Shown: in pieces, positions 1 to 64,000 of the stretch
Layout of the letters: each line of letters starts with the position of its first letter
Numbering within the stretch: position 1 is the first letter of the stretch
Source: Caulobacter sp.
GTDB lineage: Bacteria > Pseudomonadota > Alphaproteobacteria > Caulobacterales > Caulobacteraceae
Direction: 5' to 3'
Length of the DNA stretch: 64,000 bases
Assembly: GCA_028291055.1 (NCBI GenBank)
Contig: JAQGIP010000032.1
Span: forward strand, 62,001-126,000
The notes under the pieces: model-generated
What the model saw: the letters and a program-made list of their open reading frames with translations, nothing else
Told to the model about the DNA's origin: nothing
The model's database searches: none
Program-made: the position numbers and the translations under genes

Positions 1-1504
1 CCTTGTAGTTGGCCAGCCGCTCCTTGAGGTGAGCGATCAGCGCGCGCTCGGAAGGCCGGGCGCCGGGATGGGCGCAGACGAAGGCGTGGCCCACTTCGAA
101 GTAGAGCGGGTCGGGGATCTCCACTACCGTCGCCAGGGCCACATCCGGATGTTCTTCCAGGGCCTGCTCGATCTCGCGGGGATAGATATTGTAGCCGCCC
201 GACTTGAACATCTCGCCGCGCCGCCCCTTCAGCGTCCACAGGCCCTCGGGCGTCGCATAGGCCAGGTCGCCGGTCTTCAGCCACCCGTCCCGCGTGAGGG
301 CCGCGGCGGTGGCCGCGGGGTCGTTCCAATAGCCCAGGAAGAGACCCGGACCGCGAAGCTGAATCTCGCCGATCTCTCCGGGCGGGGCCAGGCCGCCCTC
401 CTCCAAGGCCAGGCGATGCTCCATCAGATCCACCGGCGCGCCGACGGTCGTGGCCAGGGTCTCCAGATCGCTGTCGGGCGGCGTGGCGCTGACGATGGCT
501 CCGCCTTCCGTGAGACCGTAGTTGGTGAAGAGGTGGGCGCCCGTGCCCGCCAAGATGCTCACCAGTCCGGCGGGGGCCGGCGCGCCGCCCCAGCCGATCA
601 TCTTCAGGCTGGACAGGTCCGCCGTGGCGAAGGCCGGATCCTGGACCACCATCTGCAGCATGGCCGGCACGCCTCCGAAGACGGTGACCCGCTCACGGGC
701 GATGGCGGCGATCGCCTCGGCCGGGTTGAACCGATCGGCGAGGATGAGGGCGCCGCCGCGAATGATGGTGTTGCCGACCATCTCCGACAGGCAGCCGATA
801 TGGTTGGGCGGCAGGTTGCACAGGATGCGCATGCCCTCGCGCACATACTCCTTGCCCACGAAGGAGCGGCTGACCGCCTCGTAGGCGTAGACCAGGGCGC
901 CGTGGCCGAGCACGGCGCCCTTGGGGCGCCCGGTGGTGCCGGAGGTGTAGACGATGACGGCGGCGTCCGTGGGCGAGGCCGTGTGGGGCGCAGGCCGGCA
1001 ATCGCCTTGCGCTTCCTGGATCAGGTCGGCCAGGGAGGGGCCGATGGCATCATCACGGTCGGGGAAGGTAATGATCTCGAATGGGGAGACCCAGGGCCGC
1101 GCCTTGAGGGCTACGAGATCGGGCCGGTAGTCGCGCCCGTCGGGGTCGCGCAGCAGACTCAGGAAGACGCGCGGCCGGCTGTCGTCCAGAATGTGGGCCA
1201 TCTCCTCGAGGCGGTAGCGAGGATTGATCCCGATCCAGACCGCCCCCAGCCTAAGGGTGGCCATCAGCGTCACGATGAACTCGGTACGCGGGGTGGTCAG
1301 CATCGCCACCCGGTCGCCCAGCCCCACGCCGGCCCTCGCCAGCGCCCGCGCGCAGCGATCCACTTCCAAGTCCAGCTGGGCATAGGTCAGGCGCTGCGCG
1401 CCGAACACGACCGCCTCCGACTCCGGGCGGGTCGAGGCATAGTGACCGACATAGTCGCTCAGCCGCACCAGACGCGGCGGGCCGCCCGGCAAACCGTCGC
1501 TCAC
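1..1504 (-). CDS. Acyl-CoA synthetase / AMP-dependent ligase (C-terminus cut by window edge)
   Basis: Activates a carboxylic acid to its CoA thioester through an acyl-adenylate. The minus-strand frame is open from a GTG at 1504 to the window edge. It shows the ANL phosphate-binding loop (YTSGTTGRPKG), the A5-type block TNYGLTEGG and the A7/A8 region GWLKTGDLA followed by GEMFKSGGYNIYPREIE. The last stretch, including the usual catalytic lysine near the end, lies outside. The GTG start overlaps the stop of the MaoC-like gene by 4 nt (GTGA), so the two are translationally coupled. An acid-activating ligase next to a hydratase suggests beta-oxidation-like processing of a side-chain acid. The substrate cannot be read from sequence. 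Confidence 0.9.
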   Translation of the reverse strand, partial: MSDGLPGGPPRLVRLSDYVGHYASTRPESEAVVFGAQRLTYAQLDLEVDRCARALARAGVGLGDRVAMLTTPRTEFIVTLMATLRLGAVWIGINPRYRLEEMAHILDDSRPRVFLSLLRDPDGRDYRPDLVALKARPWVSPFEIITFPDRDDAIGPSLADLIQEAQGDCRPAPHTASPTDAAVIVYTSGTTGRPKGAVLGHGALVYAYEAVSRSFVGKEYVREGMRILCNLPPNHIGCLSEMVGNTIIRGGALILADRFNPAEAIAAIARERVTVFGGVPAMLQMVVQDPAFATADLSSLKMIGWGGAPAPAGLVSILAGTGAHLFTNYGLTEGGAIVSATPPDSDLETLATTVGAPVDLMEHRLALEEGGLAPPGEIGEIQLRGPGLFLGYWNDPAATAAALTRDGWLKTGDLAYATPEGLWTLKGRRGEMFKSGGYNIYPREIEQALEEHPDVALATVVEIPDPLYFEVGHAFVCAHPGARPSERALIAHLKERLANYK

Positions 1505-1980
1505 GACTTGGCCGGCCACAGCAGGTTGACCCATTCGGCGATCAGGACGGGCCGGGATTCCTCCGCCAGTTCGAACTGGTTTCGTGTCACGATGGCGGTA
1601 TTGCCGTCCGATCGGCGCTCGACATCGATCAGGGTCACGCGGTTGCGGAACGGCGTATCGAGGGGCAGCGGCGAGATGAACCGGACACGGTTGAAGCCAT
1701 AGTTCATGGCCAGGCCCACTCCTTCGATATTCAGGTCGGCGCCGCGGGTGAGTGACGGCAACAGCGCCATCATATGCAGACCGGCGGCCACCGTACGGCC
1801 ATAGGGGCTGTGAGCCCCTGCCCACTGCGGGTCAACATGCATGGGATCGGGATCGCGGGTCAGGCCGCCGAACGCAACAGCGTCCTCCTGGCTGATCTGG
1901 CCCCACGCACTGAGGGCGACCTGCCTGCCCACGAACGCCTCGAGATTCCCGTAGGCAAGCGCCTCACACACTTCAGACAT
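1501..1980 (-). CDS. MaoC-like (R)-specific enoyl-CoA hydratase-type protein
   Basis: 159-aa single hotdog-fold protein of the MaoC dehydratase family. The family motif is present: an Asp/His pair in DPDPMHVDP (about residues 43-51), followed by GRTVAAGLHMMAL. This matches the hydratase-2 arrangement D-x(4)-H-x(n)-G-x(2)-V-A-x-G. Expected role is hydration of an enoyl-CoA or a related thioester. It is the first gene of a minus-strand pair with the acyl-CoA ligase and is divergent from the tandem TetR regulator across about 160 bp. The C-terminal half (VTLIDVERRSDGN) fits the beta-strands that carry substrate-size specificity. Family assignment is good; substrate unknown. Confidence 0.85.
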   Translation of the reverse strand: MSEVCEALAYGNLEAFVGRQVALSAWGQISQEDAVAFGGLTRDPDPMHVDPQWAGAHSPYGRTVAAGLHMMALLPSLTRGADLNIEGVGLAMNYGFNRVRFISPLPLDTPFRNRVTLIDVERRSDGNTAIVTRNQFELAEESRPVLIAEWVNLLWPAKS

Positions 1981-2054
1981 GGACCGCCTCTCACCACCGG
2001 CGATCTTAAGGGCCGCCGCCTCACTCTCGCCTTCACGCTAACATGCGGATTATG

Positions 2055-2078
2055 CCAAAAACAGAAAAAGAATTTTGG
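2055..2078. promoter_or_regulatory. Inverted repeat in the ligase/TetR divergent intergenic region
   Basis: CCAAAA at 2055-2060 and TTTTGG at 2073-2078 form 6-bp arms 12 bp apart in an AT-rich patch between two divergent genes. The position fits an operator or promoter for either transcript. Short arms make chance a real possibility. Confidence 0.3.
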
Positions 2079-2142
2079 TTCGCTTATGAGCGCTCGGCGC
2101 GCTATCGGCAGGTCTGCTAGGCTGAGTGGGAGAGGACTGTCG

Positions 2143-3447
2143 ATGAAGCCAGAATCCCGCGCCCCGCTGAACCCCTTCCCCGTTGCGGGGGACGCGGCGG
2201 CGGAGCCCGTCACCAAGGGCGCGAGGACCCGCTCGCGGATCAAGACCAGCGTCCTGAAGCTGCTCGAGCGCAAGAGTTATGCGCGGCTGACCGTCGCGGA
2301 GGTTTGCGAGGCGGCGGGCATCACCGTGGGGGGCTTCTATTTCCATTTCCGCAGCCACGAGGAACTGGTCGACGAACTGGTCGAAGAGTTCATCACCGAA
2401 CTGACGGCGCGGCTGCGCGCCGCGATGACCGCCCCTGTGGAAGGCGCGCTGCAAAACGCCTGCCTGGCCGCCACCTCCCTCTACGCTGAACAGCCGGGCG
2501 TGGCCCGGGCCTTCCAGCAGATGATCCGTTCCAACACCGCTCACGCCGGGCGGTGGATGGCCTCGCACGACGACCTGTGCGCCCACCTGGGCGATATGCT
2601 GGCCACCGATGCGGGCGGTGGCGAGGCGAAGGGTTGGGCCCTGATGGCCCACGCCCTGATCGTGGCGATCGTCAGCGAACTGACCCGGGTCTATGTCTAT
2701 CGAGATCGCGCCGAGGGACCCGCCGTTCCCGAGCAGGTGGCCCGGGGTGTGGAGGCGCTATGCGCGCGGATCCTCGCGGGCGGCGCGCCCTTGACCCCGT
2801 CCGTCGCGGGCGGCCCACCGGCCAAGGCCCTGATGATGCGAGCCGCCGAGGCGGACGCCACGGGACGCGGGGCCAGGACCCGCACGCGGATCAAGGCCGC
2901 CTTCGTCCAACTCCTGGATGAGCGCAGTCACGACGCCATCGGCATCGTGGACATCTGCGCCCGGGCCGGCGTCACGGTCGGCGGCTTCTATTTTCATTTC
3001 AAGAAGAAGGAGGCGCTGATCGCTGAAACGATAAATGAATACAACGAGATATATTGGGCCGCCATGCACGCCGCCCTCGACGCGCCAGATCCCTTCGCGG
3101 TCGTCGTCGCCGCCACCGGCGTCAGCGTGGACAGCTATTCCGGATCGCCTGGCCTCGTGCGCTGCATCAATGAACTGGCGCTAAGCGACCGCTCCTATGC
3201 GGCGCTCTGGTCACGCCACGCCGCTCAGTGGAGCGCCCGCTTTCACGACCGGGTGGCCGAGCCACAGCCCTCCGCGGCCGGCGCGGACCGCTCGTACAAT
3301 GTGCTCAACTTCATCGATAACCTGCTGTTCAAGATGTTCGTCGAGAAGGATCCAGGCCTGGCCGCGAGCGCCGGCGATCCGGCCGCCGCCGCCCCTCCCC
3401 TGGCCCAGATCTGGTTCCGCGCCATCGTCGGGGCGCCGCCCGGATAG
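2143..3447 (+). CDS. Tandem (double-domain) TetR/AcrR family regulator
   Basis: 434-aa protein made of two complete TetR units. The first helix-turn-helix runs from about A27 to F69 (ARTRSRIK ... GITVGGFYFHF). The second runs from about A244 to F286 (ARTRTRIK ... GVTVGGFYFHF). Each is followed by its own helical ligand/dimerisation region, giving about twice the usual 190-220 aa. The start at 2143 is chosen because GGGAGAGGAC sits just upstream; in-frame ATGs at 2086 and 1774 are alternatives. It lies between the ligase/MaoC pair and the TonB-receptor operon and probably controls one or both. One polypeptide could act like a pre-formed TetR dimer (inference). Confidence 0.88.
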   Translation: MKPESRAPLNPFPVAGDAAAEPVTKGARTRSRIKTSVLKLLERKSYARLTVAEVCEAAGITVGGFYFHFRSHEELVDELVEEFITELTARLRAAMTAPVEGALQNACLAATSLYAEQPGVARAFQQMIRSNTAHAGRWMASHDDLCAHLGDMLATDAGGGEAKGWALMAHALIVAIVSELTRVYVYRDRAEGPAVPEQVARGVEALCARILAGGAPLTPSVAGGPPAKALMMRAAEADATGRGARTRTRIKAAFVQLLDERSHDAIGIVDICARAGVTVGGFYFHFKKKEALIAETINEYNEIYWAAMHAALDAPDPFAVVVAATGVSVDSYSGSPGLVRCINELALSDRSYAALWSRHAAQWSARFHDRVAEPQPSAAGADRSYNVLNFIDNLLFKMFVEKDPGLAASAGDPAAAAPPLAQIWFRAIVGAPPG

Positions 3448-3522
3448 GCATGATTCGCGCGGCGGATGAGTCTCCCCCGCCCTCTCTTGCTTTCAGACGG
3501 CCATTGCGCCACTGTCCTAAAA

Positions 3523-3538
3523 CCGAACACGAGTTCGG
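3523..3538. promoter_or_regulatory. 16-bp inverted repeat upstream of TonB receptor operon
   Basis: CCGAAC-ACGA-GTTCGG lies 55-70 bp before the receptor ATG, in a region consistent with the promoter. It has the form of a TetR-type operator and is a candidate site for the tandem TetR protein encoded just upstream. Confidence 0.45.
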
Positions 3539-3592
3539 CTTAGAATTTGACCCGGTCGGGGGTCACACCGGGACCGCAGGGGAAAGAAAATC

Positions 3593-5734
3593 ATGGCGTT
3601 GATGTCGCATCCAAAACGTCGCCTCCTCGGCCTGCTGGCCGCCGCGTCGGCGCTCCCGCTCGCCGGCGTGGCCCACGCCCAAGAGGCTCAGGACCAAACG
3701 ACGGTCGAAGTGGTGACCATTACCGCTCAGAAGCGCGCCCAGCCCTTGCAGGACGCACCGCTCGCGGTCACGGCCCTGACCGAGCGCACCCTTGATCAGA
3801 TGGGCGGCTCGGAGTTGAAGGATTTCGCCGCGGCCGTGCCCGGACTTGAACTCCAGAGCAACCGGGCCGGCGAGACCCGCACCTCCATCCGCGGCATCTC
3901 CGAGATCGGCGGCGGCGCCCCGTCCGTCGGCGTCTATGTGGACGAAATCCCCCTCTCCACCTTCACGGCCGAGGGGGTGAACTTGAAGACCTTCGACGTG
4001 GAGCGGCTGGAAATCCTGCGCGGGCCTCAGGGCACGCTCTACGGCGAAGGCTCACTGGGCGGCACGATCCGCATCATCACCAACAAGCCCAATTCCCATG
4101 ACTTCTCCGCCCGGGCGGACCTCACCGGGTCGCAGACCGAGGGCGGCGGCTTCAATTCGGAAGCCAACCTGATGGTCAATGCGCCGCTGGTCGACGGCAA
4201 GGCGGCGGTGCGCGCCACCATCATGTGGCGCGACACGCCCGGGTGGATCGACAACCCGACCCTGGGCCTGCACGGCATCAACGACGAGAAGAGCTTCACC
4301 GGGCGACTGGCGGCCCGCATCACGCCCACGGACCGCTTTACCGTCGATGGCGTCTACATCCGTCAGGAGGTCAAGTCCGGCGGCCCCAGCAGCGGCGACA
4401 GCCAATACCGGCACGCGGCCGGCACGGTGGAATCGCGCGACGACAACTTCGACCTGTGGAACCTGACCGGAACCTATCGTTTCGATTTCGCAACGCTGAC
4501 CTCGGCCACCGGCTACTTCAAGCGCGACTCCTTCAGCAGCAACGATTTCACCTCGATCGCGCCGCTGCTGTCCTTCCTGTTCGCCACGCCGATCAGCGCC
4601 GCCAGGATCACCCGCCCCAATGACCAGGAGGTCTTCACCCAGGAGGTGCGGCTGGTCTCCAATGGGGACGGACCGCTCGCCTGGACCGTGGGCGCCTTCT
4701 ACAAGCGCGACCATCTTGTGATCGCCAACTCGGCGATAACCAATCCGGTCCTGCCCGTGTCGGTCTACGAACTCAACGTCGACGAGACGGCCAAGCAAGG
4801 GGCGGTGTTCGGAGAGCTGGACTATCGCTTCACGCCCAAGCTGCACGGGGTGTTGGGCCTGCGTTATTTCAGCGAGGATCGCGACATCAAGTCCACGATC
4901 GGCGGCCTGCTGCCCCTGGTCCTGTCGGGCGCCTCGGCCAACAACCTGCCGGTCAGCTCCTCGGTGAACAAGACCACGGCCAAGCTGTCGATCTACTACC
5001 AGGCCAACGACCGGATCCTCTTCTACGGCACGGCCTCCAGCGGCTTCAGGGCGGGGGGGATCAATCCCAACGCCTTCCTGTTCGCCGGCGCGCCGACCAG
5101 CTTCGGACCCGAGACGCTCTGGAACTACGAACTGGGCGCCAAGACCAGCTGGCATGACAACCGCCTGGTGATCAATGTGGCGCTCTACGACATCCAGTGG
5201 GACGACGTGATCGTCAATGCCAACAGCGGCGATCCGCTGTTCAGCTACTCCGTCAACGCCGGCGCGGCGCACAGCCGCGGCGTCGAACTGGAGGTGGTGG
5301 CCACGCCGGTGCGCGGTCTGGAACTGAACTTCGCCGGCAACTACACCGACGCGGAGATCGATTCGGTCAGCCCCATCGGCGCCACGCCGCCAGCCGCCAG
5401 CCCGGGCGCGAAGCTGCCCTTCGTGCCGGCCTACAAGGTGCATGGCGGCGTCCAGTACAGCTTCCCTGTCACGGGTAGCCTCACGGGACGGGTGCGCGCG
5501 GACGTATCCCACACCGCCAAGACCTATTCGGCCATCGACAACGCCGCCGCCGGGGTCAATGACGACTACACCAAGGTGGATCTGCGGGCGAGCCTGATGG
5601 GCGATCGGTGGGAATTGACCGCCTTCGTGGTCAACCTCGGCAATGTGCGCGGTGAACTGGCCGCAACCGCACCTGGCGAATCGCTGCTCATCGAGCCGCG
5701 CACCACGGGCCTGACGCTCAGGACGCGGTGGTAA
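3593..5734 (+). CDS. TonB-dependent outer-membrane receptor
   Basis: 713-aa outer-membrane transporter that imports a scarce substrate using TonB energy. It has a Sec signal peptide with cleavage expected after AHA at residue 29. A plug domain follows (TITAQKRAQPLQ, then the SIRG block and LRGPQGTLYGEGSLGGTIRI), then a beta-barrel ending in the aromatic LRTRW C-terminus. GGGGAAAG lies upstream of the ATG. It heads a plus-strand operon reaching 12834 whose other genes encode hydrolases, an inner-membrane transporter and oxidoreductases, so it is likely the outer-membrane gate for that compound. No siderophore-specific motif was recognised. Confidence 0.95.
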   Translation: MALMSHPKRRLLGLLAAASALPLAGVAHAQEAQDQTTVEVVTITAQKRAQPLQDAPLAVTALTERTLDQMGGSELKDFAAAVPGLELQSNRAGETRTSIRGISEIGGGAPSVGVYVDEIPLSTFTAEGVNLKTFDVERLEILRGPQGTLYGEGSLGGTIRIITNKPNSHDFSARADLTGSQTEGGGFNSEANLMVNAPLVDGKAAVRATIMWRDTPGWIDNPTLGLHGINDEKSFTGRLAARITPTDRFTVDGVYIRQEVKSGGPSSGDSQYRHAAGTVESRDDNFDLWNLTGTYRFDFATLTSATGYFKRDSFSSNDFTSIAPLLSFLFATPISAARITRPNDQEVFTQEVRLVSNGDGPLAWTVGAFYKRDHLVIANSAITNPVLPVSVYELNVDETAKQGAVFGELDYRFTPKLHGVLGLRYFSEDRDIKSTIGGLLPLVLSGASANNLPVSSSVNKTTAKLSIYYQANDRILFYGTASSGFRAGGINPNAFLFAGAPTSFGPETLWNYELGAKTSWHDNRLVINVALYDIQWDDVIVNANSGDPLFSYSVNAGAAHSRGVELEVVATPVRGLELNFAGNYTDAEIDSVSPIGATPPAASPGAKLPFVPAYKVHGGVQYSFPVTGSLTGRVRADVSHTAKTYSAIDNAAAGVNDDYTKVDLRASLMGDRWELTAFVVNLGNVRGELAATAPGESLLIEPRTTGLTLRTRW

Positions 5735-5766
5735 TGACGGGACGACGGTTGATCGGGAGCGAGGCC

Positions 5767-7737
5767 ATGAGCCGAAGACACCTGCGCTGGGGCGCGGCCC
5801 TGCTGGCCACGGCCGCCCTCTGCCTGGGTATCACCCAGGCCTCGCCCCCGGCTCCGAAGGCCACGCCGCCCGCGGCGCTACCCGCGGACATGGCGCAATG
5901 GACCGACGCCTATTTCGCCGAGGCCCTGCGCAAGACCCGCGTGCCGGGAGCGGTGGTGATCATCGTCGATCACGGCAAGGTCGTGTTCGCCAAAGGCTAT
6001 GGCGTCACCGCCGCGCATGACGGCAAGCCGGTGAACGTCGACACGACGCTGTTCAGGATCGGCTCCATCAGCAAGGTGTTCGCCGCCCTCTCCGCCTCGC
6101 AGATGATCGACGAAGGCGCGATCGATCCCCGTGCGGACGTCAACCGCTACCTCAAACGCATCCAGGTGCCCTCCGCGTTCGGCCAGCCGGTCACCGTGGG
6201 CCAACTGCTGCTGCACGAAGGCGGTTTCGGCGCGGATCTGAGGGGCGTCGACGCCGCCACCGACGCCAAGGCGCAGGTCTCGCCGAAGGAGATGCAGCGC
6301 CTGCTGGTTCCGCGCGTGCGGCCGCCCGGCCTCTATCCGGCCTACGACAACAATGGCTGGGGCGTGCTGGGCCTGACGCTGGCCGACGCCAGCGGCCAGA
6401 GCTACCGCGACCTGACCGCCCGGCGCTGGTTCGCCCCCCTGGGGATGACCCATTCCGTGGTGGGCGTTCCCGACGACCGTCGTTCCGACGCCGCCCATGA
6501 CCACCATGTGCGCCCCGACGGGACCGTGGATGAGATCGACTGGTCCCTGCTCAAGCCCATCGAACAGAGCGCCGGCGACATCTCCTCCACCGGCTCGGAC
6601 ATGGCCCGCTTCATGATCGCGATGCTCCAGAAGGGCCAGCTGGACGGCAAGACGGTGATCAGTCCGTCGGTCTATGCCGCCGTCACCGATTTCGACGCCC
6701 ATCGCCTGCACCCCGCCCTGCCCGGCTACGGCCGCGCGCTCTATGAAGACCGGCCAGCGGGCCGCTTCGCCATCCGCCACGATGGCGGCATGTCCGGTTC
6801 GGCGGCGTCCATGGAGCTTTATCCGGACGCCCAGGTGGGGGTCTTCTTCGCCATCAACGCCCGGCCGGAAAACCCCTTCGACGGCGAGACGCTGTCGGGC
6901 CTGGTCAAGGGCGTGCGGATGTTCCTGGGGGGCGGCAAGAGCGCGGTGTCCCTCGAGGATTTCCTCAAGTTCCTGAAGTTCCACGAAGCCTTCGCGGCCC
7001 GCTACATCCCCGCGCCGGCGCCCGTCCCTCCGGCGCAGTCCGGTCCTCTCTGGACGGGCGATCAACTCCGCGCGCTGCAGGGGACCTACGTCGGCACGAG
7101 TTCGGATTACGCCAGCTTCATCGGCAAGCTGCAGGTGGGGCTGATCGAGGGCCGTCCGGTGATGCTGGGCCCCGACGGAAGGCTGAAGATCGGCGGCGAG
7201 CCCTATACCCAGGTGGCCGCGGGCCTCTTCAGCAACGACAAGACCGGCGCCCGCCTGGCCTTCGTCCACGACAAGGGCGAAACCTTCCTGGGCGAGAGCT
7301 GGCTCTGGCGCCAGCATCTGCGGCCGGCCTGGAAGTCGCCCCTCTTCCTCATCGCGCCGCTGGTGCTGTTCCCGATCCTGCTGCTGAGCGGCCTGGCCTA
7401 CCTCAAGCGCAGCAGCGCCCGCCGGCGGCTGGGCCTGGCCGCCACGGGGCTTGGGATCGCCTATCTGGCCGGCTGGGTTCTGGAGGCGCAGTACGCCACC
7501 GGTCTCTTCGTCGCCGGATGGACCCCGGTGATCCTGCTCTGGAGGCTGATCTTCACGCTGGTGGTCGGCGGCCTCGCCCTTTGGCCGGTCTGGATGGCGG
7601 CGAACTGGCGTCGCTCACCGCCTAGCCTTACGGTGAAGGGCGTCGCCGTCGCGATCCATCTTCTGCTGATCGCGGCCTTGTGCTGGTCCCTGGTCGCTCT
7701 CGCCGGGGTCTGGGGCCTGTTGAACCCTTTCAGGTGA
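5767..7737 (+). CDS. Serine hydrolase, beta-lactamase/D-aminopeptidase fold (family S12) with C-terminal membrane helices
   Basis: 656-aa exported hydrolase. The penicillin-binding fold is shown by S-x-x-K (S100-I-S-K103 in FRIGSISK) and Y-x-N (Y193, N195 in YDNNGWG); RHDGGMSGS later fits the third motif region. Family members act as esterases, D-aminopeptidases or beta-lactamases. An N-terminal hydrophobic segment acts as signal or anchor. The last roughly 130 residues contain about four hydrophobic helices, which is unusual for a simple periplasmic enzyme and suggests membrane anchoring. ATG 5767 is preferred because GGGAGCGAGG precedes it; an in-frame ATG at 5734 overlaps the receptor stop. 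Second gene of the operon. Confidence 0.88.
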   Translation: MSRRHLRWGAALLATAALCLGITQASPPAPKATPPAALPADMAQWTDAYFAEALRKTRVPGAVVIIVDHGKVVFAKGYGVTAAHDGKPVNVDTTLFRIGSISKVFAALSASQMIDEGAIDPRADVNRYLKRIQVPSAFGQPVTVGQLLLHEGGFGADLRGVDAATDAKAQVSPKEMQRLLVPRVRPPGLYPAYDNNGWGVLGLTLADASGQSYRDLTARRWFAPLGMTHSVVGVPDDRRSDAAHDHHVRPDGTVDEIDWSLLKPIEQSAGDISSTGSDMARFMIAMLQKGQLDGKTVISPSVYAAVTDFDAHRLHPALPGYGRALYEDRPAGRFAIRHDGGMSGSAASMELYPDAQVGVFFAINARPENPFDGETLSGLVKGVRMFLGGGKSAVSLEDFLKFLKFHEAFAARYIPAPAPVPPAQSGPLWTGDQLRALQGTYVGTSSDYASFIGKLQVGLIEGRPVMLGPDGRLKIGGEPYTQVAAGLFSNDKTGARLAFVHDKGETFLGESWLWRQHLRPAWKSPLFLIAPLVLFPILLLSGLAYLKRSSARRRLGLAATGLGIAYLAGWVLEAQYATGLFVAGWTPVILLWRLIFTLVVGGLALWPVWMAANWRRSPPSLTVKGVAVAIHLLLIAALCWSLVALAGVWGLLNPFR

Positions 7738-7741
7738 GTTG

Positions 7742-9487
7742 ATGGATCCGGTTGCAGGCCTCACACGTCTTTCCGGCGTCGCGCTGGCGACCCTGTCGCT
7801 GGCCGCCGCCGGCCCTGCCCACGCGTCGGACCTCCCAGTTCGTCAGGCCGTCTATGTAAAGGCGGCCGGCGGGGTCGAGCTCGCCGTCGATGTGCGCCTG
7901 CCGGCCGTCTCGCCCGGGACCCGGGTTCCCGCCATGCTGGTCATGACCCGCTATGGCCGTCGCGACCGCCTCAGCGAAGGTGCGGCGAGCGCCCTGCTCA
8001 CCCACGGCTTCGCCGTCGTGCTGGTCGATATGCGTGGCGCCGGGGCGTCCTTTGGCCATGTGGACTCGATCTTCTCGGCGGATGAACGGGCCGACATCGT
8101 CAAGGTCCTCGACTGGCTGGCGGCCCAGCCTTGGTCCAACGGCAAGGTGGTGGTCACCGGCGCGTCGCACGACGGCAATCTCGCCGAACTGGCGGTGGCG
8201 TCCGGCCACCCCGCGGTGGTCGGGGCCGTGCCGCGGTTCATCGACTTCGACACCTACCGCGATCTGGCCGTGCCGGGCGGGGCGCGCAACGAGATGCTGC
8301 TGAAGGGCTGGGGCGAGCTTACCCACCAGCTCGACACATCGGAGGCGTGCCTGGCGGACGCGGCCCAATGCGCCCGGTTCTCCAACCTGGCGCCCGCGGA
8401 CGGCGACCGCGACCTGGGGCGCCTGCGCGCGGCCCTCCTCAACCACCAGCGCAATTTCCATCCCTACCGAGACACCCAGGGCTACGCCTTTCAGGATGAC
8501 GTCGGCCCCGACGGACGGCCGCTCGCGTCGGGCTACCTGTCGGCCTTCCCGTCGGCCTGGACGCGCTCGCGCACGCCGGAACTGGTCTGGGGAAGCTGGC
8601 GGGACGCCCGCACCGCCGACAGCGCCCTGGCGCTGTACAGGGCCGCGCCACGGGCGGCTCTCGACGTGGTGATAGGGCCTTGGGCCCACGGCGGGGGCCC
8701 CAACCTCGATCCCCTGCGCACGGGCGAAGCCACGGGCGACCCGAACGTCGGCAGCGAGATCCTGGCCTTCGCCCAGGACGCCGTGTCCGACAAGCCGGCG
8801 CCACGCCGGCGCATCCGCTACTACACCATGGGCCCGGCCATCTGGCGCGAGACGGCCCAATGGCCCCCCGCCGGCCTGAGCGAAACGCGGCTGTCCTTCG
8901 GCGCCGGCGGGGAGCTGACGGGCGGCGAGGCGGCGGCCGGGACGGATCGGTACGATGTCGACTTCTCCGCCACCACGGGGGCCGCAAACCGCTGGCGCAC
9001 CCAGTTGGGCGGCGGCGCGGTGGCCTATCCCGACAGGGCGGAGGAGGATCGCAAGCTGCTGGTCTACACCGGCGAGCCTCTCGCGGCGGACCTGGAGATC
9101 ACCGGATCGCCGACAGCCGACCTGCGGCTGGCGTCCAGCCGGCCGGACGGAGCGGTGTTCGTCTATCTGGAAGCCGTCGCCCCGGATGGGCGGGTCATCT
9201 ACCTCACCGAGGGCGATCGACGCATCGGATTCCGCCAGGCCGATCGCTTCGCGCGCGCCGACTTCACGCCGCCGGCGCCGGGTGAGATCTTCGTCCTGCA
9301 TCTATCGCTGGCCACGGTCTCGGCCGTGATCCCCAAGGGGTGGCGGCTGCGCGTCGCGATCGCCGGCGCCGACGAGGGAACCTTCGCGCGCTATCCCGAC
9401 GCCGGCCCCGCGACGCTCAGCATCGTGCGGGGTCCCGACGGCTCGGGCCTGCGGCTTCCCCAGGCGCCTTGGAAACCTGCCAAGTGA
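7742..9487 (+). CDS. CocE/NonD family hydrolase (X-Pro dipeptidyl-peptidase S15-like)
   Basis: 581-aa exported alpha/beta hydrolase. A signal peptide ends near residue 28 (GPAHA). The nucleophile elbow is GASHDGN with Ser142, in the place of the G-x-S-Y-x-G motif of cocaine esterase and X-Pro peptidases. An acid/His region follows, and a C-terminal jelly-roll domain (ADLRLASSRPDGAVFVYLEAV) matches the XPD C-terminal domain. The family cleaves acyl, ester or X-Pro peptide bonds. ATG 7742 starts 4 bp after the stop of the S12 hydrolase, so the two are co-translated. Together they look like a periplasmic deacylation/peptidase pair acting on the receptor's cargo (inference). Confidence 0.88.
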   Translation: MDPVAGLTRLSGVALATLSLAAAGPAHASDLPVRQAVYVKAAGGVELAVDVRLPAVSPGTRVPAMLVMTRYGRRDRLSEGAASALLTHGFAVVLVDMRGAGASFGHVDSIFSADERADIVKVLDWLAAQPWSNGKVVVTGASHDGNLAELAVASGHPAVVGAVPRFIDFDTYRDLAVPGGARNEMLLKGWGELTHQLDTSEACLADAAQCARFSNLAPADGDRDLGRLRAALLNHQRNFHPYRDTQGYAFQDDVGPDGRPLASGYLSAFPSAWTRSRTPELVWGSWRDARTADSALALYRAAPRAALDVVIGPWAHGGGPNLDPLRTGEATGDPNVGSEILAFAQDAVSDKPAPRRRIRYYTMGPAIWRETAQWPPAGLSETRLSFGAGGELTGGEAAAGTDRYDVDFSATTGAANRWRTQLGGGAVAYPDRAEEDRKLLVYTGEPLAADLEITGSPTADLRLASSRPDGAVFVYLEAVAPDGRVIYLTEGDRRIGFRQADRFARADFTPPAPGEIFVLHLSLATVSAVIPKGWRLRVAIAGADEGTFARYPDAGPATLSIVRGPDGSGLRLPQAPWKPAK

Positions 9488-10821
9488 CGACAGAACGCCT
9501 TCCTCCGTTTGCAGCGATGTCTTCCTCCCGGGTGTTCGGCTATGCGCTGGGTTCCTTCGGCACGGGCGTCTTCTCAACCGTGCCGACGGTGCTGCTGCTC
9601 TATTTCTGCACCCAGATCCTGAGCATTCCCGCCCAGTATGCGGCGGTGGTGGTCTTCGCGCCCAAGGCGTGGGCGATCATCTGGGACCCTCTGGTAGGCG
9701 TGTGGTCGGACCAGACCCGATCACCCTGGGGCCGGCGGCGGCCCTTCCTGCTGGCGGGCGGCATCGGCATCCTGCTGGCCTTTGTCGGGCTGTTTTCCTG
9801 GAACTATGGCGGGCCGGAAGGTTCGGTCTGGGTGGTGGGCGCCTTCTATTTCGCCCTGGCCACCGCCTATTCCCTGTTCGCCGTGCCCTATGTGGCCTTC
9901 CCGGCCGAGGCCAGCCCCGAAGCCAAGGAGCGCGAGCGCATCGTCGCCTGGCGCATCGGCTTTGCCATGGTGGGCTCATTGATCGGCGCGGCGCTGGCGC
10001 CGATGCTGGTGGACCGGTTCGGAGGCGGCCACCGAGGCTATGCCGCCATGAGCCTGATCGTCGGCGCCATCTGCGGCGCGGGCATGGGAACGGCCTTCCT
10101 GGCCATGCCCTCACGCGCGGCGCAGACCCCGCCCCAACGCCCCTTCGCGTGGCGCGACCTGAGATCGGCAGTGGGCGGCAATCACGACTTCCGCAACCTG
10201 ATGCTGTCCTACATCCTGCAGCTCACCGGGGTGGGCGTGCTGTCGGCCCTGTCGCCCTACTGGGTGGTGTTTGTCCTGGGACGCCCCGCCGGCGACGCCG
10301 GCCTGGTGCTGGGAACGATGCTGATCGCCACGGTGGCCGCCACCCCCCTGTGGGCGCTCGGCGTCCGCCGCTTCGGCGGGCGGGGCGCCACCGTCTTCGC
10401 CGCCATCCTCTTCGCCCTGGCCACCGCCAGTCTCGCCCTGGGGCCGCTGCTGGCCGGGCCGGCGACGGCTTTCGCCACCTACGCCGCCATCGGGGTCGGC
10501 TTCTCAGGCCTGCAGGTGGCGCCCTTCGCCCTGGCCGCCCATCTGATCCACGCCTATGCGGTCAGGAGCGGCGAGCGCCAGGAGGGCCTGATGAGCGGCA
10601 TCTGGACGGCGTGCGAGAAGCTGGGCCTGGCCTTCGGTCCAGGCGTCGCGGGGCTTGGGCTGGCCCTGATCGGCTTCGTCTCGGCGGCGTCCCATCAAAG
10701 CCCGGGCGCGGTGCGGGGCATGGGCTGGCTGATCGCCTTTGCTCCGGCCGTGTTTTCGATCCTGAGCCTCATCCCCTTGCTGCGGGTCAGCCGCCCCGCC
10801 GCCAACGCACCGGGCGAATGA
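9484..10821 (+). CDS. MFS transporter, GPH (glycoside-pentoside-hexuronide):cation symporter-like
   Basis: 445-aa inner-membrane transporter with about 12 hydrophobic segments. The cytoplasmic loop after TM2 reads DPLVGVWSDQTRSPWGRRRPF, the GPH/MFS signature D-P-x-x-G-x-x-S-D-x-T-x-S-x-W-G-R-R-R-P. GTG 9484 overlaps the previous stop as GTGA; an ATG at 9517 is possible but lacks a clear ribosome site. It would carry products of the two periplasmic hydrolases into the cytoplasm. Bacterial GPH members move sugars, but related proteins move other solutes, so the cargo is open. Confidence 0.87.
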   Translation: MTTERLPPFAAMSSSRVFGYALGSFGTGVFSTVPTVLLLYFCTQILSIPAQYAAVVVFAPKAWAIIWDPLVGVWSDQTRSPWGRRRPFLLAGGIGILLAFVGLFSWNYGGPEGSVWVVGAFYFALATAYSLFAVPYVAFPAEASPEAKERERIVAWRIGFAMVGSLIGAALAPMLVDRFGGGHRGYAAMSLIVGAICGAGMGTAFLAMPSRAAQTPPQRPFAWRDLRSAVGGNHDFRNLMLSYILQLTGVGVLSALSPYWVVFVLGRPAGDAGLVLGTMLIATVAATPLWALGVRRFGGRGATVFAAILFALATASLALGPLLAGPATAFATYAAIGVGFSGLQVAPFALAAHLIHAYAVRSGERQEGLMSGIWTACEKLGLAFGPGVAGLGLALIGFVSAASHQSPGAVRGMGWLIAFAPAVFSILSLIPLLRVSRPAANAPGE

Positions 10822-11978
10822 TGGAGACGGTCGACTATCTGGTCGTCGGCGCCGGCGTGGCGGGGGCCTCGGTGGCCGCCGAACTGGCCGATCGCGCCCG
10901 TGTCTGCCTGATCGAACAGGAAGAGCAGCCGGGCTACCACGCCACCGGCCGGTCGGCGGCGATCTTCGCCCGCAACTATGGCGTCGCCGCGGTGCGCGCC
11001 CTGACCCAGGCCAGCGAGACCTTCTTCAAGACGCCGCCCGCTGGATTCGCCCAGGCGCCCTTGTTCAAGCCCCGCCAGATACTCGAGATCGGCCGCGAGG
11101 ATCAGCTCGGCGCCCTGGCGGCCAGCGCCGCTGCGGCGGCCGGCGTTCTGACGACGCTCTCACGATCGCAAGTCCTGGCATTGGCGCCCATGCTTCGGCC
11201 ACACTCCGTGGCGGCCGGCCTGCTCGACCCCGCCGCCGGCGATCTGGATGTCCACGAGCTTCTCAGCGGCTGGCTGCGCCTCTTCAAGGCGCGCGGCGGC
11301 AGGCTGATGACCGGCGCCGCGCTTCTGGAACTGTCCCGGAAGGACGGCGGCTGGCGCGCACGGACCGCCAGAGGCGAGGTCCAGGCCCGGGTCGTCGTCA
11401 ACGCCGCGGGGGCCTGGGCCGACGGCGTGGCCGAGCTGGCCGGGGCGGCGGCCTTGGGACTGACGCCCAGGCGCCGCACGGGCGTGATGGTGGACGCGCC
11501 GCCCGGCGCCGTGATCGATGACTGGCCGATGGTCGTGGACGCGGATGAACTGTTCTACTTCAAGCCGGACGCCGGCCGCATCATGCTGTCGCCCGGCGAC
11601 GCAACCGCCACGGCGCCCTGTGACGCGGCGCCCGAAGAGCTCGACGTGGCCGTCGCCATCGATCGGGTGCTGGCCGCCACCACCCTGGACATCAGGCGCG
11701 TCCGTAGTCGCTGGGCGGGCCTACGCACCTTCGCGCCCGACGAGCATCCCGTGGTCGGGTTCGATGTGGCGACGCCCGGTTTCTTCTGGCTTGCCGGCCA
11801 GGGGGGCTTCGGCATCCAGACCGCCCCTGCCCTGTCCCTGGCGGCCGCGGCCCTGATCCGGGGGGAGCCGTTGCCCGAGGCGCTCATCGCGAATGGCGTC
11901 GATGCCCGGGCCTTGTCGCCCGGCCGCCTGATCCCCGGAAGCGCCGCAGTCTCGGAGATGGGCGATGACATATCCTGA
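10818..11978 (+). CDS. FAD-dependent D-amino-acid dehydrogenase (DauA/DAO-like)
   Basis: 386-aa cytoplasmic flavoprotein. The N-terminal Rossmann motif VVGAGVAGASVAAEL is followed by EEQPGYHATGRSAA, and later LKPRRRTG-type and WAGLRTFAPD blocks appear. The overall order closely follows what I recall of Pseudomonas D-arginine dehydrogenase DauA, including FFWLAGQGGFGIQT near the C-terminus and a SPGRL ending. The expected reaction is oxidative deamination of a D-amino acid or similar amine to the 2-oxo acid. It starts at an ATGA overlap with the transporter stop. Its place after two peptidase-like hydrolases and a transporter suggests it handles a released D-amino acid or amine (inference). 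Confidence 0.85.
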   Translation: MMETVDYLVVGAGVAGASVAAELADRARVCLIEQEEQPGYHATGRSAAIFARNYGVAAVRALTQASETFFKTPPAGFAQAPLFKPRQILEIGREDQLGALAASAAAAAGVLTTLSRSQVLALAPMLRPHSVAAGLLDPAAGDLDVHELLSGWLRLFKARGGRLMTGAALLELSRKDGGWRARTARGEVQARVVVNAAGAWADGVAELAGAAALGLTPRRRTGVMVDAPPGAVIDDWPMVVDADELFYFKPDAGRIMLSPGDATATAPCDAAPEELDVAVAIDRVLAATTLDIRRVRSRWAGLRTFAPDEHPVVGFDVATPGFFWLAGQGGFGIQTAPALSLAAAALIRGEPLPEALIANGVDARALSPGRLIPGSAAVSEMGDDIS

Positions 11979-12834
11979 AGAACCCGTTCGCCGGGTCACG
12001 GAGGGCGAGCGGCAAGCCTTTCGCCGCGACGGCGCGGTGATCCTTCGGCGGGTCATTCAGCCGGCCTGGATCGAGCGGATGCGCGAAGCCGTCGACCGCG
12101 TGCTGGCGGCGCCGGGCCCGGCGGCCGTGGAATATACCGAGGCCGGCGCGTCAGGCCGCTATCTCGGCGACTTCTTCACCTGGTTGCGCGACCCGGACTT
12201 CAAGGCCTTCGCCCTGGCCTCGCCCCTGCCCGCCCTGGCCCAGCAATTGATGCAGTCGCGGGAGGTGACCTTCTTCTACGACCAGCTGCTGGTGAAGGAG
12301 CCCCGCACGCGGGAGGAAACCCCCTGGCATCAGGATCTGCCCTATTGGCCCCTGCGCGGCGCCGACATCCTGTCGCTGTGGGTGGCCTTCGACCCGGTGA
12401 CGGCAGAGTCCGGCGCCATGCGCTATGTGGGGGGCAGTCATTTGCCGGGCCGGCTCTATGCGCCCACGGCCTTCGGCAACAGGTCAGGGTTTGCGGACAT
12501 CCTGGCCAAGGGCGCGCTGCCTCCCTTCCCGCCCATGAGCGAGGAGATCGCGGGGGCCGACCTGATCGTCTGCGCCGTCGAGCCCGGGGACGTCGTGGTC
12601 CACCATCCCCTGACCTTCCATTGGTCGCCGGGCAACCTGAGCGTTGATGCGCGCCGCCGCGCCCTGGCCCTGAGATACGTCGGCGATGACGCCGTCTTCG
12701 ACGCCAGGCCAGGAACCTTCCTGGACAATCCTCGCGTCCGCGCCCTGCTCCCGGATCCGATCGCCTACTCGGACGGCGAGCGCCTGGGCGGAGCCAACTT
12801 CCCACGGGTCTGGCCGCGAGAGGCTTCGGACTGA
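11965..12834 (+). CDS. Phytanoyl-CoA dioxygenase (PhyH) family Fe(II)/2-oxoglutarate oxygenase
   Basis: 289-aa PhyH-type non-haem iron oxygenase. The iron ligands are visible as H122-x-D124 in WHQDLPYW and a distal His in HHPLTFHWSPGN (probably H219). The substrate may be free rather than CoA-bound, as in many bacterial PhyH proteins. The gene overlaps the flavoprotein by 14 nt and is the last in the operon. It could hydroxylate the imported compound or a breakdown product. No downstream terminator hairpin was clear before the convergent monooxygenase gene. Confidence 0.88.
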   Translation: MTYPEEPVRRVTEGERQAFRRDGAVILRRVIQPAWIERMREAVDRVLAAPGPAAVEYTEAGASGRYLGDFFTWLRDPDFKAFALASPLPALAQQLMQSREVTFFYDQLLVKEPRTREETPWHQDLPYWPLRGADILSLWVAFDPVTAESGAMRYVGGSHLPGRLYAPTAFGNRSGFADILAKGALPPFPPMSEEIAGADLIVCAVEPGDVVVHHPLTFHWSPGNLSVDARRRALALRYVGDDAVFDARPGTFLDNPRVRALLPDPIAYSDGERLGGANFPRVWPREASD

Positions 12835-12984
12835 TGGGGCGTCTCTCGCAGAGGCCGTTCGCCCGATGACTCTTAATTGGCGGGTCGTAGATCCGAATTC
12901 GACTGCACCCATCATTCCCTTTCCTTGAAGAATACGGATTTCCCCTTTCGGTCCACCGTCACGAGCTGGTGGCCGGGATGTCGT

Positions 12985-14292
12985 TCAATGATCCACGTCG
13001 ACATGGCGAACGGCCTCGCCGGCATACTCCATCACCTTGGTGTCGGTGATCTGAGCCACGTATCCGTCCGGGCGAACCAGGACATGTCTACGGTCGCGAC
13101 GCATCAATTGGGTCGCTCCAGTGTGGCGAAGCAGGTCGAACAGGCGCCGTCCATCGGCCAACCGGCGGTCCGCGACGCGATCACCGGGGAAAATACCGCC
13201 GGACGGCTCGCCCTTCGACAACGGGCTGTCTCGATAGTTGAGCGCGAGCTGGTTGGTCAGATCGCCCCGCTCGCGAGACGCCTGGACGTGCAGCGTCTTG
13301 GTGAGGTCAAGCATCGCGGCGGCCACGGGCAGCCGCTCCTGTTCATAGCTGTCCAGGACGTCGCCGTTTCCCGCCCGGACCGCCCAGGCGAGCTTCCAGC
13401 CCAGGTTCCAGGCGTCCTGGATGCCGGTGTTGAGTCCCTGGGCGCCCGATGGCGGATGGATATGGGCGGCGTCGCCCGCGAGCAGGACGCGGCCGACCCT
13501 GTAGCGATCAACCATCCGGATCTGGTGATGGAACCGTGATTGCCAGGCAACGCGCCTGACGCGCTTGCCGGTGGCGCGCAATATGCCCTTCTCAAGGCCA
13601 TTCTCGGCGATCGCCTCGGGCGATTGCAGCTGGAACAGGTCGGTATTCGGCAACGGACAGAGCGACGACGGCCCGCCGCGGGTGCGCGGCCAGACATGCC
13701 AATAGGTCCGATCCAGATTTTCGATCTCGAGGTCGGCGACTATCATGGTCTTGCCGTCGAGCGTCCTGCCGCCCAGTTCCAGACCGACCGCCTTACGGGT
13801 GGCGCTGCGGCCGCCGTCGCAGCCGATCAGGTATTCCGCCTTGATCCCTTCCCCACTTGTAAGGGTCGCCGTAACGCCCTCGCCGGACTGTTCGACGGCG
13901 GCAAGCCCCGCGTCATACTCGATCCTTCCGCCGAGCTTGATGAGGTGCGCCCGCAGAATCTCCTCCGTGCGCCACTGGGGGATCATCAGCATGTTCGGAT
14001 AGGGGCGCGCCTCCGAGGAGGGGTGATGGGTTCCGAGCGAGCCTGTCTTGAAACCAAAGGGGCCGAAGTGGACCTTCATGAAGGGATAGAGCGAACTGGC
14101 CGCGACCATTTGGTCCGCGATGCCGATCAGGTCGAAAATCTCGAGCGAGCGGGGCTGGACACCCTTGCCCCGCGATCCCGGAAACGGCCCGCTTGCCGAG
14201 TCGACCAGCCTGACCGCGATGTTGCGGCGCAACAGTTCAATCGCCAGCGTCATGCCGGTCGCGCCGGCCCCCGCAATCAAAACCTGTGTCAC
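12985..14292 (-). CDS. FAD-dependent aromatic monooxygenase (PheA/TfdB/Rox type)
   Basis: 435-aa class A flavoprotein monooxygenase. It has the N-terminal GxGxxG (VLIAGAGATGMTLAIELL), the DG-type motif IGCDGGRSATRK and the GD motif GDAAHIHPPSGAQGLNTGIQDAWNLGWKL. It ends in LVRPDGYVAQI, a tail seen in phenol-hydroxylase/rifampicin-monooxygenase relatives. It is short beside about 550-600-aa phenol hydroxylases but close to Rox-type lengths. It hydroxylates an aromatic ring using NAD(P)H and O2. The start is a GTG with GGAGG six bases upstream. It is the last gene of the MarR-linked block and has its own copy of the GTGCATAATGCAC palindrome just upstream. Confidence 0.88.
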   Translation of the reverse strand: MTQVLIAGAGATGMTLAIELLRRNIAVRLVDSASGPFPGSRGKGVQPRSLEIFDLIGIADQMVAASSLYPFMKVHFGPFGFKTGSLGTHHPSSEARPYPNMLMIPQWRTEEILRAHLIKLGGRIEYDAGLAAVEQSGEGVTATLTSGEGIKAEYLIGCDGGRSATRKAVGLELGGRTLDGKTMIVADLEIENLDRTYWHVWPRTRGGPSSLCPLPNTDLFQLQSPEAIAENGLEKGILRATGKRVRRVAWQSRFHHQIRMVDRYRVGRVLLAGDAAHIHPPSGAQGLNTGIQDAWNLGWKLAWAVRAGNGDVLDSYEQERLPVAAAMLDLTKTLHVQASRERGDLTNQLALNYRDSPLSKGEPSGGIFPGDRVADRRLADGRRLFDLLRHTGATQLMRRDRRHVLVRPDGYVAQITDTKVMEYAGEAVRHVDVDH

Positions 14293-14309
14293 AGCGGACC
14301 TCCTTATAG

Positions 14310-14322
14310 GTGCATAATGCAC
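14310..14322. promoter_or_regulatory. 13-bp palindrome (putative MarR operator) upstream of the monooxygenase
   Basis: GTGCATAATGCAC, arms GTGCAT/ATGCAC around one base, 18 bp before the monooxygenase GTG. The same 13 bases occur upstream of the CrtC-like gene at 16022-16034. The adjacent MarR-family gene is the obvious candidate binder. Confidence 0.65.
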
Positions 14323-14396
14323 GAATATTGTTACCTAGCCTGACCTCCGGACGGGTCGGGCAACACATCTGGGAGCCCGCTTCTCCCGGGTTCAGT

Positions 14397-14843
14397 TCAC
14401 TTCAGAAGCTCGCCCATCCTCGTCGCCATCCTCGCGGTGAGTTCGGCGAGCGCCGCTCGGTCAGCCTCGGTCCAGTCAGTGAAATTCCGGTCCATGAAGC
14501 GCCGTCTCGCCTGGCGGAATTCGTCGAGCATGACCTGCCCGGCCTCGGTGGGCCGCAGCCGGCGGACGCGCTGATCGTCATCCTCCACATGGCGTTCCAC
14601 CAGACCCAGGCTCTCCAGCTTGGTGGCCTGACGGCTGACCGTGGAGTGGTTGCGCCCGATCAGGTTGGCCAGCTCCACGACGCCGATCGGGCCGAACAGG
14701 CCGATCCTCGTCAGCAGGGGAAACAGGGCTCGATCAAGTTTGACGCCGGCCCGCGCCAGGAACGATGCGTCGAGATCGGGTCTGTTCAGATAGCCGTTGA
14801 GGCGCAGGAAGGCGGCGTGGAATGTGTCTGACCAGTCGTCCAT
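14397..14843 (-). CDS. MarR family transcriptional regulator
   Basis: 148-aa winged-helix regulator. The recognition region reads GVVELANLIGRNHSTVSRQATKLESLGLVERH, followed by the basic wing DDDQRVRRLRPTEAGQ, which is the MarR pattern. N- and C-terminal helices supply dimerisation. The ATG at 14843 follows a G-rich stretch. The gene sits 41 bp after the CrtC-like gene and before the monooxygenase, all on the minus strand. It probably represses its own transcript and the monooxygenase through the two GTGCATAATGCAC sites and is released by an aromatic ligand (inference). Confidence 0.9.
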   Translation of the reverse strand: MDDWSDTFHAAFLRLNGYLNRPDLDASFLARAGVKLDRALFPLLTRIGLFGPIGVVELANLIGRNHSTVSRQATKLESLGLVERHVEDDDQRVRRLRPTEAGQVMLDEFRQARRRFMDRNFTDWTEADRAALAELTARMATRMGELLK

Positions 14844-14884
14844 CCCCCACTGTCGTTGAATTGGTTCCTCCAGGCCAGGGCGGC

Positions 14885-16009
14885 CTATTTGAATTCGAAG
14901 CGTTCCAGGGTGCCCTCGCCTTCCATGGTGGGTTGGCCGGCGAGGGTGAGGGAGACCGGGCTCTTGAAGCGGGTGTACCAGGGCTTCATGCCGGCAAGCT
15001 GGGCCATGCCGCGCATGGCGGGCGGCGCATTGTTCAACAGATTGGCGGAGGTCAGCAGACGGTTGGAGGCGTTGAACTGTACGCGGTCCCCGGCCTGGGT
15101 GGCGAAGGTGACCGAGCCGGCGATCGGGCGCACATGCTCGGGGTCGGGGTGCTTGATCGGGGCGCCCTCGGCGGCGGTGACGGCGGTCCCGAAGGCGTTG
15201 ACCTTCACCGAGGCGGGATCGCCCACATAGAGCAGGGTGATCTTCTCGCCGCCCACGTCGGCGCGGCCGTAGAGTTGCGAGGCGATGGTGGTATCCGCGC
15301 CGACCTGGGCCCGGCCCCACCACCAGCCGTCGAACAGGTCGCGCGGCGAGACATTGCCCCAGTTGTGGTCGTGATAGCCGCTGCCGGTGACGCTGCGGGT
15401 CACACCGTCGAGGGTCAGCTCGCCCGACACCGACCCTTCGGGCACGGCGACCAGCCAGGCGAAGTAGCGCTCGCCCGACAGCATGTGGCCGGTGGCGGGC
15501 CGGTAGGAGGCCAGGCGCTGGTGCAGCACCAGATCACAGCCCATTCCCCCGGTCTGGGCCGCGTCCACATGGATGGTATAGGTCTTCAGGTTGCCCTCAA
15601 ACCGGTGCGGGCCGATCCGGACGTCGGCGTGGTCGCGGGCGAATTCGCCGGGTTCATCGAACTGTTTCAGAACGCGCCGGGGTTTCCCGCCGGGCGGCGT
15701 CACCTCGATGCTGACGGCGCGCTTGTGGGTTCCGTAGAACCAGTTGTCGCCGAACCAGATGACCACGACGCTGCCGTCGTCCAGCAGGCCGTCGAAGTAC
15801 CACCACTCGAAATTCTCGGGCCGCGCCTCGGTTCGCCGGCCATCTTCGGAGACCTGGATCTGCTGGCCGATGCCCAGCGCCTTGTAGTCTTCCGGCTGGT
15901 CCGCGAGCCGCAGGCGGCGGTCCGGAGCGGCCTTGGCGCAGGCTGCTGTCGCAAGAGCGGCCATTCCCGCGACCGCGCCTAGGCCAAGCGTTCGACGGGA
16001 GAAGCTCAT
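14885..16009 (-). CDS. CrtC/AttH-like lipocalin-type protein, predicted lipoprotein
   Basis: 374-aa protein of the carotenoid 1,2-hydratase (CrtC)/AttH-like superfamily. The family markers are EWWYFDG in the first third, the GYHDHNWGN motif in the centre and WWWGRAQVG after it. The N-terminus carries twin arginines (SRRTLG) and a hydrophobic stretch ending in ATAAC, so it may be Tat-exported and lipid-anchored. ATG 16009 is chosen with GGAG upstream; an ATG at 16027 lies inside the palindrome and is less likely. The context is aromatic oxidation, not carotenoid synthesis, so the activity (hydratase, isomerase or binding) on a prenyl-like or aromatic substrate is open. Confidence 0.75.
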   Translation of the reverse strand: MSFSRRTLGLGAVAGMAALATAACAKAAPDRRLRLADQPEDYKALGIGQQIQVSEDGRRTEARPENFEWWYFDGLLDDGSVVVIWFGDNWFYGTHKRAVSIEVTPPGGKPRRVLKQFDEPGEFARDHADVRIGPHRFEGNLKTYTIHVDAAQTGGMGCDLVLHQRLASYRPATGHMLSGERYFAWLVAVPEGSVSGELTLDGVTRSVTGSGYHDHNWGNVSPRDLFDGWWWGRAQVGADTTIASQLYGRADVGGEKITLLYVGDPASVKVNAFGTAVTAAEGAPIKHPDPEHVRPIAGSVTFATQAGDRVQFNASNRLLTSANLLNNAPPAMRGMAQLAGMKPWYTRFKSPVSLTLAGQPTMEGEGTLERFEFK

Positions 16010-16021
16010 TTCATCAACTCC

Positions 16022-16034
16022 GTGCATAATGCAC
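16022..16034. promoter_or_regulatory. 13-bp palindrome (putative MarR operator) upstream of the CrtC-like gene
   Basis: GTGCATAATGCAC, identical to the copy at 14310-14322. It ends 13 bp before the CrtC-like start, directly abutting its GGAG ribosome site. A repressor bound here would block transcription entry or initiation of the CrtC-like-marR unit. Confidence 0.65.
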
Positions 16035-16094
16035 GACCATCTCTACGCCCGGCGGCGGAGGAGGGCAACAGAATTCGCCGCGGCCGCGCCACCG

Positions 16095-16952
16095 TCAGAC
16101 CTCGTCCACGCAGGGGTTTTCGATGGCGCCCAGCCCGTCGATCTCGATGCGCACGCGATCACCGGCCTTCAGGAACTGTGGCGGCTTCATCGCCGCGCCG
16201 ACCCCGCCGGGCGTGCCCGTAAAGATCAGGTCGCCCGGCTCCAGGGTCATGGCCCGCGAAAGGTGTTCGATCTGGTCCCAGACATCGAAAACCAGCTTGC
16301 CCGTATCGGACTGCTGGCGCGGTTCGCCGTTGACCAGCGCGCGGATCGCCAGTCCGTGCGGATCGGGGACCTCGTCCGCCGTGGTGATCCATGGACCGAA
16401 CGGGGCGTGGCTGTCGAAGGATTTGCCCAGCACCCATTGCGGCGTGCGAAGCTGCCAGGCGCGTTCGGTGGCGTCGTCGCCGACGCAATAGCCGAACACG
16501 GCCCGCGCCGCGTCGGCCCTGGCAATGTGGCGTCCGCCGGCGCCGATCACCGCCACCATCTCCGCCTCGTAGTCGACGTAGGCCGGCGCCTTGGGGATCA
16601 GGATCGGATCGAACGGGCCGCTGGCCGCCGTCGACATCTTGGCGAACCAGATCTGGTGCTCCGGCTTCGGCTGGCCGCTCTCCTCGATATGGTCGGCGTA
16701 GTTGAGCCCGATGGCCATGATCTTGCCCGGCCGCCGTATCGGCGCCAGCAGCCGGACCCCATCGAGCGCCAGGCTGTCGGCGGCGCGCCCGGCGATGGCG
16801 CGGACCTCGCCCTCGATCCGGCCCCATCGGGCGATCAGGTCGATCATGTCGATCGCGAGGCTGGGCGCCGCGCGGTTCAGGGGCACGATGTGATCGCCTT
16901 GCACGACGCCCAGTTCCGGCGCGCCGCCGGCTTCGAAAGTGGCCAGTTTCAT
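16095..16952 (-). CDS. Fumarylacetoacetate hydrolase (FAH) family protein
   Basis: 285-aa FAH-fold enzyme. It shows KIMAIGLNYADHIEE, the metal-binding DYEAEMVAVIG region, GYCVGDDATERAWQ, and the GDLIFTGTPGGVG loop typical of the family. Members hydrolyse C-C bonds of acylpyruvates or decarboxylate/hydrate oxo-acids in meta-cleavage pathways. The start is an ATG with GGAGAC upstream, and 22 bp separate it from the dioxygenase gene. Next to a ring-cleavage dioxygenase, a role on the ring-fission product is likely (inference). Confidence 0.9.
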   Translation of the reverse strand: MKLATFEAGGAPELGVVQGDHIVPLNRAAPSLAIDMIDLIARWGRIEGEVRAIAGRAADSLALDGVRLLAPIRRPGKIMAIGLNYADHIEESGQPKPEHQIWFAKMSTAASGPFDPILIPKAPAYVDYEAEMVAVIGAGGRHIARADAARAVFGYCVGDDATERAWQLRTPQWVLGKSFDSHAPFGPWITTADEVPDPHGLAIRALVNGEPRQQSDTGKLVFDVWDQIEHLSRAMTLEPGDLIFTGTPGGVGAAMKPPQFLKAGDRVRIEIDGLGAIENPCVDEV

Positions 16953-16974
16953 GAGGCTGTCTCCGTTGGTCTTG

Positions 16975-17901
16975 TCAGGCCAGGGTCGGGGGGGGAGCCG
17001 GCCCCCATTGCACGTCGATGATGTTCTGCAGGGACGCGGTCCTGGAGCCGTCGGCGGCGGTAAGCAGATCCCCGTCCGTCCAGTGCTCCAGGGTGTGGCC
17101 CCAGGGATCAAGCCAGTAGTCGAACACCTGGCTGCCCAGCAGATGGCGTCCCACGCCCCATTCCGGCGTAGCCCCCGCCGATTTCAGCTGGTCGTGACCG
17201 GCCATCAGGTCGTCGAGATCGGCCACCTCGAAGGCCGCGTGGATGAAGCCGGGCCCGTTGGGGTGCTGGATGAGGAACAGGGTATGGTGGTCGGTCGGCG
17301 TGTCACCGCGATCGCAGCGCAGGAAGGCGCCCAGCGATAGATCGGGCGTCAGGGCGATCTCGTCGGAGGTGATGAAGCCGAAGCGATCCTTGTACCAGCG
17401 TTCGGAGGCGCGGAAGTCCGAGACCTTCAGCACGCAGTGGCCGAGCCGGATCACGTGGGATGGGCCCACGGGCGTGCGCTTCAACGCGCCGAGGCGGGCG
17501 TGATCGGAGGCGCTGTTCCAGGGTGCGACCGCCGGCAGCGGGGATGGCTCGGCCGGCTGCTGGCCGGCGATCACCTCGATGCGATGGCCATCGGGGTCGT
17601 GCAACACCACCACGCTTCCGCCCCCCGGAGCGTCGAACGGCTCAACCGCCGCGCCCTCAGCCCGCGCCAGGGCCTGGAGGTCGTCGGACGACTCTGCCCG
17701 CAGGCCCAGGCCCGCGAAGCCCGGCTCGCCTCGTTCGGTGATGTGCAGCACCGGAGCCTCTCCGCCACCACGCGCGAACAGGCGCTCCTGGGTCTGTTCG
17801 ATGATCTCCAGGCCGAAGTCCTCGAGAAAGCCGGCCATCCGGTCCAGGTCCGGCGCCCGGAAGCGCACAAAGGCGATATCTTCGATCTTGATCGTGCTCA
17901 T
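16975..17901 (-). CDS. VOC-family extradiol-type dioxygenase
   Basis: 308-aa two-module vicinal-oxygen-chelate protein. The catalytic C-terminal module has the expected metal triad H155 (RLGHCVLKV), H221 (GFIHAAFEV) and E272 (DPWGHTLEHW), as in type I extradiol dioxygenases. The N-terminal module (SVVVLHDPDGHRIEV) is structural. It would open a catechol-like ring next to the hydroxyls. It sits between the reductase and the FAH-type hydrolase, 10 and 22 bp away, so the order oxidation, ring cleavage, hydrolysis is encoded in one transcript. Confidence 0.88.
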   Translation of the reverse strand: MSTIKIEDIAFVRFRAPDLDRMAGFLEDFGLEIIEQTQERLFARGGGEAPVLHITERGEPGFAGLGLRAESSDDLQALARAEGAAVEPFDAPGGGSVVVLHDPDGHRIEVIAGQQPAEPSPLPAVAPWNSASDHARLGALKRTPVGPSHVIRLGHCVLKVSDFRASERWYKDRFGFITSDEIALTPDLSLGAFLRCDRGDTPTDHHTLFLIQHPNGPGFIHAAFEVADLDDLMAGHDQLKSAGATPEWGVGRHLLGSQVFDYWLDPWGHTLEHWTDGDLLTAADGSRTASLQNIIDVQWGPAPPPTLA

Positions 17902-17911
17902 GGCCCTCTCC

Positions 17912-18994
17912 TCACGTCGCCCCGTAGCCGAATTCCTTGCGGTAGCGCGGGATGAGCAAATCCCGGCCCTTCACCGCCCGGGTGATGGCCGGACTAACCA
18001 ACAGGCCGTTGCGCGTCACCGGCAGAAGGCTGGCGCCGGCCTTCGGACCCAGGGGCACGATGATCGCCGCCACGGGCCACGGCGTGTAGGGCGCCAAGGT
18101 CTCGACGGCCCGGCCGGCCATCACCGCCTTCAGGGTCTTCACCAGCCAGGGCTCCTGGCGGGTGATGGCGACGATGGTCATCATGTCGCCGGTCCCGGCG
18201 GCGTCGCCGAGGGCGAAGACCCCGCGCAGGCCACCCGGCCGCAGCCAGCGGTCCACCGCGAGCCGGCCCGACGCGCCGACGCTGCCCCCGGCGAGTGGCG
18301 GCAGGACCGGGCGCGCGCCGAGGGCGGGAATGATCAGATCGGCCTCAATGGCCTGGCCGCCCGCCGAGAGCGCGCCGGTTAGCGGCCCATCGGCGCTCCC
18401 CAGGCCCTCGACCCGGGTCCCCAGGCGAAGCGTCACGCCTTGCGCCATGAGTTGCCTGGTCAACGCGGCGGAAAGCCCGGCCGAATAACCGGGAAGCAGG
18501 CTCGGCGAAGACGCCAGCAGGGTCACCCGCTTGCCCGGATAGGCCGCCACGATCTCGCCGGCCAGCTCGACGCCGACCGCCCCACCACCGACGATGGCGA
18601 CGGAGTTGGCCGCGCGCAGGGCATCGCCCGCCGCACGGTTATCCTCGGCGAATTTTTGAACCGATGCCGACTGCGGCTTGAAGGGCCGCGCATAGCCCGA
18701 GCCCGTCGCGGTGACGACGATGTCACCCTCGATCGTGGTTCCGTCGGCCAGAGTCACCCGCCCTTCGCCGACCTCGGCGGCGAGGCCCTGGATCACCGAC
18801 CCTCGGCGAAGCAGGCGGTCATAGGGAATGATCAGACGGTCCAGCAACGACGGATCGACGATGGCGCGGATGGCCGCGACATTGTGCACGAAGCGGTCGC
18901 GCGGCTCGACCAGCCGCACCTCGGCCACATCGTCGAGCGCTCGAGCCAGCAGCGTTCCGGCGTAGCCGCCGCCGACAATCACGACGCGTTTCAA
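17912..18994 (-). CDS. NAD(P)/FAD-dependent oxidoreductase, AIF/FSP1-like
   Basis: 360-aa pyridine-nucleotide-disulphide-type flavoprotein without the redox disulphide. It has the FAD motif VVIVGGGYAGTLLA at the N-terminus, the NAD motif VAIVGGGAVGVELAGEI near the middle, and VFALGDAAGTGDM for the second FAD contact. Similar proteins are NDH-2-like or AIFM2/FSP1-like quinone reductases. The start is TTG at 18994 with GGAG seven bases upstream. It is the first gene of the minus-strand operon and lies opposite the TetR gene, with two palindromic operators between them. It may feed electrons to the flavin monooxygenase or reduce a quinone intermediate (inference). Confidence 0.87.
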   Translation of the reverse strand: MKRVVIVGGGYAGTLLARALDDVAEVRLVEPRDRFVHNVAAIRAIVDPSLLDRLIIPYDRLLRRGSVIQGLAAEVGEGRVTLADGTTIEGDIVVTATGSGYARPFKPQSASVQKFAEDNRAAGDALRAANSVAIVGGGAVGVELAGEIVAAYPGKRVTLLASSPSLLPGYSAGLSAALTRQLMAQGVTLRLGTRVEGLGSADGPLTGALSAGGQAIEADLIIPALGARPVLPPLAGGSVGASGRLAVDRWLRPGGLRGVFALGDAAGTGDMMTIVAITRQEPWLVKTLKAVMAGRAVETLAPYTPWPVAAIIVPLGPKAGASLLPVTRNGLLVSPAITRAVKGRDLLIPRYRKEFGYGAT

Positions 18995-19013
18995 AGGCCA
19001 GCTCCGCTCGACG

Positions 19014-19029
19014 CTTTCCGATCGGAAAG
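19014..19029. promoter_or_regulatory. TetR-type operator O1 (perfect 16-bp palindrome)
   Basis: CTTTCCGATCGGAAAG is a perfect palindrome, 20 bp before the reductase start. It shares its core with the second site at 19043-19062; centres are 31 bp apart, about three helical turns. Confidence 0.8.
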
Positions 19030-19042
19030 TCGGGCGACCATG

Positions 19043-19062
19043 GACTTTCCGTTCGGAAAGTC
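19043..19062. promoter_or_regulatory. TetR-type operator O2 (20-bp palindrome)
   Basis: GACTTTCCGTTCGGAAAGTC has 9-bp perfect arms around a two-base centre, 12 bp before the TetR ATG. Paired with O1 it lets one regulator control both divergent promoters. Confidence 0.8.
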
Positions 19063-19074
19063 AATAATGTCCGG

Positions 19075-19773
19075 ATGACAAACCCCCGACCGGACCTGAG
19101 CCTGAAGAAGACGGTGAAGACGGGCATCGAACGGCAGGAGGATGGCCGGGCGAGAATTCTTGCCTCAGCCCTGGAGGTGTTCGCCACCTCAGGCTTCGAA
19201 GGAGCCAGTCTGCGCCGGATCGCCGATCATGCCGGCGTGATGCACCAGCTGGTCGTCTATCACTTCAAGACCAAGGAGGCCCTGTGGCGGGCGGTGATCA
19301 CCTCGACCCTCGGCGACAACGCCGAGCAGTTCGCGGTCTGGCGAGCGCGGCTGGCCGGCAGCGCCCCGGCTGAAGCCCTGAGGGCCACGGTGCGGGAATT
19401 TGTGCGTTTCACCGCCGGCCGCCCGGAATTTCACCGCATCGCCACCTTCGAGGGGCGATCCGACAATGCGCGGATAGCCTGGTTGATCGAGGCCTATATG
19501 CGGCCCTTCTTCGAGCTCTCAACCAGCCTGATCCGTGAAGCTCAGGCCGTCGGGATCGCCAGGCCCGGCGATCCGGGCCGGCTCCACTATGCGGTGATCG
19601 GCCTGGTGACCCAGAGCTTCGTCTTCGCCCACGAATATCGGACCATGACCGGCTTGGACCCCTTCGACCCGGCAGAGATCGACAAGGTCGCGGACCTGGC
19701 TTGCGACTTCCTTGGTGTGTCTCAACCGGACGCGACGTCCGACGCGCCGGTGCTACGGAAGGGCTCGGGCTGA
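19075..19773 (+). CDS. TetR/AcrR family regulator of the adjacent aromatic operon
   Basis: 232-aa repressor. The N-terminal helix-turn-helix is DGRARILASALEVFATSGFEGASLRRIADHAG..., ending in the VVYHFKTKEALW signature. The C-terminal helical domain (EFHRIATFEGRSDNARIAWLIEAYMRPF) resembles CecR/YbiH-like ligand domains. It is divergent from the NAD(P)/FAD reductase operon. Two palindromes with the CTTTCCG core lie in the 80-bp gap, so autoregulation plus operon control is very likely. The effector is unknown. Confidence 0.92.
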   Translation: MTNPRPDLSLKKTVKTGIERQEDGRARILASALEVFATSGFEGASLRRIADHAGVMHQLVVYHFKTKEALWRAVITSTLGDNAEQFAVWRARLAGSAPAEALRATVREFVRFTAGRPEFHRIATFEGRSDNARIAWLIEAYMRPFFELSTSLIREAQAVGIARPGDPGRLHYAVIGLVTQSFVFAHEYRTMTGLDPFDPAEIDKVADLACDFLGVSQPDATSDAPVLRKGSG

Positions 19774-19792
19774 CGCGTTGCGGCGACCGGCC

Positions 19793-21565
19793 TCAGGCCC
19801 TGACTGCCTTGGGTGGCGCATCGTCCTGCGCTGAGCCTTCGCCGAGGACGCGGTCGATTTCACCAAGCAGCTCGCGCGCCTCCACCGGCTTGATGACCAT
19901 GGCGTTGGCTCCGGCCTCGGCATAGGTGGCCGCGTCCGCCGGCGAGGCCGAGCCGGTCAGGGCGATGACGGCGGTCCCCTGGTTCGGCCCGGGCGTCGAT
20001 CTCAGTCTGCGGATGGCCTCGACCCCGCCTATGCCGGGCATCTGGATATCCATGAGGACTAGGTCGAAGCGCTCGACGGCGAGTGTGGTCAGGGCTCCCT
20101 CGCCGTCCGGGACACAGACGAGTTCGTCGCAGAAGGGCTGCAGCATGAGCGCGAAGGCCTGGCGATTGACCTGATGATCATCCACGACGAGTAGCCGGAT
20201 GCCTCGGGGCCGGGCGTCATCGACCGGCGCCTCGGCGGTTGCTGGGGGTTCGGCCGCGTGCAGCGGCAACGTGATCCGGAATGTGGACCCGTGCCCGAGG
20301 GTGCTGCTGGCGACCAGGTCGCCCCCCATCAGCCGCGCGAACTCCCGGCTGATATGAAGACCAAGCCCCGTTCCGCCATGGGCCCGCGCGGTGGAAGCGC
20401 CAAGCTGTTCAAAGGCCGAAAACAGCCTCCCGACCTGCTCTTCGCTCATGCCGGAGCCGGTATCGCAAAGCTCCAGCACGACCTGGGCCTGACTTGATCC
20501 ATCATCGCGCAGGCCGACGCGAAGGATGAGCCCGCCGCGAACGGTGAACTTCAGGGCATTGGAGAAAAGGTTGTTCAGAATCTGGCGCAGGCGCGTGGGA
20601 TCGCCCATGACCCATTGTGGAATGTGCCGCGCCCCCTCCAGCTTGAGGACCAGGTTGCCGCGGCGCACCTCCGGTCGCCAGAAGCGAAGCGTGTCGAGAA
20701 GCGTCTGGCGCAGGTCGAAGGCGATGGTCTCGACATCCATGCGGCCGGCCTCGAGCTTCGAAAGGTCAAGCAGGTCGTTGAGCAGCAGCCGCATCATCCG
20801 GGCCGACTGCGTGACCAGGGCGGCATTGCTGCGGGAAGCGGCGTCGCTCGCGGCCCTCCCAAGTTCCTCGGCGCCGGCGAGGATGCCGCTGATGGGCGTG
20901 CGCAGTTCATGACTGACCATCGCCACGAAAGCGGACTTCGCCGCCGTGGACGCTTCCGCCTCCGCGGTTGAGGCTTCGGCCTCCGCCCTTGCCTGTACCA
21001 GCTTGATCGCCGTGGTCCGGTTGGCCGAGGCGACCTGCTGGGTATGCACGATCAGGAAAATCGTCCCCACCAGGAGCACGATCGGCCCCCCTGGGTCCGC
21101 GGTGAGCGTGAATCCAAAGCAGGCCAGGAAGACAAGATAGGCGAGGGTCGGCGTTATGGCGGCGTAGTAGTAGACGACCGAGCGCCGCGCGGTCGAAGTG
21201 ATCAGTAAGGCCAGGCAGAACAGCAGGAATTGCGCGCCCACTACTCCCCAGAGCCCGCCACGGAGGGCGGCCGCGAGGCCGATGGCGCCAATCAGCGTTT
21301 GGTTGATGGCGAGGTAGGCGGCCTCGACGGCGAGCCAATGACGCGGCGTCGGGAAGGCGTGGGAGCGCTTCTGGAGAGCAGGCCCCACGACCTCACTGGA
21401 GATCAGGACGGCGACGAACCACGCCAAGGCGAGGGTCCAACCGACCAGAGGGGTGAAGGTCGCCGCGATGGCGACGAAGGTGTATCGGCGCCCGCGCAGG
21501 TCGCTGCGAGACCGGGCCGTCGCCTCCTGCAGATATTCGATCTCGTGCGCTTGCAACGCCGCCAT
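19793..21565 (-). CDS. Membrane hybrid histidine kinase with C-terminal receiver
   Basis: 590-aa sensor kinase. About five hydrophobic helices fill the first roughly 200 residues, with no periplasmic domain of note. A short Ala/Glu-rich coiled coil follows (ARAEAEASTAEAEAS), then the H-box FVAMVSHELRTPISG, N-box LFSNALKF, G1 DTGSGMSEEQ and G2 GGTGLGLHIS. The last roughly 120 residues are a receiver (LLVVDDHQVNRQAF, phospho-Asp in LVLMDIQMPG, conserved Lys in VIKPV). ATG 21565 follows a strong GGGGAGGGGG. No partner phosphotransferase is adjacent. It stands alone between the aromatic operon and the catabolic island and may sense a membrane-soluble cue. Confidence 0.92.
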   Translation of the reverse strand: MAALQAHEIEYLQEATARSRSDLRGRRYTFVAIAATFTPLVGWTLALAWFVAVLISSEVVGPALQKRSHAFPTPRHWLAVEAAYLAINQTLIGAIGLAAALRGGLWGVVGAQFLLFCLALLITSTARRSVVYYYAAITPTLAYLVFLACFGFTLTADPGGPIVLLVGTIFLIVHTQQVASANRTTAIKLVQARAEAEASTAEAEASTAAKSAFVAMVSHELRTPISGILAGAEELGRAASDAASRSNAALVTQSARMMRLLLNDLLDLSKLEAGRMDVETIAFDLRQTLLDTLRFWRPEVRRGNLVLKLEGARHIPQWVMGDPTRLRQILNNLFSNALKFTVRGGLILRVGLRDDGSSQAQVVLELCDTGSGMSEEQVGRLFSAFEQLGASTARAHGGTGLGLHISREFARLMGGDLVASSTLGHGSTFRITLPLHAAEPPATAEAPVDDARPRGIRLLVVDDHQVNRQAFALMLQPFCDELVCVPDGEGALTTLAVERFDLVLMDIQMPGIGGVEAIRRLRSTPGPNQGTAVIALTGSASPADAATYAEAGANAMVIKPVEARELLGEIDRVLGEGSAQDDAPPKAVRA

Positions 21566-21924
21566 GGCCCCCTCCCCTGAGGTCTGCCTTGCGTGACAGA
21601 TACCACTGACCTCTGAGCCGAGCATTAAGAGCGCGAAGCGCCTCATCGCCCGGAACCAGATTAAACCAATTTCACCTTAGACATACATTGGGCGAGATAC
21701 CTCGACGATCTCTTCGCGTGATTGAGCACGGTGCGCTCTTACCGCAGACGCCAAGCCCGCACGGCCAACGCACAATTAAGGCATTTAAATCATAAGCTTA
21801 AGGGATGCATGGGTCGAAATTTCCCCCTCGTAGCGTAACTCTTGTGGGAAAGGCCATTTTGGCATAGTGCTGACAAATTGGTTCAAATTGGTCAAATTAG
21901 TAGAACCAATCAGGGGAGAGAAGC
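21566..21924. other. Divergent intergenic region, hybrid kinase / TonB receptor
   Basis: 359 bp without a plausible gene, relatively AT-rich. It must hold promoters for the kinase (minus) and the receptor (plus). Structure is seen only at the receptor side: the inverted repeat 21877-21910 and a degenerate GACC-N5-GGTC-like site at 21881-21893. No RNA gene was recognised. Confidence 0.7.
21877..21910. promoter_or_regulatory. Inverted repeat and degenerate island-type operator before the TonB receptor
   Basis: ATTGGTTC at 21877-21884 and GAACCAAT at 21903-21910 are perfect 8-bp arms 18 bp apart. Inside, GTTC-AAATT-GGTC (21881-21893) is a two-mismatch version of the GACC-N5-GGTC palindrome found in front of other island genes. 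It lies 15-48 bp before the receptor ATG. Confidence 0.5.
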
Positions 21925-24144
21925 ATGAAACATCAAGGTGCAATTGCAGGCGCCGTGCTCGTGGCGTCGTGTTGCATGGCGCCCGCCGCATGGGCCCAGG
22001 CAAGTGGCGGAGGCAACGATGCTCAGCCGGCTCAGGTCGACGAGGTCATCGTCACGGCCCTGAAGCAGGGCGCTTCCGCATTGAATACGTCCGCCAGCGT
22101 AACGGTTGTCAGCTCACAGCAGCTGGAAGCGGCGAATGTCACCTCGGCTCAGCAGCTCAGTGGACTGGTGCCGGGGTATTTTTCGATGCAAGGCACCGCG
22201 GGGACCTCGGCTTCATTTCGCGGCCTGGGCTCCAACGCCTCCGACCCCAGCATTGAATCGTCGGTCGGCACCTTCATCGACGGCATCTACCTTGGCCATG
22301 TGCGCGACTACACCACGCCCCTCTACGACACACAGCAGATCGAGTTCATCGCCGGCACCCAATCCACGCTCCTCGGCAAGAATACGAGCCTGGGCGCGGT
22401 CAGCATCACCAACCGCCGCCCAGGGCATGTGTTCGGCTACGACGTCAGCGCGAACTATACCTCGGCAATCAACGGTTACCGGTTCCAGGGCGCCGTCGAC
22501 CTCCCGCTGGGTGACAGCTTCGCCGCCCGCCTCGCCATGCTCGCGAACCGCGAAGACGGTTTTGTCGAAAACGCCTTCCTAGGGCGACCTGAGCGCCAGA
22601 TTCGTGAATTGTCAGGCCGCATCACGGTGGACGGAGACCTCGGCGGGCGGGGGCGGCTGACGTTCATCTATCAGCACGACAAGCGCGACACGCGGGGCCA
22701 ATTTCTGGAGGTCTTCACTGATCCGAACGGCGCCATCGCGGGCGCCGCAGCCGCCTTCGGCCAGACCACATTCGACACGACGCCCAACGATGTGACCTAC
22801 AGCGGCAGCGACCGCCTCAACCCGGCCGATCCCCCTGTTCCCCTACCCTTTGACAATCAGACCGGTGATCGCGCGACGCTGATCGCCACCTTCGATCTAG
22901 GAGCCGGCACGACCCTGACGTCCCAAACGGCCTATGTCGGGTGGAATTCGCAGCGCGTCACCGACCTGGATTTCACCTCGGTGCACCTTATCGACCTGGT
23001 CGATGGCGAGAAGAACAAGGTTTTCTCGCAGGAACTTCGGCTCAGCTCGCCGCAGGGCGAGAAGTTCTCCTATATCGCTGGTCTGTTCTACTACCGGAAC
23101 GACTACACCCTGAATCGCGGCATCACGTCGGATCTCGGCCTCACCCTCGACAGCCTATTGAAGGTCAAAACGTCCTCCTGGGCTGAATTCGCCTCGGCAC
23201 GCTATGATTTGACAGACCAATTCACGCTCCTGGCCGGCGTTCGGGGAACCCAGGAAGACAAGACGCCCACCTACGAGATTTCCGGGGTCCTGGGCACGCC
23301 GACGCCCCTCACCACCCTTCCAACCGCCAAATCCAATGAGGTGGATGGCAATGTGGGCGTGGAATTCCACCCCCGCAGCGGGACCATGCTCTATGCGACC
23401 TGGGCGCGGGGCAGCAAGAGCGGCGGGTTTCAAGCCAACCCGGATTCTCTCGCCGTGGCCCACTACGACGGCGAAGTGGCCTATACGACCGAAGTCGGCG
23501 CCAAGTTCAACTTTGGGGGCCGTGGGTTTCTGACGTTGGCGGTCTTCGATACGAAGGTCGACGGATTCCAAACCAGTCGCCTGGCGGTCATTCCGCCTTC
23601 GGTGCTGCCGCAAAACATCATCACCAATGCCGACGTCCGCTCTACCGGCGCGGAGGCGAGCGGAGGGTGGAACGTCACCGCCAATTTCAAGCTCACAGGG
23701 GACGTGACCTACGCCGACTCGAAATTCACCAACGACGTCCTCAACGAAGTCGCGCCGGGTGTATTTCAGGTGGAGATCTACAAGGGCATGGTCCTGCCGC
23801 GCGCGCCTTTGTGGGCGGGACAGGTCGGCGCCAGCTACAGGGCGGAGCTCGGAGACAATCTTCAGTTCCGCGCCCAGGGCACGGTCAGATATGCGAGCGT
23901 CGCCGACCTGCAACTTCGCTCAGAGCATCCGCTGTCCCCAAAGGCGGACGCCCACACGACCGTGGATGCGCAATTCTCGATCGGCAGTGAGACCGCCGGC
24001 TGGGAGGTGTCCTTGATTGGCAACAACCTGACTGACGACAGGTACGATACGTTTACATCGGAGTCCTTCCTGGACGGTGACGCCTTCTACGGCACACGCA
24101 GCCGTCCGCGTACGATCGCCCTGCAACTGCGGCTTCGCCACTAG
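21925..24144 (+). CDS. TonB-dependent outer-membrane receptor
   Basis: 739-aa receptor. The signal peptide ends after AWA at residue 24. The plug begins with VDEVIVTALKQG and contains SFRGLGS and a STLLGKNTSLGAVSIT block. The barrel has receptor repeats such as WARGSKSGGF, and the C-terminus ends ALQLRLRH, His instead of the usual Phe/Trp. GGGGAGAG sits before the ATG. It is monocistronic, with a strong hairpin 36 bp after the stop. It probably imports the substrate of the island that follows (inference). It differs from the receptor at 26878-29136, so the two may take different forms of the compound. Confidence 0.94.
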   Translation: MKHQGAIAGAVLVASCCMAPAAWAQASGGGNDAQPAQVDEVIVTALKQGASALNTSASVTVVSSQQLEAANVTSAQQLSGLVPGYFSMQGTAGTSASFRGLGSNASDPSIESSVGTFIDGIYLGHVRDYTTPLYDTQQIEFIAGTQSTLLGKNTSLGAVSITNRRPGHVFGYDVSANYTSAINGYRFQGAVDLPLGDSFAARLAMLANREDGFVENAFLGRPERQIRELSGRITVDGDLGGRGRLTFIYQHDKRDTRGQFLEVFTDPNGAIAGAAAAFGQTTFDTTPNDVTYSGSDRLNPADPPVPLPFDNQTGDRATLIATFDLGAGTTLTSQTAYVGWNSQRVTDLDFTSVHLIDLVDGEKNKVFSQELRLSSPQGEKFSYIAGLFYYRNDYTLNRGITSDLGLTLDSLLKVKTSSWAEFASARYDLTDQFTLLAGVRGTQEDKTPTYEISGVLGTPTPLTTLPTAKSNEVDGNVGVEFHPRSGTMLYATWARGSKSGGFQANPDSLAVAHYDGEVAYTTEVGAKFNFGGRGFLTLAVFDTKVDGFQTSRLAVIPPSVLPQNIITNADVRSTGAEASGGWNVTANFKLTGDVTYADSKFTNDVLNEVAPGVFQVEIYKGMVLPRAPLWAGQVGASYRAELGDNLQFRAQGTVRYASVADLQLRSEHPLSPKADAHTTVDAQFSIGSETAGWEVSLIGNNLTDDRYDTFTSESFLDGDAFYGTRSRPRTIALQLRLRH

Positions 24145-24180
24145 ACGCTCATAGTCGCGTAGCGAAACCCCTCCTCTTGC

Positions 24181-24209
24181 ACATCCCCGGGGCGTGGGCC
24201 CGGGGATGT
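24181..24209. terminator. Strong hairpin between convergent receptor and MFS genes
   Basis: ACATCCCCGGG (24181-24191) pairs perfectly with CCCGGGGATGT (24199-24209) around a 7-base loop. It lies between two convergent stops, so it can serve both strands. No long T-run follows, so termination strength is uncertain. Confidence 0.7.
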
Positions 24210-24274
24210 TGTGGCGGCCCTCCGCTGGCGTTGGATCAGGATCTACTGGCTTCAGCCGAGACGGAGCGCGGCGG

Positions 24275-25639
24275 CTACTCGCCGCCGTCCCCCGCCGGCG
24301 CCGCCTCGGCCAGGCTCCTGGCCGTGCTTCGGAAGCTGGACAGCGTGGAATAGAGCGTCAGGGCCGCCAGGCTGCAGACGACCACCCCAACGATGCCGAA
24401 CGATACGCCCAGCATGTTCTTGTCGTGGAAGACAAAGTCCGTCAGCAGCGCGACCGCGGTCGCCGCCAGACCGCCGGCAATCAGATTGGTGACGGCCACA
24501 TAGATGGCGGTCGCCTGTCCGCGCATGGCGTTGGGCATGATCTCCTGCAGCGCGCCAGGTCCAAGCGGCAGACTGAAGGATCCGAAGAATGAGAAGCAGG
24601 CGAGCCCGGCGATGAGAGCCCCCTGCGTAGGCTGCAGGGCGATCAGCACACTGGCGACAGCGCACATCAGCGCCGCGCCCACGCTGACGATCAGTTTGCC
24701 GTCCGTGCGGCCCCGCTTCGCCAACACGTCGGCAAGCAGGCCGGCGGCCGTGCTCCCCGCGGGACCCAGGATCAGCGACATGAGGCCGAAGGTGGCGCCG
24801 GCCTGGGCGATGCTCCATCCATGCGTCCGCACGAGGAGGGTCGGCAGCCAGGCGGCGCCGGCATGCAAGGCGAAGTTCTGCAGGCAGAAGCCGAGGTTGT
24901 GCCCGACCAATGTGCGCGCGTGGGTCCTGTAATAGCGTCCGACCACGGCGATCGGCACGCCGGCCCTTTCCACCTTGCGGCCGCCATCGAGCCTTTGGGG
25001 CTCGCGGACCAGGAGGGTAAGCGGCGCGACCACCAGGCCCAGGGCGCCGACGGCGATCAGGATCGCCTGCCAGGAATGCAACTGGCCGACCAGTGGAAGA
25101 ACCACCAGCCGGTCGCCGATCGCGCGCCACAGCGCTCCGCCCAGGATGAAGGCGAGGCCGCCGCCCAGGAACATGCCGCCGTAGAAGACGCCCATCGGCG
25201 CGCCGCGCCGGGCCGGCGGGAACAGGTCGGCCAGCAGGGAGACGCCGCACGGCGTGACCGCCGCCTCGCCGGCGCCCACGGCCACCCGGCCCAGGAACAG
25301 CTGCCAGAAGTTGCCGGCCAGGGCGCAGCTGGCCGTCGCCAGGCTCCAGACGGTCACCCCCAGGGCGGCGATGGTCTTGCGCGAGCCGCTGTCCACCCAG
25401 CGCGCCACCGGCAGGCCGAACAGGGCGTTGAAGACGGCGAAGGCGAAGCCGATCAGCAGGCTGATCTCGGTGTCGGTCAGATGCAGGTCGCGTTGGATCG
25501 GCACGACGAACAGGCTGAGGATGTTGCGATCCATGAACGCCAGGACGACGCCCAGCGTCAGGATGATGCAGGCTGTCCACGCCTGCCGCGCGGGCGGATA
25601 GGGCGACACCCGCGAGCCGTCATTCTCCTGTTTGGTCAT
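24275..25639 (-). CDS. MFS transporter (spinster/hexuronate-like)
   Basis: 454-aa inner-membrane permease with about 12 hydrophobic segments. The first segment ends VLAFMDRNILSLFVVPIQRDLHLTDTEISLL, the pattern of spinster-like and ACS-type MFS proteins. The loop after TM2 reads GLPVARWVDSGSRKT. It would carry the TonB-imported compound, or export a product. It lies downstream of the GntR gene but has its own perfect ATTGACC-N5-GGTCAAT palindrome 130-150 bp upstream, so it can be controlled separately. GGGGGAGGG precedes the ATG. Confidence 0.9.
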   Translation of the reverse strand: MTKQENDGSRVSPYPPARQAWTACIILTLGVVLAFMDRNILSLFVVPIQRDLHLTDTEISLLIGFAFAVFNALFGLPVARWVDSGSRKTIAALGVTVWSLATASCALAGNFWQLFLGRVAVGAGEAAVTPCGVSLLADLFPPARRGAPMGVFYGGMFLGGGLAFILGGALWRAIGDRLVVLPLVGQLHSWQAILIAVGALGLVVAPLTLLVREPQRLDGGRKVERAGVPIAVVGRYYRTHARTLVGHNLGFCLQNFALHAGAAWLPTLLVRTHGWSIAQAGATFGLMSLILGPAGSTAAGLLADVLAKRGRTDGKLIVSVGAALMCAVASVLIALQPTQGALIAGLACFSFFGSFSLPLGPGALQEIMPNAMRGQATAIYVAVTNLIAGGLAATAVALLTDFVFHDKNMLGVSFGIVGVVVCSLAALTLYSTLSSFRSTARSLAEAAPAGDGGE

Positions 25640-25770
25640 GTCTTTGTGCCCTCCCCCGGATGCTTTGCGTCGCTTGAACGCGCCTTGATGCGGCGCGCTG
25701 CGAAGCTTGGATGACGGACGGCGATGACAGTCGCGCTGGCACGTTCGAACGTTGTGCCATTTGTATTTTT

Positions 25771-25789
25771 ATTGACCGATTTGGTCAAT
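25771..25789. promoter_or_regulatory. Island operator, 19-bp palindrome before the MFS gene
   Basis: ATTGACC-GATTT-GGTCAAT with perfect 7-bp arms, between the GntR stop and the MFS start. It is the most complete copy of the GACC-N5-GGTC element. Confidence 0.75.
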
Positions 25790-25931
25790 CTTTCTTAGGG
25801 GCTGACCGTCGTCTTGCAAGGTTGGAGCCGGTGCTCCGGCAGCCGTCCGCACGCCACATATCCACCAGCGTAGAATCCACAGTCGGACCACTGTGGGCGA
25901 GTCTCCGACGGCGGGTCCGGCTCCGCGGCGA

Positions 25932-26660
25932 TCAGCCTGGAACGGACGTCTCTTCCATCGCCGGTCTGCCCTCGGCCTCGGCCGCCCCTGCCGTGGCGCC
26001 GGTGAGCAGGCGCTGGCGTGTAGCGTCGAGATGCCGCCGCATGGCGGCTTCGGCGGCATCCGGACTATGGGCTTCGATCCCGGCGACGATCGCCTCATGC
26101 TCCTTGAACGAGTGGTAGCCCGGCGGCGGACGGGGCGAAGAGGTGTCAAGGTCGCCCCAGACCACCCGGCGGCGGACAAGATTCAGCAGCTGTTGGATCT
26201 CGTCCAGCAGCACGTTCTCCGTCGCCTTGCCGATCAGGTTGTGAAAGCGCCAGTCGAGCTCGGCATAGCCTTCCCAACTTTCCGCCGCCTGCATCTCGGT
26301 GCAAAGCCGCCTGAGTTCCGCGATCTGTTGTGGCGTGGCGTTCTGCGCGGCCAGCCAGGCCAACTGGGGCTCGATGGTGAACCGGGCTTCCATCGCGACC
26401 CGGGGACTGGTGCGCAGAACGGTCCGGTCGGCGATTTCGGGCGCTGTCTCGCCTGTTGGGGTCAAGAAGGTGCCACTGCCGACCTGGCGCCGGATTCGGC
26501 CCTGGGTCTCCAGGATGCCCAGCGCCTTCCTCAATTCGGGCCGGGTCACTGCAAGCCGCTGCGCCAATTCGCGCTCGGAGGGGAGGCGCCCGGTCTTCGG
26601 CGAAGCCCAAAGGGCGAGGCGATCCTCGAGTTCAGCCAACAGGAGATCATGGGGCAGCAT
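25932..26660 (-). CDS. GntR family regulator, FadR/FCD subfamily
   Basis: 242-aa regulator. The N-terminal winged helix is LLAELEDRLALW..., with GRLPSERELAQRLAVTRPELRKAL and GSGTFLTP as wing. The C-terminal FCD helical domain contains the metal-ligand pattern typical of the family (D/H in ELDWRFHNLIG, then H in FKEHEAIV and RRHLDATRQ). ATG 26660 gives the usual short N-terminal lead; ATG 26708 and beyond are possible. It lies between the TonB receptor and the MFS gene on the same strand. It is one candidate for binding the repeated GACC-N5-GGTC palindromes. FCD proteins usually sense small carboxylates. Confidence 0.9.
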   Translation of the reverse strand: MLPHDLLLAELEDRLALWASPKTGRLPSERELAQRLAVTRPELRKALGILETQGRIRRQVGSGTFLTPTGETAPEIADRTVLRTSPRVAMEARFTIEPQLAWLAAQNATPQQIAELRRLCTEMQAAESWEGYAELDWRFHNLIGKATENVLLDEIQQLLNLVRRRVVWGDLDTSSPRPPPGYHSFKEHEAIVAGIEAHSPDAAEAAMRRHLDATRQRLLTGATAGAAEAEGRPAMEETSVPG

Positions 26661-26877
26661 CTTGCGATCTTGTCCGCGCCGCGCCGTGAAATTGCAAGAG
26701 CCCGGCATCTGGCGGTTCCCGCCCCTCCAGGGCGCGGGCTGTCCGCTTCGGGCGGGTGGCAAATGAAAAGGGGCCGGCGGGGGCAGTCGTGGGAGTCGTC
26801 ATTCCCCCGCCTGGGCCGACCGCATCAGCGGTTGGCCGAGTAGGGCCAGCGGGAGCCTCATGCCCCCGCCGGCGGGA

Positions 26878-29136
26878 CTAAAACTTCATTCCGACGCTGG
26901 CGCCGAACATGCGGGGCGCTTGCGGCGTCGCCTGATCAGGGCCTGTCGACCTGGCGATGGTGGCGTAGACGTGCTGATCGGTCAGGTTGTTGCCCCAGAC
27001 CCTCACGTCCCAGACCTTGGATGGCGCCGTCCAGGTCAAGGAGGCGTTGACCATCGTATAGGCCGGCTGGCGCGCACCGTTCTGCGGATCGAAGAAGTAT
27101 TCCGACCGGTACTGGGCGACGGCGAACGCGGAGAAATCGCCCATCGTTGTCGGCCACTTGTACTGCGCGCTGAAGTTGACGGTCGTCTTGGAGGCATAGA
27201 TCAGCTGCTTGCCCGAAAGGTCGGTGGGGACGAGCCGGTAGCCCCCCATGCCGCCGCTGGGATTGACAGTACCGATCGGCACCGGGACGTATCCGGGTCC
27301 GCCCGGAAAATCCTTGTAGGTGGGATCGAGCAGGGTTCCGGTGAGTTGGAGCGTCAGGCCCGTGACGGGAAGCGCCGTGATCTCGAAGTCCACGCCCTTG
27401 ATCTCGGCCTTCGCGGCGTTGGCCAGGGTGTAGAAGCCATTCACGAACTGCTGCACCTGCAGGTTCTTGTAGTTGTAGTAGTAGGCGGCCAGGTTGACCC
27501 GCAGGCGGCCATCCAGCCAATCGGTCTTCACGCCGGCTTCCACGGCGTCGATCGTTTCCGGCTCCACGGGAGCTGAGTTCAGGGTGACGGTATTGAACAC
27601 GCCGGCCTTGAAGCCGCGGCTATAGGACAGATAGCCCATCGCCCTCGGTGCGAAGTTGTGATCGACCGACAGCTTCCAGGTCGGTTGGGAGAAGCGGGCC
27701 GTGCGGGCCGACGGCAGGGTGCTGCCGGGCTGGGTGGTGCGGTTGAGGATCACCGGCACAGCCGTTTCCAGAATCTGGGTGCCCTGGGTTTCCCGGTAGT
27801 CCGCGGTATCGCGCAGCCCGACGGTCAGCCGCGTATCGTCCGTCACCCTATAGGTGGCCTGGCCGAAGGCCGAGAATGAGGTGGTGGTCTGGTAGGCGAA
27901 GATGTCGATCGGGGCGAGGGTGCTGTACCCGTAGCCCAGGAAGGTGATCGGATTGTCGGTCGCCTTGTCGCGATAGTAGAAGGCGCCCACGATCCATTTC
28001 AGCCGCGAATCGGACGTGGACGGAGACAGCAGCTGCACCTCCTGGCTGAAGGTTTCGGTCCAGGGATTGGTGTCCAGAGCCTTGTAGTCGAGGGGCGTGG
28101 CGTCGCTATCGACCGGTCCATGCACTTCGGCCTTGTGATAGGCCGTTATGGATACCGCCTCCACGCCGCCAAAGTCGTGCCATAGCTTCAGGCTGGCGCC
28201 GTACTGGCGGCTGTCGGAGAAGGCCGGCCGATCCAGATCGACATTGTAGAACCCGACATAGTGGCTGAGGTAGGGGCCCGGATTGCCGCCCGGCCCCGGA
28301 GCGCGCCAGGGCAGCGCGCCCTCCGGGATATTGCGGGCCGTACCCACATCCTGGTGGTCCTTGCTGTAGTCGACGATGAAGGTCGCCTTGGTGGTGTCGC
28401 TGGGCTGCCACAGCCATTTGGAGCGGATGGCGAGGTTCCGATTGGTGAAGACGTCCGCGCCCGTCGCCAGGTTCGTCCCCCAGCCATCCTGCTGATCGTG
28501 GTAGAAGACGGCCAGATCCGCCGCCAGGGTGTCGGTAATCCCCGTGGTGGCGTAGAAGTTGGCCTCCACCGTGTTGTAGTTGCCGTAGCCGAGACGGACC
28601 TCTCCATGCCGATCGTGGCTGGGGTCCTTGGTGGTGATCTGAATGACGCCGCCGGTGGCGTTGCGGCCGAACAGGGTGCCCTGCGGCCCCTTGTCCACCT
28701 CGATGGCGGCGATGTTGTTGAACGAGAAGATGCTCGCGTATTGCGAGCCGATGTAGACGTTGTCCACGTAGGTCGACACGCCGGCTTCCGCGCCGGGACT
28801 GGTGATGTTGGAGCCCACGCCGCGCAGGAACGGCGTGCCCGCACCAGGCCCCACACGCCCGAAGGTCAGCCCGGGGGTGACCACGGCCAGGCTGTCCACA
28901 TTGTTCACGCCCTGACGCGCCAGCGTCTCGCCGCTGAAGGCGGTAATCGACACGGGCACGCTCTGGGCCGATTCACTGCGCTTTTGCGCGGTGACGATCA
29001 CCTCTTCGACGGTGTTCGTCCCCGGTTGAGCGTCGGCCCGGGCGCCGGGTTGAGACTGAGCGGCGGCCGGTAGCGACGCCGCGGCGGCCCAGCACGCGAC
29101 CGCACTCCCCAGCAACAGGCTTGTCTTGGACATCAT
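26878..29136 (-). CDS. TonB-dependent outer-membrane receptor
   Basis: 752-aa receptor. The signal peptide ends near residue 26 (LPAAA). The TonB-box/plug start is VEEVIVTAQKRSESAQ, followed by PFLRGVGSN and VDKGPQGTLFGRNATGGVIQI, a plug block common to sphingomonad and Caulobacter receptors of catabolic islands. The barrel ends in the classic MFGASVGMKF with terminal Phe. GGGGAG precedes the ATG. It is divergent from the HbpS-GMC operon across 243 bp that contain three GACC-N5-GGTC palindromes, so both sides are probably induced together. GntR and MFS genes follow on the same strand. Confidence 0.95.
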   Translation of the reverse strand: MMSKTSLLLGSAVACWAAAASLPAAAQSQPGARADAQPGTNTVEEVIVTAQKRSESAQSVPVSITAFSGETLARQGVNNVDSLAVVTPGLTFGRVGPGAGTPFLRGVGSNITSPGAEAGVSTYVDNVYIGSQYASIFSFNNIAAIEVDKGPQGTLFGRNATGGVIQITTKDPSHDRHGEVRLGYGNYNTVEANFYATTGITDTLAADLAVFYHDQQDGWGTNLATGADVFTNRNLAIRSKWLWQPSDTTKATFIVDYSKDHQDVGTARNIPEGALPWRAPGPGGNPGPYLSHYVGFYNVDLDRPAFSDSRQYGASLKLWHDFGGVEAVSITAYHKAEVHGPVDSDATPLDYKALDTNPWTETFSQEVQLLSPSTSDSRLKWIVGAFYYRDKATDNPITFLGYGYSTLAPIDIFAYQTTTSFSAFGQATYRVTDDTRLTVGLRDTADYRETQGTQILETAVPVILNRTTQPGSTLPSARTARFSQPTWKLSVDHNFAPRAMGYLSYSRGFKAGVFNTVTLNSAPVEPETIDAVEAGVKTDWLDGRLRVNLAAYYYNYKNLQVQQFVNGFYTLANAAKAEIKGVDFEITALPVTGLTLQLTGTLLDPTYKDFPGGPGYVPVPIGTVNPSGGMGGYRLVPTDLSGKQLIYASKTTVNFSAQYKWPTTMGDFSAFAVAQYRSEYFFDPQNGARQPAYTMVNASLTWTAPSKVWDVRVWGNNLTDQHVYATIARSTGPDQATPQAPRMFGASVGMKF

Positions 29137-29190
29137 CGTTTCTCCCCTTTTATTTTTTTGGGGCGATGCGCCGCGCCCCCGAAATATCTA

Positions 29191-29203
29191 GACCAAATTG
29201 GTC
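29191..29203. promoter_or_regulatory. Island operator 1 in receptor/HbpS divergent region
   Basis: GACC-AAATT-GGTC; in full GACCAAATTGGTC is a perfect palindrome with 6-bp arms around one A. It lies 55 bp upstream of the receptor ATG, and its centre is 35 bp from the next copy. Confidence 0.75.
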
Positions 29204-29225
29204 AATCTAAGTCCATATTTATTTT

Positions 29226-29238
29226 GACCGATCCGGTC
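29226..29238. promoter_or_regulatory. Island operator 2 in receptor/HbpS divergent region
   Basis: GACC-GATCC-GGTC, a second copy 22 bp after the first. The pair could support cooperative binding at the receptor promoter. Confidence 0.7.
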
Positions 29239-29333
29239 GATTTATGTGAGGCGCTCCACGGACATATAGGCGGCTGATCGGTTCCGATAGTGCTCAATGG
29301 GGTGTTGCGCGTCCCGCCATTCCCACATATTCT

Positions 29334-29346
29334 GACCGTAATGGTC
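29334..29346. promoter_or_regulatory. Island operator 3, before the HbpS-GMC operon
   Basis: GACC-GTAAT-GGTC, 34 bp before the HbpS-like ATG. It is flanked by CT on the left and AAT on the right, so only the right flank keeps the wider ATTGACC/GGTCAAT form. Confidence 0.7.
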
Positions 29347-29379
29347 AATATTTATGCGGCTGAGATCCCCGGAGAAACG

Positions 29380-29850
29380 ATGCTACAGATTCAGCGACTT
29401 TCGGCCGACGACGCCGCTGTCGTCATCGGCGGCGCCCGTGAACAGGCGCAGCGCATCGGCGTGCCGATGTGCATCGCGGTGGTTGACGAGTCCGGCACGC
29501 TGATCGCGTTCGAACGCATGGACGGCGGCAAGGTCCACTCGGTTCAGGTCGCCATCGACAAGGCCTTCACCGCCGCCTCGGCGAGAAAGCCGACCCATGA
29601 ATACAATGCCGCCTGCGTTCCCGGGAATCTGGTCTTCGGGATCCACACGGCCCTGGGCGGCAGGCTTTGCGTCGTGGGCGGCGGCTATCCGATCATCGTG
29701 GACGGCGTCACCGTCGGCGGTGTCGGCCTGTCCTCCGGATCGCCGCAACAGGACATGTCCTGCGCCGAGGCGGGGGTCAGCAGCATCGTCCGCCACCTGG
29801 GCGGCCAGGCGGCACAACCACTCGCAGGATCGGAGCAGGACCTTGGGTGA
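29380..29850 (+). CDS. HbpS/GlcG-like protein (DUF336 family)
   Basis: 156-aa protein of the GlcG/HbpS family. It begins LSADDAAVVIGGAREQAQRIGVPMCIAVVDESG and has the conserved C-terminal GGYPI, GVTVGGVGLSSG and Q-D-x-x-C-A-x-A-G block. Family members bind haem or small molecules and often accompany oxidoreductases; the catalytic role is not settled. ATG 29380 follows GGAG at a 5-base spacing. It starts the plus-strand operon and overlaps the GMC gene by 8 nt, so a partnership with that flavoenzyme is likely. Confidence 0.85.
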   Translation: MLQIQRLSADDAAVVIGGAREQAQRIGVPMCIAVVDESGTLIAFERMDGGKVHSVQVAIDKAFTAASARKPTHEYNAACVPGNLVFGIHTALGGRLCVVGGGYPIIVDGVTVGGVGLSSGSPQQDMSCAEAGVSSIVRHLGGQAAQPLAGSEQDLG

Positions 29851-31579
29851 ACGGTTCGACTACATCGTAGTCGGCGGTGGCGCGGCGGGCTGCGTCCTGG
29901 CCAACCGGCTGTCAGCCGAGTCGCGCAACAGCGTCCTGCTCATCGAAGCGGGCATGGACACGCCGCCCGGGCAGACGCCCGCCGACATCCTTGATCCGTA
30001 TCCGTCGTCCTACACAAACCCTCGCTACCGCTGGCCGCTCTCGGGCCACGCCCTGACGGAAGAGACCTCTCCGCCGATTCCCCTGCTCCATGCCAAGGTC
30101 ATGGGCGGCGGTTCGTCGATCATGGGCATGATCATGCTCAGGGGGACGGCTGAAGACTATGACGGCTGGGCCTCCGCCGGCGCGCGGGGCTGGAGCTGGC
30201 GCGAGGTGCTGCCCTATTTCCGGCGCCTGGAGACCGACCTCGACTTCGGTGGCGCGCTTCACGGAAACGACGGCCCGACCGAAATCCGCCGCCACCGACC
30301 CGACGACTGGCCGCCACTCGCCAAGGCGGCGCGCGCCTATGCCGCCCGGATGGGCCTTCCCTTCGTCGCGGATATGAACGCCGATTTCTCAGATGGCTAC
30401 GGCGCCCTTCCGATTGCCGGAACCACGCAACGGCGCGCCTCAAGCGCCCTCTCCTATCTGACCGCCGACGTCAGGGCCCGCGCCAACCTGCGCATCCTGC
30501 CGGACGCCCTGGCGGAGGCCCTGGTCTTCGAGGGCGCGAAGGTGGCGGGCGTTCGCGTCCGCGCGGGAGGCGAGACGCTCACATTCCGCGCCAGGGAGAC
30601 GATCCTGGCCATGGGGGCCCTGCTGACACCCGCCTTCCTTCTCGCGCAGGGCGTTGGCGAAGCAGAGCAACTCCTTGCCGCCGGCGTGCCGGTGCGTCGC
30701 GCCCTCCCCGGCGTCGGCCGCAATCTGCAAAACCATGCTTCGCTGCTGATCCTGGCTCACCTGCGCGCGGCCGGCGTGCAGCGAAATCCCCAGCGCAATC
30801 ACAACAACACCATGTTCCGCTACACCTCCGGCATAGGTGACTGCGGCAGCGCCGATATGGCCCTGGCGCTGGGAAGCCGCGCCAGTTGGCATGAAGTGGC
30901 CCGGAGGATCGCCCATTTCAGCCCCCTCATCCTGGCGCCGGCCTCCCGCGGACGGGTGAGCCTGCGCGCCGGCGGCGAGGCCCGGGGCAATCCGCTCATC
31001 GAATACAACCTGCTCGGCGACCCCCGCGACGAAGCACGGCTGATCGATGCGATGGGCCGTATCGCCGACCTGCTCGCGGCGCCGGAAGTGTCCCGGCTGA
31101 TCGGGACGCCCGTCGCGGCGAGCCGCCTTGCCAATGCGGCGCGGTTCGAGCGGAAAAGTCGCGCCAACATCCTGCGCACCAAGGCTATTGCGCTGGCATT
31201 TGACCTCTTTCCGGCTCTCGGCGATGGGGCCGTGGGTTCCATGGGTGAGCCCGCTGGCTCGCTCCGGGACCTGCTCTGCGACCCCGCCCGGATGTCGGCG
31301 TATCTGCGCAAGAACATCACCCCCGTCGCCCACCATTCCGGGACCTGCAGGATGGGAGGCCAGGAAGACCCCCTCGCGGTCGTCGGCCCGGAAGGGCGCG
31401 TCCACGGAATCGGTGGTCTCAGGGTCGCCGACGCATCCGTCATGCCGACGGTGCCCCGAGGCAACACCAACCTGCCCACCCTGATGGTGGCGGAGAAGAT
31501 CTCGGACGCCATCCTGGGCCGGAGCGCCCCGGCCGCGGACCTGGGTTCCGGGCTTGCGCACGGCCGGCTTCCGGCCTAG
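29843..31579 (+). CDS. GMC family FAD-dependent oxidoreductase
   Basis: 578-aa glucose-methanol-choline flavoenzyme. The FAD motif is DYIVVGGGAAGCVLANRLS. GMC signature 1 region (KVMGGGSSIMGMIMLRG) and signature 2 region (GALLTPAFLLAQGVG) are present. The C-terminal catalytic His block is VAHHSGTCRMG followed by VADASVMPTVPRGNTN. It oxidises an alcohol to an aldehyde or ketone. I place the start at TTG 29843, with GGAGCAGGA upstream and 8-nt overlap with the HbpS-like gene; no ATG fits before the Rossmann motif. The substrate is probably the imported island compound or its first product (inference). Confidence 0.92.
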   Translation: MGERFDYIVVGGGAAGCVLANRLSAESRNSVLLIEAGMDTPPGQTPADILDPYPSSYTNPRYRWPLSGHALTEETSPPIPLLHAKVMGGGSSIMGMIMLRGTAEDYDGWASAGARGWSWREVLPYFRRLETDLDFGGALHGNDGPTEIRRHRPDDWPPLAKAARAYAARMGLPFVADMNADFSDGYGALPIAGTTQRRASSALSYLTADVRARANLRILPDALAEALVFEGAKVAGVRVRAGGETLTFRARETILAMGALLTPAFLLAQGVGEAEQLLAAGVPVRRALPGVGRNLQNHASLLILAHLRAAGVQRNPQRNHNNTMFRYTSGIGDCGSADMALALGSRASWHEVARRIAHFSPLILAPASRGRVSLRAGGEARGNPLIEYNLLGDPRDEARLIDAMGRIADLLAAPEVSRLIGTPVAASRLANAARFERKSRANILRTKAIALAFDLFPALGDGAVGSMGEPAGSLRDLLCDPARMSAYLRKNITPVAHHSGTCRMGGQEDPLAVVGPEGRVHGIGGLRVADASVMPTVPRGNTNLPTLMVAEKISDAILGRSAPAADLGSGLAHGRLPA

Positions 31580-31580
31580 C

Positions 31581-31607
31581 GGTCCAAATGGTCTTATTGG
31601 TTATAAT
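31581..31607 (+). repeat. Three 9-bp direct repeats between GMC and alcohol dehydrogenase genes
   Basis: GGTCCAAAT, GGTCTTATT and GGTTATAAT lie head to tail in the 48-bp gap. Each begins with the GGT(C) half-site found in the island palindromes. It may be a degenerate internal regulatory site; chance cannot be excluded. Confidence 0.35.
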
Positions 31608-31627
31608 TGATCCGCTCGGAGAGACAT

Positions 31628-32752
31628 ATGTCGGTCGCCCTATCGGTCGTCGCGATACCGCCCACCATGAGAGCCTGGGTCCTCAACGACCCCGGCGATC
31701 TGGAACTCGTCGAAAAGCCCATGCCGGAGCCGGGATCGGCGGAGGTCCTCATCCGGATCGATGCGGTCGCCGTCTGCGCCACCGACCTTGAGGTCATCAA
31801 GGATGGCCCGCCGGCGCGGATCAACGGCGGCCTGCCGTTCAACCAGGGCTTCACGCCCGGGCATGAGTATATGGGAACCATCGTCGGCCTCGGGCCCGAC
31901 GTCGACGAATATCGCCTGGGCGAGCGGGTCAGCGTCGAGATTCATGCCGGATGCGGGCGGTGCAAACGCTGCCGCGAAGGCATGTATACCGCCTGCCTGA
32001 ACTACGGCGCCAACTACGAGGGCAACGACAAGGGTCATCGGGCCAACGGTTTCACGACGGACGGCGGCTTCGCCCAATACGCCGTCAACCACATCAACAC
32101 CCTGGTGCGGGTGCCGGAGTCCATGACCGACGCGGAGGCGGCGCTGGTGGTGACGGCCGGCACCACCATGTACGGCCTGACGGAACTTGGCGGCTTGGTG
32201 GCGGGTGAAAGCGTCGTGGTGCTGGGCCCAGGACCGATCGGCCTGCTGGGCGTCGCGATCGCCAAATCGCTGGGCGCCGCCTGCGTCATCCTCTCGGGCA
32301 CCAGGGCCGATCGCCTCAAGATCGGCTCCGAACTCGGCGCGGACCACACGATCGACGCGACCCGGACCGATCCCGTCGAGGCCGTCCTCAGCCTGACCGG
32401 CGGTCTCGGCGCCGACTATGTCCTCGACTGCGCCGGCACCGAGCAATCGGTGAACCAGGCGATCAAGATGACCAACCGCGGCGGCAAGATCTGTCTGGCG
32501 GCCTTCCCGCACGAGATGGTCAGCATCGATCTCGCCCACGCCGTGCGCAACAACATCTACCTCTACGGCATCCGCGGTGAAGGCCGCAGCGCCACCCACC
32601 GCGCCATGGCGCTGATGTCGGCCGGCCGCTTCGACGCGACCCTGATCCACACCCACACCTTCGGCCTGAGCGACCTTCCGGAGGCGCTGCGGCACGCCCG
32701 CGAACGCATCGACGGAGCGATCAAGGTGATCGTCCGGCCGCAAGACAACTGA
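31628..32752 (+). CDS. Zinc-dependent medium-chain alcohol dehydrogenase
   Basis: 374-aa MDR-family dehydrogenase. Catalytic zinc ligands are C50 and H79-E80 (GHEYMG), and the structural zinc lobe has C109, C112, C115 and C123. The Rossmann motif is VVLGPGPIGLLGVAIAKSLGA. The overall form resembles sorbitol/threonine dehydrogenases. ATG 31628 follows GGAGAG; an in-frame start at 31607 is less good. Third gene of the HbpS-GMC operon, 48 bp after GMC. It could oxidise a second hydroxyl or work in sequence with the GMC enzyme. Confidence 0.92.
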   Translation: MSVALSVVAIPPTMRAWVLNDPGDLELVEKPMPEPGSAEVLIRIDAVAVCATDLEVIKDGPPARINGGLPFNQGFTPGHEYMGTIVGLGPDVDEYRLGERVSVEIHAGCGRCKRCREGMYTACLNYGANYEGNDKGHRANGFTTDGGFAQYAVNHINTLVRVPESMTDAEAALVVTAGTTMYGLTELGGLVAGESVVVLGPGPIGLLGVAIAKSLGAACVILSGTRADRLKIGSELGADHTIDATRTDPVEAVLSLTGGLGADYVLDCAGTEQSVNQAIKMTNRGGKICLAAFPHEMVSIDLAHAVRNNIYLYGIRGEGRSATHRAMALMSAGRFDATLIHTHTFGLSDLPEALRHARERIDGAIKVIVRPQDN

Positions 32753-32766
32753 GCAGGGCCAGGAAG

Positions 32767-33228
32767 ATGGATCACAGGATCGTCGAGATCGCGCCTCCGG
32801 GCCCCGCGGAAGATCCCCTGCGGGACTGGCCGGAGCACCTCCGAAACGAGTTCGAAGCCAACCAGTTCGGGCCCGGCGTCGGCAATGTCCTGGTCTCGGA
32901 GGACGACAGGGTTCGCGTCTGGCACCTGTCGCTTCCACCCGGCGGCTGGCTGACCTTCCACCGGCATGTCCTGGACTATTTCTGGACCACGCCGACGGCC
33001 GGAGTGGCGCGGGGCTACTACGAGGACGGCCGGATCGTCGACGTCCATCATTACCCCGGAGAGACCCGCCACTTCCGGCACGGCCTCGGCGAATATTTCG
33101 TGCACGCCATCGAGAATGTCGGCGACACCGAGTTGATCTTCGTCACCGTCGAATTCCTGAACGGCGACAATCCTCCCATCGACGTGCCGGATGCCATGAG
33201 GCTCCAGCCTCCGGCCGGTGCGCGCTAG
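32767..33228 (+). CDS. Cupin-like protein
   Basis: 153-aa small beta-barrel-type protein. VRVWHLSLPPGGWLTFHRHVLDYFW and ETRHFRHGLGEYFVHAIENVGDTELIFVTVEF look like the two cupin motifs with several His residues that could bind a metal. It lies 14 bp after the alcohol dehydrogenase and 24 bp before the DapA-like gene. Possible roles are isomerase, lyase or dioxygenase step on an oxidised intermediate. I recognise the fold pattern only. Confidence 0.65.
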   Translation: MDHRIVEIAPPGPAEDPLRDWPEHLRNEFEANQFGPGVGNVLVSEDDRVRVWHLSLPPGGWLTFHRHVLDYFWTTPTAGVARGYYEDGRIVDVHHYPGETRHFRHGLGEYFVHAIENVGDTELIFVTVEFLNGDNPPIDVPDAMRLQPPAGAR

Positions 33229-33252
33229 TTCCGATACGAGAAGGATATTGCG

Positions 33253-34209
33253 ATGAGTGAACGCCTGCGCGGCGTGGTGGCCGCGATCACGACGCCGATC
33301 CTGGAGACGGGCCAGCCGGACCTTGAACGCTTCCTGGTCAGGGCGGACTTCCTGCTGAAGTCCGGCTGCGACGGCCTCAATGTCCTTGGGACCACCGGTG
33401 AAGCGACCTCCCTGTCGGTGCGTCAACGCCTGACGGTCATGAACGCGATCGATGGCTCGGCCCTGCCGGTCGACCGGATGCTTGTCGGCACGGGCGCGGC
33501 GGCCGTCGAAGACGCCGTTGCGCTGACCATGGCGGCCGCCGACATCGGCTTTTCCGGAGCCCTGTTGCTGCCGCCCTTCTACTACAAGCCGGTCTCGGAC
33601 GCGGGCATCCTGCGGTTCGTGGACGCCCTGGTCGAGGCCACCGCCGCCCGGCCGATCCGCCTCTATCTGTACAATTTCCCGGCCCTGTCCGGGATCGCCT
33701 ACACACCGGCCCTGGTCTCCTCGCTGGTCCGCAATTTCGGCGACCGGATCGCCGGCCTGAAGGACTCCTCGGGAGACCTGGCCTATGCGCATGAGATTGC
33801 CGCCCTCTCGCCGTCCCTGGACGTCTTCCCGTCCAACGAGGCGACCCTGCTGATGGCCCGGTCCGGCGGGCCCTTCGCCGGCTGCATCTCGGCCACCGCC
33901 AACCTCAATTCCGCCGACTGCGCCCTCGCCTATCACCAGGGCGACGAGGCCGCGCTGGCGCGGTCCGTCGCCGTCCGCGCCCTGTTCGACGGCCTGCCCC
34001 TCGTGCCGGCCGTCAAGGCCATGGTCGCGCGGCTGACGGGCGATGCCGGGCATGCGCGCACCCTGCCCCCCTTCGCGCCCCTCGACGACGAACAGTCGGC
34101 CCTCCTGGCTCGGCGCTATGCGGGCTTGGAAGCTGTCGATGCAGAGAACGCTTTCCGGCGAAGTGGAAACCGGTTCGCCGCCGAAAAGCGCGACAAAACA
34201 AAAAGCTAG
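33253..34209 (+). CDS. Dihydrodipicolinate synthase (DapA) family lyase/aldolase
   Basis: 318-aa class I aldolase-type TIM barrel. The Schiff-base Lys is K170 in AGLKDSSGD, the catalytic Tyr is Y140 in YLYNFPALSG, and the substrate loop is GTTGEATSLS (about 47-56). Pathway DapA proteins make lysine precursors, but a catabolic operon location argues for a retro-aldol or dehydratase role on a 2-oxo acid, as in KDG aldolase or hydratase-aldolase subfamilies. It ends the plus-strand operon, with a hairpin just after it. Confidence 0.88.
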   Translation: MSERLRGVVAAITTPILETGQPDLERFLVRADFLLKSGCDGLNVLGTTGEATSLSVRQRLTVMNAIDGSALPVDRMLVGTGAAAVEDAVALTMAAADIGFSGALLLPPFYYKPVSDAGILRFVDALVEATAARPIRLYLYNFPALSGIAYTPALVSSLVRNFGDRIAGLKDSSGDLAYAHEIAALSPSLDVFPSNEATLLMARSGGPFAGCISATANLNSADCALAYHQGDEAALARSVAVRALFDGLPLVPAVKAMVARLTGDAGHARTLPPFAPLDDEQSALLARRYAGLEAVDAENAFRRSGNRFAAEKRDKTKS

Positions 34210-34213
34210 AGCG

Positions 34214-34236
34214 CCGCTCCGATTCTATCGGAGCGG
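34214..34236. terminator. Hairpin after the DapA-like gene
   Basis: CCGCTCCGAT (34214-34223) and ATCGGAGCGG (34227-34236) form a perfect 10-bp stem with loop TCT, 5 bp after the stop and between convergent genes. There is no T-run, so it may be a bidirectional or Rho-assisted terminator. Confidence 0.7.
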
Positions 34237-34314
34237 ACAACGCTCCAGAGGCCAAGCGCGATCGGAGACAGGCGGGGTTCTCGTCCGCTCGCTCCTCGCG
34301 AGCTCGCCGTCGGG

Positions 34315-35307
34315 CTAACCCTCCGCGAGCACGGTCTCCGGGGCGGCCTCGTTCAGCAGCGCCTCGGCCGCCAGGTAGCGGCGCAGGTTCTCCAGGAAGA
34401 GGTCGTCGTTGCGCGGCGCGTTGCCGTCGCTCATGCCGGACGAATGGGGGGTCAGGCTGACCCGTGGATGCGCCCAGAAGGGGCTGTCCGACGGAAGGGG
34501 CTCTGTCTCGAACACGTCCAGCACGGCATGCTGTGGAATACTGCGGTCGAGGGCCGCCAGCAGAGCGGGCTCCTCCACCAGGCCGCCGCGGCCGACATTC
34601 ACGAAGATCGCGCCTGGCTTCATCGCGGCGAAGAAGGCCGCGCCGGCGAGGTGGTGGGTTTCCGGCGTCAACGGGCAGCAGAGCACAACCACGTCGGCGT
34701 CCGGCAGCAGCGCCGGAAGGTCCGCCGGCGCCGCGATCCGCTCGGCTGAGGGGTCGGCCTCCTGGTGGCGGCGAATGCCGGTGACGTGGGCGCCGAAGGC
34801 CCGGGCGCGGTCGGCGACCCCCTTACCGATGGCGCCGAAACCGACAATCAGCCAGCGCGAACCGTTCACCTCGCGGAAGGCCAGCCGGTCCCATCGCCGC
34901 CCGGCCTGGGAGGCACGGCGTTCGCCGCCCCTTTGCAAGGCGTCCAGCACGCCGGCCAGGACATGTTCGGCCATCCCCACCGCCTGACCATGGCTGGTGG
35001 TGAGGCGCGCGCCCTTCCGCACGATCCGGCCGAAGATCGGATGATCGAAGCCCGCCGCTCCGCTCTGCACCCACCTCAGGGCGGGCGACTTCAGCAGGGC
35101 GGTCATGAACAGGCCGGCGGCCGGGGAGGCGAAGAGATCGGCATTGGCCAGGGCGGCCTCCGGCGCGGCTTCGTCGGCGGAGAGAACGGCGCCGTTCAGG
35201 CGAATCTCGCCGGCGTCGTTGACCAGCAGCGGCTCGACGCCCGGGCCCTGGGCGGCGATCGCCGCATCAAGCCGGCGGTAGGACGGTTCGTAGATCAGCA
35301 GGCGCAT
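34315..35307 (-). CDS. D-2-hydroxyacid dehydrogenase (NAD-dependent)
   Basis: 330-aa D-isomer-specific hydroxyacid dehydrogenase. The Rossmann motif is LIVGFGAIGKGVADRARAFGA, with GRGGLVEE and the catalytic His in VSLTPHSSG. It reduces 2-oxo acids or oxidises D-2-hydroxyacids. GGGAGAG precedes the ATG. It follows the carboxylesterase on the minus strand. A second, truncated copy of its first 33 codons lies upstream of that esterase (36829-36969). It may act on the 2-oxo acid made by the convergent DapA-like enzyme (inference). Confidence 0.92.
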   Translation of the reverse strand: MRLLIYEPSYRRLDAAIAAQGPGVEPLLVNDAGEIRLNGAVLSADEAAPEAALANADLFASPAAGLFMTALLKSPALRWVQSGAAGFDHPIFGRIVRKGARLTTSHGQAVGMAEHVLAGVLDALQRGGERRASQAGRRWDRLAFREVNGSRWLIVGFGAIGKGVADRARAFGAHVTGIRRHQEADPSAERIAAPADLPALLPDADVVVLCCPLTPETHHLAGAAFFAAMKPGAIFVNVGRGGLVEEPALLAALDRSIPQHAVLDVFETEPLPSDSPFWAHPRVSLTPHSSGMSDGNAPRNDDLFLENLRRYLAAEALLNEAAPETVLAEG

Positions 35308-35337
35308 GGCTCTCTCCCAGTTCGTCTATCGGCAATG

Positions 35338-36828
35338 TCAGCTCGCCCGGGGGCCAAGGACCTGATCCAGGAAGTCCAGCGCCGCCGTTCGGGGAAAAGC
35401 GCGGATCTCGATCTGTTCGCTCAGCACCACGCATAGGTCGTTCGCGCCGACCGCGGGCCAGCGACAGGCGGGAAGATCGGGTTCGCCGGTTCGGGCAAAG
35501 CTCGTCCAGGCCGTCATCACCATGTCGGACATCGCGCGGTCCTCCTGACCATAGGGCTCGGCCTGTCCATAAAGCGGCTCGTCCAGTGTCCCGAAGACGT
35601 AGGGCAACTCATCGCCGTGGGTCGGCGATGCGCTCTGGCCCGCGCGCCTGGCGTCAAACCAGTAGAGGAAGGTGCGAGGCTGCAGGCGCGACATCGCCCG
35701 GGCGACGCCACGCGTGCCATAGACAAACTGGGTGTCGCCAAACAGACGTGAAACGGCGGGGGTGATACCTGAATCCGCGTCAACGCCGTAATGGGTCAGC
35801 GCATCGCGCGTACGATCGCCAAAGCACGCCTCGATGTAGGCGTGGAAGCGTTCCACCGTCCGCAGAGGCCGATGGCGGGCGAAAAGTTCGCCTTCATCGC
35901 CATTGCAGCCGAGAAGCAGCGGTACGGCGAGAACCTCATTGCGGGCATAGGCCTCCCAGTCCTGCGCGGGCAGCACCCACCCGTCCAGCACCGGGCCAAG
36001 GGCGCGAGGTCCCACCACCTTGCGGAAGCCGGAGACCAGTCGCTCGTTCAGCGCCACCAGCTCGGCCGCGGACAGCGACCGCAGCGTCTCAAGGGACCCA
36101 AGGGCGGCTCCGCGTTCAGCGGCCTCGGCATGAGGCATCAGCCCCCGCATCGGACCGGGACTTTGCAGAATCGCCTTGTCGATCAGCCCCCGCGCGAGCG
36201 GCGACGTCAGCAGATGGGAGATGGAGGTGGCGCCCGCGGACTCGCCAAAGGCGGTGATGTTGCCGGGGTCTCCCCCGAAGTCGGCGATGTGATCACGAAC
36301 CCATTGCAGGGCGGCCAGCTGGTCCAGCAGGCCGAAGTTTCCCGACACGCCCCGATCGCTTTGCGCCGCGAGCTCGGGGTGGCAGAGATAGCCGAACACG
36401 CCGCACCGGTAGTTGATGGTCACCACCACGACGCCGAGCGCAGCCAGCCGGCATCCGTCGAAGGTGATGTTCGAGCCCGACCCACCAACGAAGCCGCCGC
36501 CATGGATCCAGACCATCACCGGCAGGGCCTCGGCGCGGGCCGGCGACCAGATGTTGAGGCAGAGGCAATCCTCCGACTGGCCGTCGCTTCGCGTCCCGGC
36601 GAAGCCGGCATTCGACGCGTCCTGAGGGGCGTCGGGACCAAAGGCCGTCGCGTCGACTGTCGCGGGACGCGAGGCGAGCGACTGGGGCGGGGCCCATCGG
36701 AGAGGGCCGGCCGGCGGCTGGGCGTAGCGCAGGCCACGAAAGACCCTGACGCCGTGCGCCACAAGCCCCCGGACGCGTCCGCCCAGAGCCGGGATTTCGA
36801 TCACTTCCCATGGCGTCCCGGCGGACAT
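35338..36828 (-). CDS. Type B carboxylesterase
   Basis: 496-aa cytoplasmic carboxylesterase of the para-nitrobenzyl-esterase type. It shows FRGLRYAQPPAGPLRW, the SEDCLCLNIW cysteine-loop region, the oxyanion hole HGGGFVGGS and the nucleophile elbow FGESAGATS. The catalytic His is in the THGDELPYVFG block. No signal peptide is visible. Its ATG immediately follows the TGA of the 46-aa remnant ORF, so expression probably depends on translation through that remnant. It would hydrolyse an ester bond in the island substrate. Confidence 0.92.
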   Translation of the reverse strand: MSAGTPWEVIEIPALGGRVRGLVAHGVRVFRGLRYAQPPAGPLRWAPPQSLASRPATVDATAFGPDAPQDASNAGFAGTRSDGQSEDCLCLNIWSPARAEALPVMVWIHGGGFVGGSGSNITFDGCRLAALGVVVVTINYRCGVFGYLCHPELAAQSDRGVSGNFGLLDQLAALQWVRDHIADFGGDPGNITAFGESAGATSISHLLTSPLARGLIDKAILQSPGPMRGLMPHAEAAERGAALGSLETLRSLSAAELVALNERLVSGFRKVVGPRALGPVLDGWVLPAQDWEAYARNEVLAVPLLLGCNGDEGELFARHRPLRTVERFHAYIEACFGDRTRDALTHYGVDADSGITPAVSRLFGDTQFVYGTRGVARAMSRLQPRTFLYWFDARRAGQSASPTHGDELPYVFGTLDEPLYGQAEPYGQEDRAMSDMVMTAWTSFARTGEPDLPACRWPAVGANDLCVVLSEQIEIRAFPRTAALDFLDQVLGPRAS

Positions 36829-36969
36829 TCAGATCCCCCAACGCTCGGCGACCCGTCGGTGAGTCAGCGGGCCGGCGTCGTCGACCAGCAGCGGCGCGAC
36901 GCCCGGTCCCTGGGTGGTGATGGTTGCCTCGAGCCGGCGGCAGGACGGTTCAATGATCAGCAGGCGCAT
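36829..36969 (-). pseudogene. Truncated duplicate of the D-2-hydroxyacid dehydrogenase N-terminus (46-codon remnant)
   Basis: A 46-codon frame begins MRLLIIEPSCRRLEATI and ends with TGA directly before the esterase ATG. Its first 33 residues match the N-terminus of the dehydrogenase at 34315-35307 at 25 of 33 positions (mine, by eye). The ribosome-site context GGGAGAGCC-ATG is also shared. After DAG the similarity stops and a short unrelated tail follows. It is best read as the remains of a duplicated or recombined dehydrogenase gene that now acts as a leader ORF for the esterase. Confidence 0.8.
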
Positions 36970-37005
36970 GGCTCTCCCTTCTCGCTTTTCAGGACCGGCG
37001 CGCGA

Positions 37006-37608
37006 CTATGAGCGCAGGCTCGGCGCTCCGGCGCAGACAAGGTCCATGATCGCCGGCGCGAGCAGGCCCTTGGCGGCCAGACCCGGTCGGTGGACTTCGC
37101 TGCTGGCGGCGGACAACATGATGAAGGCGCGGACCTCCGCCTGGTCGGCGGTGAACCCGAGATCGACGAAGCACTGGATCAGGAAGTCGGTGAGGCCCCG
37201 CTCCAGCGCGGCGACTTCGGGCGCCACCCGCGCGTCGCGCCGGGCCCAGGCGCGCATGGCGACCATCAGGGCGGGTAGCGCCACCTCATGGGCCAGCCGC
37301 GACGCGCGCAGGACGCGCTCGTGAGGCGTCCGGGCCTCCCGCCTGACGATCCCGAGATACGTCGACAGCTGGGCGCCGCTATAGTAGCGGGCCAGGGCCA
37401 CCAGGTAGGCGTCGAAGTCGCTGAAATGATGGTAGAAGCTGCCCGTGGAGATGTGGAGGCTGGCGGCCAGCGCCCGCAGCTTCAGCCCGTCCACCCCGGA
37501 AGTCCGCAGCAGCTTCTGGCCGGCCTCCAGCCAGTCGCGCCGGCCGAGCGCGGAGGTCGGCTTGCCCGGTCGCCGCTGCGGCCATGCCGGCGCTTCAGAC
37601 GAGTTCAT
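37006..37608 (-). CDS. TetR family transcriptional regulator
   Basis: 200-aa TetR regulator. The helix-turn-helix region is EAGQKLLRTSGVDGLKLRALAASLHISTGSFYHHFSDFDAYL. The remaining helices carry no recognised ligand signature. ATG 37608 overlaps the P450 stop by 14 nt, so it is made together with the P450. It may regulate the MerR-P450-TetR operon or the downstream esterase-dehydrogenase genes. Confidence 0.9.
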   Translation of the reverse strand: MNSSEAPAWPQRRPGKPTSALGRRDWLEAGQKLLRTSGVDGLKLRALAASLHISTGSFYHHFSDFDAYLVALARYYSGAQLSTYLGIVRREARTPHERVLRASRLAHEVALPALMVAMRAWARRDARVAPEVAALERGLTDFLIQCFVDLGFTADQAEVRAFIMLSAASSEVHRPGLAAKGLLAPAIMDLVCAGAPSLRS

Positions 37609-38869
37609 AGCGGACCGGCAGCGTCTTCGGGCCGTTGACGAAATTGGCTTCCGACAGCTGCGCCGGCCCGGCGAGCTCGACCGACTTCAGGCGCGGCAGA
37701 AGTTCTTCCCACAGGATGCGCATCTCCATCTTCGCCAGGTGCTGGCCCAGACACAGATGGGCGCCGTAGCCGAAGGCAAGGTGGCGGTTCGGGCTGCGGT
37801 CGACGCGGAATTCCATCGGGTCTTCAAAGACCGTCTCGTCACGGTTGCCCGACGGGTAGCACAGCATCAGCCAGTCATCCTTGGCGACCGGAAGGCCGCC
37901 CACGGTCGTGTCGACCGCGGCGCTGCGCATGAAGTGGCGCACGGGCGTGGTCCAGCGAACCGACTCGTCGACCAGGCCGGGGATGAGGCCCGCGTTCCGC
38001 TTCACCTTCGCGAACTCGTCCGGCCGCTCGGCCAGCGCCCAAAGCGCCCCCGCGGTGGAGGAGGATGTGGTGTCGTGGCCGGCCGTGGCGATGATCACAT
38101 AGTAGGAGACCGCGTCGAAGGCCGAGATTTCCTTGCCGTCGATCCTGGCGTTGGCGATCACGCTGGCGACGTCGTCAAGCGGCCTCGCGCGCCGCGACTC
38201 GGTGAGCGCGTTGAAGTAGTTGAAGAACTCGGCCAGGACCGCCTGAACGGCCTGGGCGCGGGCCTCCGGCGTTTCATCGGCGGGCCGCCGGCGCAGATCG
38301 GGGTCCGTGGCGCCGAACAGTTCCTGGGTCAGTTGCAGCATGCGCGGCTCGTCCTCGCGCGGCACGCCCAGGATTTCCATGATCACCCGCAGCGGAAAGT
38401 GCAGCGCCACCTCGCTTACGAAGTCGCATTCGCCGCCAAGGCTCTCCATCCGCGCCACCGCTTCGCGCGCCAGCTCCCGCACCCGCGCCTCAAGCTTGCG
38501 CAGGTTCTGGGGCATGAACCATCCCTGGGTGAGCGCGCGGTATTTCATGTGGTCGGGCTCGTCCATCTGGACGAGGGTGTAGATCAGCGGACGCCCGGCG
38601 GCCCGCGCCGCGCGGCCCCGTTCGACCGCCTCGTGGGGCGCGAGCGTCGACGGAAAACTCCCGTACGGAAAGACCGTGTTGTCCTTGCTGATCTCGAGGA
38701 TGTCGGCGTGGCGGGTGACGACATGGAACGGGTCGAACCCCGGCAACTCCGCGCGGGCAAGCGGGTCGTTCTTCCGTAGCCAGGCATAGGCTTCGTAGAG
38801 GCGCGCGGGGTCCGCGTGGGCCTTGGGATCAATGACGGTGGCGACGAAATCCGCTCCGGTTTCAGTCAT
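37595..38869 (-). CDS. Cytochrome P450
   Basis: 424-aa soluble bacterial P450. The oxygen-activation helix reads IIATAGHDTTSS, the ExxR/PERF region is present, and the haem loop FGYGAHLCLGQHLA supplies the thiolate Cys (about C373). SYTL-like segments and the VRWTTPVRHFMRSA block fit the CYP families used in terpenoid/steroid/alkane oxidation. ATG 38869 overlaps the MerR stop; ATG 38881 is possible. No ferredoxin or ferredoxin reductase lies in the window, so electron partners must be elsewhere. It would hydroxylate an unactivated carbon. Confidence 0.93.
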   Translation of the reverse strand: MTETGADFVATVIDPKAHADPARLYEAYAWLRKNDPLARAELPGFDPFHVVTRHADILEISKDNTVFPYGSFPSTLAPHEAVERGRAARAAGRPLIYTLVQMDEPDHMKYRALTQGWFMPQNLRKLEARVRELAREAVARMESLGGECDFVSEVALHFPLRVIMEILGVPREDEPRMLQLTQELFGATDPDLRRRPADETPEARAQAVQAVLAEFFNYFNALTESRRARPLDDVASVIANARIDGKEISAFDAVSYYVIIATAGHDTTSSSTAGALWALAERPDEFAKVKRNAGLIPGLVDESVRWTTPVRHFMRSAAVDTTVGGLPVAKDDWLMLCYPSGNRDETVFEDPMEFRVDRSPNRHLAFGYGAHLCLGQHLAKMEMRILWEELLPRLKSVELAGPAQLSEANFVNGPKTLPVRYELV

Positions 38870-39281
38870 GTCCGTTTCCATCCTGGTCTGTGTCGGCCGC
38901 GTCCGCGGTCAGGGTTCGGGAAAGCCGCGTCACGGCGGCTCTTAGCGCCTCGATGGCGGCATCCACCCCGCTCCGCCGCGCCTCCAGCACCGACATCTGC
39001 GCTCTCAGGCGCGGCAGGGCCTTCATCATCTGCGCGGTCTCGCCCTCCCGGTCATAGACATCGAGCAGGTCGCCGATCGTGCGCAGATCCAGCCCCACGC
39101 GCCTGCCCTTGAGCACCAGCCTCAGCCGTACCCGGTCTCGCCGGGAATAGATCCGCGTCTGCTGCTGGCGGAGCGGTGAGAGCAGGCCCTGCTCCTCATA
39201 GAAGCGCAGCGCCCGCGTCGTTACGCCAAACTCCCGGCTTATCTGGGTGATCTTGGACGGGACGGGGCGAAGCGGATGCAA
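38862..39281 (-). CDS. MerR family transcriptional regulator
   Basis: 139-aa regulator. The N-terminal DNA-binding domain is ITQISREFGVTTRALRFYEEQGLLSP with QQQTRIYSRRDRVRLRLVLKGRRVG; the rest is a long dimerisation coiled coil. No cysteine metal-site cluster is seen, so it is closer to the redox/organic-ligand or acyl-CoA-responsive type. The start is TTG 39281 with AGGAGA upstream. It overlaps the P450 gene. A 20-bp perfect palindrome sits 34 bp upstream of the start and is the likely operator. Confidence 0.88.
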   Translation of the reverse strand: MHPLRPVPSKITQISREFGVTTRALRFYEEQGLLSPLRQQQTRIYSRRDRVRLRLVLKGRRVGLDLRTIGDLLDVYDREGETAQMMKALPRLRAQMSVLEARRSGVDAAIEALRAAVTRLSRTLTADAADTDQDGNGHD

Positions 39282-39314
39282 GAACGCGTCTCCTGGCAAT
39301 TCGCGGAGGACAAA

Positions 39315-39334
39315 AACATAACTCGAGTTATGTT
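39315..39334. promoter_or_regulatory. 20-bp perfect palindrome upstream of the MerR-P450 operon
   Basis: AACATAACTCGAGTTATGTT is perfectly symmetric, 34 bp before the MerR start. MerR proteins bind such sites between -35 and -10, so it is the likely autoregulatory operator. Confidence 0.75.
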
Positions 39335-39484
39335 CTTCGACAAGCCCCGCTCCATGCGGATGTTCGCCGGGTCAACGGCAAGGCGGCGTTCCGGAAAGCG
39401 ACCGCCGTGGCGCAATTTGGTTCCGCGCCGGCCCTTCCGGATCACGGCCTTCCCATGCGAAGATCAGCGCCGCCGACTGGACCG

Positions 39485-40171
39485 ATGTCGGTCGCACAGG
39501 GGCGAGATCGAGTGGCTACGAGGCAATCCGAGGCGCGGACGCCGACCCCCCGCAAGAAGCAGCAGCGGACTGTCGACACGCGCCTGAAGATCATCAAGGC
39601 AGCGATGTCCGAGTTCGCCCTGCTCGGCTTCGAAGGTGCGACCACCCGCGGCATCGCCGAGGCCGCCGAGGCGCCGCACTCGCTGGTGCTCTATCACTTC
39701 AAGAGTAAGGAAGAGCTCTGGTACGAGACCGTGAGGGAGGCGGTTCGCTGGTATGCCCGCCGGGGCCTCGAAGGCGTCACACCGGCCGACGATCGCGATC
39801 CCATCGGCCAGCTGAAGGCGATTTTCTCGCATTATATCCGCTTCAGCGCCGAGTATCCGGACTTCTTCCGCATGCTGACCCATGAGAACAAGCTGACGTC
39901 GGACCGGCTCTCCTGGCATGTGAAGACCCACCTCGCGCCCATCGTCGCGCGCACCACCGGCCTGATCCGCAAGGCCCAGGACGCGGGCGCCTTCGTCGAA
40001 GGCGACCCGACAACCCTGCTCTACCTATTCCTGGGCTCGGCCACGAGCCCCTACCGCTCGGCGCGGGAAATCGAACTGGTGACCGGCAAGACCCCCTTCA
40101 TGCCCAAGGCCATCGAGCGCCATATCGCCCTTTGCGAGAGCCTGTTCTTCCGCACGCCGACGGCCTCCTAG
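39485..40171 (+). CDS. TetR family transcriptional regulator (CecR-like)
   Basis: About 228-aa TetR regulator. The helix-turn-helix is TRLKIIKAAMSEFALLGFEGATTRGIAEAAEA, ending LVLYHFKSKEELWYET. The C-terminal domain (FSAEYPDFFRMLTHENKLTSDRLSW) resembles the TetR at 19075. The start is uncertain: ATG 39455, ATG 39485 and GTG 39512 are all in frame with weak ribosome sites. It is divergent from the MerR operon, and the alpha/beta hydrolase with a GACC-N5-GGTC operator follows it. It is an alternative candidate reader of that operator. Confidence 0.88.
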   Translation: MSVAQGRDRVATRQSEARTPTPRKKQQRTVDTRLKIIKAAMSEFALLGFEGATTRGIAEAAEAPHSLVLYHFKSKEELWYETVREAVRWYARRGLEGVTPADDRDPIGQLKAIFSHYIRFSAEYPDFFRMLTHENKLTSDRLSWHVKTHLAPIVARTTGLIRKAQDAGAFVEGDPTTLLYLFLGSATSPYRSAREIELVTGKTPFMPKAIERHIALCESLFFRTPTAS

Positions 40172-40265
40172 CGCCCCGTCCGTTCGTCCCTCCCACATGG
40201 GAACGCCTGGCGGGACCGCACGCGAAGTCCGCTTGCCAGAGGCTCTGTAGCCGTCCATAAGATTA

Positions 40266-40278
40266 GACCATATTGGTC
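40266..40278. promoter_or_regulatory. Island operator before the alpha/beta hydrolase
   Basis: GACC-ATATT-GGTC in the context TTAGACCATATTGGTCAATA, 28 bp before the hydrolase ATG. Confidence 0.75.
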
Positions 40279-40306
40279 AATATAGATCTTGGTGGGAGCG
40301 GAAACG

Positions 40307-41461
40307 ATGACGGTGGTCGCTGAGGCAGGGGCGCGCAAGCGCCCGGTATCGCGCTCCTTCTCCGGACAGCGTCAGATGGCGTTCGCGGCCCCCGACGAGG
40401 TCGCCTCGCCCGACGGTCAGGCGGCGCTTCGCCAGCTGTCGCTCGAACGCCTGATGGCCTATGGCGTCCATCACGCCGACGCCGTCGAACTGCGCGGACG
40501 CGTCTGGTCGGGCGAGCCGTGGCAGGATGTGGCCGCCGATCTGGCCGAGGCCTGCCTTTCGCCGCCGGAAGCCGCCGTCTCGCCGCCCAGCCAGGCCACC
40601 CGCATCAATCGGCTGTACCGGGGCTCGGCCCTGGTGCGCATGAGCCAGATGATGATGCTGTCGAACAGCGCCGAGCGCGCGGCCATCTATGCCCGGGCGG
40701 CCGGCCTCTACAGCGAGGCCGCGGCGCTCTCGGGCGATCGCGAGAAGGTTCTGATCGGCACGGACGGCGGCCCTCTGGTCGGCTGGATTTTCCCGTCTCG
40801 CGGCAAGCGCCCCGTCGGGACCGCCGTGGTGATCGGTGGCGTCGAAGGCTGGGCGATGGACTTCAGCGACCTGGGCCTGGCCCTGGCCCGGCGCGGCGTG
40901 GAGACCCTGCTCCTGGACGGCCCGGGTCAGGGCGAGAGCCGCATGACCCACAGCCACTTCCTGACCGAGGCCTGGGAGCGGTCCTACGCCGGCGTCTTCG
41001 ACTTCATGGCCGCGCGATACCCCGGCCTGCCGATGGCCTTCATCGGCAACAGCATGGGCGGCGCGCTGGCCATCCACCTGGCGGCCCGCGAGCCCCGCAT
41101 CGTCGCCTGTTGCGACAACGGCGGGCCAAGGGCGCCAAGGCGGCCGCCGGGAAACGCTTCCTTCTTCCAGAAGATGACCGCCCACTGCGGAGAGGTCAGC
41201 GAGGAGCGCGCCGACGAGATCTGGCAGACGGTCAGGCCGGCGGATCCCGCCGCGCCCATCCACTGTCCGCTGCTGATCGTGCAGGGCGGGCTGGACCCCC
41301 TCGTGAGCAACGAGCAAGCAGAATATCTCTTCTCGCACGCAGGTTCCGAAGACAAGGAATTGGTCGTCTTCTCCGACGGAGATCACTGCGTCTACAACCA
41401 CGCCGACGACAAGCATAACCTCATCGGCGACTGGATAGCTGACCGGCTCACCAAGCGCTAG
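40307..41461 (+). CDS. Alpha/beta hydrolase, FrsA / 2,6-dihydroxypseudooxynicotine-hydrolase-like
   Basis: 384-aa hydrolase with an N-terminal helical cap of about 130 residues, then the core with VIGGVEGWAMD (oxyanion region), LLLDGPGQGES, the nucleophile elbow FIGNSMGGALA, an acid in LIVQGGLDPLVS, and the His in SDGDHCVYNH. This layout fits the FrsA/DHPON hydrolase group, which includes C-C bond hydrolases of heteroaromatic pathways. ATG 40307 follows GGGAG. It begins a plus-strand set with the amidohydrolase and ABM-type genes and carries an island operator upstream. Confidence 0.88.
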   Translation: MTVVAEAGARKRPVSRSFSGQRQMAFAAPDEVASPDGQAALRQLSLERLMAYGVHHADAVELRGRVWSGEPWQDVAADLAEACLSPPEAAVSPPSQATRINRLYRGSALVRMSQMMMLSNSAERAAIYARAAGLYSEAAALSGDREKVLIGTDGGPLVGWIFPSRGKRPVGTAVVIGGVEGWAMDFSDLGLALARRGVETLLLDGPGQGESRMTHSHFLTEAWERSYAGVFDFMAARYPGLPMAFIGNSMGGALAIHLAAREPRIVACCDNGGPRAPRRPPGNASFFQKMTAHCGEVSEERADEIWQTVRPADPAAPIHCPLLIVQGGLDPLVSNEQAEYLFSHAGSEDKELVVFSDGDHCVYNHADDKHNLIGDWIADRLTKR

Positions 41462-41521
41462 CCGCCGTCGAACACCTATCCGCGCCCTTCCCGCAGGCCA
41501 CAGCAACACGGCAGGATTTCC

Positions 41522-42337
41522 ATGCTGATCGTCGATTCGCAGATACATCTTTGGGACGGCGGCCAGGCGCCGCCGCACCATCGGCAGGCGCCCTATCTGG
41601 CCGAGGAAGCCGTCGCGGACATGGCGGCGGCCGGCATCGATGCGGCGATCAACCACCCGCCCGGATGGGATCCGCAATCCAACACCTACGCCGTCACGGC
41701 GGCCCAGCTCTATCCCGAGCGGTTCGCCACCCTGGGCTGGCTGAAGCTGGATCGCCCCGACGCCCCGGACCAGGTCAGAAACTGGCGCTCGCGGCCCGGC
41801 ATGATCGGCCTTCGGTTCCTGTGCGTGGCGGAAGACGAACGCTCGTGGCCACGGGATGGGACCATGGACTGGCTCTGGCCCCTGGCCGAGGAGATCGGCC
41901 TGCCGATCGCCCTTTGCGGCCCGACCCTGTTGCCGATCGTCGAGTCCGTCGCCAGCCGCCATCCCGGGCTGAAGCTCACCATCGACCATCTCGGCTTTGT
42001 CGGCTTCACCCCCGACCACGGCCTGATCCAGGCCGACGGGCTGCTCTCCTGGGCGAGATTCCCCAACGTGGCGGTGAAGCTGACCGGCGCGCCCGACTAC
42101 GCTTCGGACGCCTACCCCTACCGAAGCATGCATGACACGGTCCATGAACTCTATGACGCCTTCGGCCCCGAGCGGCTGTTCTGGGGGTCGGACATCACCC
42201 GACTGAAATGCAGCTGGCGCGAGAGCGTCACCATGTTCACCGAGGCCATGCCGTGGCTGTCGGAGGCCGACAAGACCCTGATCATGGGCGAGGCCTTCTG
42301 CGCCTGGCACGGCTGGCGGCCGAGGCCGTCGACTTAG
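41522..42337 (+). CDS. Amidohydrolase family protein (PF04909-type, TIM barrel)
   Basis: 271-aa metal-dependent hydrolase/decarboxylase. It starts with IVDSQIHLWD, the D/Q-x-H variant of the family's HxH metal site. A central His lies in TIDHLGF and the terminal Asp in LFWGSDITRL. Relatives act as lactonases (PDC or muconolactone type) or decarboxylases in aromatic breakdown. It is 60 bp after the alpha/beta hydrolase, so it probably follows it in the pathway. Confidence 0.88.
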   Translation: MLIVDSQIHLWDGGQAPPHHRQAPYLAEEAVADMAAAGIDAAINHPPGWDPQSNTYAVTAAQLYPERFATLGWLKLDRPDAPDQVRNWRSRPGMIGLRFLCVAEDERSWPRDGTMDWLWPLAEEIGLPIALCGPTLLPIVESVASRHPGLKLTIDHLGFVGFTPDHGLIQADGLLSWARFPNVAVKLTGAPDYASDAYPYRSMHDTVHELYDAFGPERLFWGSDITRLKCSWRESVTMFTEAMPWLSEADKTLIMGEAFCAWHGWRPRPST

Positions 42338-42432
42338 TCCTCGAACCGGATCCCGCATCCTTCTCGGGCTATTTCGCCCGGGCGTTTCAGGCCTGGGACT
42401 TGCTGGCATCGACTCTTGGAAGGGCCGACCCG

Positions 42433-43032
42433 ATGACCGAACCCGCGCACCTCGTCACCTACCTCGAATTCGGCCCGTCGTTCGCCGCGGCGGCGGCCCG
42501 GGGACTTCCCGCGTGGGCGGCCTCCGTCCGCTCGGAAACCGGGGTCGACGAGGTGATGCTTCTGGGCGAGATCAATCGGCCCGAACGGTTCGCCCTCGTC
42601 GAAACCTGGAGCAGCCTGGCGCAACTCAACACCCGCCAAACCGCCGGCGCCCATCCGGACCTGGCGGCCGCTCCGGGCCAGTGCGCGCCGGCTGATGAAC
42701 GCGTCGGCGAACCCTTCTGCGTCGGGCCCGCCAGACCGGCCGGGCCCGGCGCGCTGCACGTTCTCATTCACATCGACGTCGTGCCGTTCAATCTGGCCGC
42801 GGTGGGAGACTGGCTGACAGATCAGGCCGAGGCCGCTCGCCCGGCGGCCTTGAGATACGATGTCTGGCGTCAGGTCGACCGCCCCAATCATTTCACCGCG
42901 GTGCAGGTCTGGGCGGATCGCGCCGCCTACGCCCACCACGTCGAGAACGCGATCACCCACGCGTTTCGGTCAAAGCTCCTGGCGCTCAAGGGCGCTCTCT
43001 ATGACGAGCGCCTCTATCGCCGCATGACCTGA
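42433..43032 (+). CDS. Two-domain dimeric alpha/beta-barrel (ABM-like) protein
   Basis: 199-aa protein formed by two similar halves of about 95 residues. Each has a strand-helix pattern ending in an aromatic-rich segment (FALVETWSSLAQLNTRQTA, and FTAVQVWADRAAYAHHVEN). The pattern is that of antibiotic-biosynthesis-monooxygenase-like proteins. ATG 42433 follows GGAAGGG; 95 bp separate it from the amidohydrolase. Such proteins act as cofactor-free oxygenases, haem-degrading enzymes or cyclases. No specific activity can be assigned. Confidence 0.72.
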   Translation: MTEPAHLVTYLEFGPSFAAAAARGLPAWAASVRSETGVDEVMLLGEINRPERFALVETWSSLAQLNTRQTAGAHPDLAAAPGQCAPADERVGEPFCVGPARPAGPGALHVLIHIDVVPFNLAAVGDWLTDQAEAARPAALRYDVWRQVDRPNHFTAVQVWADRAAYAHHVENAITHAFRSKLLALKGALYDERLYRRMT

Positions 43033-43071
43033 CCTGATCACGTCCTCGCCATCATATCAGCGCGGCAAGAA

Positions 43072-44007
43072 TCACGCGCTGGCGGCGTCCAGCTTGGCGA
43101 CCGCCTCGGACGACAGGCTCAGCCGCGCGGCGCCGGCGATGTCCTTCAGCTGTTCGACGCTCGTGGCCGAGGCGATCGGCGCGGTGATCTTGGTCATCAG
43201 CCAAGCCAGGGCGACCTGGGCGTCGGTGGCGCCGAGACCGGCCGCCACCTCGTCCAGCGCGGCCAGGATCTTCAGGCCGCGATCGTTGAGGTATTTGCCC
43301 ATGCCCCGCCCGCGCACGCTTTTGCCGAAATCGGCCTCGGAGCGGTACTTGCCGGTCAGGAAGCCGCTGGCCAGGCCGTAGTAGGGGATGACGGCGATCT
43401 CCTGGTCGCGGCAGGCGCCGGCCAATTCGGCCTCGAAGCCTTCGCGATCGAAGAGGTTGTAGAGGGGCTGCAGGGTCTCGTAGCGGGGCAGCCCCAGGTC
43501 GGCGGCGACCGTCCGGGCCGAGGTGAGACGATCCGCGTCGAAGTTGGAGGCGCCGATGGCGCGCACCTTGCCCTCGGCCACCAGGTCGCCATAGGCGCGG
43601 GCGGTCTCCTCCTGCGGGACGGTGTTGTCGTCGCGGTGAGATTGGTAGACGTCGATGTAGTCGGTCTGCAGGCGCTTCAGACTATCCTCGACCGCGGCCT
43701 TGATATTGGCGGCCGAGAGGCCCGGCCGCGTCGCCCACATGGCGACCTTGGTGGCGATCACCACCTCGTCCCGGCGGCCCCGCGCCTTGAGCCACCTGCC
43801 GATCATCGTCTCGCTTTCGCCGCCCGTGTGACCGGGGACCCACGCCGAATAGCTGTCGGCGGTGTCGATGCAGGAAAAGCCCTCGTCCATGAAGGCGTCG
43901 AGGATGGCGAAGGAGGTCGGCTCATCGGCCGTGAAGCCGAAGACATTGCCGCCCAGCACCAGCGGGGCGATGGAGATGCCGGATCGGCCGAGCGCGCGCT
44001 TTTGCAT
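43072..44007 (-). CDS. Aldo/keto reductase
   Basis: 311-aa AKR. It has the catalytic tetrad features: Asp-Thr-Ala-Asp-Ser-Tyr (DTADSYSAW) for D and Y, a Lys in VIATKVAMW and His in YQSHRDD. The NADP-binding segment is near the C-terminus (IASATSVEQL). The pattern is that of the AKR11/YajO-like group. An upstream GTG at 44016 is an alternative start. It is convergent with the ABM-like gene and would reduce a carbonyl or oxidise an alcohol of the island compound. Confidence 0.9.
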   Translation of the reverse strand: MQKRALGRSGISIAPLVLGGNVFGFTADEPTSFAILDAFMDEGFSCIDTADSYSAWVPGHTGGESETMIGRWLKARGRRDEVVIATKVAMWATRPGLSAANIKAAVEDSLKRLQTDYIDVYQSHRDDNTVPQEETARAYGDLVAEGKVRAIGASNFDADRLTSARTVAADLGLPRYETLQPLYNLFDREGFEAELAGACRDQEIAVIPYYGLASGFLTGKYRSEADFGKSVRGRGMGKYLNDRGLKILAALDEVAAGLGATDAQVALAWLMTKITAPIASATSVEQLKDIAGAARLSLSSEAVAKLDAASA

Positions 44008-44174
44008 TGGGAACACCGAATTTTCGAGAATGCCGCGCGTCGGCGACGACGACTGGATCGATCTTGCCCCGGGTTTTCACACCCTTCCCTCGCGGTAGGC
44101 CAGATGGAAATAGTCCGATCCGGGCTAAATATATCCCTGCGCCGGGTAGTCAGGGCCGGAATCCACCCGCCAGC

Positions 44175-45116
44175 TCAGCCACGACATAGCGCCTTGCTGA
44201 GGGCTTCGGTGTAGCGCTGGTGAAAGTCCCGGACGACTTCGGTCTTCGCGCCGACGAGATCGAACACATGAAATGCTCCCTCAACGATCGTGAGGGTGCA
44301 GGGAACGCCGGCTTCGGTCAGGCGCCGCGCGTAAGCGATGCTTTCGTCATGGAACAGGTCACAATCGCCAACACCGATCCAGGTTGGCGGCAGGCCTCTC
44401 AGGTCCTCTCGACGAGCGGGCGAGGCATAGGCAGGAACGTCCGGGCCACCCGGCTCGCGGCCAAGATAGGAGCGCCAGCCAAACCGGTTGCTCTCGGTAC
44501 TCCAAAGGCGAAGGCGCCGTTCGTCGATATCGGTGCGGCAGGCCGTCCTGTCATCCAGCATCGGATAGATGAGCAGTTGAAAGGCGACGCGAAACTCGGC
44601 GCGATCATGGGCCATCAACACCAAACCGGCGGCCAGCCCGGCGCCGGCGCTATTTCCGGCAACGGCTATGCGGTCGGGCGCGATATTCAGCCTGCCCGCC
44701 TCAGAATGCAGCCAGGCCAACGCCGCATAGCCGTCCGCCAGGGGCGCGGGATAGGGATGTTCCGGACTTAGGCGGTAGTCGACGGCGGCGATGACCAGGC
44801 CGACCTTCAGGCACAGCGCGATGTGGCGCGCCTCGTCCTGCTCAGGGGTCCCGATGATAAAGCCCCCGCCGTGCATCCAGAGTATCGCCGGCAGCGCGGG
44901 CTGAGCCGCCGCCGGGATATAGAGCTTGACCCGCAATGGAGATCCGTCCGGGCCCGGTATGAACTCATCGCGGATGGCCAGGCCCTCTGCCGACGGAGGT
45001 GCGGACAGCCCCCGGCGCCGCTGCAAACCCTTGGCCAATCGGCTCAGTCGCGGCCCGAACGAGAAACGCGGGATGAGCCGGGCGGCACGGCGAAGTTCGG
45101 GGTGAAAGTGTGACAT
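44175..45116 (-). CDS. Alpha/beta hydrolase, hormone-sensitive-lipase (HSL) family
   Basis: 313-aa esterase. The HSL oxyanion motif is WMHGGGFIIG, the nucleophile elbow AGNSAGAGLA, the Asp in GVGDCDLFHDE and the His near the end in GAFHVFD. ATG 45116 has AGGAG seven bases upstream; ATG 45122 is too close to it. It is divergent from the SDR gene, with one GACC-N5-GGTC operator between them. It is the second island esterase beside the type B enzyme and probably removes a short acyl group. Confidence 0.9.
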   Translation of the reverse strand: MSHFHPELRRAARLIPRFSFGPRLSRLAKGLQRRRGLSAPPSAEGLAIRDEFIPGPDGSPLRVKLYIPAAAQPALPAILWMHGGGFIIGTPEQDEARHIALCLKVGLVIAAVDYRLSPEHPYPAPLADGYAALAWLHSEAGRLNIAPDRIAVAGNSAGAGLAAGLVLMAHDRAEFRVAFQLLIYPMLDDRTACRTDIDERRLRLWSTESNRFGWRSYLGREPGGPDVPAYASPARREDLRGLPPTWIGVGDCDLFHDESIAYARRLTEAGVPCTLTIVEGAFHVFDLVGAKTEVVRDFHQRYTEALSKALCRG

Positions 45117-45192
45117 CGGCATGCTCCTGGGATGGTCGAGCTTCTCCGGTCACGCTTACGCGCCCCGCGGTAAATCTCTTCTTCTCCATATT

Positions 45193-45205
45193 GACCGATT
45201 TGGTC
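45193..45205. promoter_or_regulatory. Island operator between HSL esterase and SDR genes
   Basis: GACC-GATTT-GGTC in the context ATTGACCGATTTGGTCTAT, the same inner sequence as the copy at 25771. It lies 77 bp before the esterase start and 130 bp before the SDR start. Confidence 0.75.
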
Positions 45206-45334
45206 TATTTATGCACGATCATTTGCGCTCGGGTTCGCCGCGCGATCCGTTGGATCGGCGGACGCTCGGGGGGCGGACATGCAAGCCCTCCTCGACGAGG
45301 GCGCCAACCATCCTGACGACGACGGAGATCAACA

Positions 45335-46060
45335 ATGAACGGTACGGCGATGTCACTCGAGGGGAAGCGCGCCGTCGTGATCGGGGGCGCTTCGGGTATC
45401 GGCTTTGCGGTGGCCGCGCTCTCGAAGGAAATGGGCGCGCAGGTGGTGATCGCATCCAGGGATGCGGCAAGGGTCGCCGCCGCCGTCGAGCGCGTGCCGG
45501 GGGCCACGGGTCTTACCGTCGATCTGCGAGACGAAGCCGGCGTGGCCGGCTTCTTCGAGGCCCTCGGCGCGTTCGATCACCTGGCCGTCACGGCGGGAGA
45601 TTGGGGCGGCACGCGGTTCGTGGCCACGAAAGACCTCGATCTTGCCGCCGCGCGCGATGGCCTCGAAATCCGCTTCTGGGGCGTGCTCGCCGCCGTCAAA
45701 TACGGCAGCCGCACGATCGCTCCGGACGGGTCGATCACCATGACGAGCGGCCTGATGGCGCATCGCCCGAGGAAGGGCGCTCCGCTGGCCACCGCCATCG
45801 GAGGCGCGGTCGAGCACCTGGCGCGCGGTCTCGCCGTCGATCTCGCACCGGTGCGGGTCAATGCCGTCAGCCCGGGCATGATCCTCACCGAGATCGTGAA
45901 GCTGGCGCCGGAGGAGACGTTGCGGGCGTGGGTGGCGGGCTTGCCCCTGCCCCGCGGCGCGACGCCGGCGGAGGCCGCCACGGCCTATATCTATCTGATG
46001 CTGAACGGCTATGTGACCGGCCAGGTCGTTCCGGTGGACGGCGGCGGTCTGCTCGTCTGA
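45335..46060 (+). CDS. Divergent short-chain dehydrogenase/reductase lacking the Tyr/Lys pair
   Basis: 241-aa SDR fold. The cofactor motif VIGGASGIGFAVA is intact, and the strand near residue 138 (GSITMTSG) keeps the Ser. The normal Tyr and Lys (13 and 17 residues later) are Leu151 and Ile155 in APLATAIGGAVEHL, and the usual active-site Asn region reads IRFWGVLAA. The C-terminus (VRVNAVSPGMI ... VTGQVVPVDGGGLL) is normal. It may be a cofactor-binding non-catalytic or altered-mechanism SDR; similar divergent SDRs exist. GGAG precedes ATG 45335; ATG 45350 is an alternative. Confidence 0.85.
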   Translation: MNGTAMSLEGKRAVVIGGASGIGFAVAALSKEMGAQVVIASRDAARVAAAVERVPGATGLTVDLRDEAGVAGFFEALGAFDHLAVTAGDWGGTRFVATKDLDLAAARDGLEIRFWGVLAAVKYGSRTIAPDGSITMTSGLMAHRPRKGAPLATAIGGAVEHLARGLAVDLAPVRVNAVSPGMILTEIVKLAPEETLRAWVAGLPLPRGATPAEAATAYIYLMLNGYVTGQVVPVDGGGLLV

Positions 46061-46117
46061 ACGGCGGCTTCGGCCCCCCGTCGCCTGCGGCCCACCGCCT
46101 GCGACGCTACCTTCCCG

Positions 46118-46834
46118 CTAACACCCCGGCGGCGGCCGGAAGTCGCGGGCGTCCATCGCCTGCAGGCCCAACTCGGCCCGGCGGGCGGCCAGACCAGCAG
46201 GGTCCTCGACTTCGCCGATGGTCCAGACACCGGCCTTGCACATCGGCTGGGTCCCGAACCGCTGCGGCCGGTCCTCCAGGACCGCCAGCCGGTCGACGAC
46301 GCTGGCGTACCAGGCGGCCGCCACCTCGTTCGTGGCCACCAGCGGCGCCATGCGCGAGGCCGCCTCGCGCATCAACCGGCGGTCGTTCACCGCGTGCACC
46401 GTGATCAGCCAAGCCGCCCGCGCCGCCTCCTCGCCATAGGCGGTGCGGCCGAACCAGCCGCCATCCGCCGGCAGCATCGCCTTCAGCGCCGCCTGGTTGC
46501 GGCGGTCGATGGCCTCGACCACCGACCAGGCCGCGTCCAGCGTCGCCCGCCGCTCGTCCAGCGTCATGCCGTCGAGGTCGAACCCGTACAGCGCCTCGCG
46601 CGCGGTCTGTTCGAGGTCGGCCAGCCGCGCCAGCCGCTCGCCGTCCGACGCGGGCGGCGGCTGGGCAGCCTGCCAGGCCTGCCTGGCGCGGATCACCGCC
46701 TTCAGCCCACGCACCAGCTTCTCGCCCCGCTGCGACAGGCCCGGCCCGGCGTCAGGGACATAGACAGGCGCCGCCGCCACCGCGGGGGCGGCCGCCAGAA
46801 CGAGCGCGGCGAGCAGCAGACGTCGGGTGAGCAT
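46118..46834 (-). CDS. Secreted DUF6624-like protein
   Basis: 238-aa exported protein of unknown function. A clear signal peptide (LTRRLLLAALVLAAAPAVAAA) precedes about 215 residues. The central D-x-x-N-x-x-x-L-K region (EAIDRRNQAALKAML), the tryptophan/histidine stretch AAWLITVHAVNDRRLM and DRLAVLEDRPQRFGTQ match what I recall of DUF6624 proteins. ATG 46834 follows GGGAG. It lies 55 bp after the RND permease on the same strand and may share its transcript. No enzymatic motif was recognised. Confidence 0.75.
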   Translation of the reverse strand: MLTRRLLLAALVLAAAPAVAAAPVYVPDAGPGLSQRGEKLVRGLKAVIRARQAWQAAQPPPASDGERLARLADLEQTAREALYGFDLDGMTLDERRATLDAAWSVVEAIDRRNQAALKAMLPADGGWFGRTAYGEEAARAAWLITVHAVNDRRLMREAASRMAPLVATNEVAAAWYASVVDRLAVLEDRPQRFGTQPMCKAGVWTIGEVEDPAGLAARRAELGLQAMDARDFRPPPGC

Positions 46835-46889
46835 GGCGGGCTCCCGTGGAGGGGTCTCAGCATCGGCGATCGACAGGGATCTGGCGATC

Positions 46890-49800
46890 CTAATCCGCGG
46901 CCGCCTGCGCCGCACCACCCCGCGTCCTGCGCGCGCGGAGCCCCCGGCGCACCAGGATGAAGAACAGCGGCACGTAGAAGACCGCCAGTATGGTGGCCGT
47001 CAGCATGCCGCCGACCACGGCGGTGCCGATGGCGATGCGGCTGTTGGCGCCCGCCCCGGTCGAGAGCGCCATGGGCAGGACCCCGAAGACGAAGGCCAGG
47101 CTGGTCATCAGGATGGGCCGAAGACGGATGCGCGCGGCCTCGATCGCGGCCTCGATGACGGGCTTGCCGTGGCGTTCGGCCTGCTCGGCGAACTCGACGA
47201 TCAGGATGGCGTTCTTGGCCGCCAGCCCCATGGTGGTGAGCAGGCCGATCTGGAGATAGACGTCGTTGATCAGGCCGCGAAGGGTGACCGCCAGGACGGC
47301 GCCGACCAGGCCCAGGGGCACGACCAGCAGCACCGCCAGCGGGATCGACCAGCTCTCATAGAGGGCCGCCAGGCATAGGAAGACCACCAGCAGCGACAGG
47401 CCATAGAGGATGGGCGCCTGCCCCGAGGACAGCCGCTCCTGATAGGACAGGCCCGACCAGGCGATGGTTGTCCCGGGGATCTGGCCCGCCAGCTTTTGGA
47501 TCTCGGCCATGGCCTGGCCGGAGCTGCCGCCGGGGCCGGGCGAGCCCTGGAATTCGTAGGACGACACGCCGTTGAACCGCGACAGGCTGGTCGGCGCCTG
47601 CGACCAGGAGACGGTGGAGAAGGAGGAGAAGGGCGCCATCTGCCCGCTGGACCCGCGCACAAACCAGTCGTCCAGGTTCGACGGCTGGGCGCGATAGGGG
47701 GCGTCGCCCTGGACGAAGACGCGCTTGACCCGGCCACGATCGATGAAGTCGTTCACATAGCGTCCGCCCCAGGCGGTGGAGAGGGTGTCGTTGACGTCGC
47801 TCTGGTTCAGACCCAGGGCGGCCAGTTTGCGCGCATCGGTGTCGACCTTCAGCGTGGCGATGTCCGGCAGCTCGGTGATCCGCACCGAGGCCAGCTTGGG
47901 GTCCTGGCGCGCGGCGGCCAGCAGCCGGTCGCGCGCCGCGTTGAAGTCGGCCTGGGGCATGCCGCTGGTGTTCAGCAGTTCCACCGTGAAGCCGTCGGCC
48001 TGGCCGAGGCCGCGGATGGCCGGCGGGATCAGGGCGAAGACGCGGGCGTCGCGGAAGTTGCGGAAGGCGGCCGAGGCGCGCGCGACGATGGCGTCGGCGC
48101 TGTTGGCCTTGCCCGGGCGGGCGGACCAGTCGACGAAGTTGAGGAAGCCCTGGCCGGTATTCTGGCCGCCGTTCCCGCCGCCTCCGGTCACCGTGAACAT
48201 GACGGCGACGTTGCGGGCTTCGTACCTGGCGAAATAGGCTTCGATCTGATGCTGGACGTCGATCGTGCGCGACTGGGTCGCCCCGGCGGGCAGCTGGAAC
48301 TGCACGGCGGCCGCGCCCTGGTCCTCGGTGGGGAGGAAACCGGTCGGCAGGCGCAGGAACAGCACGGCCAGCAAGACGCCCACGCCGGCATAGATCAGCA
48401 GGAAGAGGCCCGTGCGGCCCAGCACCCGGCGCACCGTACGCTGGTAGCTGTCGATCAGCCGCTCGAAGCCCCGGTTGAACCCGCTCAGCGCCGCGCGGGG
48501 GACGCCGACAACGGCCGGGAACCGGCGCGCGATCCAGCTTTCGCGAGGCTCGCTCTGCGCCGCCTTCTGCTTCAGCAGGTGGGCGGTCAGCGCGGGGCTC
48601 AGGGTCAGGGCGACGAAGGCCGACAGGACCATGGCCGAGATCATGGTCAAGGAGAACTGACGATAGATGACCCCCGTCGATCCGCCGAAGAAGGCCATGG
48701 GCAGGAAGACCGCCGACAGGGACAGCGCGATGGCCACCAGGGCCATGCTGATCTCCTTCATGGAGGCGATGGTGGCGTCCCGGGGCGAGAGGCTGGGATC
48801 CTCCCGCATCAGCCGCTCGACATTCTCGACCACGACGATGGCGTCATCGACCAGCAGCCCGATGGCCAGGACCAGCCCGAACAGGGTCATGGTGTTGATG
48901 GAAAAGCCCGCGAGATAGAGGATTCCGAAGACGCCCAGCAGGACCACAGGCACCGCCACCGCCGGCACCAGGGTGGCGCGCCAGCTCTGCAGGAAGACGA
49001 ACATCACCAGGACCACCAGGGCGATGGCCTCGAGCAGGGTCTTCACCACCTCGCTGATCGACAGCTTGATGAAGCCGGTGGTGTCGTTGGCGTAGGCGAC
49101 CTTCAGGCCCGGCGGCAGGGTCTTCGACAGTTCCGCGACCTTGGCCTTGACCAGGGTGGCGGTCCGCAGGGCGTCGGCCCCCGGGGCCAGCAGGATGGCG
49201 ATGCCGGCGCCGGGGTGCTGGTTCACCCGGCTCGATGAATTGTAGTTCTCCGAGCCGAGTTCGATCCGCGCCACGTCCGACAGCAGCACCGCGGCGCCGT
49301 CCGGCTGGCTCTTGATGACGATGCCGGCGAACTGCGCGGGGGTCTGCAGCAGCGACTGGGCTGTGACGGTCGCGTCCAGCATCTGGGCGGCGGGCTGGGG
49401 TTGGGCGCCCAGTTCGCCGGCGGCAACCTCGGTGTTCTGGTTTTCGATGGCCGTGACCACATCGCCCGGGACCAGCCCATAGGCGGCCAGCCGCTCGGGG
49501 TTGAGCCAGATGCGCATGGCGTACTGGGCGCCGAAGACGTTGATGTCGCCCACGCCCTTCAGCCGCGACAGCGGATCCTGCAGGTTGGACACCAGATAGT
49601 CGGAGACGTCCCGGTTGGTCATCCGGTCGGTCTCGTCATAGACGCCGACGATCAGCAGGTTGTCGGGATTGGACTTGCGCACCACCAGGCCCTGCTGCTG
49701 CACCTGGGCGGGCAGCCGCGAGACGGTCTGCTGGACCTGGTTCTGGACCTGGACCTGGGCGATGTCCGGATCGACGCCCTTGGCGAAGGTGACGGTGATG

Positions 49801-50069
49801 GTCACCTGGCCGCGGGAGCTGGACGAGGAACTGAAGTAGAGCACGCCGTCGATGCCGGTCAGCGACTGCTCGATGACCTGGGTGACGCTGTTCTGGATCG
49901 CCTGGGCCGAGGCGCCGGGATAGTTGGCCCGCACGGTGACCTGGGGCGGGGCGACGTCGGGGTACTGCGCGACGGGGAGCCCCAGGATGGCGCCGGCGCC
50001 GGCCAGCATGATGATGATGGCGATCACCCAGGCGAAGATCGGCCGGTCGACGAAGATGCGCGAGAACAT
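46890..50069 (-). CDS. RND efflux permease (HAE1 / AcrB-MexB type)
   Basis: 1059-aa inner-membrane pump with the standard 12-helix, two-large-loop organisation. It starts MFSRIFVDRPIFAWVIAI. Proton-relay residues are present: the Asp pair in LLVDDAIVVVENVERLM and the Lys in AAKNAILIVEFA. The LPTEDQGAAAVQFQLP segment after TM7 is typical of HAE1 drug pumps. It assembles as a trimer with the adaptor encoded 6 bp upstream. No outer-membrane factor gene is in the window, so it probably uses a TolC/OprM protein encoded elsewhere. Substrates are likely hydrophobic antimicrobials or pathway compounds. Confidence 0.97.
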   Translation of the reverse strand: MFSRIFVDRPIFAWVIAIIIMLAGAGAILGLPVAQYPDVAPPQVTVRANYPGASAQAIQNSVTQVIEQSLTGIDGVLYFSSSSSSRGQVTITVTFAKGVDPDIAQVQVQNQVQQTVSRLPAQVQQQGLVVRKSNPDNLLIVGVYDETDRMTNRDVSDYLVSNLQDPLSRLKGVGDINVFGAQYAMRIWLNPERLAAYGLVPGDVVTAIENQNTEVAAGELGAQPQPAAQMLDATVTAQSLLQTPAQFAGIVIKSQPDGAAVLLSDVARIELGSENYNSSSRVNQHPGAGIAILLAPGADALRTATLVKAKVAELSKTLPPGLKVAYANDTTGFIKLSISEVVKTLLEAIALVVLVMFVFLQSWRATLVPAVAVPVVLLGVFGILYLAGFSINTMTLFGLVLAIGLLVDDAIVVVENVERLMREDPSLSPRDATIASMKEISMALVAIALSLSAVFLPMAFFGGSTGVIYRQFSLTMISAMVLSAFVALTLSPALTAHLLKQKAAQSEPRESWIARRFPAVVGVPRAALSGFNRGFERLIDSYQRTVRRVLGRTGLFLLIYAGVGVLLAVLFLRLPTGFLPTEDQGAAAVQFQLPAGATQSRTIDVQHQIEAYFARYEARNVAVMFTVTGGGGNGGQNTGQGFLNFVDWSARPGKANSADAIVARASAAFRNFRDARVFALIPPAIRGLGQADGFTVELLNTSGMPQADFNAARDRLLAAARQDPKLASVRITELPDIATLKVDTDARKLAALGLNQSDVNDTLSTAWGGRYVNDFIDRGRVKRVFVQGDAPYRAQPSNLDDWFVRGSSGQMAPFSSFSTVSWSQAPTSLSRFNGVSSYEFQGSPGPGGSSGQAMAEIQKLAGQIPGTTIAWSGLSYQERLSSGQAPILYGLSLLVVFLCLAALYESWSIPLAVLLVVPLGLVGAVLAVTLRGLINDVYLQIGLLTTMGLAAKNAILIVEFAEQAERHGKPVIEAAIEAARIRLRPILMTSLAFVFGVLPMALSTGAGANSRIAIGTAVVGGMLTATILAVFYVPLFFILVRRGLRARRTRGGAAQAAAD

Positions 50070-50075
50070 GACGGG

Positions 50076-51257
50076 TCAGCCGCCTCCCGGTGCGGAACTC
50101 GCGATTCGTTGCGGCGTGCCGGCCGCAACCGGCCGCAAGGGCTTGTTGGGCTGAACATCGGCCAGGCCCTGTGTGATGACCTTGTCGCCGGGGTTGAGGC
50201 CGCCCGTCACCACCCAGAAGGCGCCCTGGGTCCGGTCGGCCGTGACCGTGCGCTGGAGCGCCTTGGCGCCCGGGCCGACGATATAGACGGTGGCCTGGCC
50301 CTTCGGATCACGCGACACCGCCGCCTGCGGGACCAGATAGGCCGCGGTATCGACCGCCTGGACGAAGCTGGCGCGGACGAACATGCCTGGAAGAAGGATG
50401 CCTTTGGGGTTGGCGATCCGTACGCGCAGGGTCACCGTCCCCGTGGTGGGATCGACGACGGCCTCGGAGAATTCCACGGTGCCCACCTGGTCGTAGGCGC
50501 TGCCGTCCTCGAGAGTAAGCCGCACCGCCGCACCGCCGGGCGCCATGCCGCCCGACGCCTGGGACCGTTGCAGGGCCAGCATCTCGCCGCTGGACTGCTG
50601 GATGTCGACGAACATGGAATCGAGCTGCTGGATGGTGGTCAGCGGATCGGTCTGGCTGGTGGTTACCAGCGCCCCGACCGTCGAGGTCGAGCGGCCGATG
50701 CGGCCGCTGATCGGCGCCGGCACGGTGGTGAACTTCAGATTGACCCGCGCCGCGTCCAGCGCGGCCCGGGCCTGGGCGACCGCTGCCCTCGCCTGGCCGG
50801 CGAGGGCCAGCACGTTGGCGTAGTCCTGCTTGCTCACATACCCCTTCGCGGCCAGTGGCGCGTAGCGGTCGGCCTGGCTCTGGGCGGCCGCCTGATTGGC
50901 CTGGGCGCTCTGCAGGTTGGCCTGGGCCTGGCCGACCGCCGTCCGGTAGAGGCTGGGATCGATCTGGTAGAGGGGCTGGCCCTGCTTGACGACGGCGCCC
51001 TCGACGAACAGGCGCTTCAGGATGAGGCCGGAAACCTGGGGGCGGACCTCCGAGCTCTGATAGGCGCCGACCCGCCCCGACAGTTGGTTGGTCAGCTCGA
51101 CACGCGTAGGCTGGACCACGACATAGCCCACGGCCGTCGCCGCGTTGGCGCCGCCGCCCTTCGGCGTGACCGCCTTGGCGCCGCAGGCGGCCAGCAGACC
51201 GAGCGCGGCGATGCCCGCCAGGGACGCCGCGGTCTTGACGGGTCGGTGCGCGGTCAT
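50076..51257 (-). CDS. RND periplasmic adaptor (membrane fusion) lipoprotein
   Basis: 393-aa adaptor. The lipobox LGLLAAC gives a lipid-anchored periplasmic protein. The biotinyl-lipoyl-like halves (YQSSEVRPQVSGLILKRLFVEGAVVKQGQPLYQID and APISGRIGRSTSTVGALV) flank an Ala/Gln-rich alpha-hairpin (AQANLQSAQANQAAAQSQADRYAPL is its first part, 61 residues in all). A beta-barrel and membrane-proximal domain follow. The start ATG overlaps the PQQ-type dehydrogenase stop as ATGA and the permease follows at 6 bp, so all three are co-translated. Confidence 0.95.
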   Translation of the reverse strand: MTAHRPVKTAASLAGIAALGLLAACGAKAVTPKGGGANAATAVGYVVVQPTRVELTNQLSGRVGAYQSSEVRPQVSGLILKRLFVEGAVVKQGQPLYQIDPSLYRTAVGQAQANLQSAQANQAAAQSQADRYAPLAAKGYVSKQDYANVLALAGQARAAVAQARAALDAARVNLKFTTVPAPISGRIGRSTSTVGALVTTSQTDPLTTIQQLDSMFVDIQQSSGEMLALQRSQASGGMAPGGAAVRLTLEDGSAYDQVGTVEFSEAVVDPTTGTVTLRVRIANPKGILLPGMFVRASFVQAVDTAAYLVPQAAVSRDPKGQATVYIVGPGAKALQRTVTADRTQGAFWVVTGGLNPGDKVITQGLADVQPNKPLRPVAAGTPQRIASSAPGGG

Positions 51258-52576
51258 AGCGGGGGCCGATCGGCCGCCGTCACCCGCCAGACCTTGTCGC
51301 CCACGTCGTCGGCGACCAGCAGCGCGCCGGCGCGATCGACGCTGACGCCCACGGGCCGGCCGTAGGCGTGGCCGTCTGGGCTGAGGAAGCCGGTGAGCAG
51401 GTCGCGCGGCAGACCGCTGGGCCGCCCGCCGGCGAACGGCACGAAGACCACCTTGTAGCCGTTCAGGTGGGCGCGGTCCCAGGAGCCGTGCTCGCCGATG
51501 AAGGCTCCGCCCCGATAGCCGGGCAGCGCGTCGGATGTGTAGAAGGTGAGGCCCAGCGGGGCCACGTGGGAGCTCAGGCCATAGTCCGGCTTGATGGCGC
51601 GCGCGACCAGATCGGGGCGCTGAGGCCGCACACGGCTGTCCACATGCTGACCCCAATAGCTGTAGGGCCAGCCATAGAAGCCGCCGTCCTTCACCGAGGT
51701 GAAATAGTCGGGGACCAGGTCGTTGCCGAGTTCGTCGCGCTCGTTGACCACCGCCCACAGGGCCCCGGTGACCGGCTCGAAGCCCATGCCGTTGGGGTTG
51801 CGCATGCCGGTGGCGAAGGCCCGCATGGCGCCGGTCGCCCGGTCGAACTCGTAGATCGTCGCGCGGCCCGCCTCGGCCTCCAGGCCGTTCTCGCCGACGT
51901 TGCTGTTGGAGCCGACGGTCACAAAGAGCTTGCTGCCGTCAGGACTGGCGATGACGTTCTTGGTCCAGTGATGGTCGATAGGACCGGCCGGCAGGTCGGC
52001 CACCTTGACGCCGGGCCCGCGGATCGAGGTCTCGCCCGGAACATAGGTGAAGCGCAGCAGCGCGTCGGTATCGGCGACGTAGAGGTCGTTGCCGACCAGG
52101 GCCATGCCGAAGGGCGAGTGCAGGCCCGCCAGGAAGACAATCCTGGTCTCCGCCACCCCGTCGCCGTCCGCGTCCCGCAGCAGGGTGATGCGCTCAGCGC
52201 TGGGGGTGTTCGCGCCGGCCATGCCCGTGACCACGTTAAGGACAAGGTCCTTCGGCCGCTTGATGGGCGCAGCCGGACCGTTGGACTCCGCCACCAGCAC
52301 GTCCCCGTTCGGAAGCACATACAGCCAGCGCGGATGGTCCAGGCCTTCGGCGAAGGCGGCGACCTGCAGGCCAGCGGCGGCCGTTGGCGTGCGTCCCGCC
52401 GGCCACCCTTCGGCCGGGGCGATGTGGATCGCCGGGATCAGCGGCTGGTCGGCCGCCGGCAGTTCGGGGTTGGGGCCCATCTGGGCTTCGCGGGGGACCG
52501 GCTTGACGCCGCAGGCGGCGAGGCCGGACGCGAGGAGCGCGGCGGCCGCGCTCGTGATCAACAACCGGGTGGGCAT
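51254..52576 (-). CDS. PQQ-type sorbosone/glucose dehydrogenase family lipoprotein
   Basis: 440-aa predicted periplasmic lipoprotein (lipobox ASGLAAC) with a six-bladed beta-propeller of the soluble glucose dehydrogenase/L-sorbosone dehydrogenase family. Characteristic blocks are DHPRWLYVLPNGDVLVAES, RDADGDGVAETRIVF, HSPFGMALVGNDLYVADT, DHHWTKNVIASPDGSKLFVTVGS and GMRNPNGMGFEP. Members use PQQ or have no known substrate. ATG 52576 has GGAGG upstream. It is coupled on both sides, to the small membrane protein before and the RND adaptor after, an uncommon context for this family. Confidence 0.88.
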   Translation of the reverse strand: MPTRLLITSAAAALLASGLAACGVKPVPREAQMGPNPELPAADQPLIPAIHIAPAEGWPAGRTPTAAAGLQVAAFAEGLDHPRWLYVLPNGDVLVAESNGPAAPIKRPKDLVLNVVTGMAGANTPSAERITLLRDADGDGVAETRIVFLAGLHSPFGMALVGNDLYVADTDALLRFTYVPGETSIRGPGVKVADLPAGPIDHHWTKNVIASPDGSKLFVTVGSNSNVGENGLEAEAGRATIYEFDRATGAMRAFATGMRNPNGMGFEPVTGALWAVVNERDELGNDLVPDYFTSVKDGGFYGWPYSYWGQHVDSRVRPQRPDLVARAIKPDYGLSSHVAPLGLTFYTSDALPGYRGGAFIGEHGSWDRAHLNGYKVVFVPFAGGRPSGLPRDLLTGFLSPDGHAYGRPVGVSVDRAGALLVADDVGDKVWRVTAADRPPL

Positions 52577-52577
52577 G

Positions 52578-53036
52578 TCAGGCCTCCTCATGACCGGCAG
52601 CGGTGTGATGACGGGGAACGAGGGCCAGCCCCGTCCGACTAGTAAGCAGCAGGATGATGACGACGGCGGCCGACAGCAGCGGCCCGGCGGGGACCAGGGC
52701 CGAGTAGCCGTCGCGGACGTGGAAGATGAAGTTCGCCATCGACAGCAGGACGGCCAGGCCGTCGCCCAGCATATGCCCCCATGCGGGATTGAGGCGCCGG
52801 GGCCTTGCGCCCGCGAGAAGCCGGACCAGCTCCACGAGCACGGCGATGACGGCCCAGGCCAGGCCGCCCAGCAGCAGCCATGACGACATGGTCGACCAGA
52901 GCGGGTCGGCCGTCCGCCAGTAGGTCAGGTCTGTCAGCAGGACGGCGACGAACAGCGGCGCCGGAAACCGCAACACCCTCGAAAGGATCGCCAGGAACGC
53001 GCTCCACATTGCGCCGACAGGATTTCCGCTAGGCAT
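52578..53036 (-). CDS. DUF2231-like small membrane protein
   Basis: 152-aa integral membrane protein with four hydrophobic helices. The pattern (FPAPLFVAVLLTDLTYW, SSWLLLGGLAWAVIAVLVELV, GDGLAVLLSMANFIFHVRDGYSAL, PLLSAAVVIILLLTS) fits the DUF2231 family, which often accompanies PQQ or haem-containing oxidoreductases. ATG 53036 has GGAG nine bases upstream; ATG 53051 is an alternative inside the aldo/keto reductase end. It could pass electrons or anchor the dehydrogenase that follows (inference). Confidence 0.8.
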   Translation of the reverse strand: MPSGNPVGAMWSAFLAILSRVLRFPAPLFVAVLLTDLTYWRTADPLWSTMSSWLLLGGLAWAVIAVLVELVRLLAGARPRRLNPAWGHMLGDGLAVLLSMANFIFHVRDGYSALVPAGPLLSAAVVIILLLTSRTGLALVPRHHTAAGHEEA

Positions 53037-54045
53037 GATGGCGTACTCCATGATCGCTCGGCCGCCGGATCGGCGGCGCCATGAATTTCGGCGAGACCGG
53101 ATCGCTGATGCAGCGCTTCAGGATGGCCTCGATCTCCGCCTTGCCGGCCGCGTCGAGCCGCCAGCCGGCGACCTCGTCGACAGGGTCCAGTTGGTCCGGG
53201 CGGCGCGCGCCCCACAGCGCGATGGTCGGCCCCTGGTCGAGGATCCAGCGCACCGCCAGGGCGGGCAGCGACTTGTCGTAGCGCTCGCGCGCCAGGGTCT
53301 TCAGGGCCTGCGCGGCGGCCAGATACTGGTTGAAGCGGGGCTGGCGGAATTTCGGGTCGCGCCGGCGCAGGTCGTCGCCGGTGAAGGCCGTCTGGGCCGT
53401 GATCCGGCCCGCCAGCAGGCCCCGGCACAGGGCGCCGTAACACAGCACCGTCAGCCCGCCGGCCTCGGCATAGGGCAGCACGTCGGCCTCGGCCTCCCGT
53501 TCGAAGAGGTTGTAGGGCGGCTGCACGGCGTCGAACCTCGCCGCGAGGCGAAAGGCGTTCATCTGGGCGGTGGAATGGTTGCTGAGCCCGACCGCCCGGA
53601 TCTTGCCCTCGCGGCGCAGCTCTTCCAGCGCCTCGGCCGTATGGGCGATCGGGGTTTGAAGGTCCGGCCAATGCACCTGATAGAGGTCGATGACATCGAC
53701 GCCCAGGCGGCGCAGGGAGGCCTCCACCTCCTGGCGGACTCGGAAGGGACGGCCGTCGCGGTAGGGCTCGCCGGCCCGCCACGACAGGCCGACCTTGGTG
53801 GCGATCTGGACCTTGTCGCGCAGCCCGCCCTCGGCGAGAGCCTTGCCGACGATCCTTTCGGAACGACCGAAGCCATAGACCGGCGCGGTGTCGATCAGCG
53901 TGATCCCGCGCTCGACCGCCGCGCGGATGGTGGCGATGGACTGGGCCTCATCGGTCCCGCCCCACATCCAGCCGCCGATCGCCCAGGTCCCGAGACCGAT
54001 GCGCGATGTCTCCACGCCCGAGCCGCCGATCGCGATCCGTTCCAT
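53029..54045 (-). CDS. Aldo/keto reductase
   Basis: 338-aa AKR. Catalytic tetrad is visible: Asp and Tyr in LIDTAPVYGFGRSE, Lys in IATKVGLSW, His in YQVHWPD. The barrel ends with the NADP-binding ALWGARRPDQL block. It resembles YajO/Tas-like bacterial AKRs. ATG 54045 has GGGAGG seven bases upstream and lies 2 bp after the stop of the preceding gene. Third AKR-like activity is not needed by the sugar dehydrogenase, so its link to that gene and the RND pump is unclear; a shared detoxification role is possible. Confidence 0.92.
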   Translation of the reverse strand: MERIAIGGSGVETSRIGLGTWAIGGWMWGGTDEAQSIATIRAAVERGITLIDTAPVYGFGRSERIVGKALAEGGLRDKVQIATKVGLSWRAGEPYRDGRPFRVRQEVEASLRRLGVDVIDLYQVHWPDLQTPIAHTAEALEELRREGKIRAVGLSNHSTAQMNAFRLAARFDAVQPPYNLFEREAEADVLPYAEAGGLTVLCYGALCRGLLAGRITAQTAFTGDDLRRRDPKFRQPRFNQYLAAAQALKTLARERYDKSLPALAVRWILDQGPTIALWGARRPDQLDPVDEVAGWRLDAAGKAEIEAILKRCISDPVSPKFMAPPIRRPSDHGVRHHA

Positions 54046-54047
54046 GA

Positions 54048-54962
54048 TCAGGCCTCCCAAGGGGTGAAGGTCTCGGCCCCCGGACGCGGGTAGCCCGCGT
54101 CGGCCGCCGCCAGGCCGCCGATCGCCGACCAGTCGAGCTGCTCGCCGCCATGGGCCATCAGGACCGCGAACCTGTCGCGCAGCAGGCCGGCCAGCGGCAT
54201 CGCCACGCCCAGGCCGTCGGCCGCCGCGAGGGTCAGCCGGATGTCCTTCTGTCCCAGCGGCGCGGCGAAGGCGGACGGCGTGAACCTGCCGTCGGCGATC
54301 ATGCCGCCATAGAGCCGATAGACCGGCAGGTCGAAGAGGGTGGAGGTCAGGATGTCGAGGTATTGCCGGCGGTCGATGCCGGCCTTGGCGACCAGGGCCA
54401 TGGCCTCGCCTAGGGACTCGATGACCGTGGCCAGCAGGAAGTTGCCGCTGAGCTTGACGAGGTTGGCCGTCGCCGGGGTCTCCGAGACGATGGAGGTCTT
54501 GCGGCCGATCGCCCGCAGGAGGGGTCCGGCCTCCTCGATGGCGGCGCCGGGCCCGGCGGCGATGACCATCAGCTGGCCCGCCGCGGCGACATCGGGACGG
54601 CCGAACACGGTCGCCGACAGGAGGCGGCTGCCGCGCGCCGCATGGGCCGCCGCCAGCCGTTCGGCCAGGGCGACGCTGATGGTGCTGGACGAGATGTGGA
54701 GCGCGCCGGGCGCAAGGCTGGCGAGCAGGCCGCCCTCGCCGAACACGATGTCCTCGACCGCCAGGTCGTTGGCCAGCATGGTCATCACCACGTCGCCGCG
54801 GCAGGCGTCCGCGATGGTCGTGGCCAGGCTCGCGCCCTGGGCGACCAGGGCCTTGGTCTTGGAGGGTGTGCGGTTATAGACCGTCACCTCATGGCCGGCC
54901 TTCAGGAGGCTGGCGGCCATGCCGCCGCCCATATGGCCCAATCCGATAAATCCAACCTTCAT
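54048..54962 (-). CDS. 3-hydroxyisobutyrate-dehydrogenase family NAD(P)-dependent oxidoreductase
   Basis: 304-aa beta-hydroxyacid dehydrogenase. The N-terminal Rossmann motif is VGFIGLGHMGGGMAASLLKAGH, followed by ISSSTIS and the catalytic Lys in ANLVKLSGNFLLA. GxxGxG-type and C-terminal helical dimer regions are as in GarR/HIBADH. It could equally be an imine-reductase-like relative. ATG 54962 is preferred. It is first in the minus-strand operon that ends with the RND pump. A CTTACA-N4-TGTCAG site lies about 120 bp upstream. Confidence 0.88.
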   Translation of the reverse strand: MKVGFIGLGHMGGGMAASLLKAGHEVTVYNRTPSKTKALVAQGASLATTIADACRGDVVMTMLANDLAVEDIVFGEGGLLASLAPGALHISSSTISVALAERLAAAHAARGSRLLSATVFGRPDVAAAGQLMVIAAGPGAAIEEAGPLLRAIGRKTSIVSETPATANLVKLSGNFLLATVIESLGEAMALVAKAGIDRRQYLDILTSTLFDLPVYRLYGGMIADGRFTPSAFAAPLGQKDIRLTLAAADGLGVAMPLAGLLRDRFAVLMAHGGEQLDWSAIGGLAAADAGYPRPGAETFTPWEA

Positions 54963-55083
54963 GACGGTCTCATCCAGCAATGTCTTCGAAGTGCGGGGAC
55001 CGGGCCCTTCTCAAGCCGGGCGCCGGTCCTCGATCATGCTGGTGAGCTTGGGAGACGAACCTGTCAGGCAACGCGCCCCGGTT

Positions 55084-55099
55084 CTTACATCCGTGTCAG
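55084..55099. promoter_or_regulatory. CTTACA-N4-TGT site upstream of the RND operon
   Basis: CTTACA-TCCG-TGTCAG, a copy with two right-arm mismatches of the CTTACA-N4-TGTAAG palindrome found next to the two-component genes. It could link the RND operon to that regulator. Confidence 0.4.
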
Positions 55100-55293
55100 T
55101 TGGCGGCCGGGTCGGGCGGCGCCCGCGCGAGCCCTAGGGTCCGTGCTCAATTGGAAGATCTGCCCCAAGACCTCCGCTCGTCCCCGCCAACGCGGAGCCC
55201 CATGGCTTTAGCGGCATGTGCCAAGCCCAGCGGCCCGGTCGGTACGAAGTATGGCCGCTCTCGGCGCCCGTTTCAGGCGCCCAAGAGTATTGT

Positions 55294-55429
55294 CCACGAA
55301 CCACGGAAACCACACCAACGCCTTCCGGGCAGGCCCAGACCTTCATCGGCGCCGTCGACAAGCAAAGCCCGAGGGACCCACACCCGCCACGCCTCAGGAT
55401 AGCGTTGGCGTGGTCCCTGTGGTCCGTGG
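55294..55429. repeat. Long imperfect inverted repeat (28-bp arms, 80-bp loop)
   Basis: Arms 55294-55321 and 55402-55429 pair at 23 of 28 positions by my count (left arm starts CCACGAACCACGG, right arm ends GTGGTCCGTGG). The left arm repeats CCACG/CCAC words. It may be a dispersed intergenic repeat or miniature element of this genome, or a strong transcript hairpin. Confidence 0.7.
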
Positions 55430-55556
55430 AAAAATCCTTCCTTCCGCTTCGCTCCCGGCCGGTCAGCAGGATCGGCGGCCCCCGGCTAAAAAGCCTGAGC
55501 CCCCGCTTTCGCGGGGATGAGCGGGGTTTGGGGGCAAATTCTATTGAGTCCAGGCC

Positions 55557-56240
55557 CTACGGTTCCTCGGAGAGCCGGTAGCCCGCGCCCCGCACCGTAT
55601 GCAGCAGCGGCTTGTCGAAGCCGCCCTCAAGGGACTTCCTGAGGCGGCTGATGTGGGTGTCGATGATGCTGGTGTGGGGGTCGAAGCGGTAGTCCCAGAC
55701 CCGCTCGAGCAGCATCACCCGGGTGACCACCCGGTTCTGGTTGCGCAGCAGGAACTCCAGCAGCTTGAACTCCCGCGGCAGCAGCTCGATCGCCTTGCCG
55801 CCCCGGGTCACCTTGCGGGTCAGCAGGTCCATGACCAGATCGCCGCAACGCAGGGCCGTCTCCACCTCCTTCTCCGTACGCCGGCGGATCAGGTTCTCAA
55901 GGCGCGCGTGCAGTTCCGAAAAGCCGAACGGCTTGGTCAGGTAGTCGTCGCCCCCTGCCCTCAGCCCCTTCACGCGCTCGTCGAGGTGGCTCATGGCCGA
56001 GAGGATCAGGATCGGGGTGAGCACGGTCGCGGCCCGCAGCGCCTTGACCACCGACAGGCCGTCCAGCCCCGGGATCATCCGATCCATGACGATGGCGTCG
56101 AATTCGGATGAGGTGGCCATGTAGAGCGCATCACGGCCGTCGGCCACATGCTCCACGGTGAAGCCTTCTTCACGCAGGCCCTTGGCGATGTAGTCCGCGG
56201 TGGCGGCGTCATCCTCCACCACAAGCACGCTCCTGGACAT
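55557..56240 (-). CDS. OmpR-family response regulator
   Basis: 227-aa regulator. Receiver: acidic pair in VLVVEDDAATADYI, phospho-Asp in AIVMDRMIPGLDG, Thr/Ser in LILSAMSH and Lys in YLTKPFGFSELHARL. The C-terminal winged helix (ELLPREFKLLEFLLRNQNRVVTRVMLLERVWDYRFDPHTSIIDTHISRLRKSL) is of the QseB/TctD type. ATG 56240 follows GGGAG. The membrane kinase at 57205-58572 is probably its partner, although a plus-strand kinase gene lies between them. CTTACA-type palindromes upstream of this gene, the kinase and the RND operon may be its sites. Confidence 0.93.
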   Translation of the reverse strand: MSRSVLVVEDDAATADYIAKGLREEGFTVEHVADGRDALYMATSSEFDAIVMDRMIPGLDGLSVVKALRAATVLTPILILSAMSHLDERVKGLRAGGDDYLTKPFGFSELHARLENLIRRRTEKEVETALRCGDLVMDLLTRKVTRGGKAIELLPREFKLLEFLLRNQNRVVTRVMLLERVWDYRFDPHTSIIDTHISRLRKSLEGGFDKPLLHTVRGAGYRLSEEP

Positions 56241-56362
56241 CCCTATGCTCCCTGGCGGTCCGCTGGCCCGCACGATCCTAGCAAGAAAACGGCTCGGCGT
56301 TCGCTTTCACGCGCCCGCGGTCGTTCATGGTCGCCTCTCCTGGCGCCCGCCTGGTTGGCCTT

Positions 56363-56378
56363 CTTACAATCCTGTGGG
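56363..56378. promoter_or_regulatory. CTTACA-N4-TGT site in the response regulator/HisKA_2 divergent gap
   Basis: CTTACA-ATCC-TGTGGG, with an extra TGTAAG half-site at 56414-56419. Located between the divergent regulator and soluble kinase genes. Confidence 0.4.
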
Positions 56379-56534
56379 AGCGGAGTTGTCGGACCGGGCA
56401 TTGCTGGAATTCCTGTAAGGCTGAGGCGCGGTTGCCTGTGAGACGTCCGGCCGAGCTTGATCGCGAACGCTCCTGGCGAGGCGGCCGCCGCTCCCGGACC
56501 CCGAGCGCTCGATTCGGAGCATTGGAGCGCCGCC

Positions 56535-57299
56535 ATGAACTTCGCCGTCACCGGGCCCGACGGGGGCCTTGCCCTGCGGGAGGCCAACCACCGCTTCCTG
56601 AACACCCTCACCGCCTTGGGCGGATTCCTGCACAACGACTTCCATGATTTTGCGGATCCTGAGGTCCGCGACGCCGTGCAGGTCTTCTTCAGCCGCATCC
56701 AGGCCTTCGCCGGCGTGCATCGGACCCTCGACCTTGTTCCGGGCGAGACCCTTGGTGACATCCTGATGGACGCGCCGAGCCACCTGGCGAAACTCTGCGC
56801 GGAGTTGTGCGCCGCTCACCTGGCCCCGCGAGGCATTCACTGTGAGTTCAGGGCGGACGCCGGCCTGCTGTCGCGCGAGACCTGTCAGACGCTCAGCCTG
56901 ATCATCGTCGAACTGGTCACCAACGCCGCCAAGCACGCCTTTGTCGGGCGTGCGTCCGGCCGGATCAGCGTCTCCCTGCAACGCACCGGAACGGCCTGGG
57001 TTTGCCAGGTGGCCGACAACGGCTCGGGCCTGGGTGGCCGGCCGCCGGAGGGTCTGGGCGGCGGCCTTGGGAGCCACACGGGCGGCGACGGCATGAAGCT
57101 TGTCCGCAGACTGGCGGCCGGCCTGGGCGCGGCCTTGCGCGTCGAGTCCGACCCCGGCGGCGTCGTGGTGTCGCTGACCCTGCCGACTGAACCCGTCGCC
57201 GAGCTCAGGACGCCGCCGTCAGGCTCAGTACCGCGCGCAGGCCAGGGTGATTGTCCTCCAGGCGAAGCTCGCCGCCATGCAGGGTCGCCGCCGCGGTGA
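56535..57299 (+). CDS. Soluble HisKA_2/HWE-type histidine kinase or phosphotransferase
   Basis: 254-aa cytoplasmic protein with no sensor domain. The dimerisation helix has the HisKA_2 motif REANHRFLNTLTALGGFL with the phospho-His. The ATPase half shows the N-box IVELVTNAAKHAF, G1 ADNGSGL and a Gly-rich G2 ending GDGMKLVRRLA. Its size recalls ChpT-like phosphotransferases of Caulobacterales, but the ATP-binding motifs look intact. ATG 56535 has GGAG eight bases upstream. The C-terminal tail beyond the ATPase fold overlaps the convergent kinase gene by 95 bp. Confidence 0.82.
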   Translation: MNFAVTGPDGGLALREANHRFLNTLTALGGFLHNDFHDFADPEVRDAVQVFFSRIQAFAGVHRTLDLVPGETLGDILMDAPSHLAKLCAELCAAHLAPRGIHCEFRADAGLLSRETCQTLSLIIVELVTNAAKHAFVGRASGRISVSLQRTGTAWVCQVADNGSGLGGRPPEGLGGGLGSHTGGDGMKLVRRLAAGLGAALRVESDPGGVVVSLTLPTEPVAELRTPPSGSVPRAGQGDCPPGEARRHAGSPPR

Positions 57300-58572
57300 C
57301 GATGGAGAGCCCGAGGCCCGAACCCGCCCCGCCGCGCGCTTCATCCAGCCGCACGAACCGGTCCTTCACCCGTCCGCGATGCTCCTCCGGAATGCCCGGC
57401 CCGTTGTCCGCCACCACGATCTGAACAACGCCCTCGCCGCTCAGCAGCTCGAGGGTCACGGCGGCCCGCGGTCCCGCGTGCCGCGCGGCGTTGAACAGCA
57501 GGTTGCCGAGCGCCTGACGCAGCAGCTGCTCGTGGCCCTCGACAATGAGCGGCCCCATCGGGCGGATATCCAGGGTCTGGCCGGCGTCCTCCAGCACCGG
57601 GGCGAACAGGCCGGCGACATCGAGCACCATCTCATCCAGCCGCACGGGCTGCATCATCTCCCGCGACAGGCCGGACTCGGCCCGGGCGATGTCGATGAGC
57701 GCCGCGAAGACCGAGAGGACCCGCTCCAGCTCCTCGCTGACGACTTCCAGGGTCACGCGGCAGTCGTCGTGAGTGGTCGCAGGGTCGAGAGCGCGCTCCA
57801 CCGCCCCGCGCATGCGCGTCAGGGGCGTGCGCATGTCATGCGCGAGGCTGTCGGTGACGGTGCGCATGCCGGTCAGCAGCGCGTCGATGCGGTCCAGCAT
57901 CCCGTTCAGCGAGGCGCCGATGCGGTCGAAGGCGTCTCCACGCTCCGAAACCTCGGCCCTGGCCCCCAGGTCCCCGGCCGCGATCCGCTCGGCGACCCCC
58001 GCCACGCCGTCCGCCCGCCGGATCACCAGCGCGTTGAGCATCAGGCCGACACCCAGGCTCGCGGCCACCACGATGGCCAGGGCGATCAGCAGGCCGCCGC
58101 CGATCTGTTCCTCGAAATCGCGCTGTCCGGCGTCGTCGCGGCCGACGACCAGCAGCGATCCGTCCGTCATCGTCACGGCGCTGGCGTTGAGCGCGATCGG
58201 CCCGGCGGCGGTCCGCGACCGGACCTGGGTCCAGCCGCCCTCGACCAGGGGCGCTGGCGGCGTCAGCAGATCGCCGCCGACGTGGCGCCCACCCGGATCG
58301 AAGACCGCATAGTGGGCTTCGGGCGCGGCCAGTCGCGAGCGGCGCTCCATCCGCTGGGCCAGTCCCCGCAGCCCTTCCTGTGTGAAGACCTCCGTGAGGA
58401 TCTGCCGCTCCGACAGGGCGTCGTTGCGCTCGCGATCCAGGAAGACCTTCTCGGCCGACAGGTTGACCAGGAAGAAGGCGACCACGACGGCGCCCAGGAC
58501 CGTGATCATCGCGAAGGCGGTGAAGGCCAGGGGCCGCAGGCGCAGGGATGGCTGGGTCGCGCGGGCGGTCAT
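57205..58572 (-). CDS. Membrane sensor histidine kinase
   Basis: 455-aa kinase with two transmembrane helices (about residues 15-38 and 157-180) enclosing a periplasmic domain of roughly 115 residues. A HAMP domain follows (ALVIRRADGVAGVAERIAAGDLGAR), then H-box SLAHDMRTPLTRMRG, N-box LLFNAARHA, G1 ADNGPGIPEEHRG and G2 GSGLGLSIV. The start ATG has a weak ribosome site. It likely pairs with the OmpR-type regulator at 55557. A perfect CTTACA-N4-TGTAAG palindrome lies 57 bp upstream, which suggests feedback by that regulator (inference). Confidence 0.93.
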   Translation of the reverse strand: MTARATQPSLRLRPLAFTAFAMITVLGAVVVAFFLVNLSAEKVFLDRERNDALSERQILTEVFTQEGLRGLAQRMERRSRLAAPEAHYAVFDPGGRHVGGDLLTPPAPLVEGGWTQVRSRTAAGPIALNASAVTMTDGSLLVVGRDDAGQRDFEEQIGGGLLIALAIVVAASLGVGLMLNALVIRRADGVAGVAERIAAGDLGARAEVSERGDAFDRIGASLNGMLDRIDALLTGMRTVTDSLAHDMRTPLTRMRGAVERALDPATTHDDCRVTLEVVSEELERVLSVFAALIDIARAESGLSREMMQPVRLDEMVLDVAGLFAPVLEDAGQTLDIRPMGPLIVEGHEQLLRQALGNLLFNAARHAGPRAAVTLELLSGEGVVQIVVADNGPGIPEEHRGRVKDRFVRLDEARGGAGSGLGLSIVTAAATLHGGELRLEDNHPGLRAVLSLTAAS

Positions 58573-58628
58573 GCGTTCGGTTCGGTCTTTGCCGTGGCCA
58601 TGGGCGTCCTTCCCTGTCCGGCGGCCAG

Positions 58629-58644
58629 CTTACACGGATGTAAG
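58629..58644. promoter_or_regulatory. CTTACA-N4-TGTAAG palindrome upstream of the sensor kinase
   Basis: CTTACA-CGGA-TGTAAG, perfect 6-bp arms (7 with flanking G/C), between the kinase and the 47-aa membrane peptide gene. Candidate response regulator site. Confidence 0.6.
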
Positions 58645-58716
58645 CGCCCGGAGAGGGGGGTGAGGCGGACCAGGCGCAATATCCCCTGTGTTCGGGGGGG
58701 CTTTCAGGAGGCCGAT

Positions 58717-58860
58717 GTGAACAGGAAAGTCTGGCTGGGGAGCGCCGCCGCGCTGCTGCTTACGGCTGGCCTTTGCATCGTGATCCCGCGATTGATAGGC
58801 GTCGTGCTGATCCTGCTCGCCCTCGCAGCCGTGGCGATCTTTGCCTTCCGGTTGCTCTGA
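58717..58860 (+). CDS. Small two-helix membrane peptide
   Basis: 47-aa frame VNRKVWLGSAAALLLTAG... followed by a second hydrophobic stretch ending FAFRLL and TGA. GTG 58717 has AGGAG six bases upstream, which is why I accept it. Two short hydrophobic segments with a basic N-terminus fit a membrane peptide of unknown role. It is divergent from the sensor kinase, sharing the CTTACA palindrome region, so it may be a target or an accessory of that system. Confidence 0.6.
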   Translation: MNRKVWLGSAAALLLTAGLCIVIPRLIGVVLILLALAAVAIFAFRLL

Positions 58861-58959
58861 TCCGGCCGTCAACCCGAACCGTACGCTCAACCGCCGCCGT
58901 CGTCCGCCACGGCCTGTCGGGCAAGCCGGTCGGCCCGTATCACCTGGGGTCGCGAGCCC

Positions 58960-60621
58960 TTAGATGCCCGGCAGATCGAGGTGCTTGTCCCGGGCGACCT
59001 GGAGCGCGATGTCGTAGCCGGCGTCGGCGTGGCGCATCACCCCGCTGGCCGGGTCGTTCCACAGCACGCGCGCGATCCGCCTGGCCGCCGCCTGCGTCCC
59101 GTCGCAGACGATCACCATGCCGGCATGCTGGGAGAAGCCCATGCCCACCCCGCCGCCGTGATGCAGCGACACCCAGGTGGCCCCGGACGCGGTGTTCAGC
59201 AGCGCGTTGAGCAGGGGCCAGTCGGAGACGGCGTCGGACCCGTCGCGCATCGCCTCGGTCTCGCGGTTGGGCGAGGCCACGGAGCCGCTATCCAGGTGAT
59301 CGCGCCCGATGACGATCGGCGCCTTCAGCTCGCCCGACGCCACCATCTCGTTGAAGGCCAGCCCCAGCCGGTCGCGCTCGCCCAGGCCGACCCAGCAGAT
59401 CCGGGCCGGCAGGCCCTGGAACTTGATCTTCCGGGCCGCCATGTCGAGCCAGTTGTGCAGGTGGGGATTGTCCGGGATCAACTCCTTCACCTTGGCGTCG
59501 GTCCTGTAGATGTCCTCCGGATCGCCTGAGAGGGCTACCCAGCGGAACGGGCCGATCCCGCGGCAGAACAGCGGGCGGATATAGGCCGGCACGAAGCCCG
59601 GGAAGTCGAAGGCGTTGGTCACCCCCGCGTCCTTGGCCACCTGGCGGATATTGTTGCCATAGTCGACGGTGGGCACGCCGGCGGCCTGGAAGTCCAGCAT
59701 GGCCTGGACGTGCTCGGCCATGGAGGCGCGGGCGGCCTCCTCGACCTGCTTGGGGTCCTGGTCGCGCATGGCGGCCCAGCGCTCCAGCGTCCAGCCCTTG
59801 GGCAGGTAGCCGTTGACCGGGTCATGGGCCGAGGTCTGGTCGGTCAGCAGGTCCGGCCGCACGCCGCGGCGGAACATCTCCGGCAGCAGTTCGGCGGCGT
59901 TGCCCAGCAGGCCCACGGACACCGGCGTCTTGTCGCGACCGGCTTGGTCGATGATCGCCAACGCCTCGTCCAGGCTCTCGGTGGCCCGTTCCAGATAGCC
60001 CGTGCGCAGGCGCATCTCGATGCGCGACGGCTGGCACTCGATGGCCAGGCACGAAGCCCCGGCCATCACCGCCGCCAGGGGCTGGGCCGCGCCCATGCCG
60101 CCGAGGCCCGCCGTCAGCAGCCAGCGGCCGCTCAGGTCCCCGCCATAGTGCTGGCGGCCCATCTCCACAAAGGTCTCATAGGTGCCCTGAACGATGCCCT
60201 GGGCGCCGATATAGATCCACGATCCGGCGGTCATCTGGCCGTACATGGCCAGCCCCTTGCGATCGAGTTCGTTGAAGTGGTCCCAGTTGGCCCAGTGCGG
60301 CACCAGGTTGGAGTTGGCGATCAGCACGCGCGGCGCGTCCACATGGGTGCGGAACACCCCCACCGGCTTGCCGGACTGGACCAGCAGGGTCTCGTCATCC
60401 TCCAGCCGGCGCAGGGTCTCGACGATCTTGTCGTAGCTCTCCCAATCGCGCGCCGCCCGGCCGATGCCGCCATAGACCACCAGCTCCTGCGGCCGCTCGG
60501 CGACGTCGGGATCGAGGTTGTTCATCAGCATCCGCAGCGGCGCCTCGGTGAGCCAGCTCTTGGCGCTGAGGGTGGAGCCGGTGGCGGCGCGGATGACGCG
60601 GGTGGTGTCGAGGCGGGTCAT
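58960..60621 (-). CDS. hutU: Urocanate hydratase
   Basis: 553-aa NAD-dependent enzyme that converts urocanate to 4-imidazolone-5-propionate, second step of histidine breakdown. Conserved blocks include [63 protein letters not shown] and [20 protein letters not shown], as in all urocanases, plus [17 protein letters not shown] near the end. Length fits the family. It lies 20 bp after hutG and is last in the hut operon. Confidence 0.97.
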
Positions 60622-60641
60622 GGGCACTCTCACAGGTAGGC

Positions 60642-61463
60642 TCAGGCTTTGGCGAAGGTCAGGCAGGCCTTCAGGACATCGCTCAGGGCGTCGGCCATGG
60701 GCTGCGCCCGGTCCGCGCGATAGGCCGGGGGCCAGTTCTCGGGCGTCGGATCGGTGAACGGCTCGTCCATGTAGCCCCGGCAGGCCAGTTCCATCTGGAT
60801 GGCATGCACGCCGCCCTTCGGATCGCCGCAGCGCCGCGTCGTCCAGCCGCCCTTGAAGCGGCCGTTGGTGATCCGGGTCCAGCGGGTGGCGTCGCACACC
60901 CCTTCCACGGTGGCGGTGAGGGCCGGATGGCAGGTCGCGCCCCCGTTGGTCCCCAGGTTGAACTGGGGCAGCTCGCCGTCGAACAGCCGCGGGATCGCCG
61001 AGCGGATGGAATGGGCTTCATAGAGCACCACCCGGCGGTGCCTGGCGCGCAGCCGCGTCACTTCAGCGTCGAGCGCCTCGTGATAGGGGGTGAACCAGGT
61101 CTCCAGGCGCCGCTTGATCTCCACCGCGTCGGGCTCGCGGCCCGACCGATAGAGAGGCTCGCCGTCGAAGGTGGTGGTGGGGCAGAGCTCGGTGCCCGCC
61201 TTGCCGGGATAGAGGGCGGCGCCGGAGGGATCGCGGTTGACGTCGATGACGCTGCGCGAAATCCGCGTGCGCACGGTGGTCGCCCCCAAGGTGCGGGCGA
61301 AGCCATAGAGCTGGTCGATCCACCAGTCGGCGTCCTTGCGCGCCAGCCAGGGCGAGACGAAGTCGCCTTGAAGCTTCGGCGGGATGTCGATGCCCGTGTG
61401 AGGAAAGCTCACCACCAGGGGCGCTTCGCCCCGATCGATCTCAAGCCACGCGCTGTTGTTCAT
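60642..61463 (-). CDS. hutG: N-formylglutamate deformylase
   Basis: 273-aa metal hydrolase that splits N-formylglutamate to glutamate and formate, the last step of the five-step histidine route. It shows [36 protein letters not shown] and the metal-ligand YEAHSIRS region. Presence of HutG of this type implies a HutF deiminase, which is not in the window and may lie beyond the right edge. The ATG overlaps the hutH stop by 4 nt. Confidence 0.93.
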
Positions 61464-63007
61464 TCGGCGATTCCCGGCAGGGTGATTGCGGCGGCCCGGG
61501 TCACGGCGCCGGACCTTATCAGGGCGATAGCGGCCTGGATGTCCGGATGGAAGTAGCGGTCGTCGGTCAGCTGGGGGACCTCGGCGCGCAGGCAGGCGCG
61601 GACGGCCTCCAGGGGCGTGCTCGAGACCAGGGGCGTATGGAAGTCGCAGCCCTGGGTGGCTGCCAGCAGTTCGATGGCCACCACCGCCTGGGCGCTCTCG
61701 ACCATCTCCAGCAGCCGGCGCGCACCGTGGGCGGCCATGGAGACGTGGTCCTCCTGGTTGGCCGAGGTGGGGATGGAATCGACGCTGGCGGGATAGGCCT
61801 TCTGCTTGTTTTCCGAGACCAGGGCGGCGGCCGTCACCTGGGGGATCATGAAGCCGGAGTTGAGGCCCGGCTTCGGCGTCAGGAAGGCCGGCAGGCCCGA
61901 CAGCGCCGGGTCCACCAGCATGGCGATCCGCCGCTCGGCCAGGGACCCGATCTCGCAGACGGCAAGCGCGATGATGTCGGCCGCGAAGGCCACCGGCTCG
62001 GCGTGGAAGTTGCCGCCGGAGAGGGCCTCGTCGGCCCCCCCCTCTTCCGAGGAGACGAAGATCAGGGGATTGTCGGACACCCCGTTGGCCTCGAAGGCCA
62101 GGGTGGCCGCCGCCTGGCGCAGGATGTCGAGCGCGGCGCCCATCACCTGGGGCTGGCAGCGCAGGCAGTAGGGGTCTTGGACCCGGTCGTCATGGTCGGC
62201 GTGACTGGCCCGGATGGCCGAACCGGCCATCAGCTCGCGCAGGGCGTCGGCGGCCTCGATCTGGCCGGGCTGGCGGCGCAGGACATGGATGCGGTGGTCG
62301 AAGGGGGTGTCGGAGCCCTTGGCCGCCTCGGTGGACAGCGCCCCGGTGACCAGGGCCGAACGGAACAGGACCTCCGCCTCGAACAGGGCCGCCAGGGCGT
62401 TGGCGGTGGAGAACTGGGTGCCATTCAGCAGCGCAAGGCCCTCCTTGGGGCCGAGGATGAGCGGCTCCAGACCCGCCTGGGCCAGCGCGTCGGCGGCGGC
62501 CACGCGCGCCTCGCCGACGAACATCTCGCCGACGCCGATCATCGTGGCCGCCATATGGGCCAGCGGCGCCAGGTCGCCCGAGGCGCCCACCGATCCCTTG
62601 GCCGGGATGACGGGGGTCAGGCCCTTGGCCAACAGGGCTTCCAGCAGGGCGATGGTAGCCGGCGCGACGCCGGAGGCGCCCTGGGCCAGGCTGGCCAGCT
62701 TCAGCGCCAGCATCAGCCGCACGATGGGGACCGGCGATGGCTCGCCCACCCCGGCCGCGTGCGACAGCACGATATTGCGCTGCAGGGCCGCCAGGTCACA
62801 GGCCTCGATGCGCACGCTGGCGAGCTTTCCGAACCCGGTATTGATTCCGTAGACCGGTTCGCCCCGGGCCAGGATGCGCGCCACCGCCGCCGCGCTTTCC
62901 GCGATGGCCGGCCCGGCCTCGGGCGACAGCCGCACGGCGCCGCCGCGATAGATCGCCCGCCACTGCGCCAAACCGACCTCGCCGGGATGCAGCACCACCT
63001 GGTTCAT
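61460..63007 (-). CDS. hutH: Histidine ammonia-lyase
   Basis: 515-aa enzyme that removes ammonia from L-histidine to give urocanate. The MIO cofactor forms from Ala142-Ser143-Gly144 in [14 protein letters not shown]. Other active-site blocks are [18 protein letters not shown] and [15 protein letters not shown]. Length is normal. ATG 63007 has GGAGG upstream and overlaps the hutI stop as ATGA. Confidence 0.97.
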
Positions 63008-64000
63008 CCCAGTCCTCCGAAAACCCGGGCATGCAGCGGGTTGAAGCCCATGCGGTAGACCAGCTCGGCCGGCCGCTCGATATCCCAGATGGCCAGGTCG
63101 CAACGCTTGCCGGCCTCCAGCGTCCCGATCTCGGCCCCTAGTCCCAACGCCCGCGCCGCCTCACGCGTCACCCCGGCCAGGCATTCCTCCACGGTCATCC
63201 GAAACAGGGTCGCGGCCATGTTCATCGCCAGCAGCGGCGAGGTCAGGGGCGAGGTGCCCGGGTTGCAGTCGGTGGCCAGCGCCATCGGCACGCCCGCCGC
63301 GCGCAGGGCCGCGATCGGCGGGGCCTGGGTCTCGCGCACGAAATAGTAGGCGCCGGGCAGCAGGGTCGCCACCGTTCCGGCCCTGGCCATGGCGGCGACG
63401 CCGGCCTCGTCGAGGTGTTCCAGATGGTCGGCCGACAGCGCGCCGAACTCGGCGGCGAGGGCGGCGCCGTGCAGGTTGGAGAGCTGTTCGGCGTGGAGCT
63501 TGACCGGCAGGCCGTGGGCGCGGGCCCCCTCGAAGACGCGGCGGGTCTGGGCGGGGGTGAAGCCGATGCCTTCGCAAAACGCGTCGACCGCATCGGCCAG
63601 GCCCTCGGCGGCCACGGCCGGCATCATCTCGCGGCAGACCAGGTCGATATAGCCGTCGGGATCGCCGGCATATTCCGGCGGCAGGGCGTGGGCGCCCAGG
63701 AAGGTCGTACGGATCGTCACCGCCCGGCGTTGGCCAAGCTCACGGGCGGCGCGCAGGGATTTCAGCTCGTCCTCCAGCGACAGGCCGTAGCCGGACTTCA
63801 CCTCCACGGTGGTCACCCCCTCCGCGATCAGCGCGTCCAGGCGCGGTAGCGCCGAGGCGACCAGCGCCTCCTGGCTCGCCGCGCGCGTCGCGGCCATGGT
63901 CGAGACGATGCCGCCGCCGGCCCGGGCGATCTCCTCATAGGAAGCCCCCGCCAGCCGCAGCTCGAACTCCCGCGCCCGGTCTCCCGCGTGAATGAGGTGG
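63004..64000 (-). CDS. hutI: Imidazolonepropionase (N-terminus beyond window edge)
   Basis: Open minus-strand frame from the right edge to a TGA at 63004, about 331 codons of a roughly 400-aa amidohydrolase that hydrolyses 4-imidazolone-5-propionate. Visible blocks are [21 protein letters not shown] at the edge, [25 protein letters not shown] with metal/active-site His and Glu, [12 protein letters not shown] and [12 protein letters not shown]. The first part with the HxH metal site is outside. First hut gene visible; coupled to hutH by a 4-nt overlap. Confidence 0.95.

Follow-up and report, generated by a model that had tools for sequence, protein, structure and literature searches.

TetR-family proteins are mostly repressors, and RutR, the member that regulates pyrimidine utilization in E. 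coli, has the consensus TTGACCANNTGGTCAA. The palindrome bound by RutR measures about 16 bp (PMC10891134). In Sphingobium sp. SHPJ-2, loss of the repressor PheR raises the expression both of TonB-dependent receptors and of genes for aromatic catabolism (PMC13273656).

The locus compared with these systems here lies in a 64,000-nucleotide stretch of Caulobacter sp. DNA (the window). It encodes a TetR-family regulator at 39485-40171 (TetR 39485) for which RutR is both the best NCBIfam match (TIGR03613, 5.2e-14) and the best match among solved structures (4x1e, 1.8e-10), although its score against TIGR03613, the RutR equivalog, is 52.6 bits and the cut-off is 368.

An extended palindrome in the catabolic island

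The palindrome GACC-N5-GGTC (GACCNNNNNGGTC) occurs 11 times in the window; 100 shuffles gave 2.19 copies on average and never as many as 11. As the preliminary description had reported, six exact copies (25774, 29191, 29226, 29334, 40266 and 45193) lie between predicted genes, and no equivalent intergenic copy was found elsewhere in the window, the other five (46015, 46192, 50676, 59937 and 60379) falling within predicted ORFs. The reported range of 28-150 bp to a start codon also holds: with distances taken between the 13-bp core and the start codon, the gaps are 33-134 bp, or 28 bp where the alpha/beta hydrolase is taken to start at ATG 40307. The sites and the genes of the island are as follows.

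24275-25639, minus strand: MFS transporter, proposed target (PF07690; 66-71% identity in four relatives)
25771-25789, no strand: operator ATTGACCGATTTGGTCAAT, before the MFS transporter gene (gap 134 bp)
25932-26762, minus strand: FCD GntR regulator (PF07729, PF00392), downstream of the TonB receptor on the same strand and upstream of the MFS operator
26878-29136, minus strand: TonB-dependent receptor, proposed target (PF00593, PF07715; 72% ortholog in G082)
29188-29206, no strand: operator CTAGACCAAATTGGTCAAT, before the TonB-dependent receptor gene (gap 54 bp)
29223-29241, no strand: second operator, TTTGACCGATCCGGTCGAT, before the same receptor gene (gap 89 bp)
29331-29349, no strand: operator TCTGACCGTAATGGTCAAT, at the head of the HbpS-GMC-ADH-cupin-DapA operon (gap 33 bp to HbpS)
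29380-34209, plus strand: HbpS-GMC-ADH-cupin-DapA operon, proposed target, a block partly conserved in five relatives; its members are the next five entries
29380-29850, plus strand: HbpS-like protein
about 29864-31579, plus strand: GMC oxidoreductase
31607-32752, plus strand: Zn alcohol dehydrogenase
32767-33228, plus strand: cupin
33253-34209, plus strand: DapA-family protein
39485-40171, plus strand: TetR-family regulator, proposed operator reader (PF00440, PF17938; orthologs in five operator-bearing loci)
40263-40281, no strand: operator TTAGACCATATTGGTCAAT, between the TetR gene and the alpha/beta hydrolase gene (gap 10 bp to TTG 40289, or 28 bp to the in-frame ATG 40307)
40289 or 40307-41461, plus strand: alpha/beta hydrolase, proposed target (Pfam)
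41522-42337, plus strand: amidohydrolase_2, proposed target (Pfam)
about 42334-43032, plus strand: ABM-domain protein, proposed target (Pfam)
44175-45122, minus strand: HSL-type esterase, proposed target, divergent from the SDR
45190-45208, no strand: operator ATTGACCGATTTGGTCTAT, in the divergent HSL esterase/SDR gap (gaps 70 bp to HSL, 129 bp to SDR)
45335-46060, plus strand: SDR, proposed target, divergent from the HSL esterase

The nearest solved relative of the alpha/beta hydrolase is 2,6-dihydroxy-pseudo-oxynicotine hydrolase (3.6e-18). A scan of 385 genomes of the class for the cupin returned one 49% relative in another family (G346).

A genome scan, the check suggested in the preliminary description, separated the bare core from its longer form. 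The genome contains the 13-mer 376 times, or about 4.8 times in 64 kb (the reversed control pattern gives 225), which is near background, and it was dropped as a marker of the regulon. ATTGACC-N5-GGTCAAT at up to two mismatches gives 11 genome sites, of which six lie within a 19.4-kb stretch of the island and the remaining five inside predicted ORFs. The refined operator WTWGACC-RNWNY-GGTCWAW at up to one mismatch gives six sites in the 4.99-Mb genome, all six in the island, and 0.00 sites when the window was shuffled 100 times. Since this pattern was built from 22 sites, six of them those of the window, its window count is not independent, and the count with the simpler pattern is nearer to an independent test. 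The six intergenic palindromes are genuine, well in excess of what chance would give, and the true motif is longer than GACC-N5-GGTC.

The 22 sites come from 26 with up to three mismatches across six loci; four that lie inside predicted ORFs were left out (G082 159986, G041 44769 and 49673, L076 8198), and one further refined site, L076:698, stands outside the count. Three features that played no part in their selection recur among them: an R bordering the spacer (43 of 44 half-sites), an A/T centre (20 of 22 sites), and conserved T-A-T outer flanks. Eighteen of the 22 match the refined pattern with at most one mismatch. The degenerate copy formerly placed at 21881 did not survive realignment, as its best alignment to ATTGACC-N5-GGTCAAT (at 21869) has five mismatches; nearby is a lone half-site, TTGGTCAA, at 21888. 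That site and the TonB receptor at 21925 lie outside the regulon.

The operator in related loci

Close orthologs of TetR 39485 (61-70% identity) were found in five other Caulobacteraceae loci, and the operator is present in all five, with three refined-pattern sites in G070, two in G082, two in G041, four in L075 and two in L076. The operators of these loci stand mainly before the TonB receptor, the MFS transporter, the GMC/HbpS operon and the alpha/beta hydrolase, and a site precedes the MFS gene in each of the five loci that include that gene. The gene order TetR-operator-hydrolase is seen in four of the six loci (the window, G070, L075 and L076); in G041 the hydrolase is some 11 kb from the TetR gene with its operator retained, and the G082 hydrolase homolog has no site at up to three mismatches. 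At the GMC genes the sites depart from the refined pattern by three mismatches in G041 and two in G070. The six loci do not amount to six independent tests, because the orthologs form one clade and are partly from MAGs.

In 195 genomes of the family, the four with a close TetR ortholog being excluded, there are 73 refined-pattern sites, or 0.37 per genome. At least two matches occur in 16 of these genomes, and only in G052 do two fall within 20 kb, beside phaR and thiolase genes. G188 has four matches on four contigs, and the three that were inspected lie where convergent genes end and resemble terminators. Because the motif is confined to the island within its genome and, in five related loci, recurs at promoters of like genes, the earlier suggestion that distant operons are tied together by a shared operator into one putative regulon is well supported.

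The predicted reader of the operator

Three candidate readers had been named in the preliminary description, GntR 25932, TetR 37006 and TetR 39485, and the distribution of orthologs favours the last and disfavours the other two: a GntR ortholog was found in two of the five genomes, and no relative of TetR 37006 in the stretches fetched from the five. TetR 39485 has an N-terminal DNA-binding domain (PF00440, 41.4 bits against a cut-off of 24) and a C-terminal ligand and dimer domain (PF17938, 30.4 bits against 26.2; PF17932, 27.3 against 26.4), and, by comparison, the 22 sites in six loci place a palindromic operator at the proposed target promoters, as expected for the TetR family. On these comparative grounds we predict with high confidence that TetR 39485 is the reader of the island palindromes. 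In the window, no operator was found upstream of its own gene.

It is unlikely that the FCD GntR protein reads the palindrome and that TetR 39485 is either a passenger or the reader of some other operator. The GntR gene adjoins two operator-bearing genes in the window and has orthologs in the G070 and G082 islands, but at E 1e-30 these are the only two among 198 other genomes of the family. No ortholog was found in the operator-bearing G041 (best 33%), L075 genome (none at E 0.001) or L076 genome (36% over 109 residues); the MAGs among these may be incomplete. G041 does have an FCD relative (28%) on the same contig, about 7 kb beyond the MFS gene; overall, a GntR ortholog was not found wherever the operator cluster occurs, the three loci other than G070 and G082 yielding partial or paralogous relatives at 27-43%, or no relative at all. 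The arms of FCD operators usually point inward as TGGT...ACCA, the opposite order to that of the island palindrome. The GntR protein is possibly a member of the regulon rather than its reader, and with close orthologs in two of five relatives it may act as a co-regulator.

We think it improbable that TetR 39485 reads the sites as an activator, or that they serve more than one TetR paralog. A flank test for a -10 element showed no lean towards the gene side (mean TATAAT matches 3.64 against 3.55), so that site position does not prove repression and the gene-side element was dropped as support for it; an activator would nevertheless run against the mostly repressive habit of the family. As for paralogs, the only close one found in the genome at E 1e-20, TetR 19075, carries another palindrome in its own promoter. 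This additional TetR, with its own distinct operator, was not named in the preliminary description.

That TetR 37006-37608 or the neighbouring MerR (38862-39299) is the reader is very improbable, for although both lie within the island, neither gave a tblastn match at 1e-8 in the stretches fetched from the five operator-bearing relatives, and a separate 20-bp palindrome (39315-39334) stands upstream of the MerR gene.

Discussion

Based on this analysis we can propose how the predicted regulator, TetR 39485, would work. A homodimer would bind a 19-25-bp site in which a 3-bp centre separates the arms TWGACCR and YGGTCWA; the promoters so controlled would be those of the TonB receptor, the MFS transporter, the HbpS-GMC-ADH-cupin-DapA operon, the alpha/beta-hydrolase genes and the HSL/SDR pair. 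By analogy with the TetR family, it would hold the uptake and catabolic genes off when substrate is lacking, and a substrate or intermediate in the C-terminal pocket would free it from DNA. Since in four of the six loci the TetR gene closes the GMC gene block on the same strand, the protein would there limit its own expression. The enzyme set faintly suggests that the pathway compound is an aryl alcohol or a phenolic ester.

Systems of this type are ordinary, and our understanding of them is unchanged. What is gained is a regulator-operator pair open to testing and a delimited set of genes for a Caulobacteraceae catabolic pathway, from the TonB receptor to ring- or ester-processing enzymes, with the operators marking which island genes belong together; a TetR-based reporter could serve inducer discovery. 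Literature searches on the motif strings, RutR and TetR did not find the operator (among the matches listed only ATTGACC appeared, and none of the five longer strings), nor was the specific gene set under the TetR 39485 operator found described.

The half-sites TTGACC/GGTCAA agree with those of RutR, and the spacing differs, being N5 in the six window sites and N4 in the RutR consensus. The E. coli rutA-rutR gap contains TGGACTAAACGGTCAA, which matches island-type half-sites to two mismatches at 4-bp spacing. A TetR of Reyranella (L080), 34% identical to TetR 39485 and sharing its HSLVLYHF helix residues, has TTGACCATATGGTCAA at 15-54 bp upstream of possible start codons, and in a 600-bp Markov control an exact N2-7 match arose once in 20000. 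No good TTGACC palindrome was seen near L079 (38% identical, helix PHSLVIYHF) or L122 (helix PHGLVIYHY). Tentatively, a TetR clade with the helix core HSLV(L/I)YHF might read TTGACC half-sites at two spacings, N5 in Caulobacteraceae and N4 in Reyranella and the distant RutR, the spacing having changed while half-site reading stayed. If true, this would offer, alongside the 19075-type sister TetRs, which would read ACTTTCCG-N2-CGGAAAGT, a small set of natural cases in which to test how TetR dimers determine the length of their operator.

TetR homologs from Bradyrhizobium and a Paraburkholderia plasmid, 38-41% identical to TetR 39485, have P450, extradiol dioxygenase, amidohydrolase or FAA hydrolase genes as neighbours. 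A divergent catabolic gap of Bradyrhizobium CB82 contains TTGACCGTATGGACAA, with spacing N4 rather than the N5 of the island; no such site was found in Paraburkholderia L122 at up to one mismatch, and Bradyrhizobium L126 gave an N2 match only. PheR, like the proposed TetR 39485, is a repressor set over TonB-dependent receptors and catabolic genes, but it belongs to the IclR family, has the operator core GCAACG and is linked to phenanthrene. With respect to RutR, the recognition helices differ (PHSLVLYHF in TetR 39485, SKTNLLYYF in RutR), and the rutA-G context is lacking, since none of the 20 island proteins scanned is rut-like. As judged from sequence comparison, the island is a predicted local TetR catabolic regulon with RutR-like half-sites, and not a RutR system.

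The proposed operator and its distribution

The six copies of GACC-N5-GGTC that the preliminary description took as the mark of a regulon across the catabolic island (about 21.8-45.3 kb of the window) are correctly placed, and all lie between predicted genes. The bare 13-mer is nevertheless a weak mark by itself, with 376 copies in the 4.99-Mb genome (225 for a reversed control) and five more in the window, all within ORFs. A degenerate copy proposed at 21881 was excluded, its best alignment having five mismatches with a single half-site at 21888. The longer form ATTGACC-N5-GGTCAAT, with up to two mismatches, occurs at 11 genome sites, six clustered within 19.4 kb inside the window and the remaining five within predicted ORFs; at up to three mismatches it is mostly background, given 113 sites versus 18 for the reversed control.

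A symmetric consensus, TAT-WTWGACC-RNWNY-GGTCWAW-ATA, was drawn from 22 of 26 candidate sites, omitting four within ORFs. Two features that played no part in site selection recur in it, namely R at the spacer edge (43/44 half-sites) and an A/T centre (20/22 sites). With WTWGACCRNWNYGGTCWAW at up to one mismatch, the genome has six sites, all within the island, against none for the reversed control, a count that is description more than test because the pattern was partly built on those sites. The genome belongs to the Caulobacteraceae, and the refined pattern was matched in 55 of 199 genomes of that family. Apart from this genome and three relatives discussed below (G070, G082 and G041), the other 195 contain 73 sites (0.37 per genome), and only G052, at its phaR and thiolase genes, has two less than 20 kb apart. 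At three loci of the genus-mate G188 (L107, L110, L113), TTTGAYCGGTTCGRTCAAA-like repeats lie between convergent gene ends and are probably terminators.

The proposed regulator and its target genes

Three candidate readers had been proposed:
25932-26762, FCD GntR protein
37006-37608, TetR protein (TetR 37006)
39485-40171, TetR protein (TetR 39485)

The comparison favours TetR 39485, which has orthologs in all five related operator loci; a GntR ortholog was found in 2/5 and TetR 37006 in 0/5 of the fetched stretches. A search of 198 other family genomes gave close orthologs of TetR 39485 in three (G070, G082 and G041), and two Phenylobacterium MAG loci, L075 and L076, have one each; identities are 61-70%, and the five loci carry 3, 2, 2, 4 and 2 refined-pattern sites, respectively. 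This recurrence, together with the clustering in the genome itself, bears out an operator shared across the island. The GntR ortholog is present in G070 and G082. It was not found in G041, where five weaker relatives align over part of its length (27-43%; the best 33% at E 3.7e-21), nor in the MAG genomes of L076, with one relative (36% over 109 residues), and L075, with none; either MAG may be incomplete. In the sequence retrieved for the five loci, TetR 37006, the MerR protein and the P450 had no match at 1e-8.

Across the six loci compared, a site precedes the MFS gene in 5/5 that include one, the GMC or HbpS gene in 5/5 (with three mismatches to the refined pattern in G041 and two in G070), the alpha/beta hydrolase in 5/6 (exception G082) and the TonB receptor in 4/5 having one (exception G041), the receptors of G070 and L075 being only 28-29% identical to that of the window. 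In G070, L075 and G082 the MFS gene and the GMC or HbpS gene diverge from a single shared site, and a FAD-binding monooxygenase gene of G070 (at 16683) also has a site. Four loci, those of the window, G070, L075 and L076, have the order TetR-operator-hydrolase; the hydrolase of G041 is about 11 kb from the TetR gene, with its operator still present. The TetR gene comes after the GMC-ADH-cupin-DapA block, in the same orientation, in G070, G082, L075 and L076, an arrangement that would make the regulator self-limiting; a malate synthase G-like gene lies between the two in G070 and G082.

Beyond the motif, clustering, co-occurrence and gene positions, which were observed directly, we infer that TetR 39485 would bind the operators and repress the target genes, and that a pathway compound would release it; site position did not separate repression from activation. 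Similarity links the GMC enzyme to 5-(hydroxymethyl)furfural oxidase (6f97, 7.4e-97) and also to a chloramphenicol-inactivating oxidoreductase (8b7s, 6.7e-63), and the alpha/beta hydrolase to 2,6-dihydroxy-pseudo-oxynicotine hydrolase; relatives' islands add a monooxygenase of aromatic-ring hydroxylase type, an FAA hydrolase and malate synthase G. Our guess is that the substrate is an aryl alcohol or a phenolic ester. In the islands of two relatives, malate synthase G-like genes (L064:781-2871, L066:2502-4826) adjoin the TetR gene, a hint that the pathway may yield glyoxylate; no such gene was seen among the window proteins scanned.

Other regulators and elements of the window

19075-19773, second TetR (PF00440, PF17938), 33% identical to TetR 39485
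19013-19030 and 19044-19061, ACTTTCCGNNCGGAAAGT twice, in the intergenic region 18995-19074 that separates TetR 19075 from a divergent block

The block encodes Pyr_redox, glyoxalase/dioxygenase-superfamily and FAA hydrolase proteins. The palindromes ACTTTCCG-N2-CGGAAAGT at 19013 and 19044 are TetR 19075's own; ACTTTCCGNNCGGAAAGT has only four genome matches at up to two mismatches, these two being the best, and similar palindromes adjoin TetR 19075 relatives in G070 and G120. The two TetRs thus appear to read different operators. The gap 21646-21925, which separates a hybrid histidine kinase (19793-21646) from a TonB receptor (21925), holds a different element, in which TTGGTTC at 21878 and GAACCAA at 21903 flank direct repeats of CAAATTGGT. 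Immediately upstream of the MerR gene (38862-39299), at 39315-39334, is a perfect 20-bp palindrome, AACATAACTCGAGTTATGTT, possibly MerR's own operator.

Relation to known systems

TetR 39485 falls in a larger group of TetR proteins encoded in catabolic clusters. For a Reyranella TetR (L080), which is 34% identical and shares the HSLVLYHF recognition-helix residues, TTGACCATATGGTCAA precedes the possible start codons by 15-54 bp, and TTGACCATATGGACAG overlaps the stop codon. An exact match of this kind arises about 1 in 20000 by chance (600-bp Markov control), the true figure being less favourable because several loci and spacings were examined. At a Bradyrhizobium locus (L123), the genes for an extradiol dioxygenase and an amidohydrolase are separated by a gap that contains TTGACCGTATGGACAA. 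Two further distant loci, L079 (helix PHSLVIYHF) and L122, lack a good copy of the palindrome, which counts against a wider-clade reading. Two TetR relatives in genus-mates (L028:2182 and L030:2179; 29-30% identity) have a common palindrome, GGTTCACC-N4-GGTGAATC, just upstream. The six-palindrome system is a real, local regulon, very probably that of a TetR protein, and a further case of a known type; the E. coli rutA-rutR gap, with TGGACTAAACGGTCAA, has the N4 spacing found at the Reyranella and Bradyrhizobium loci.
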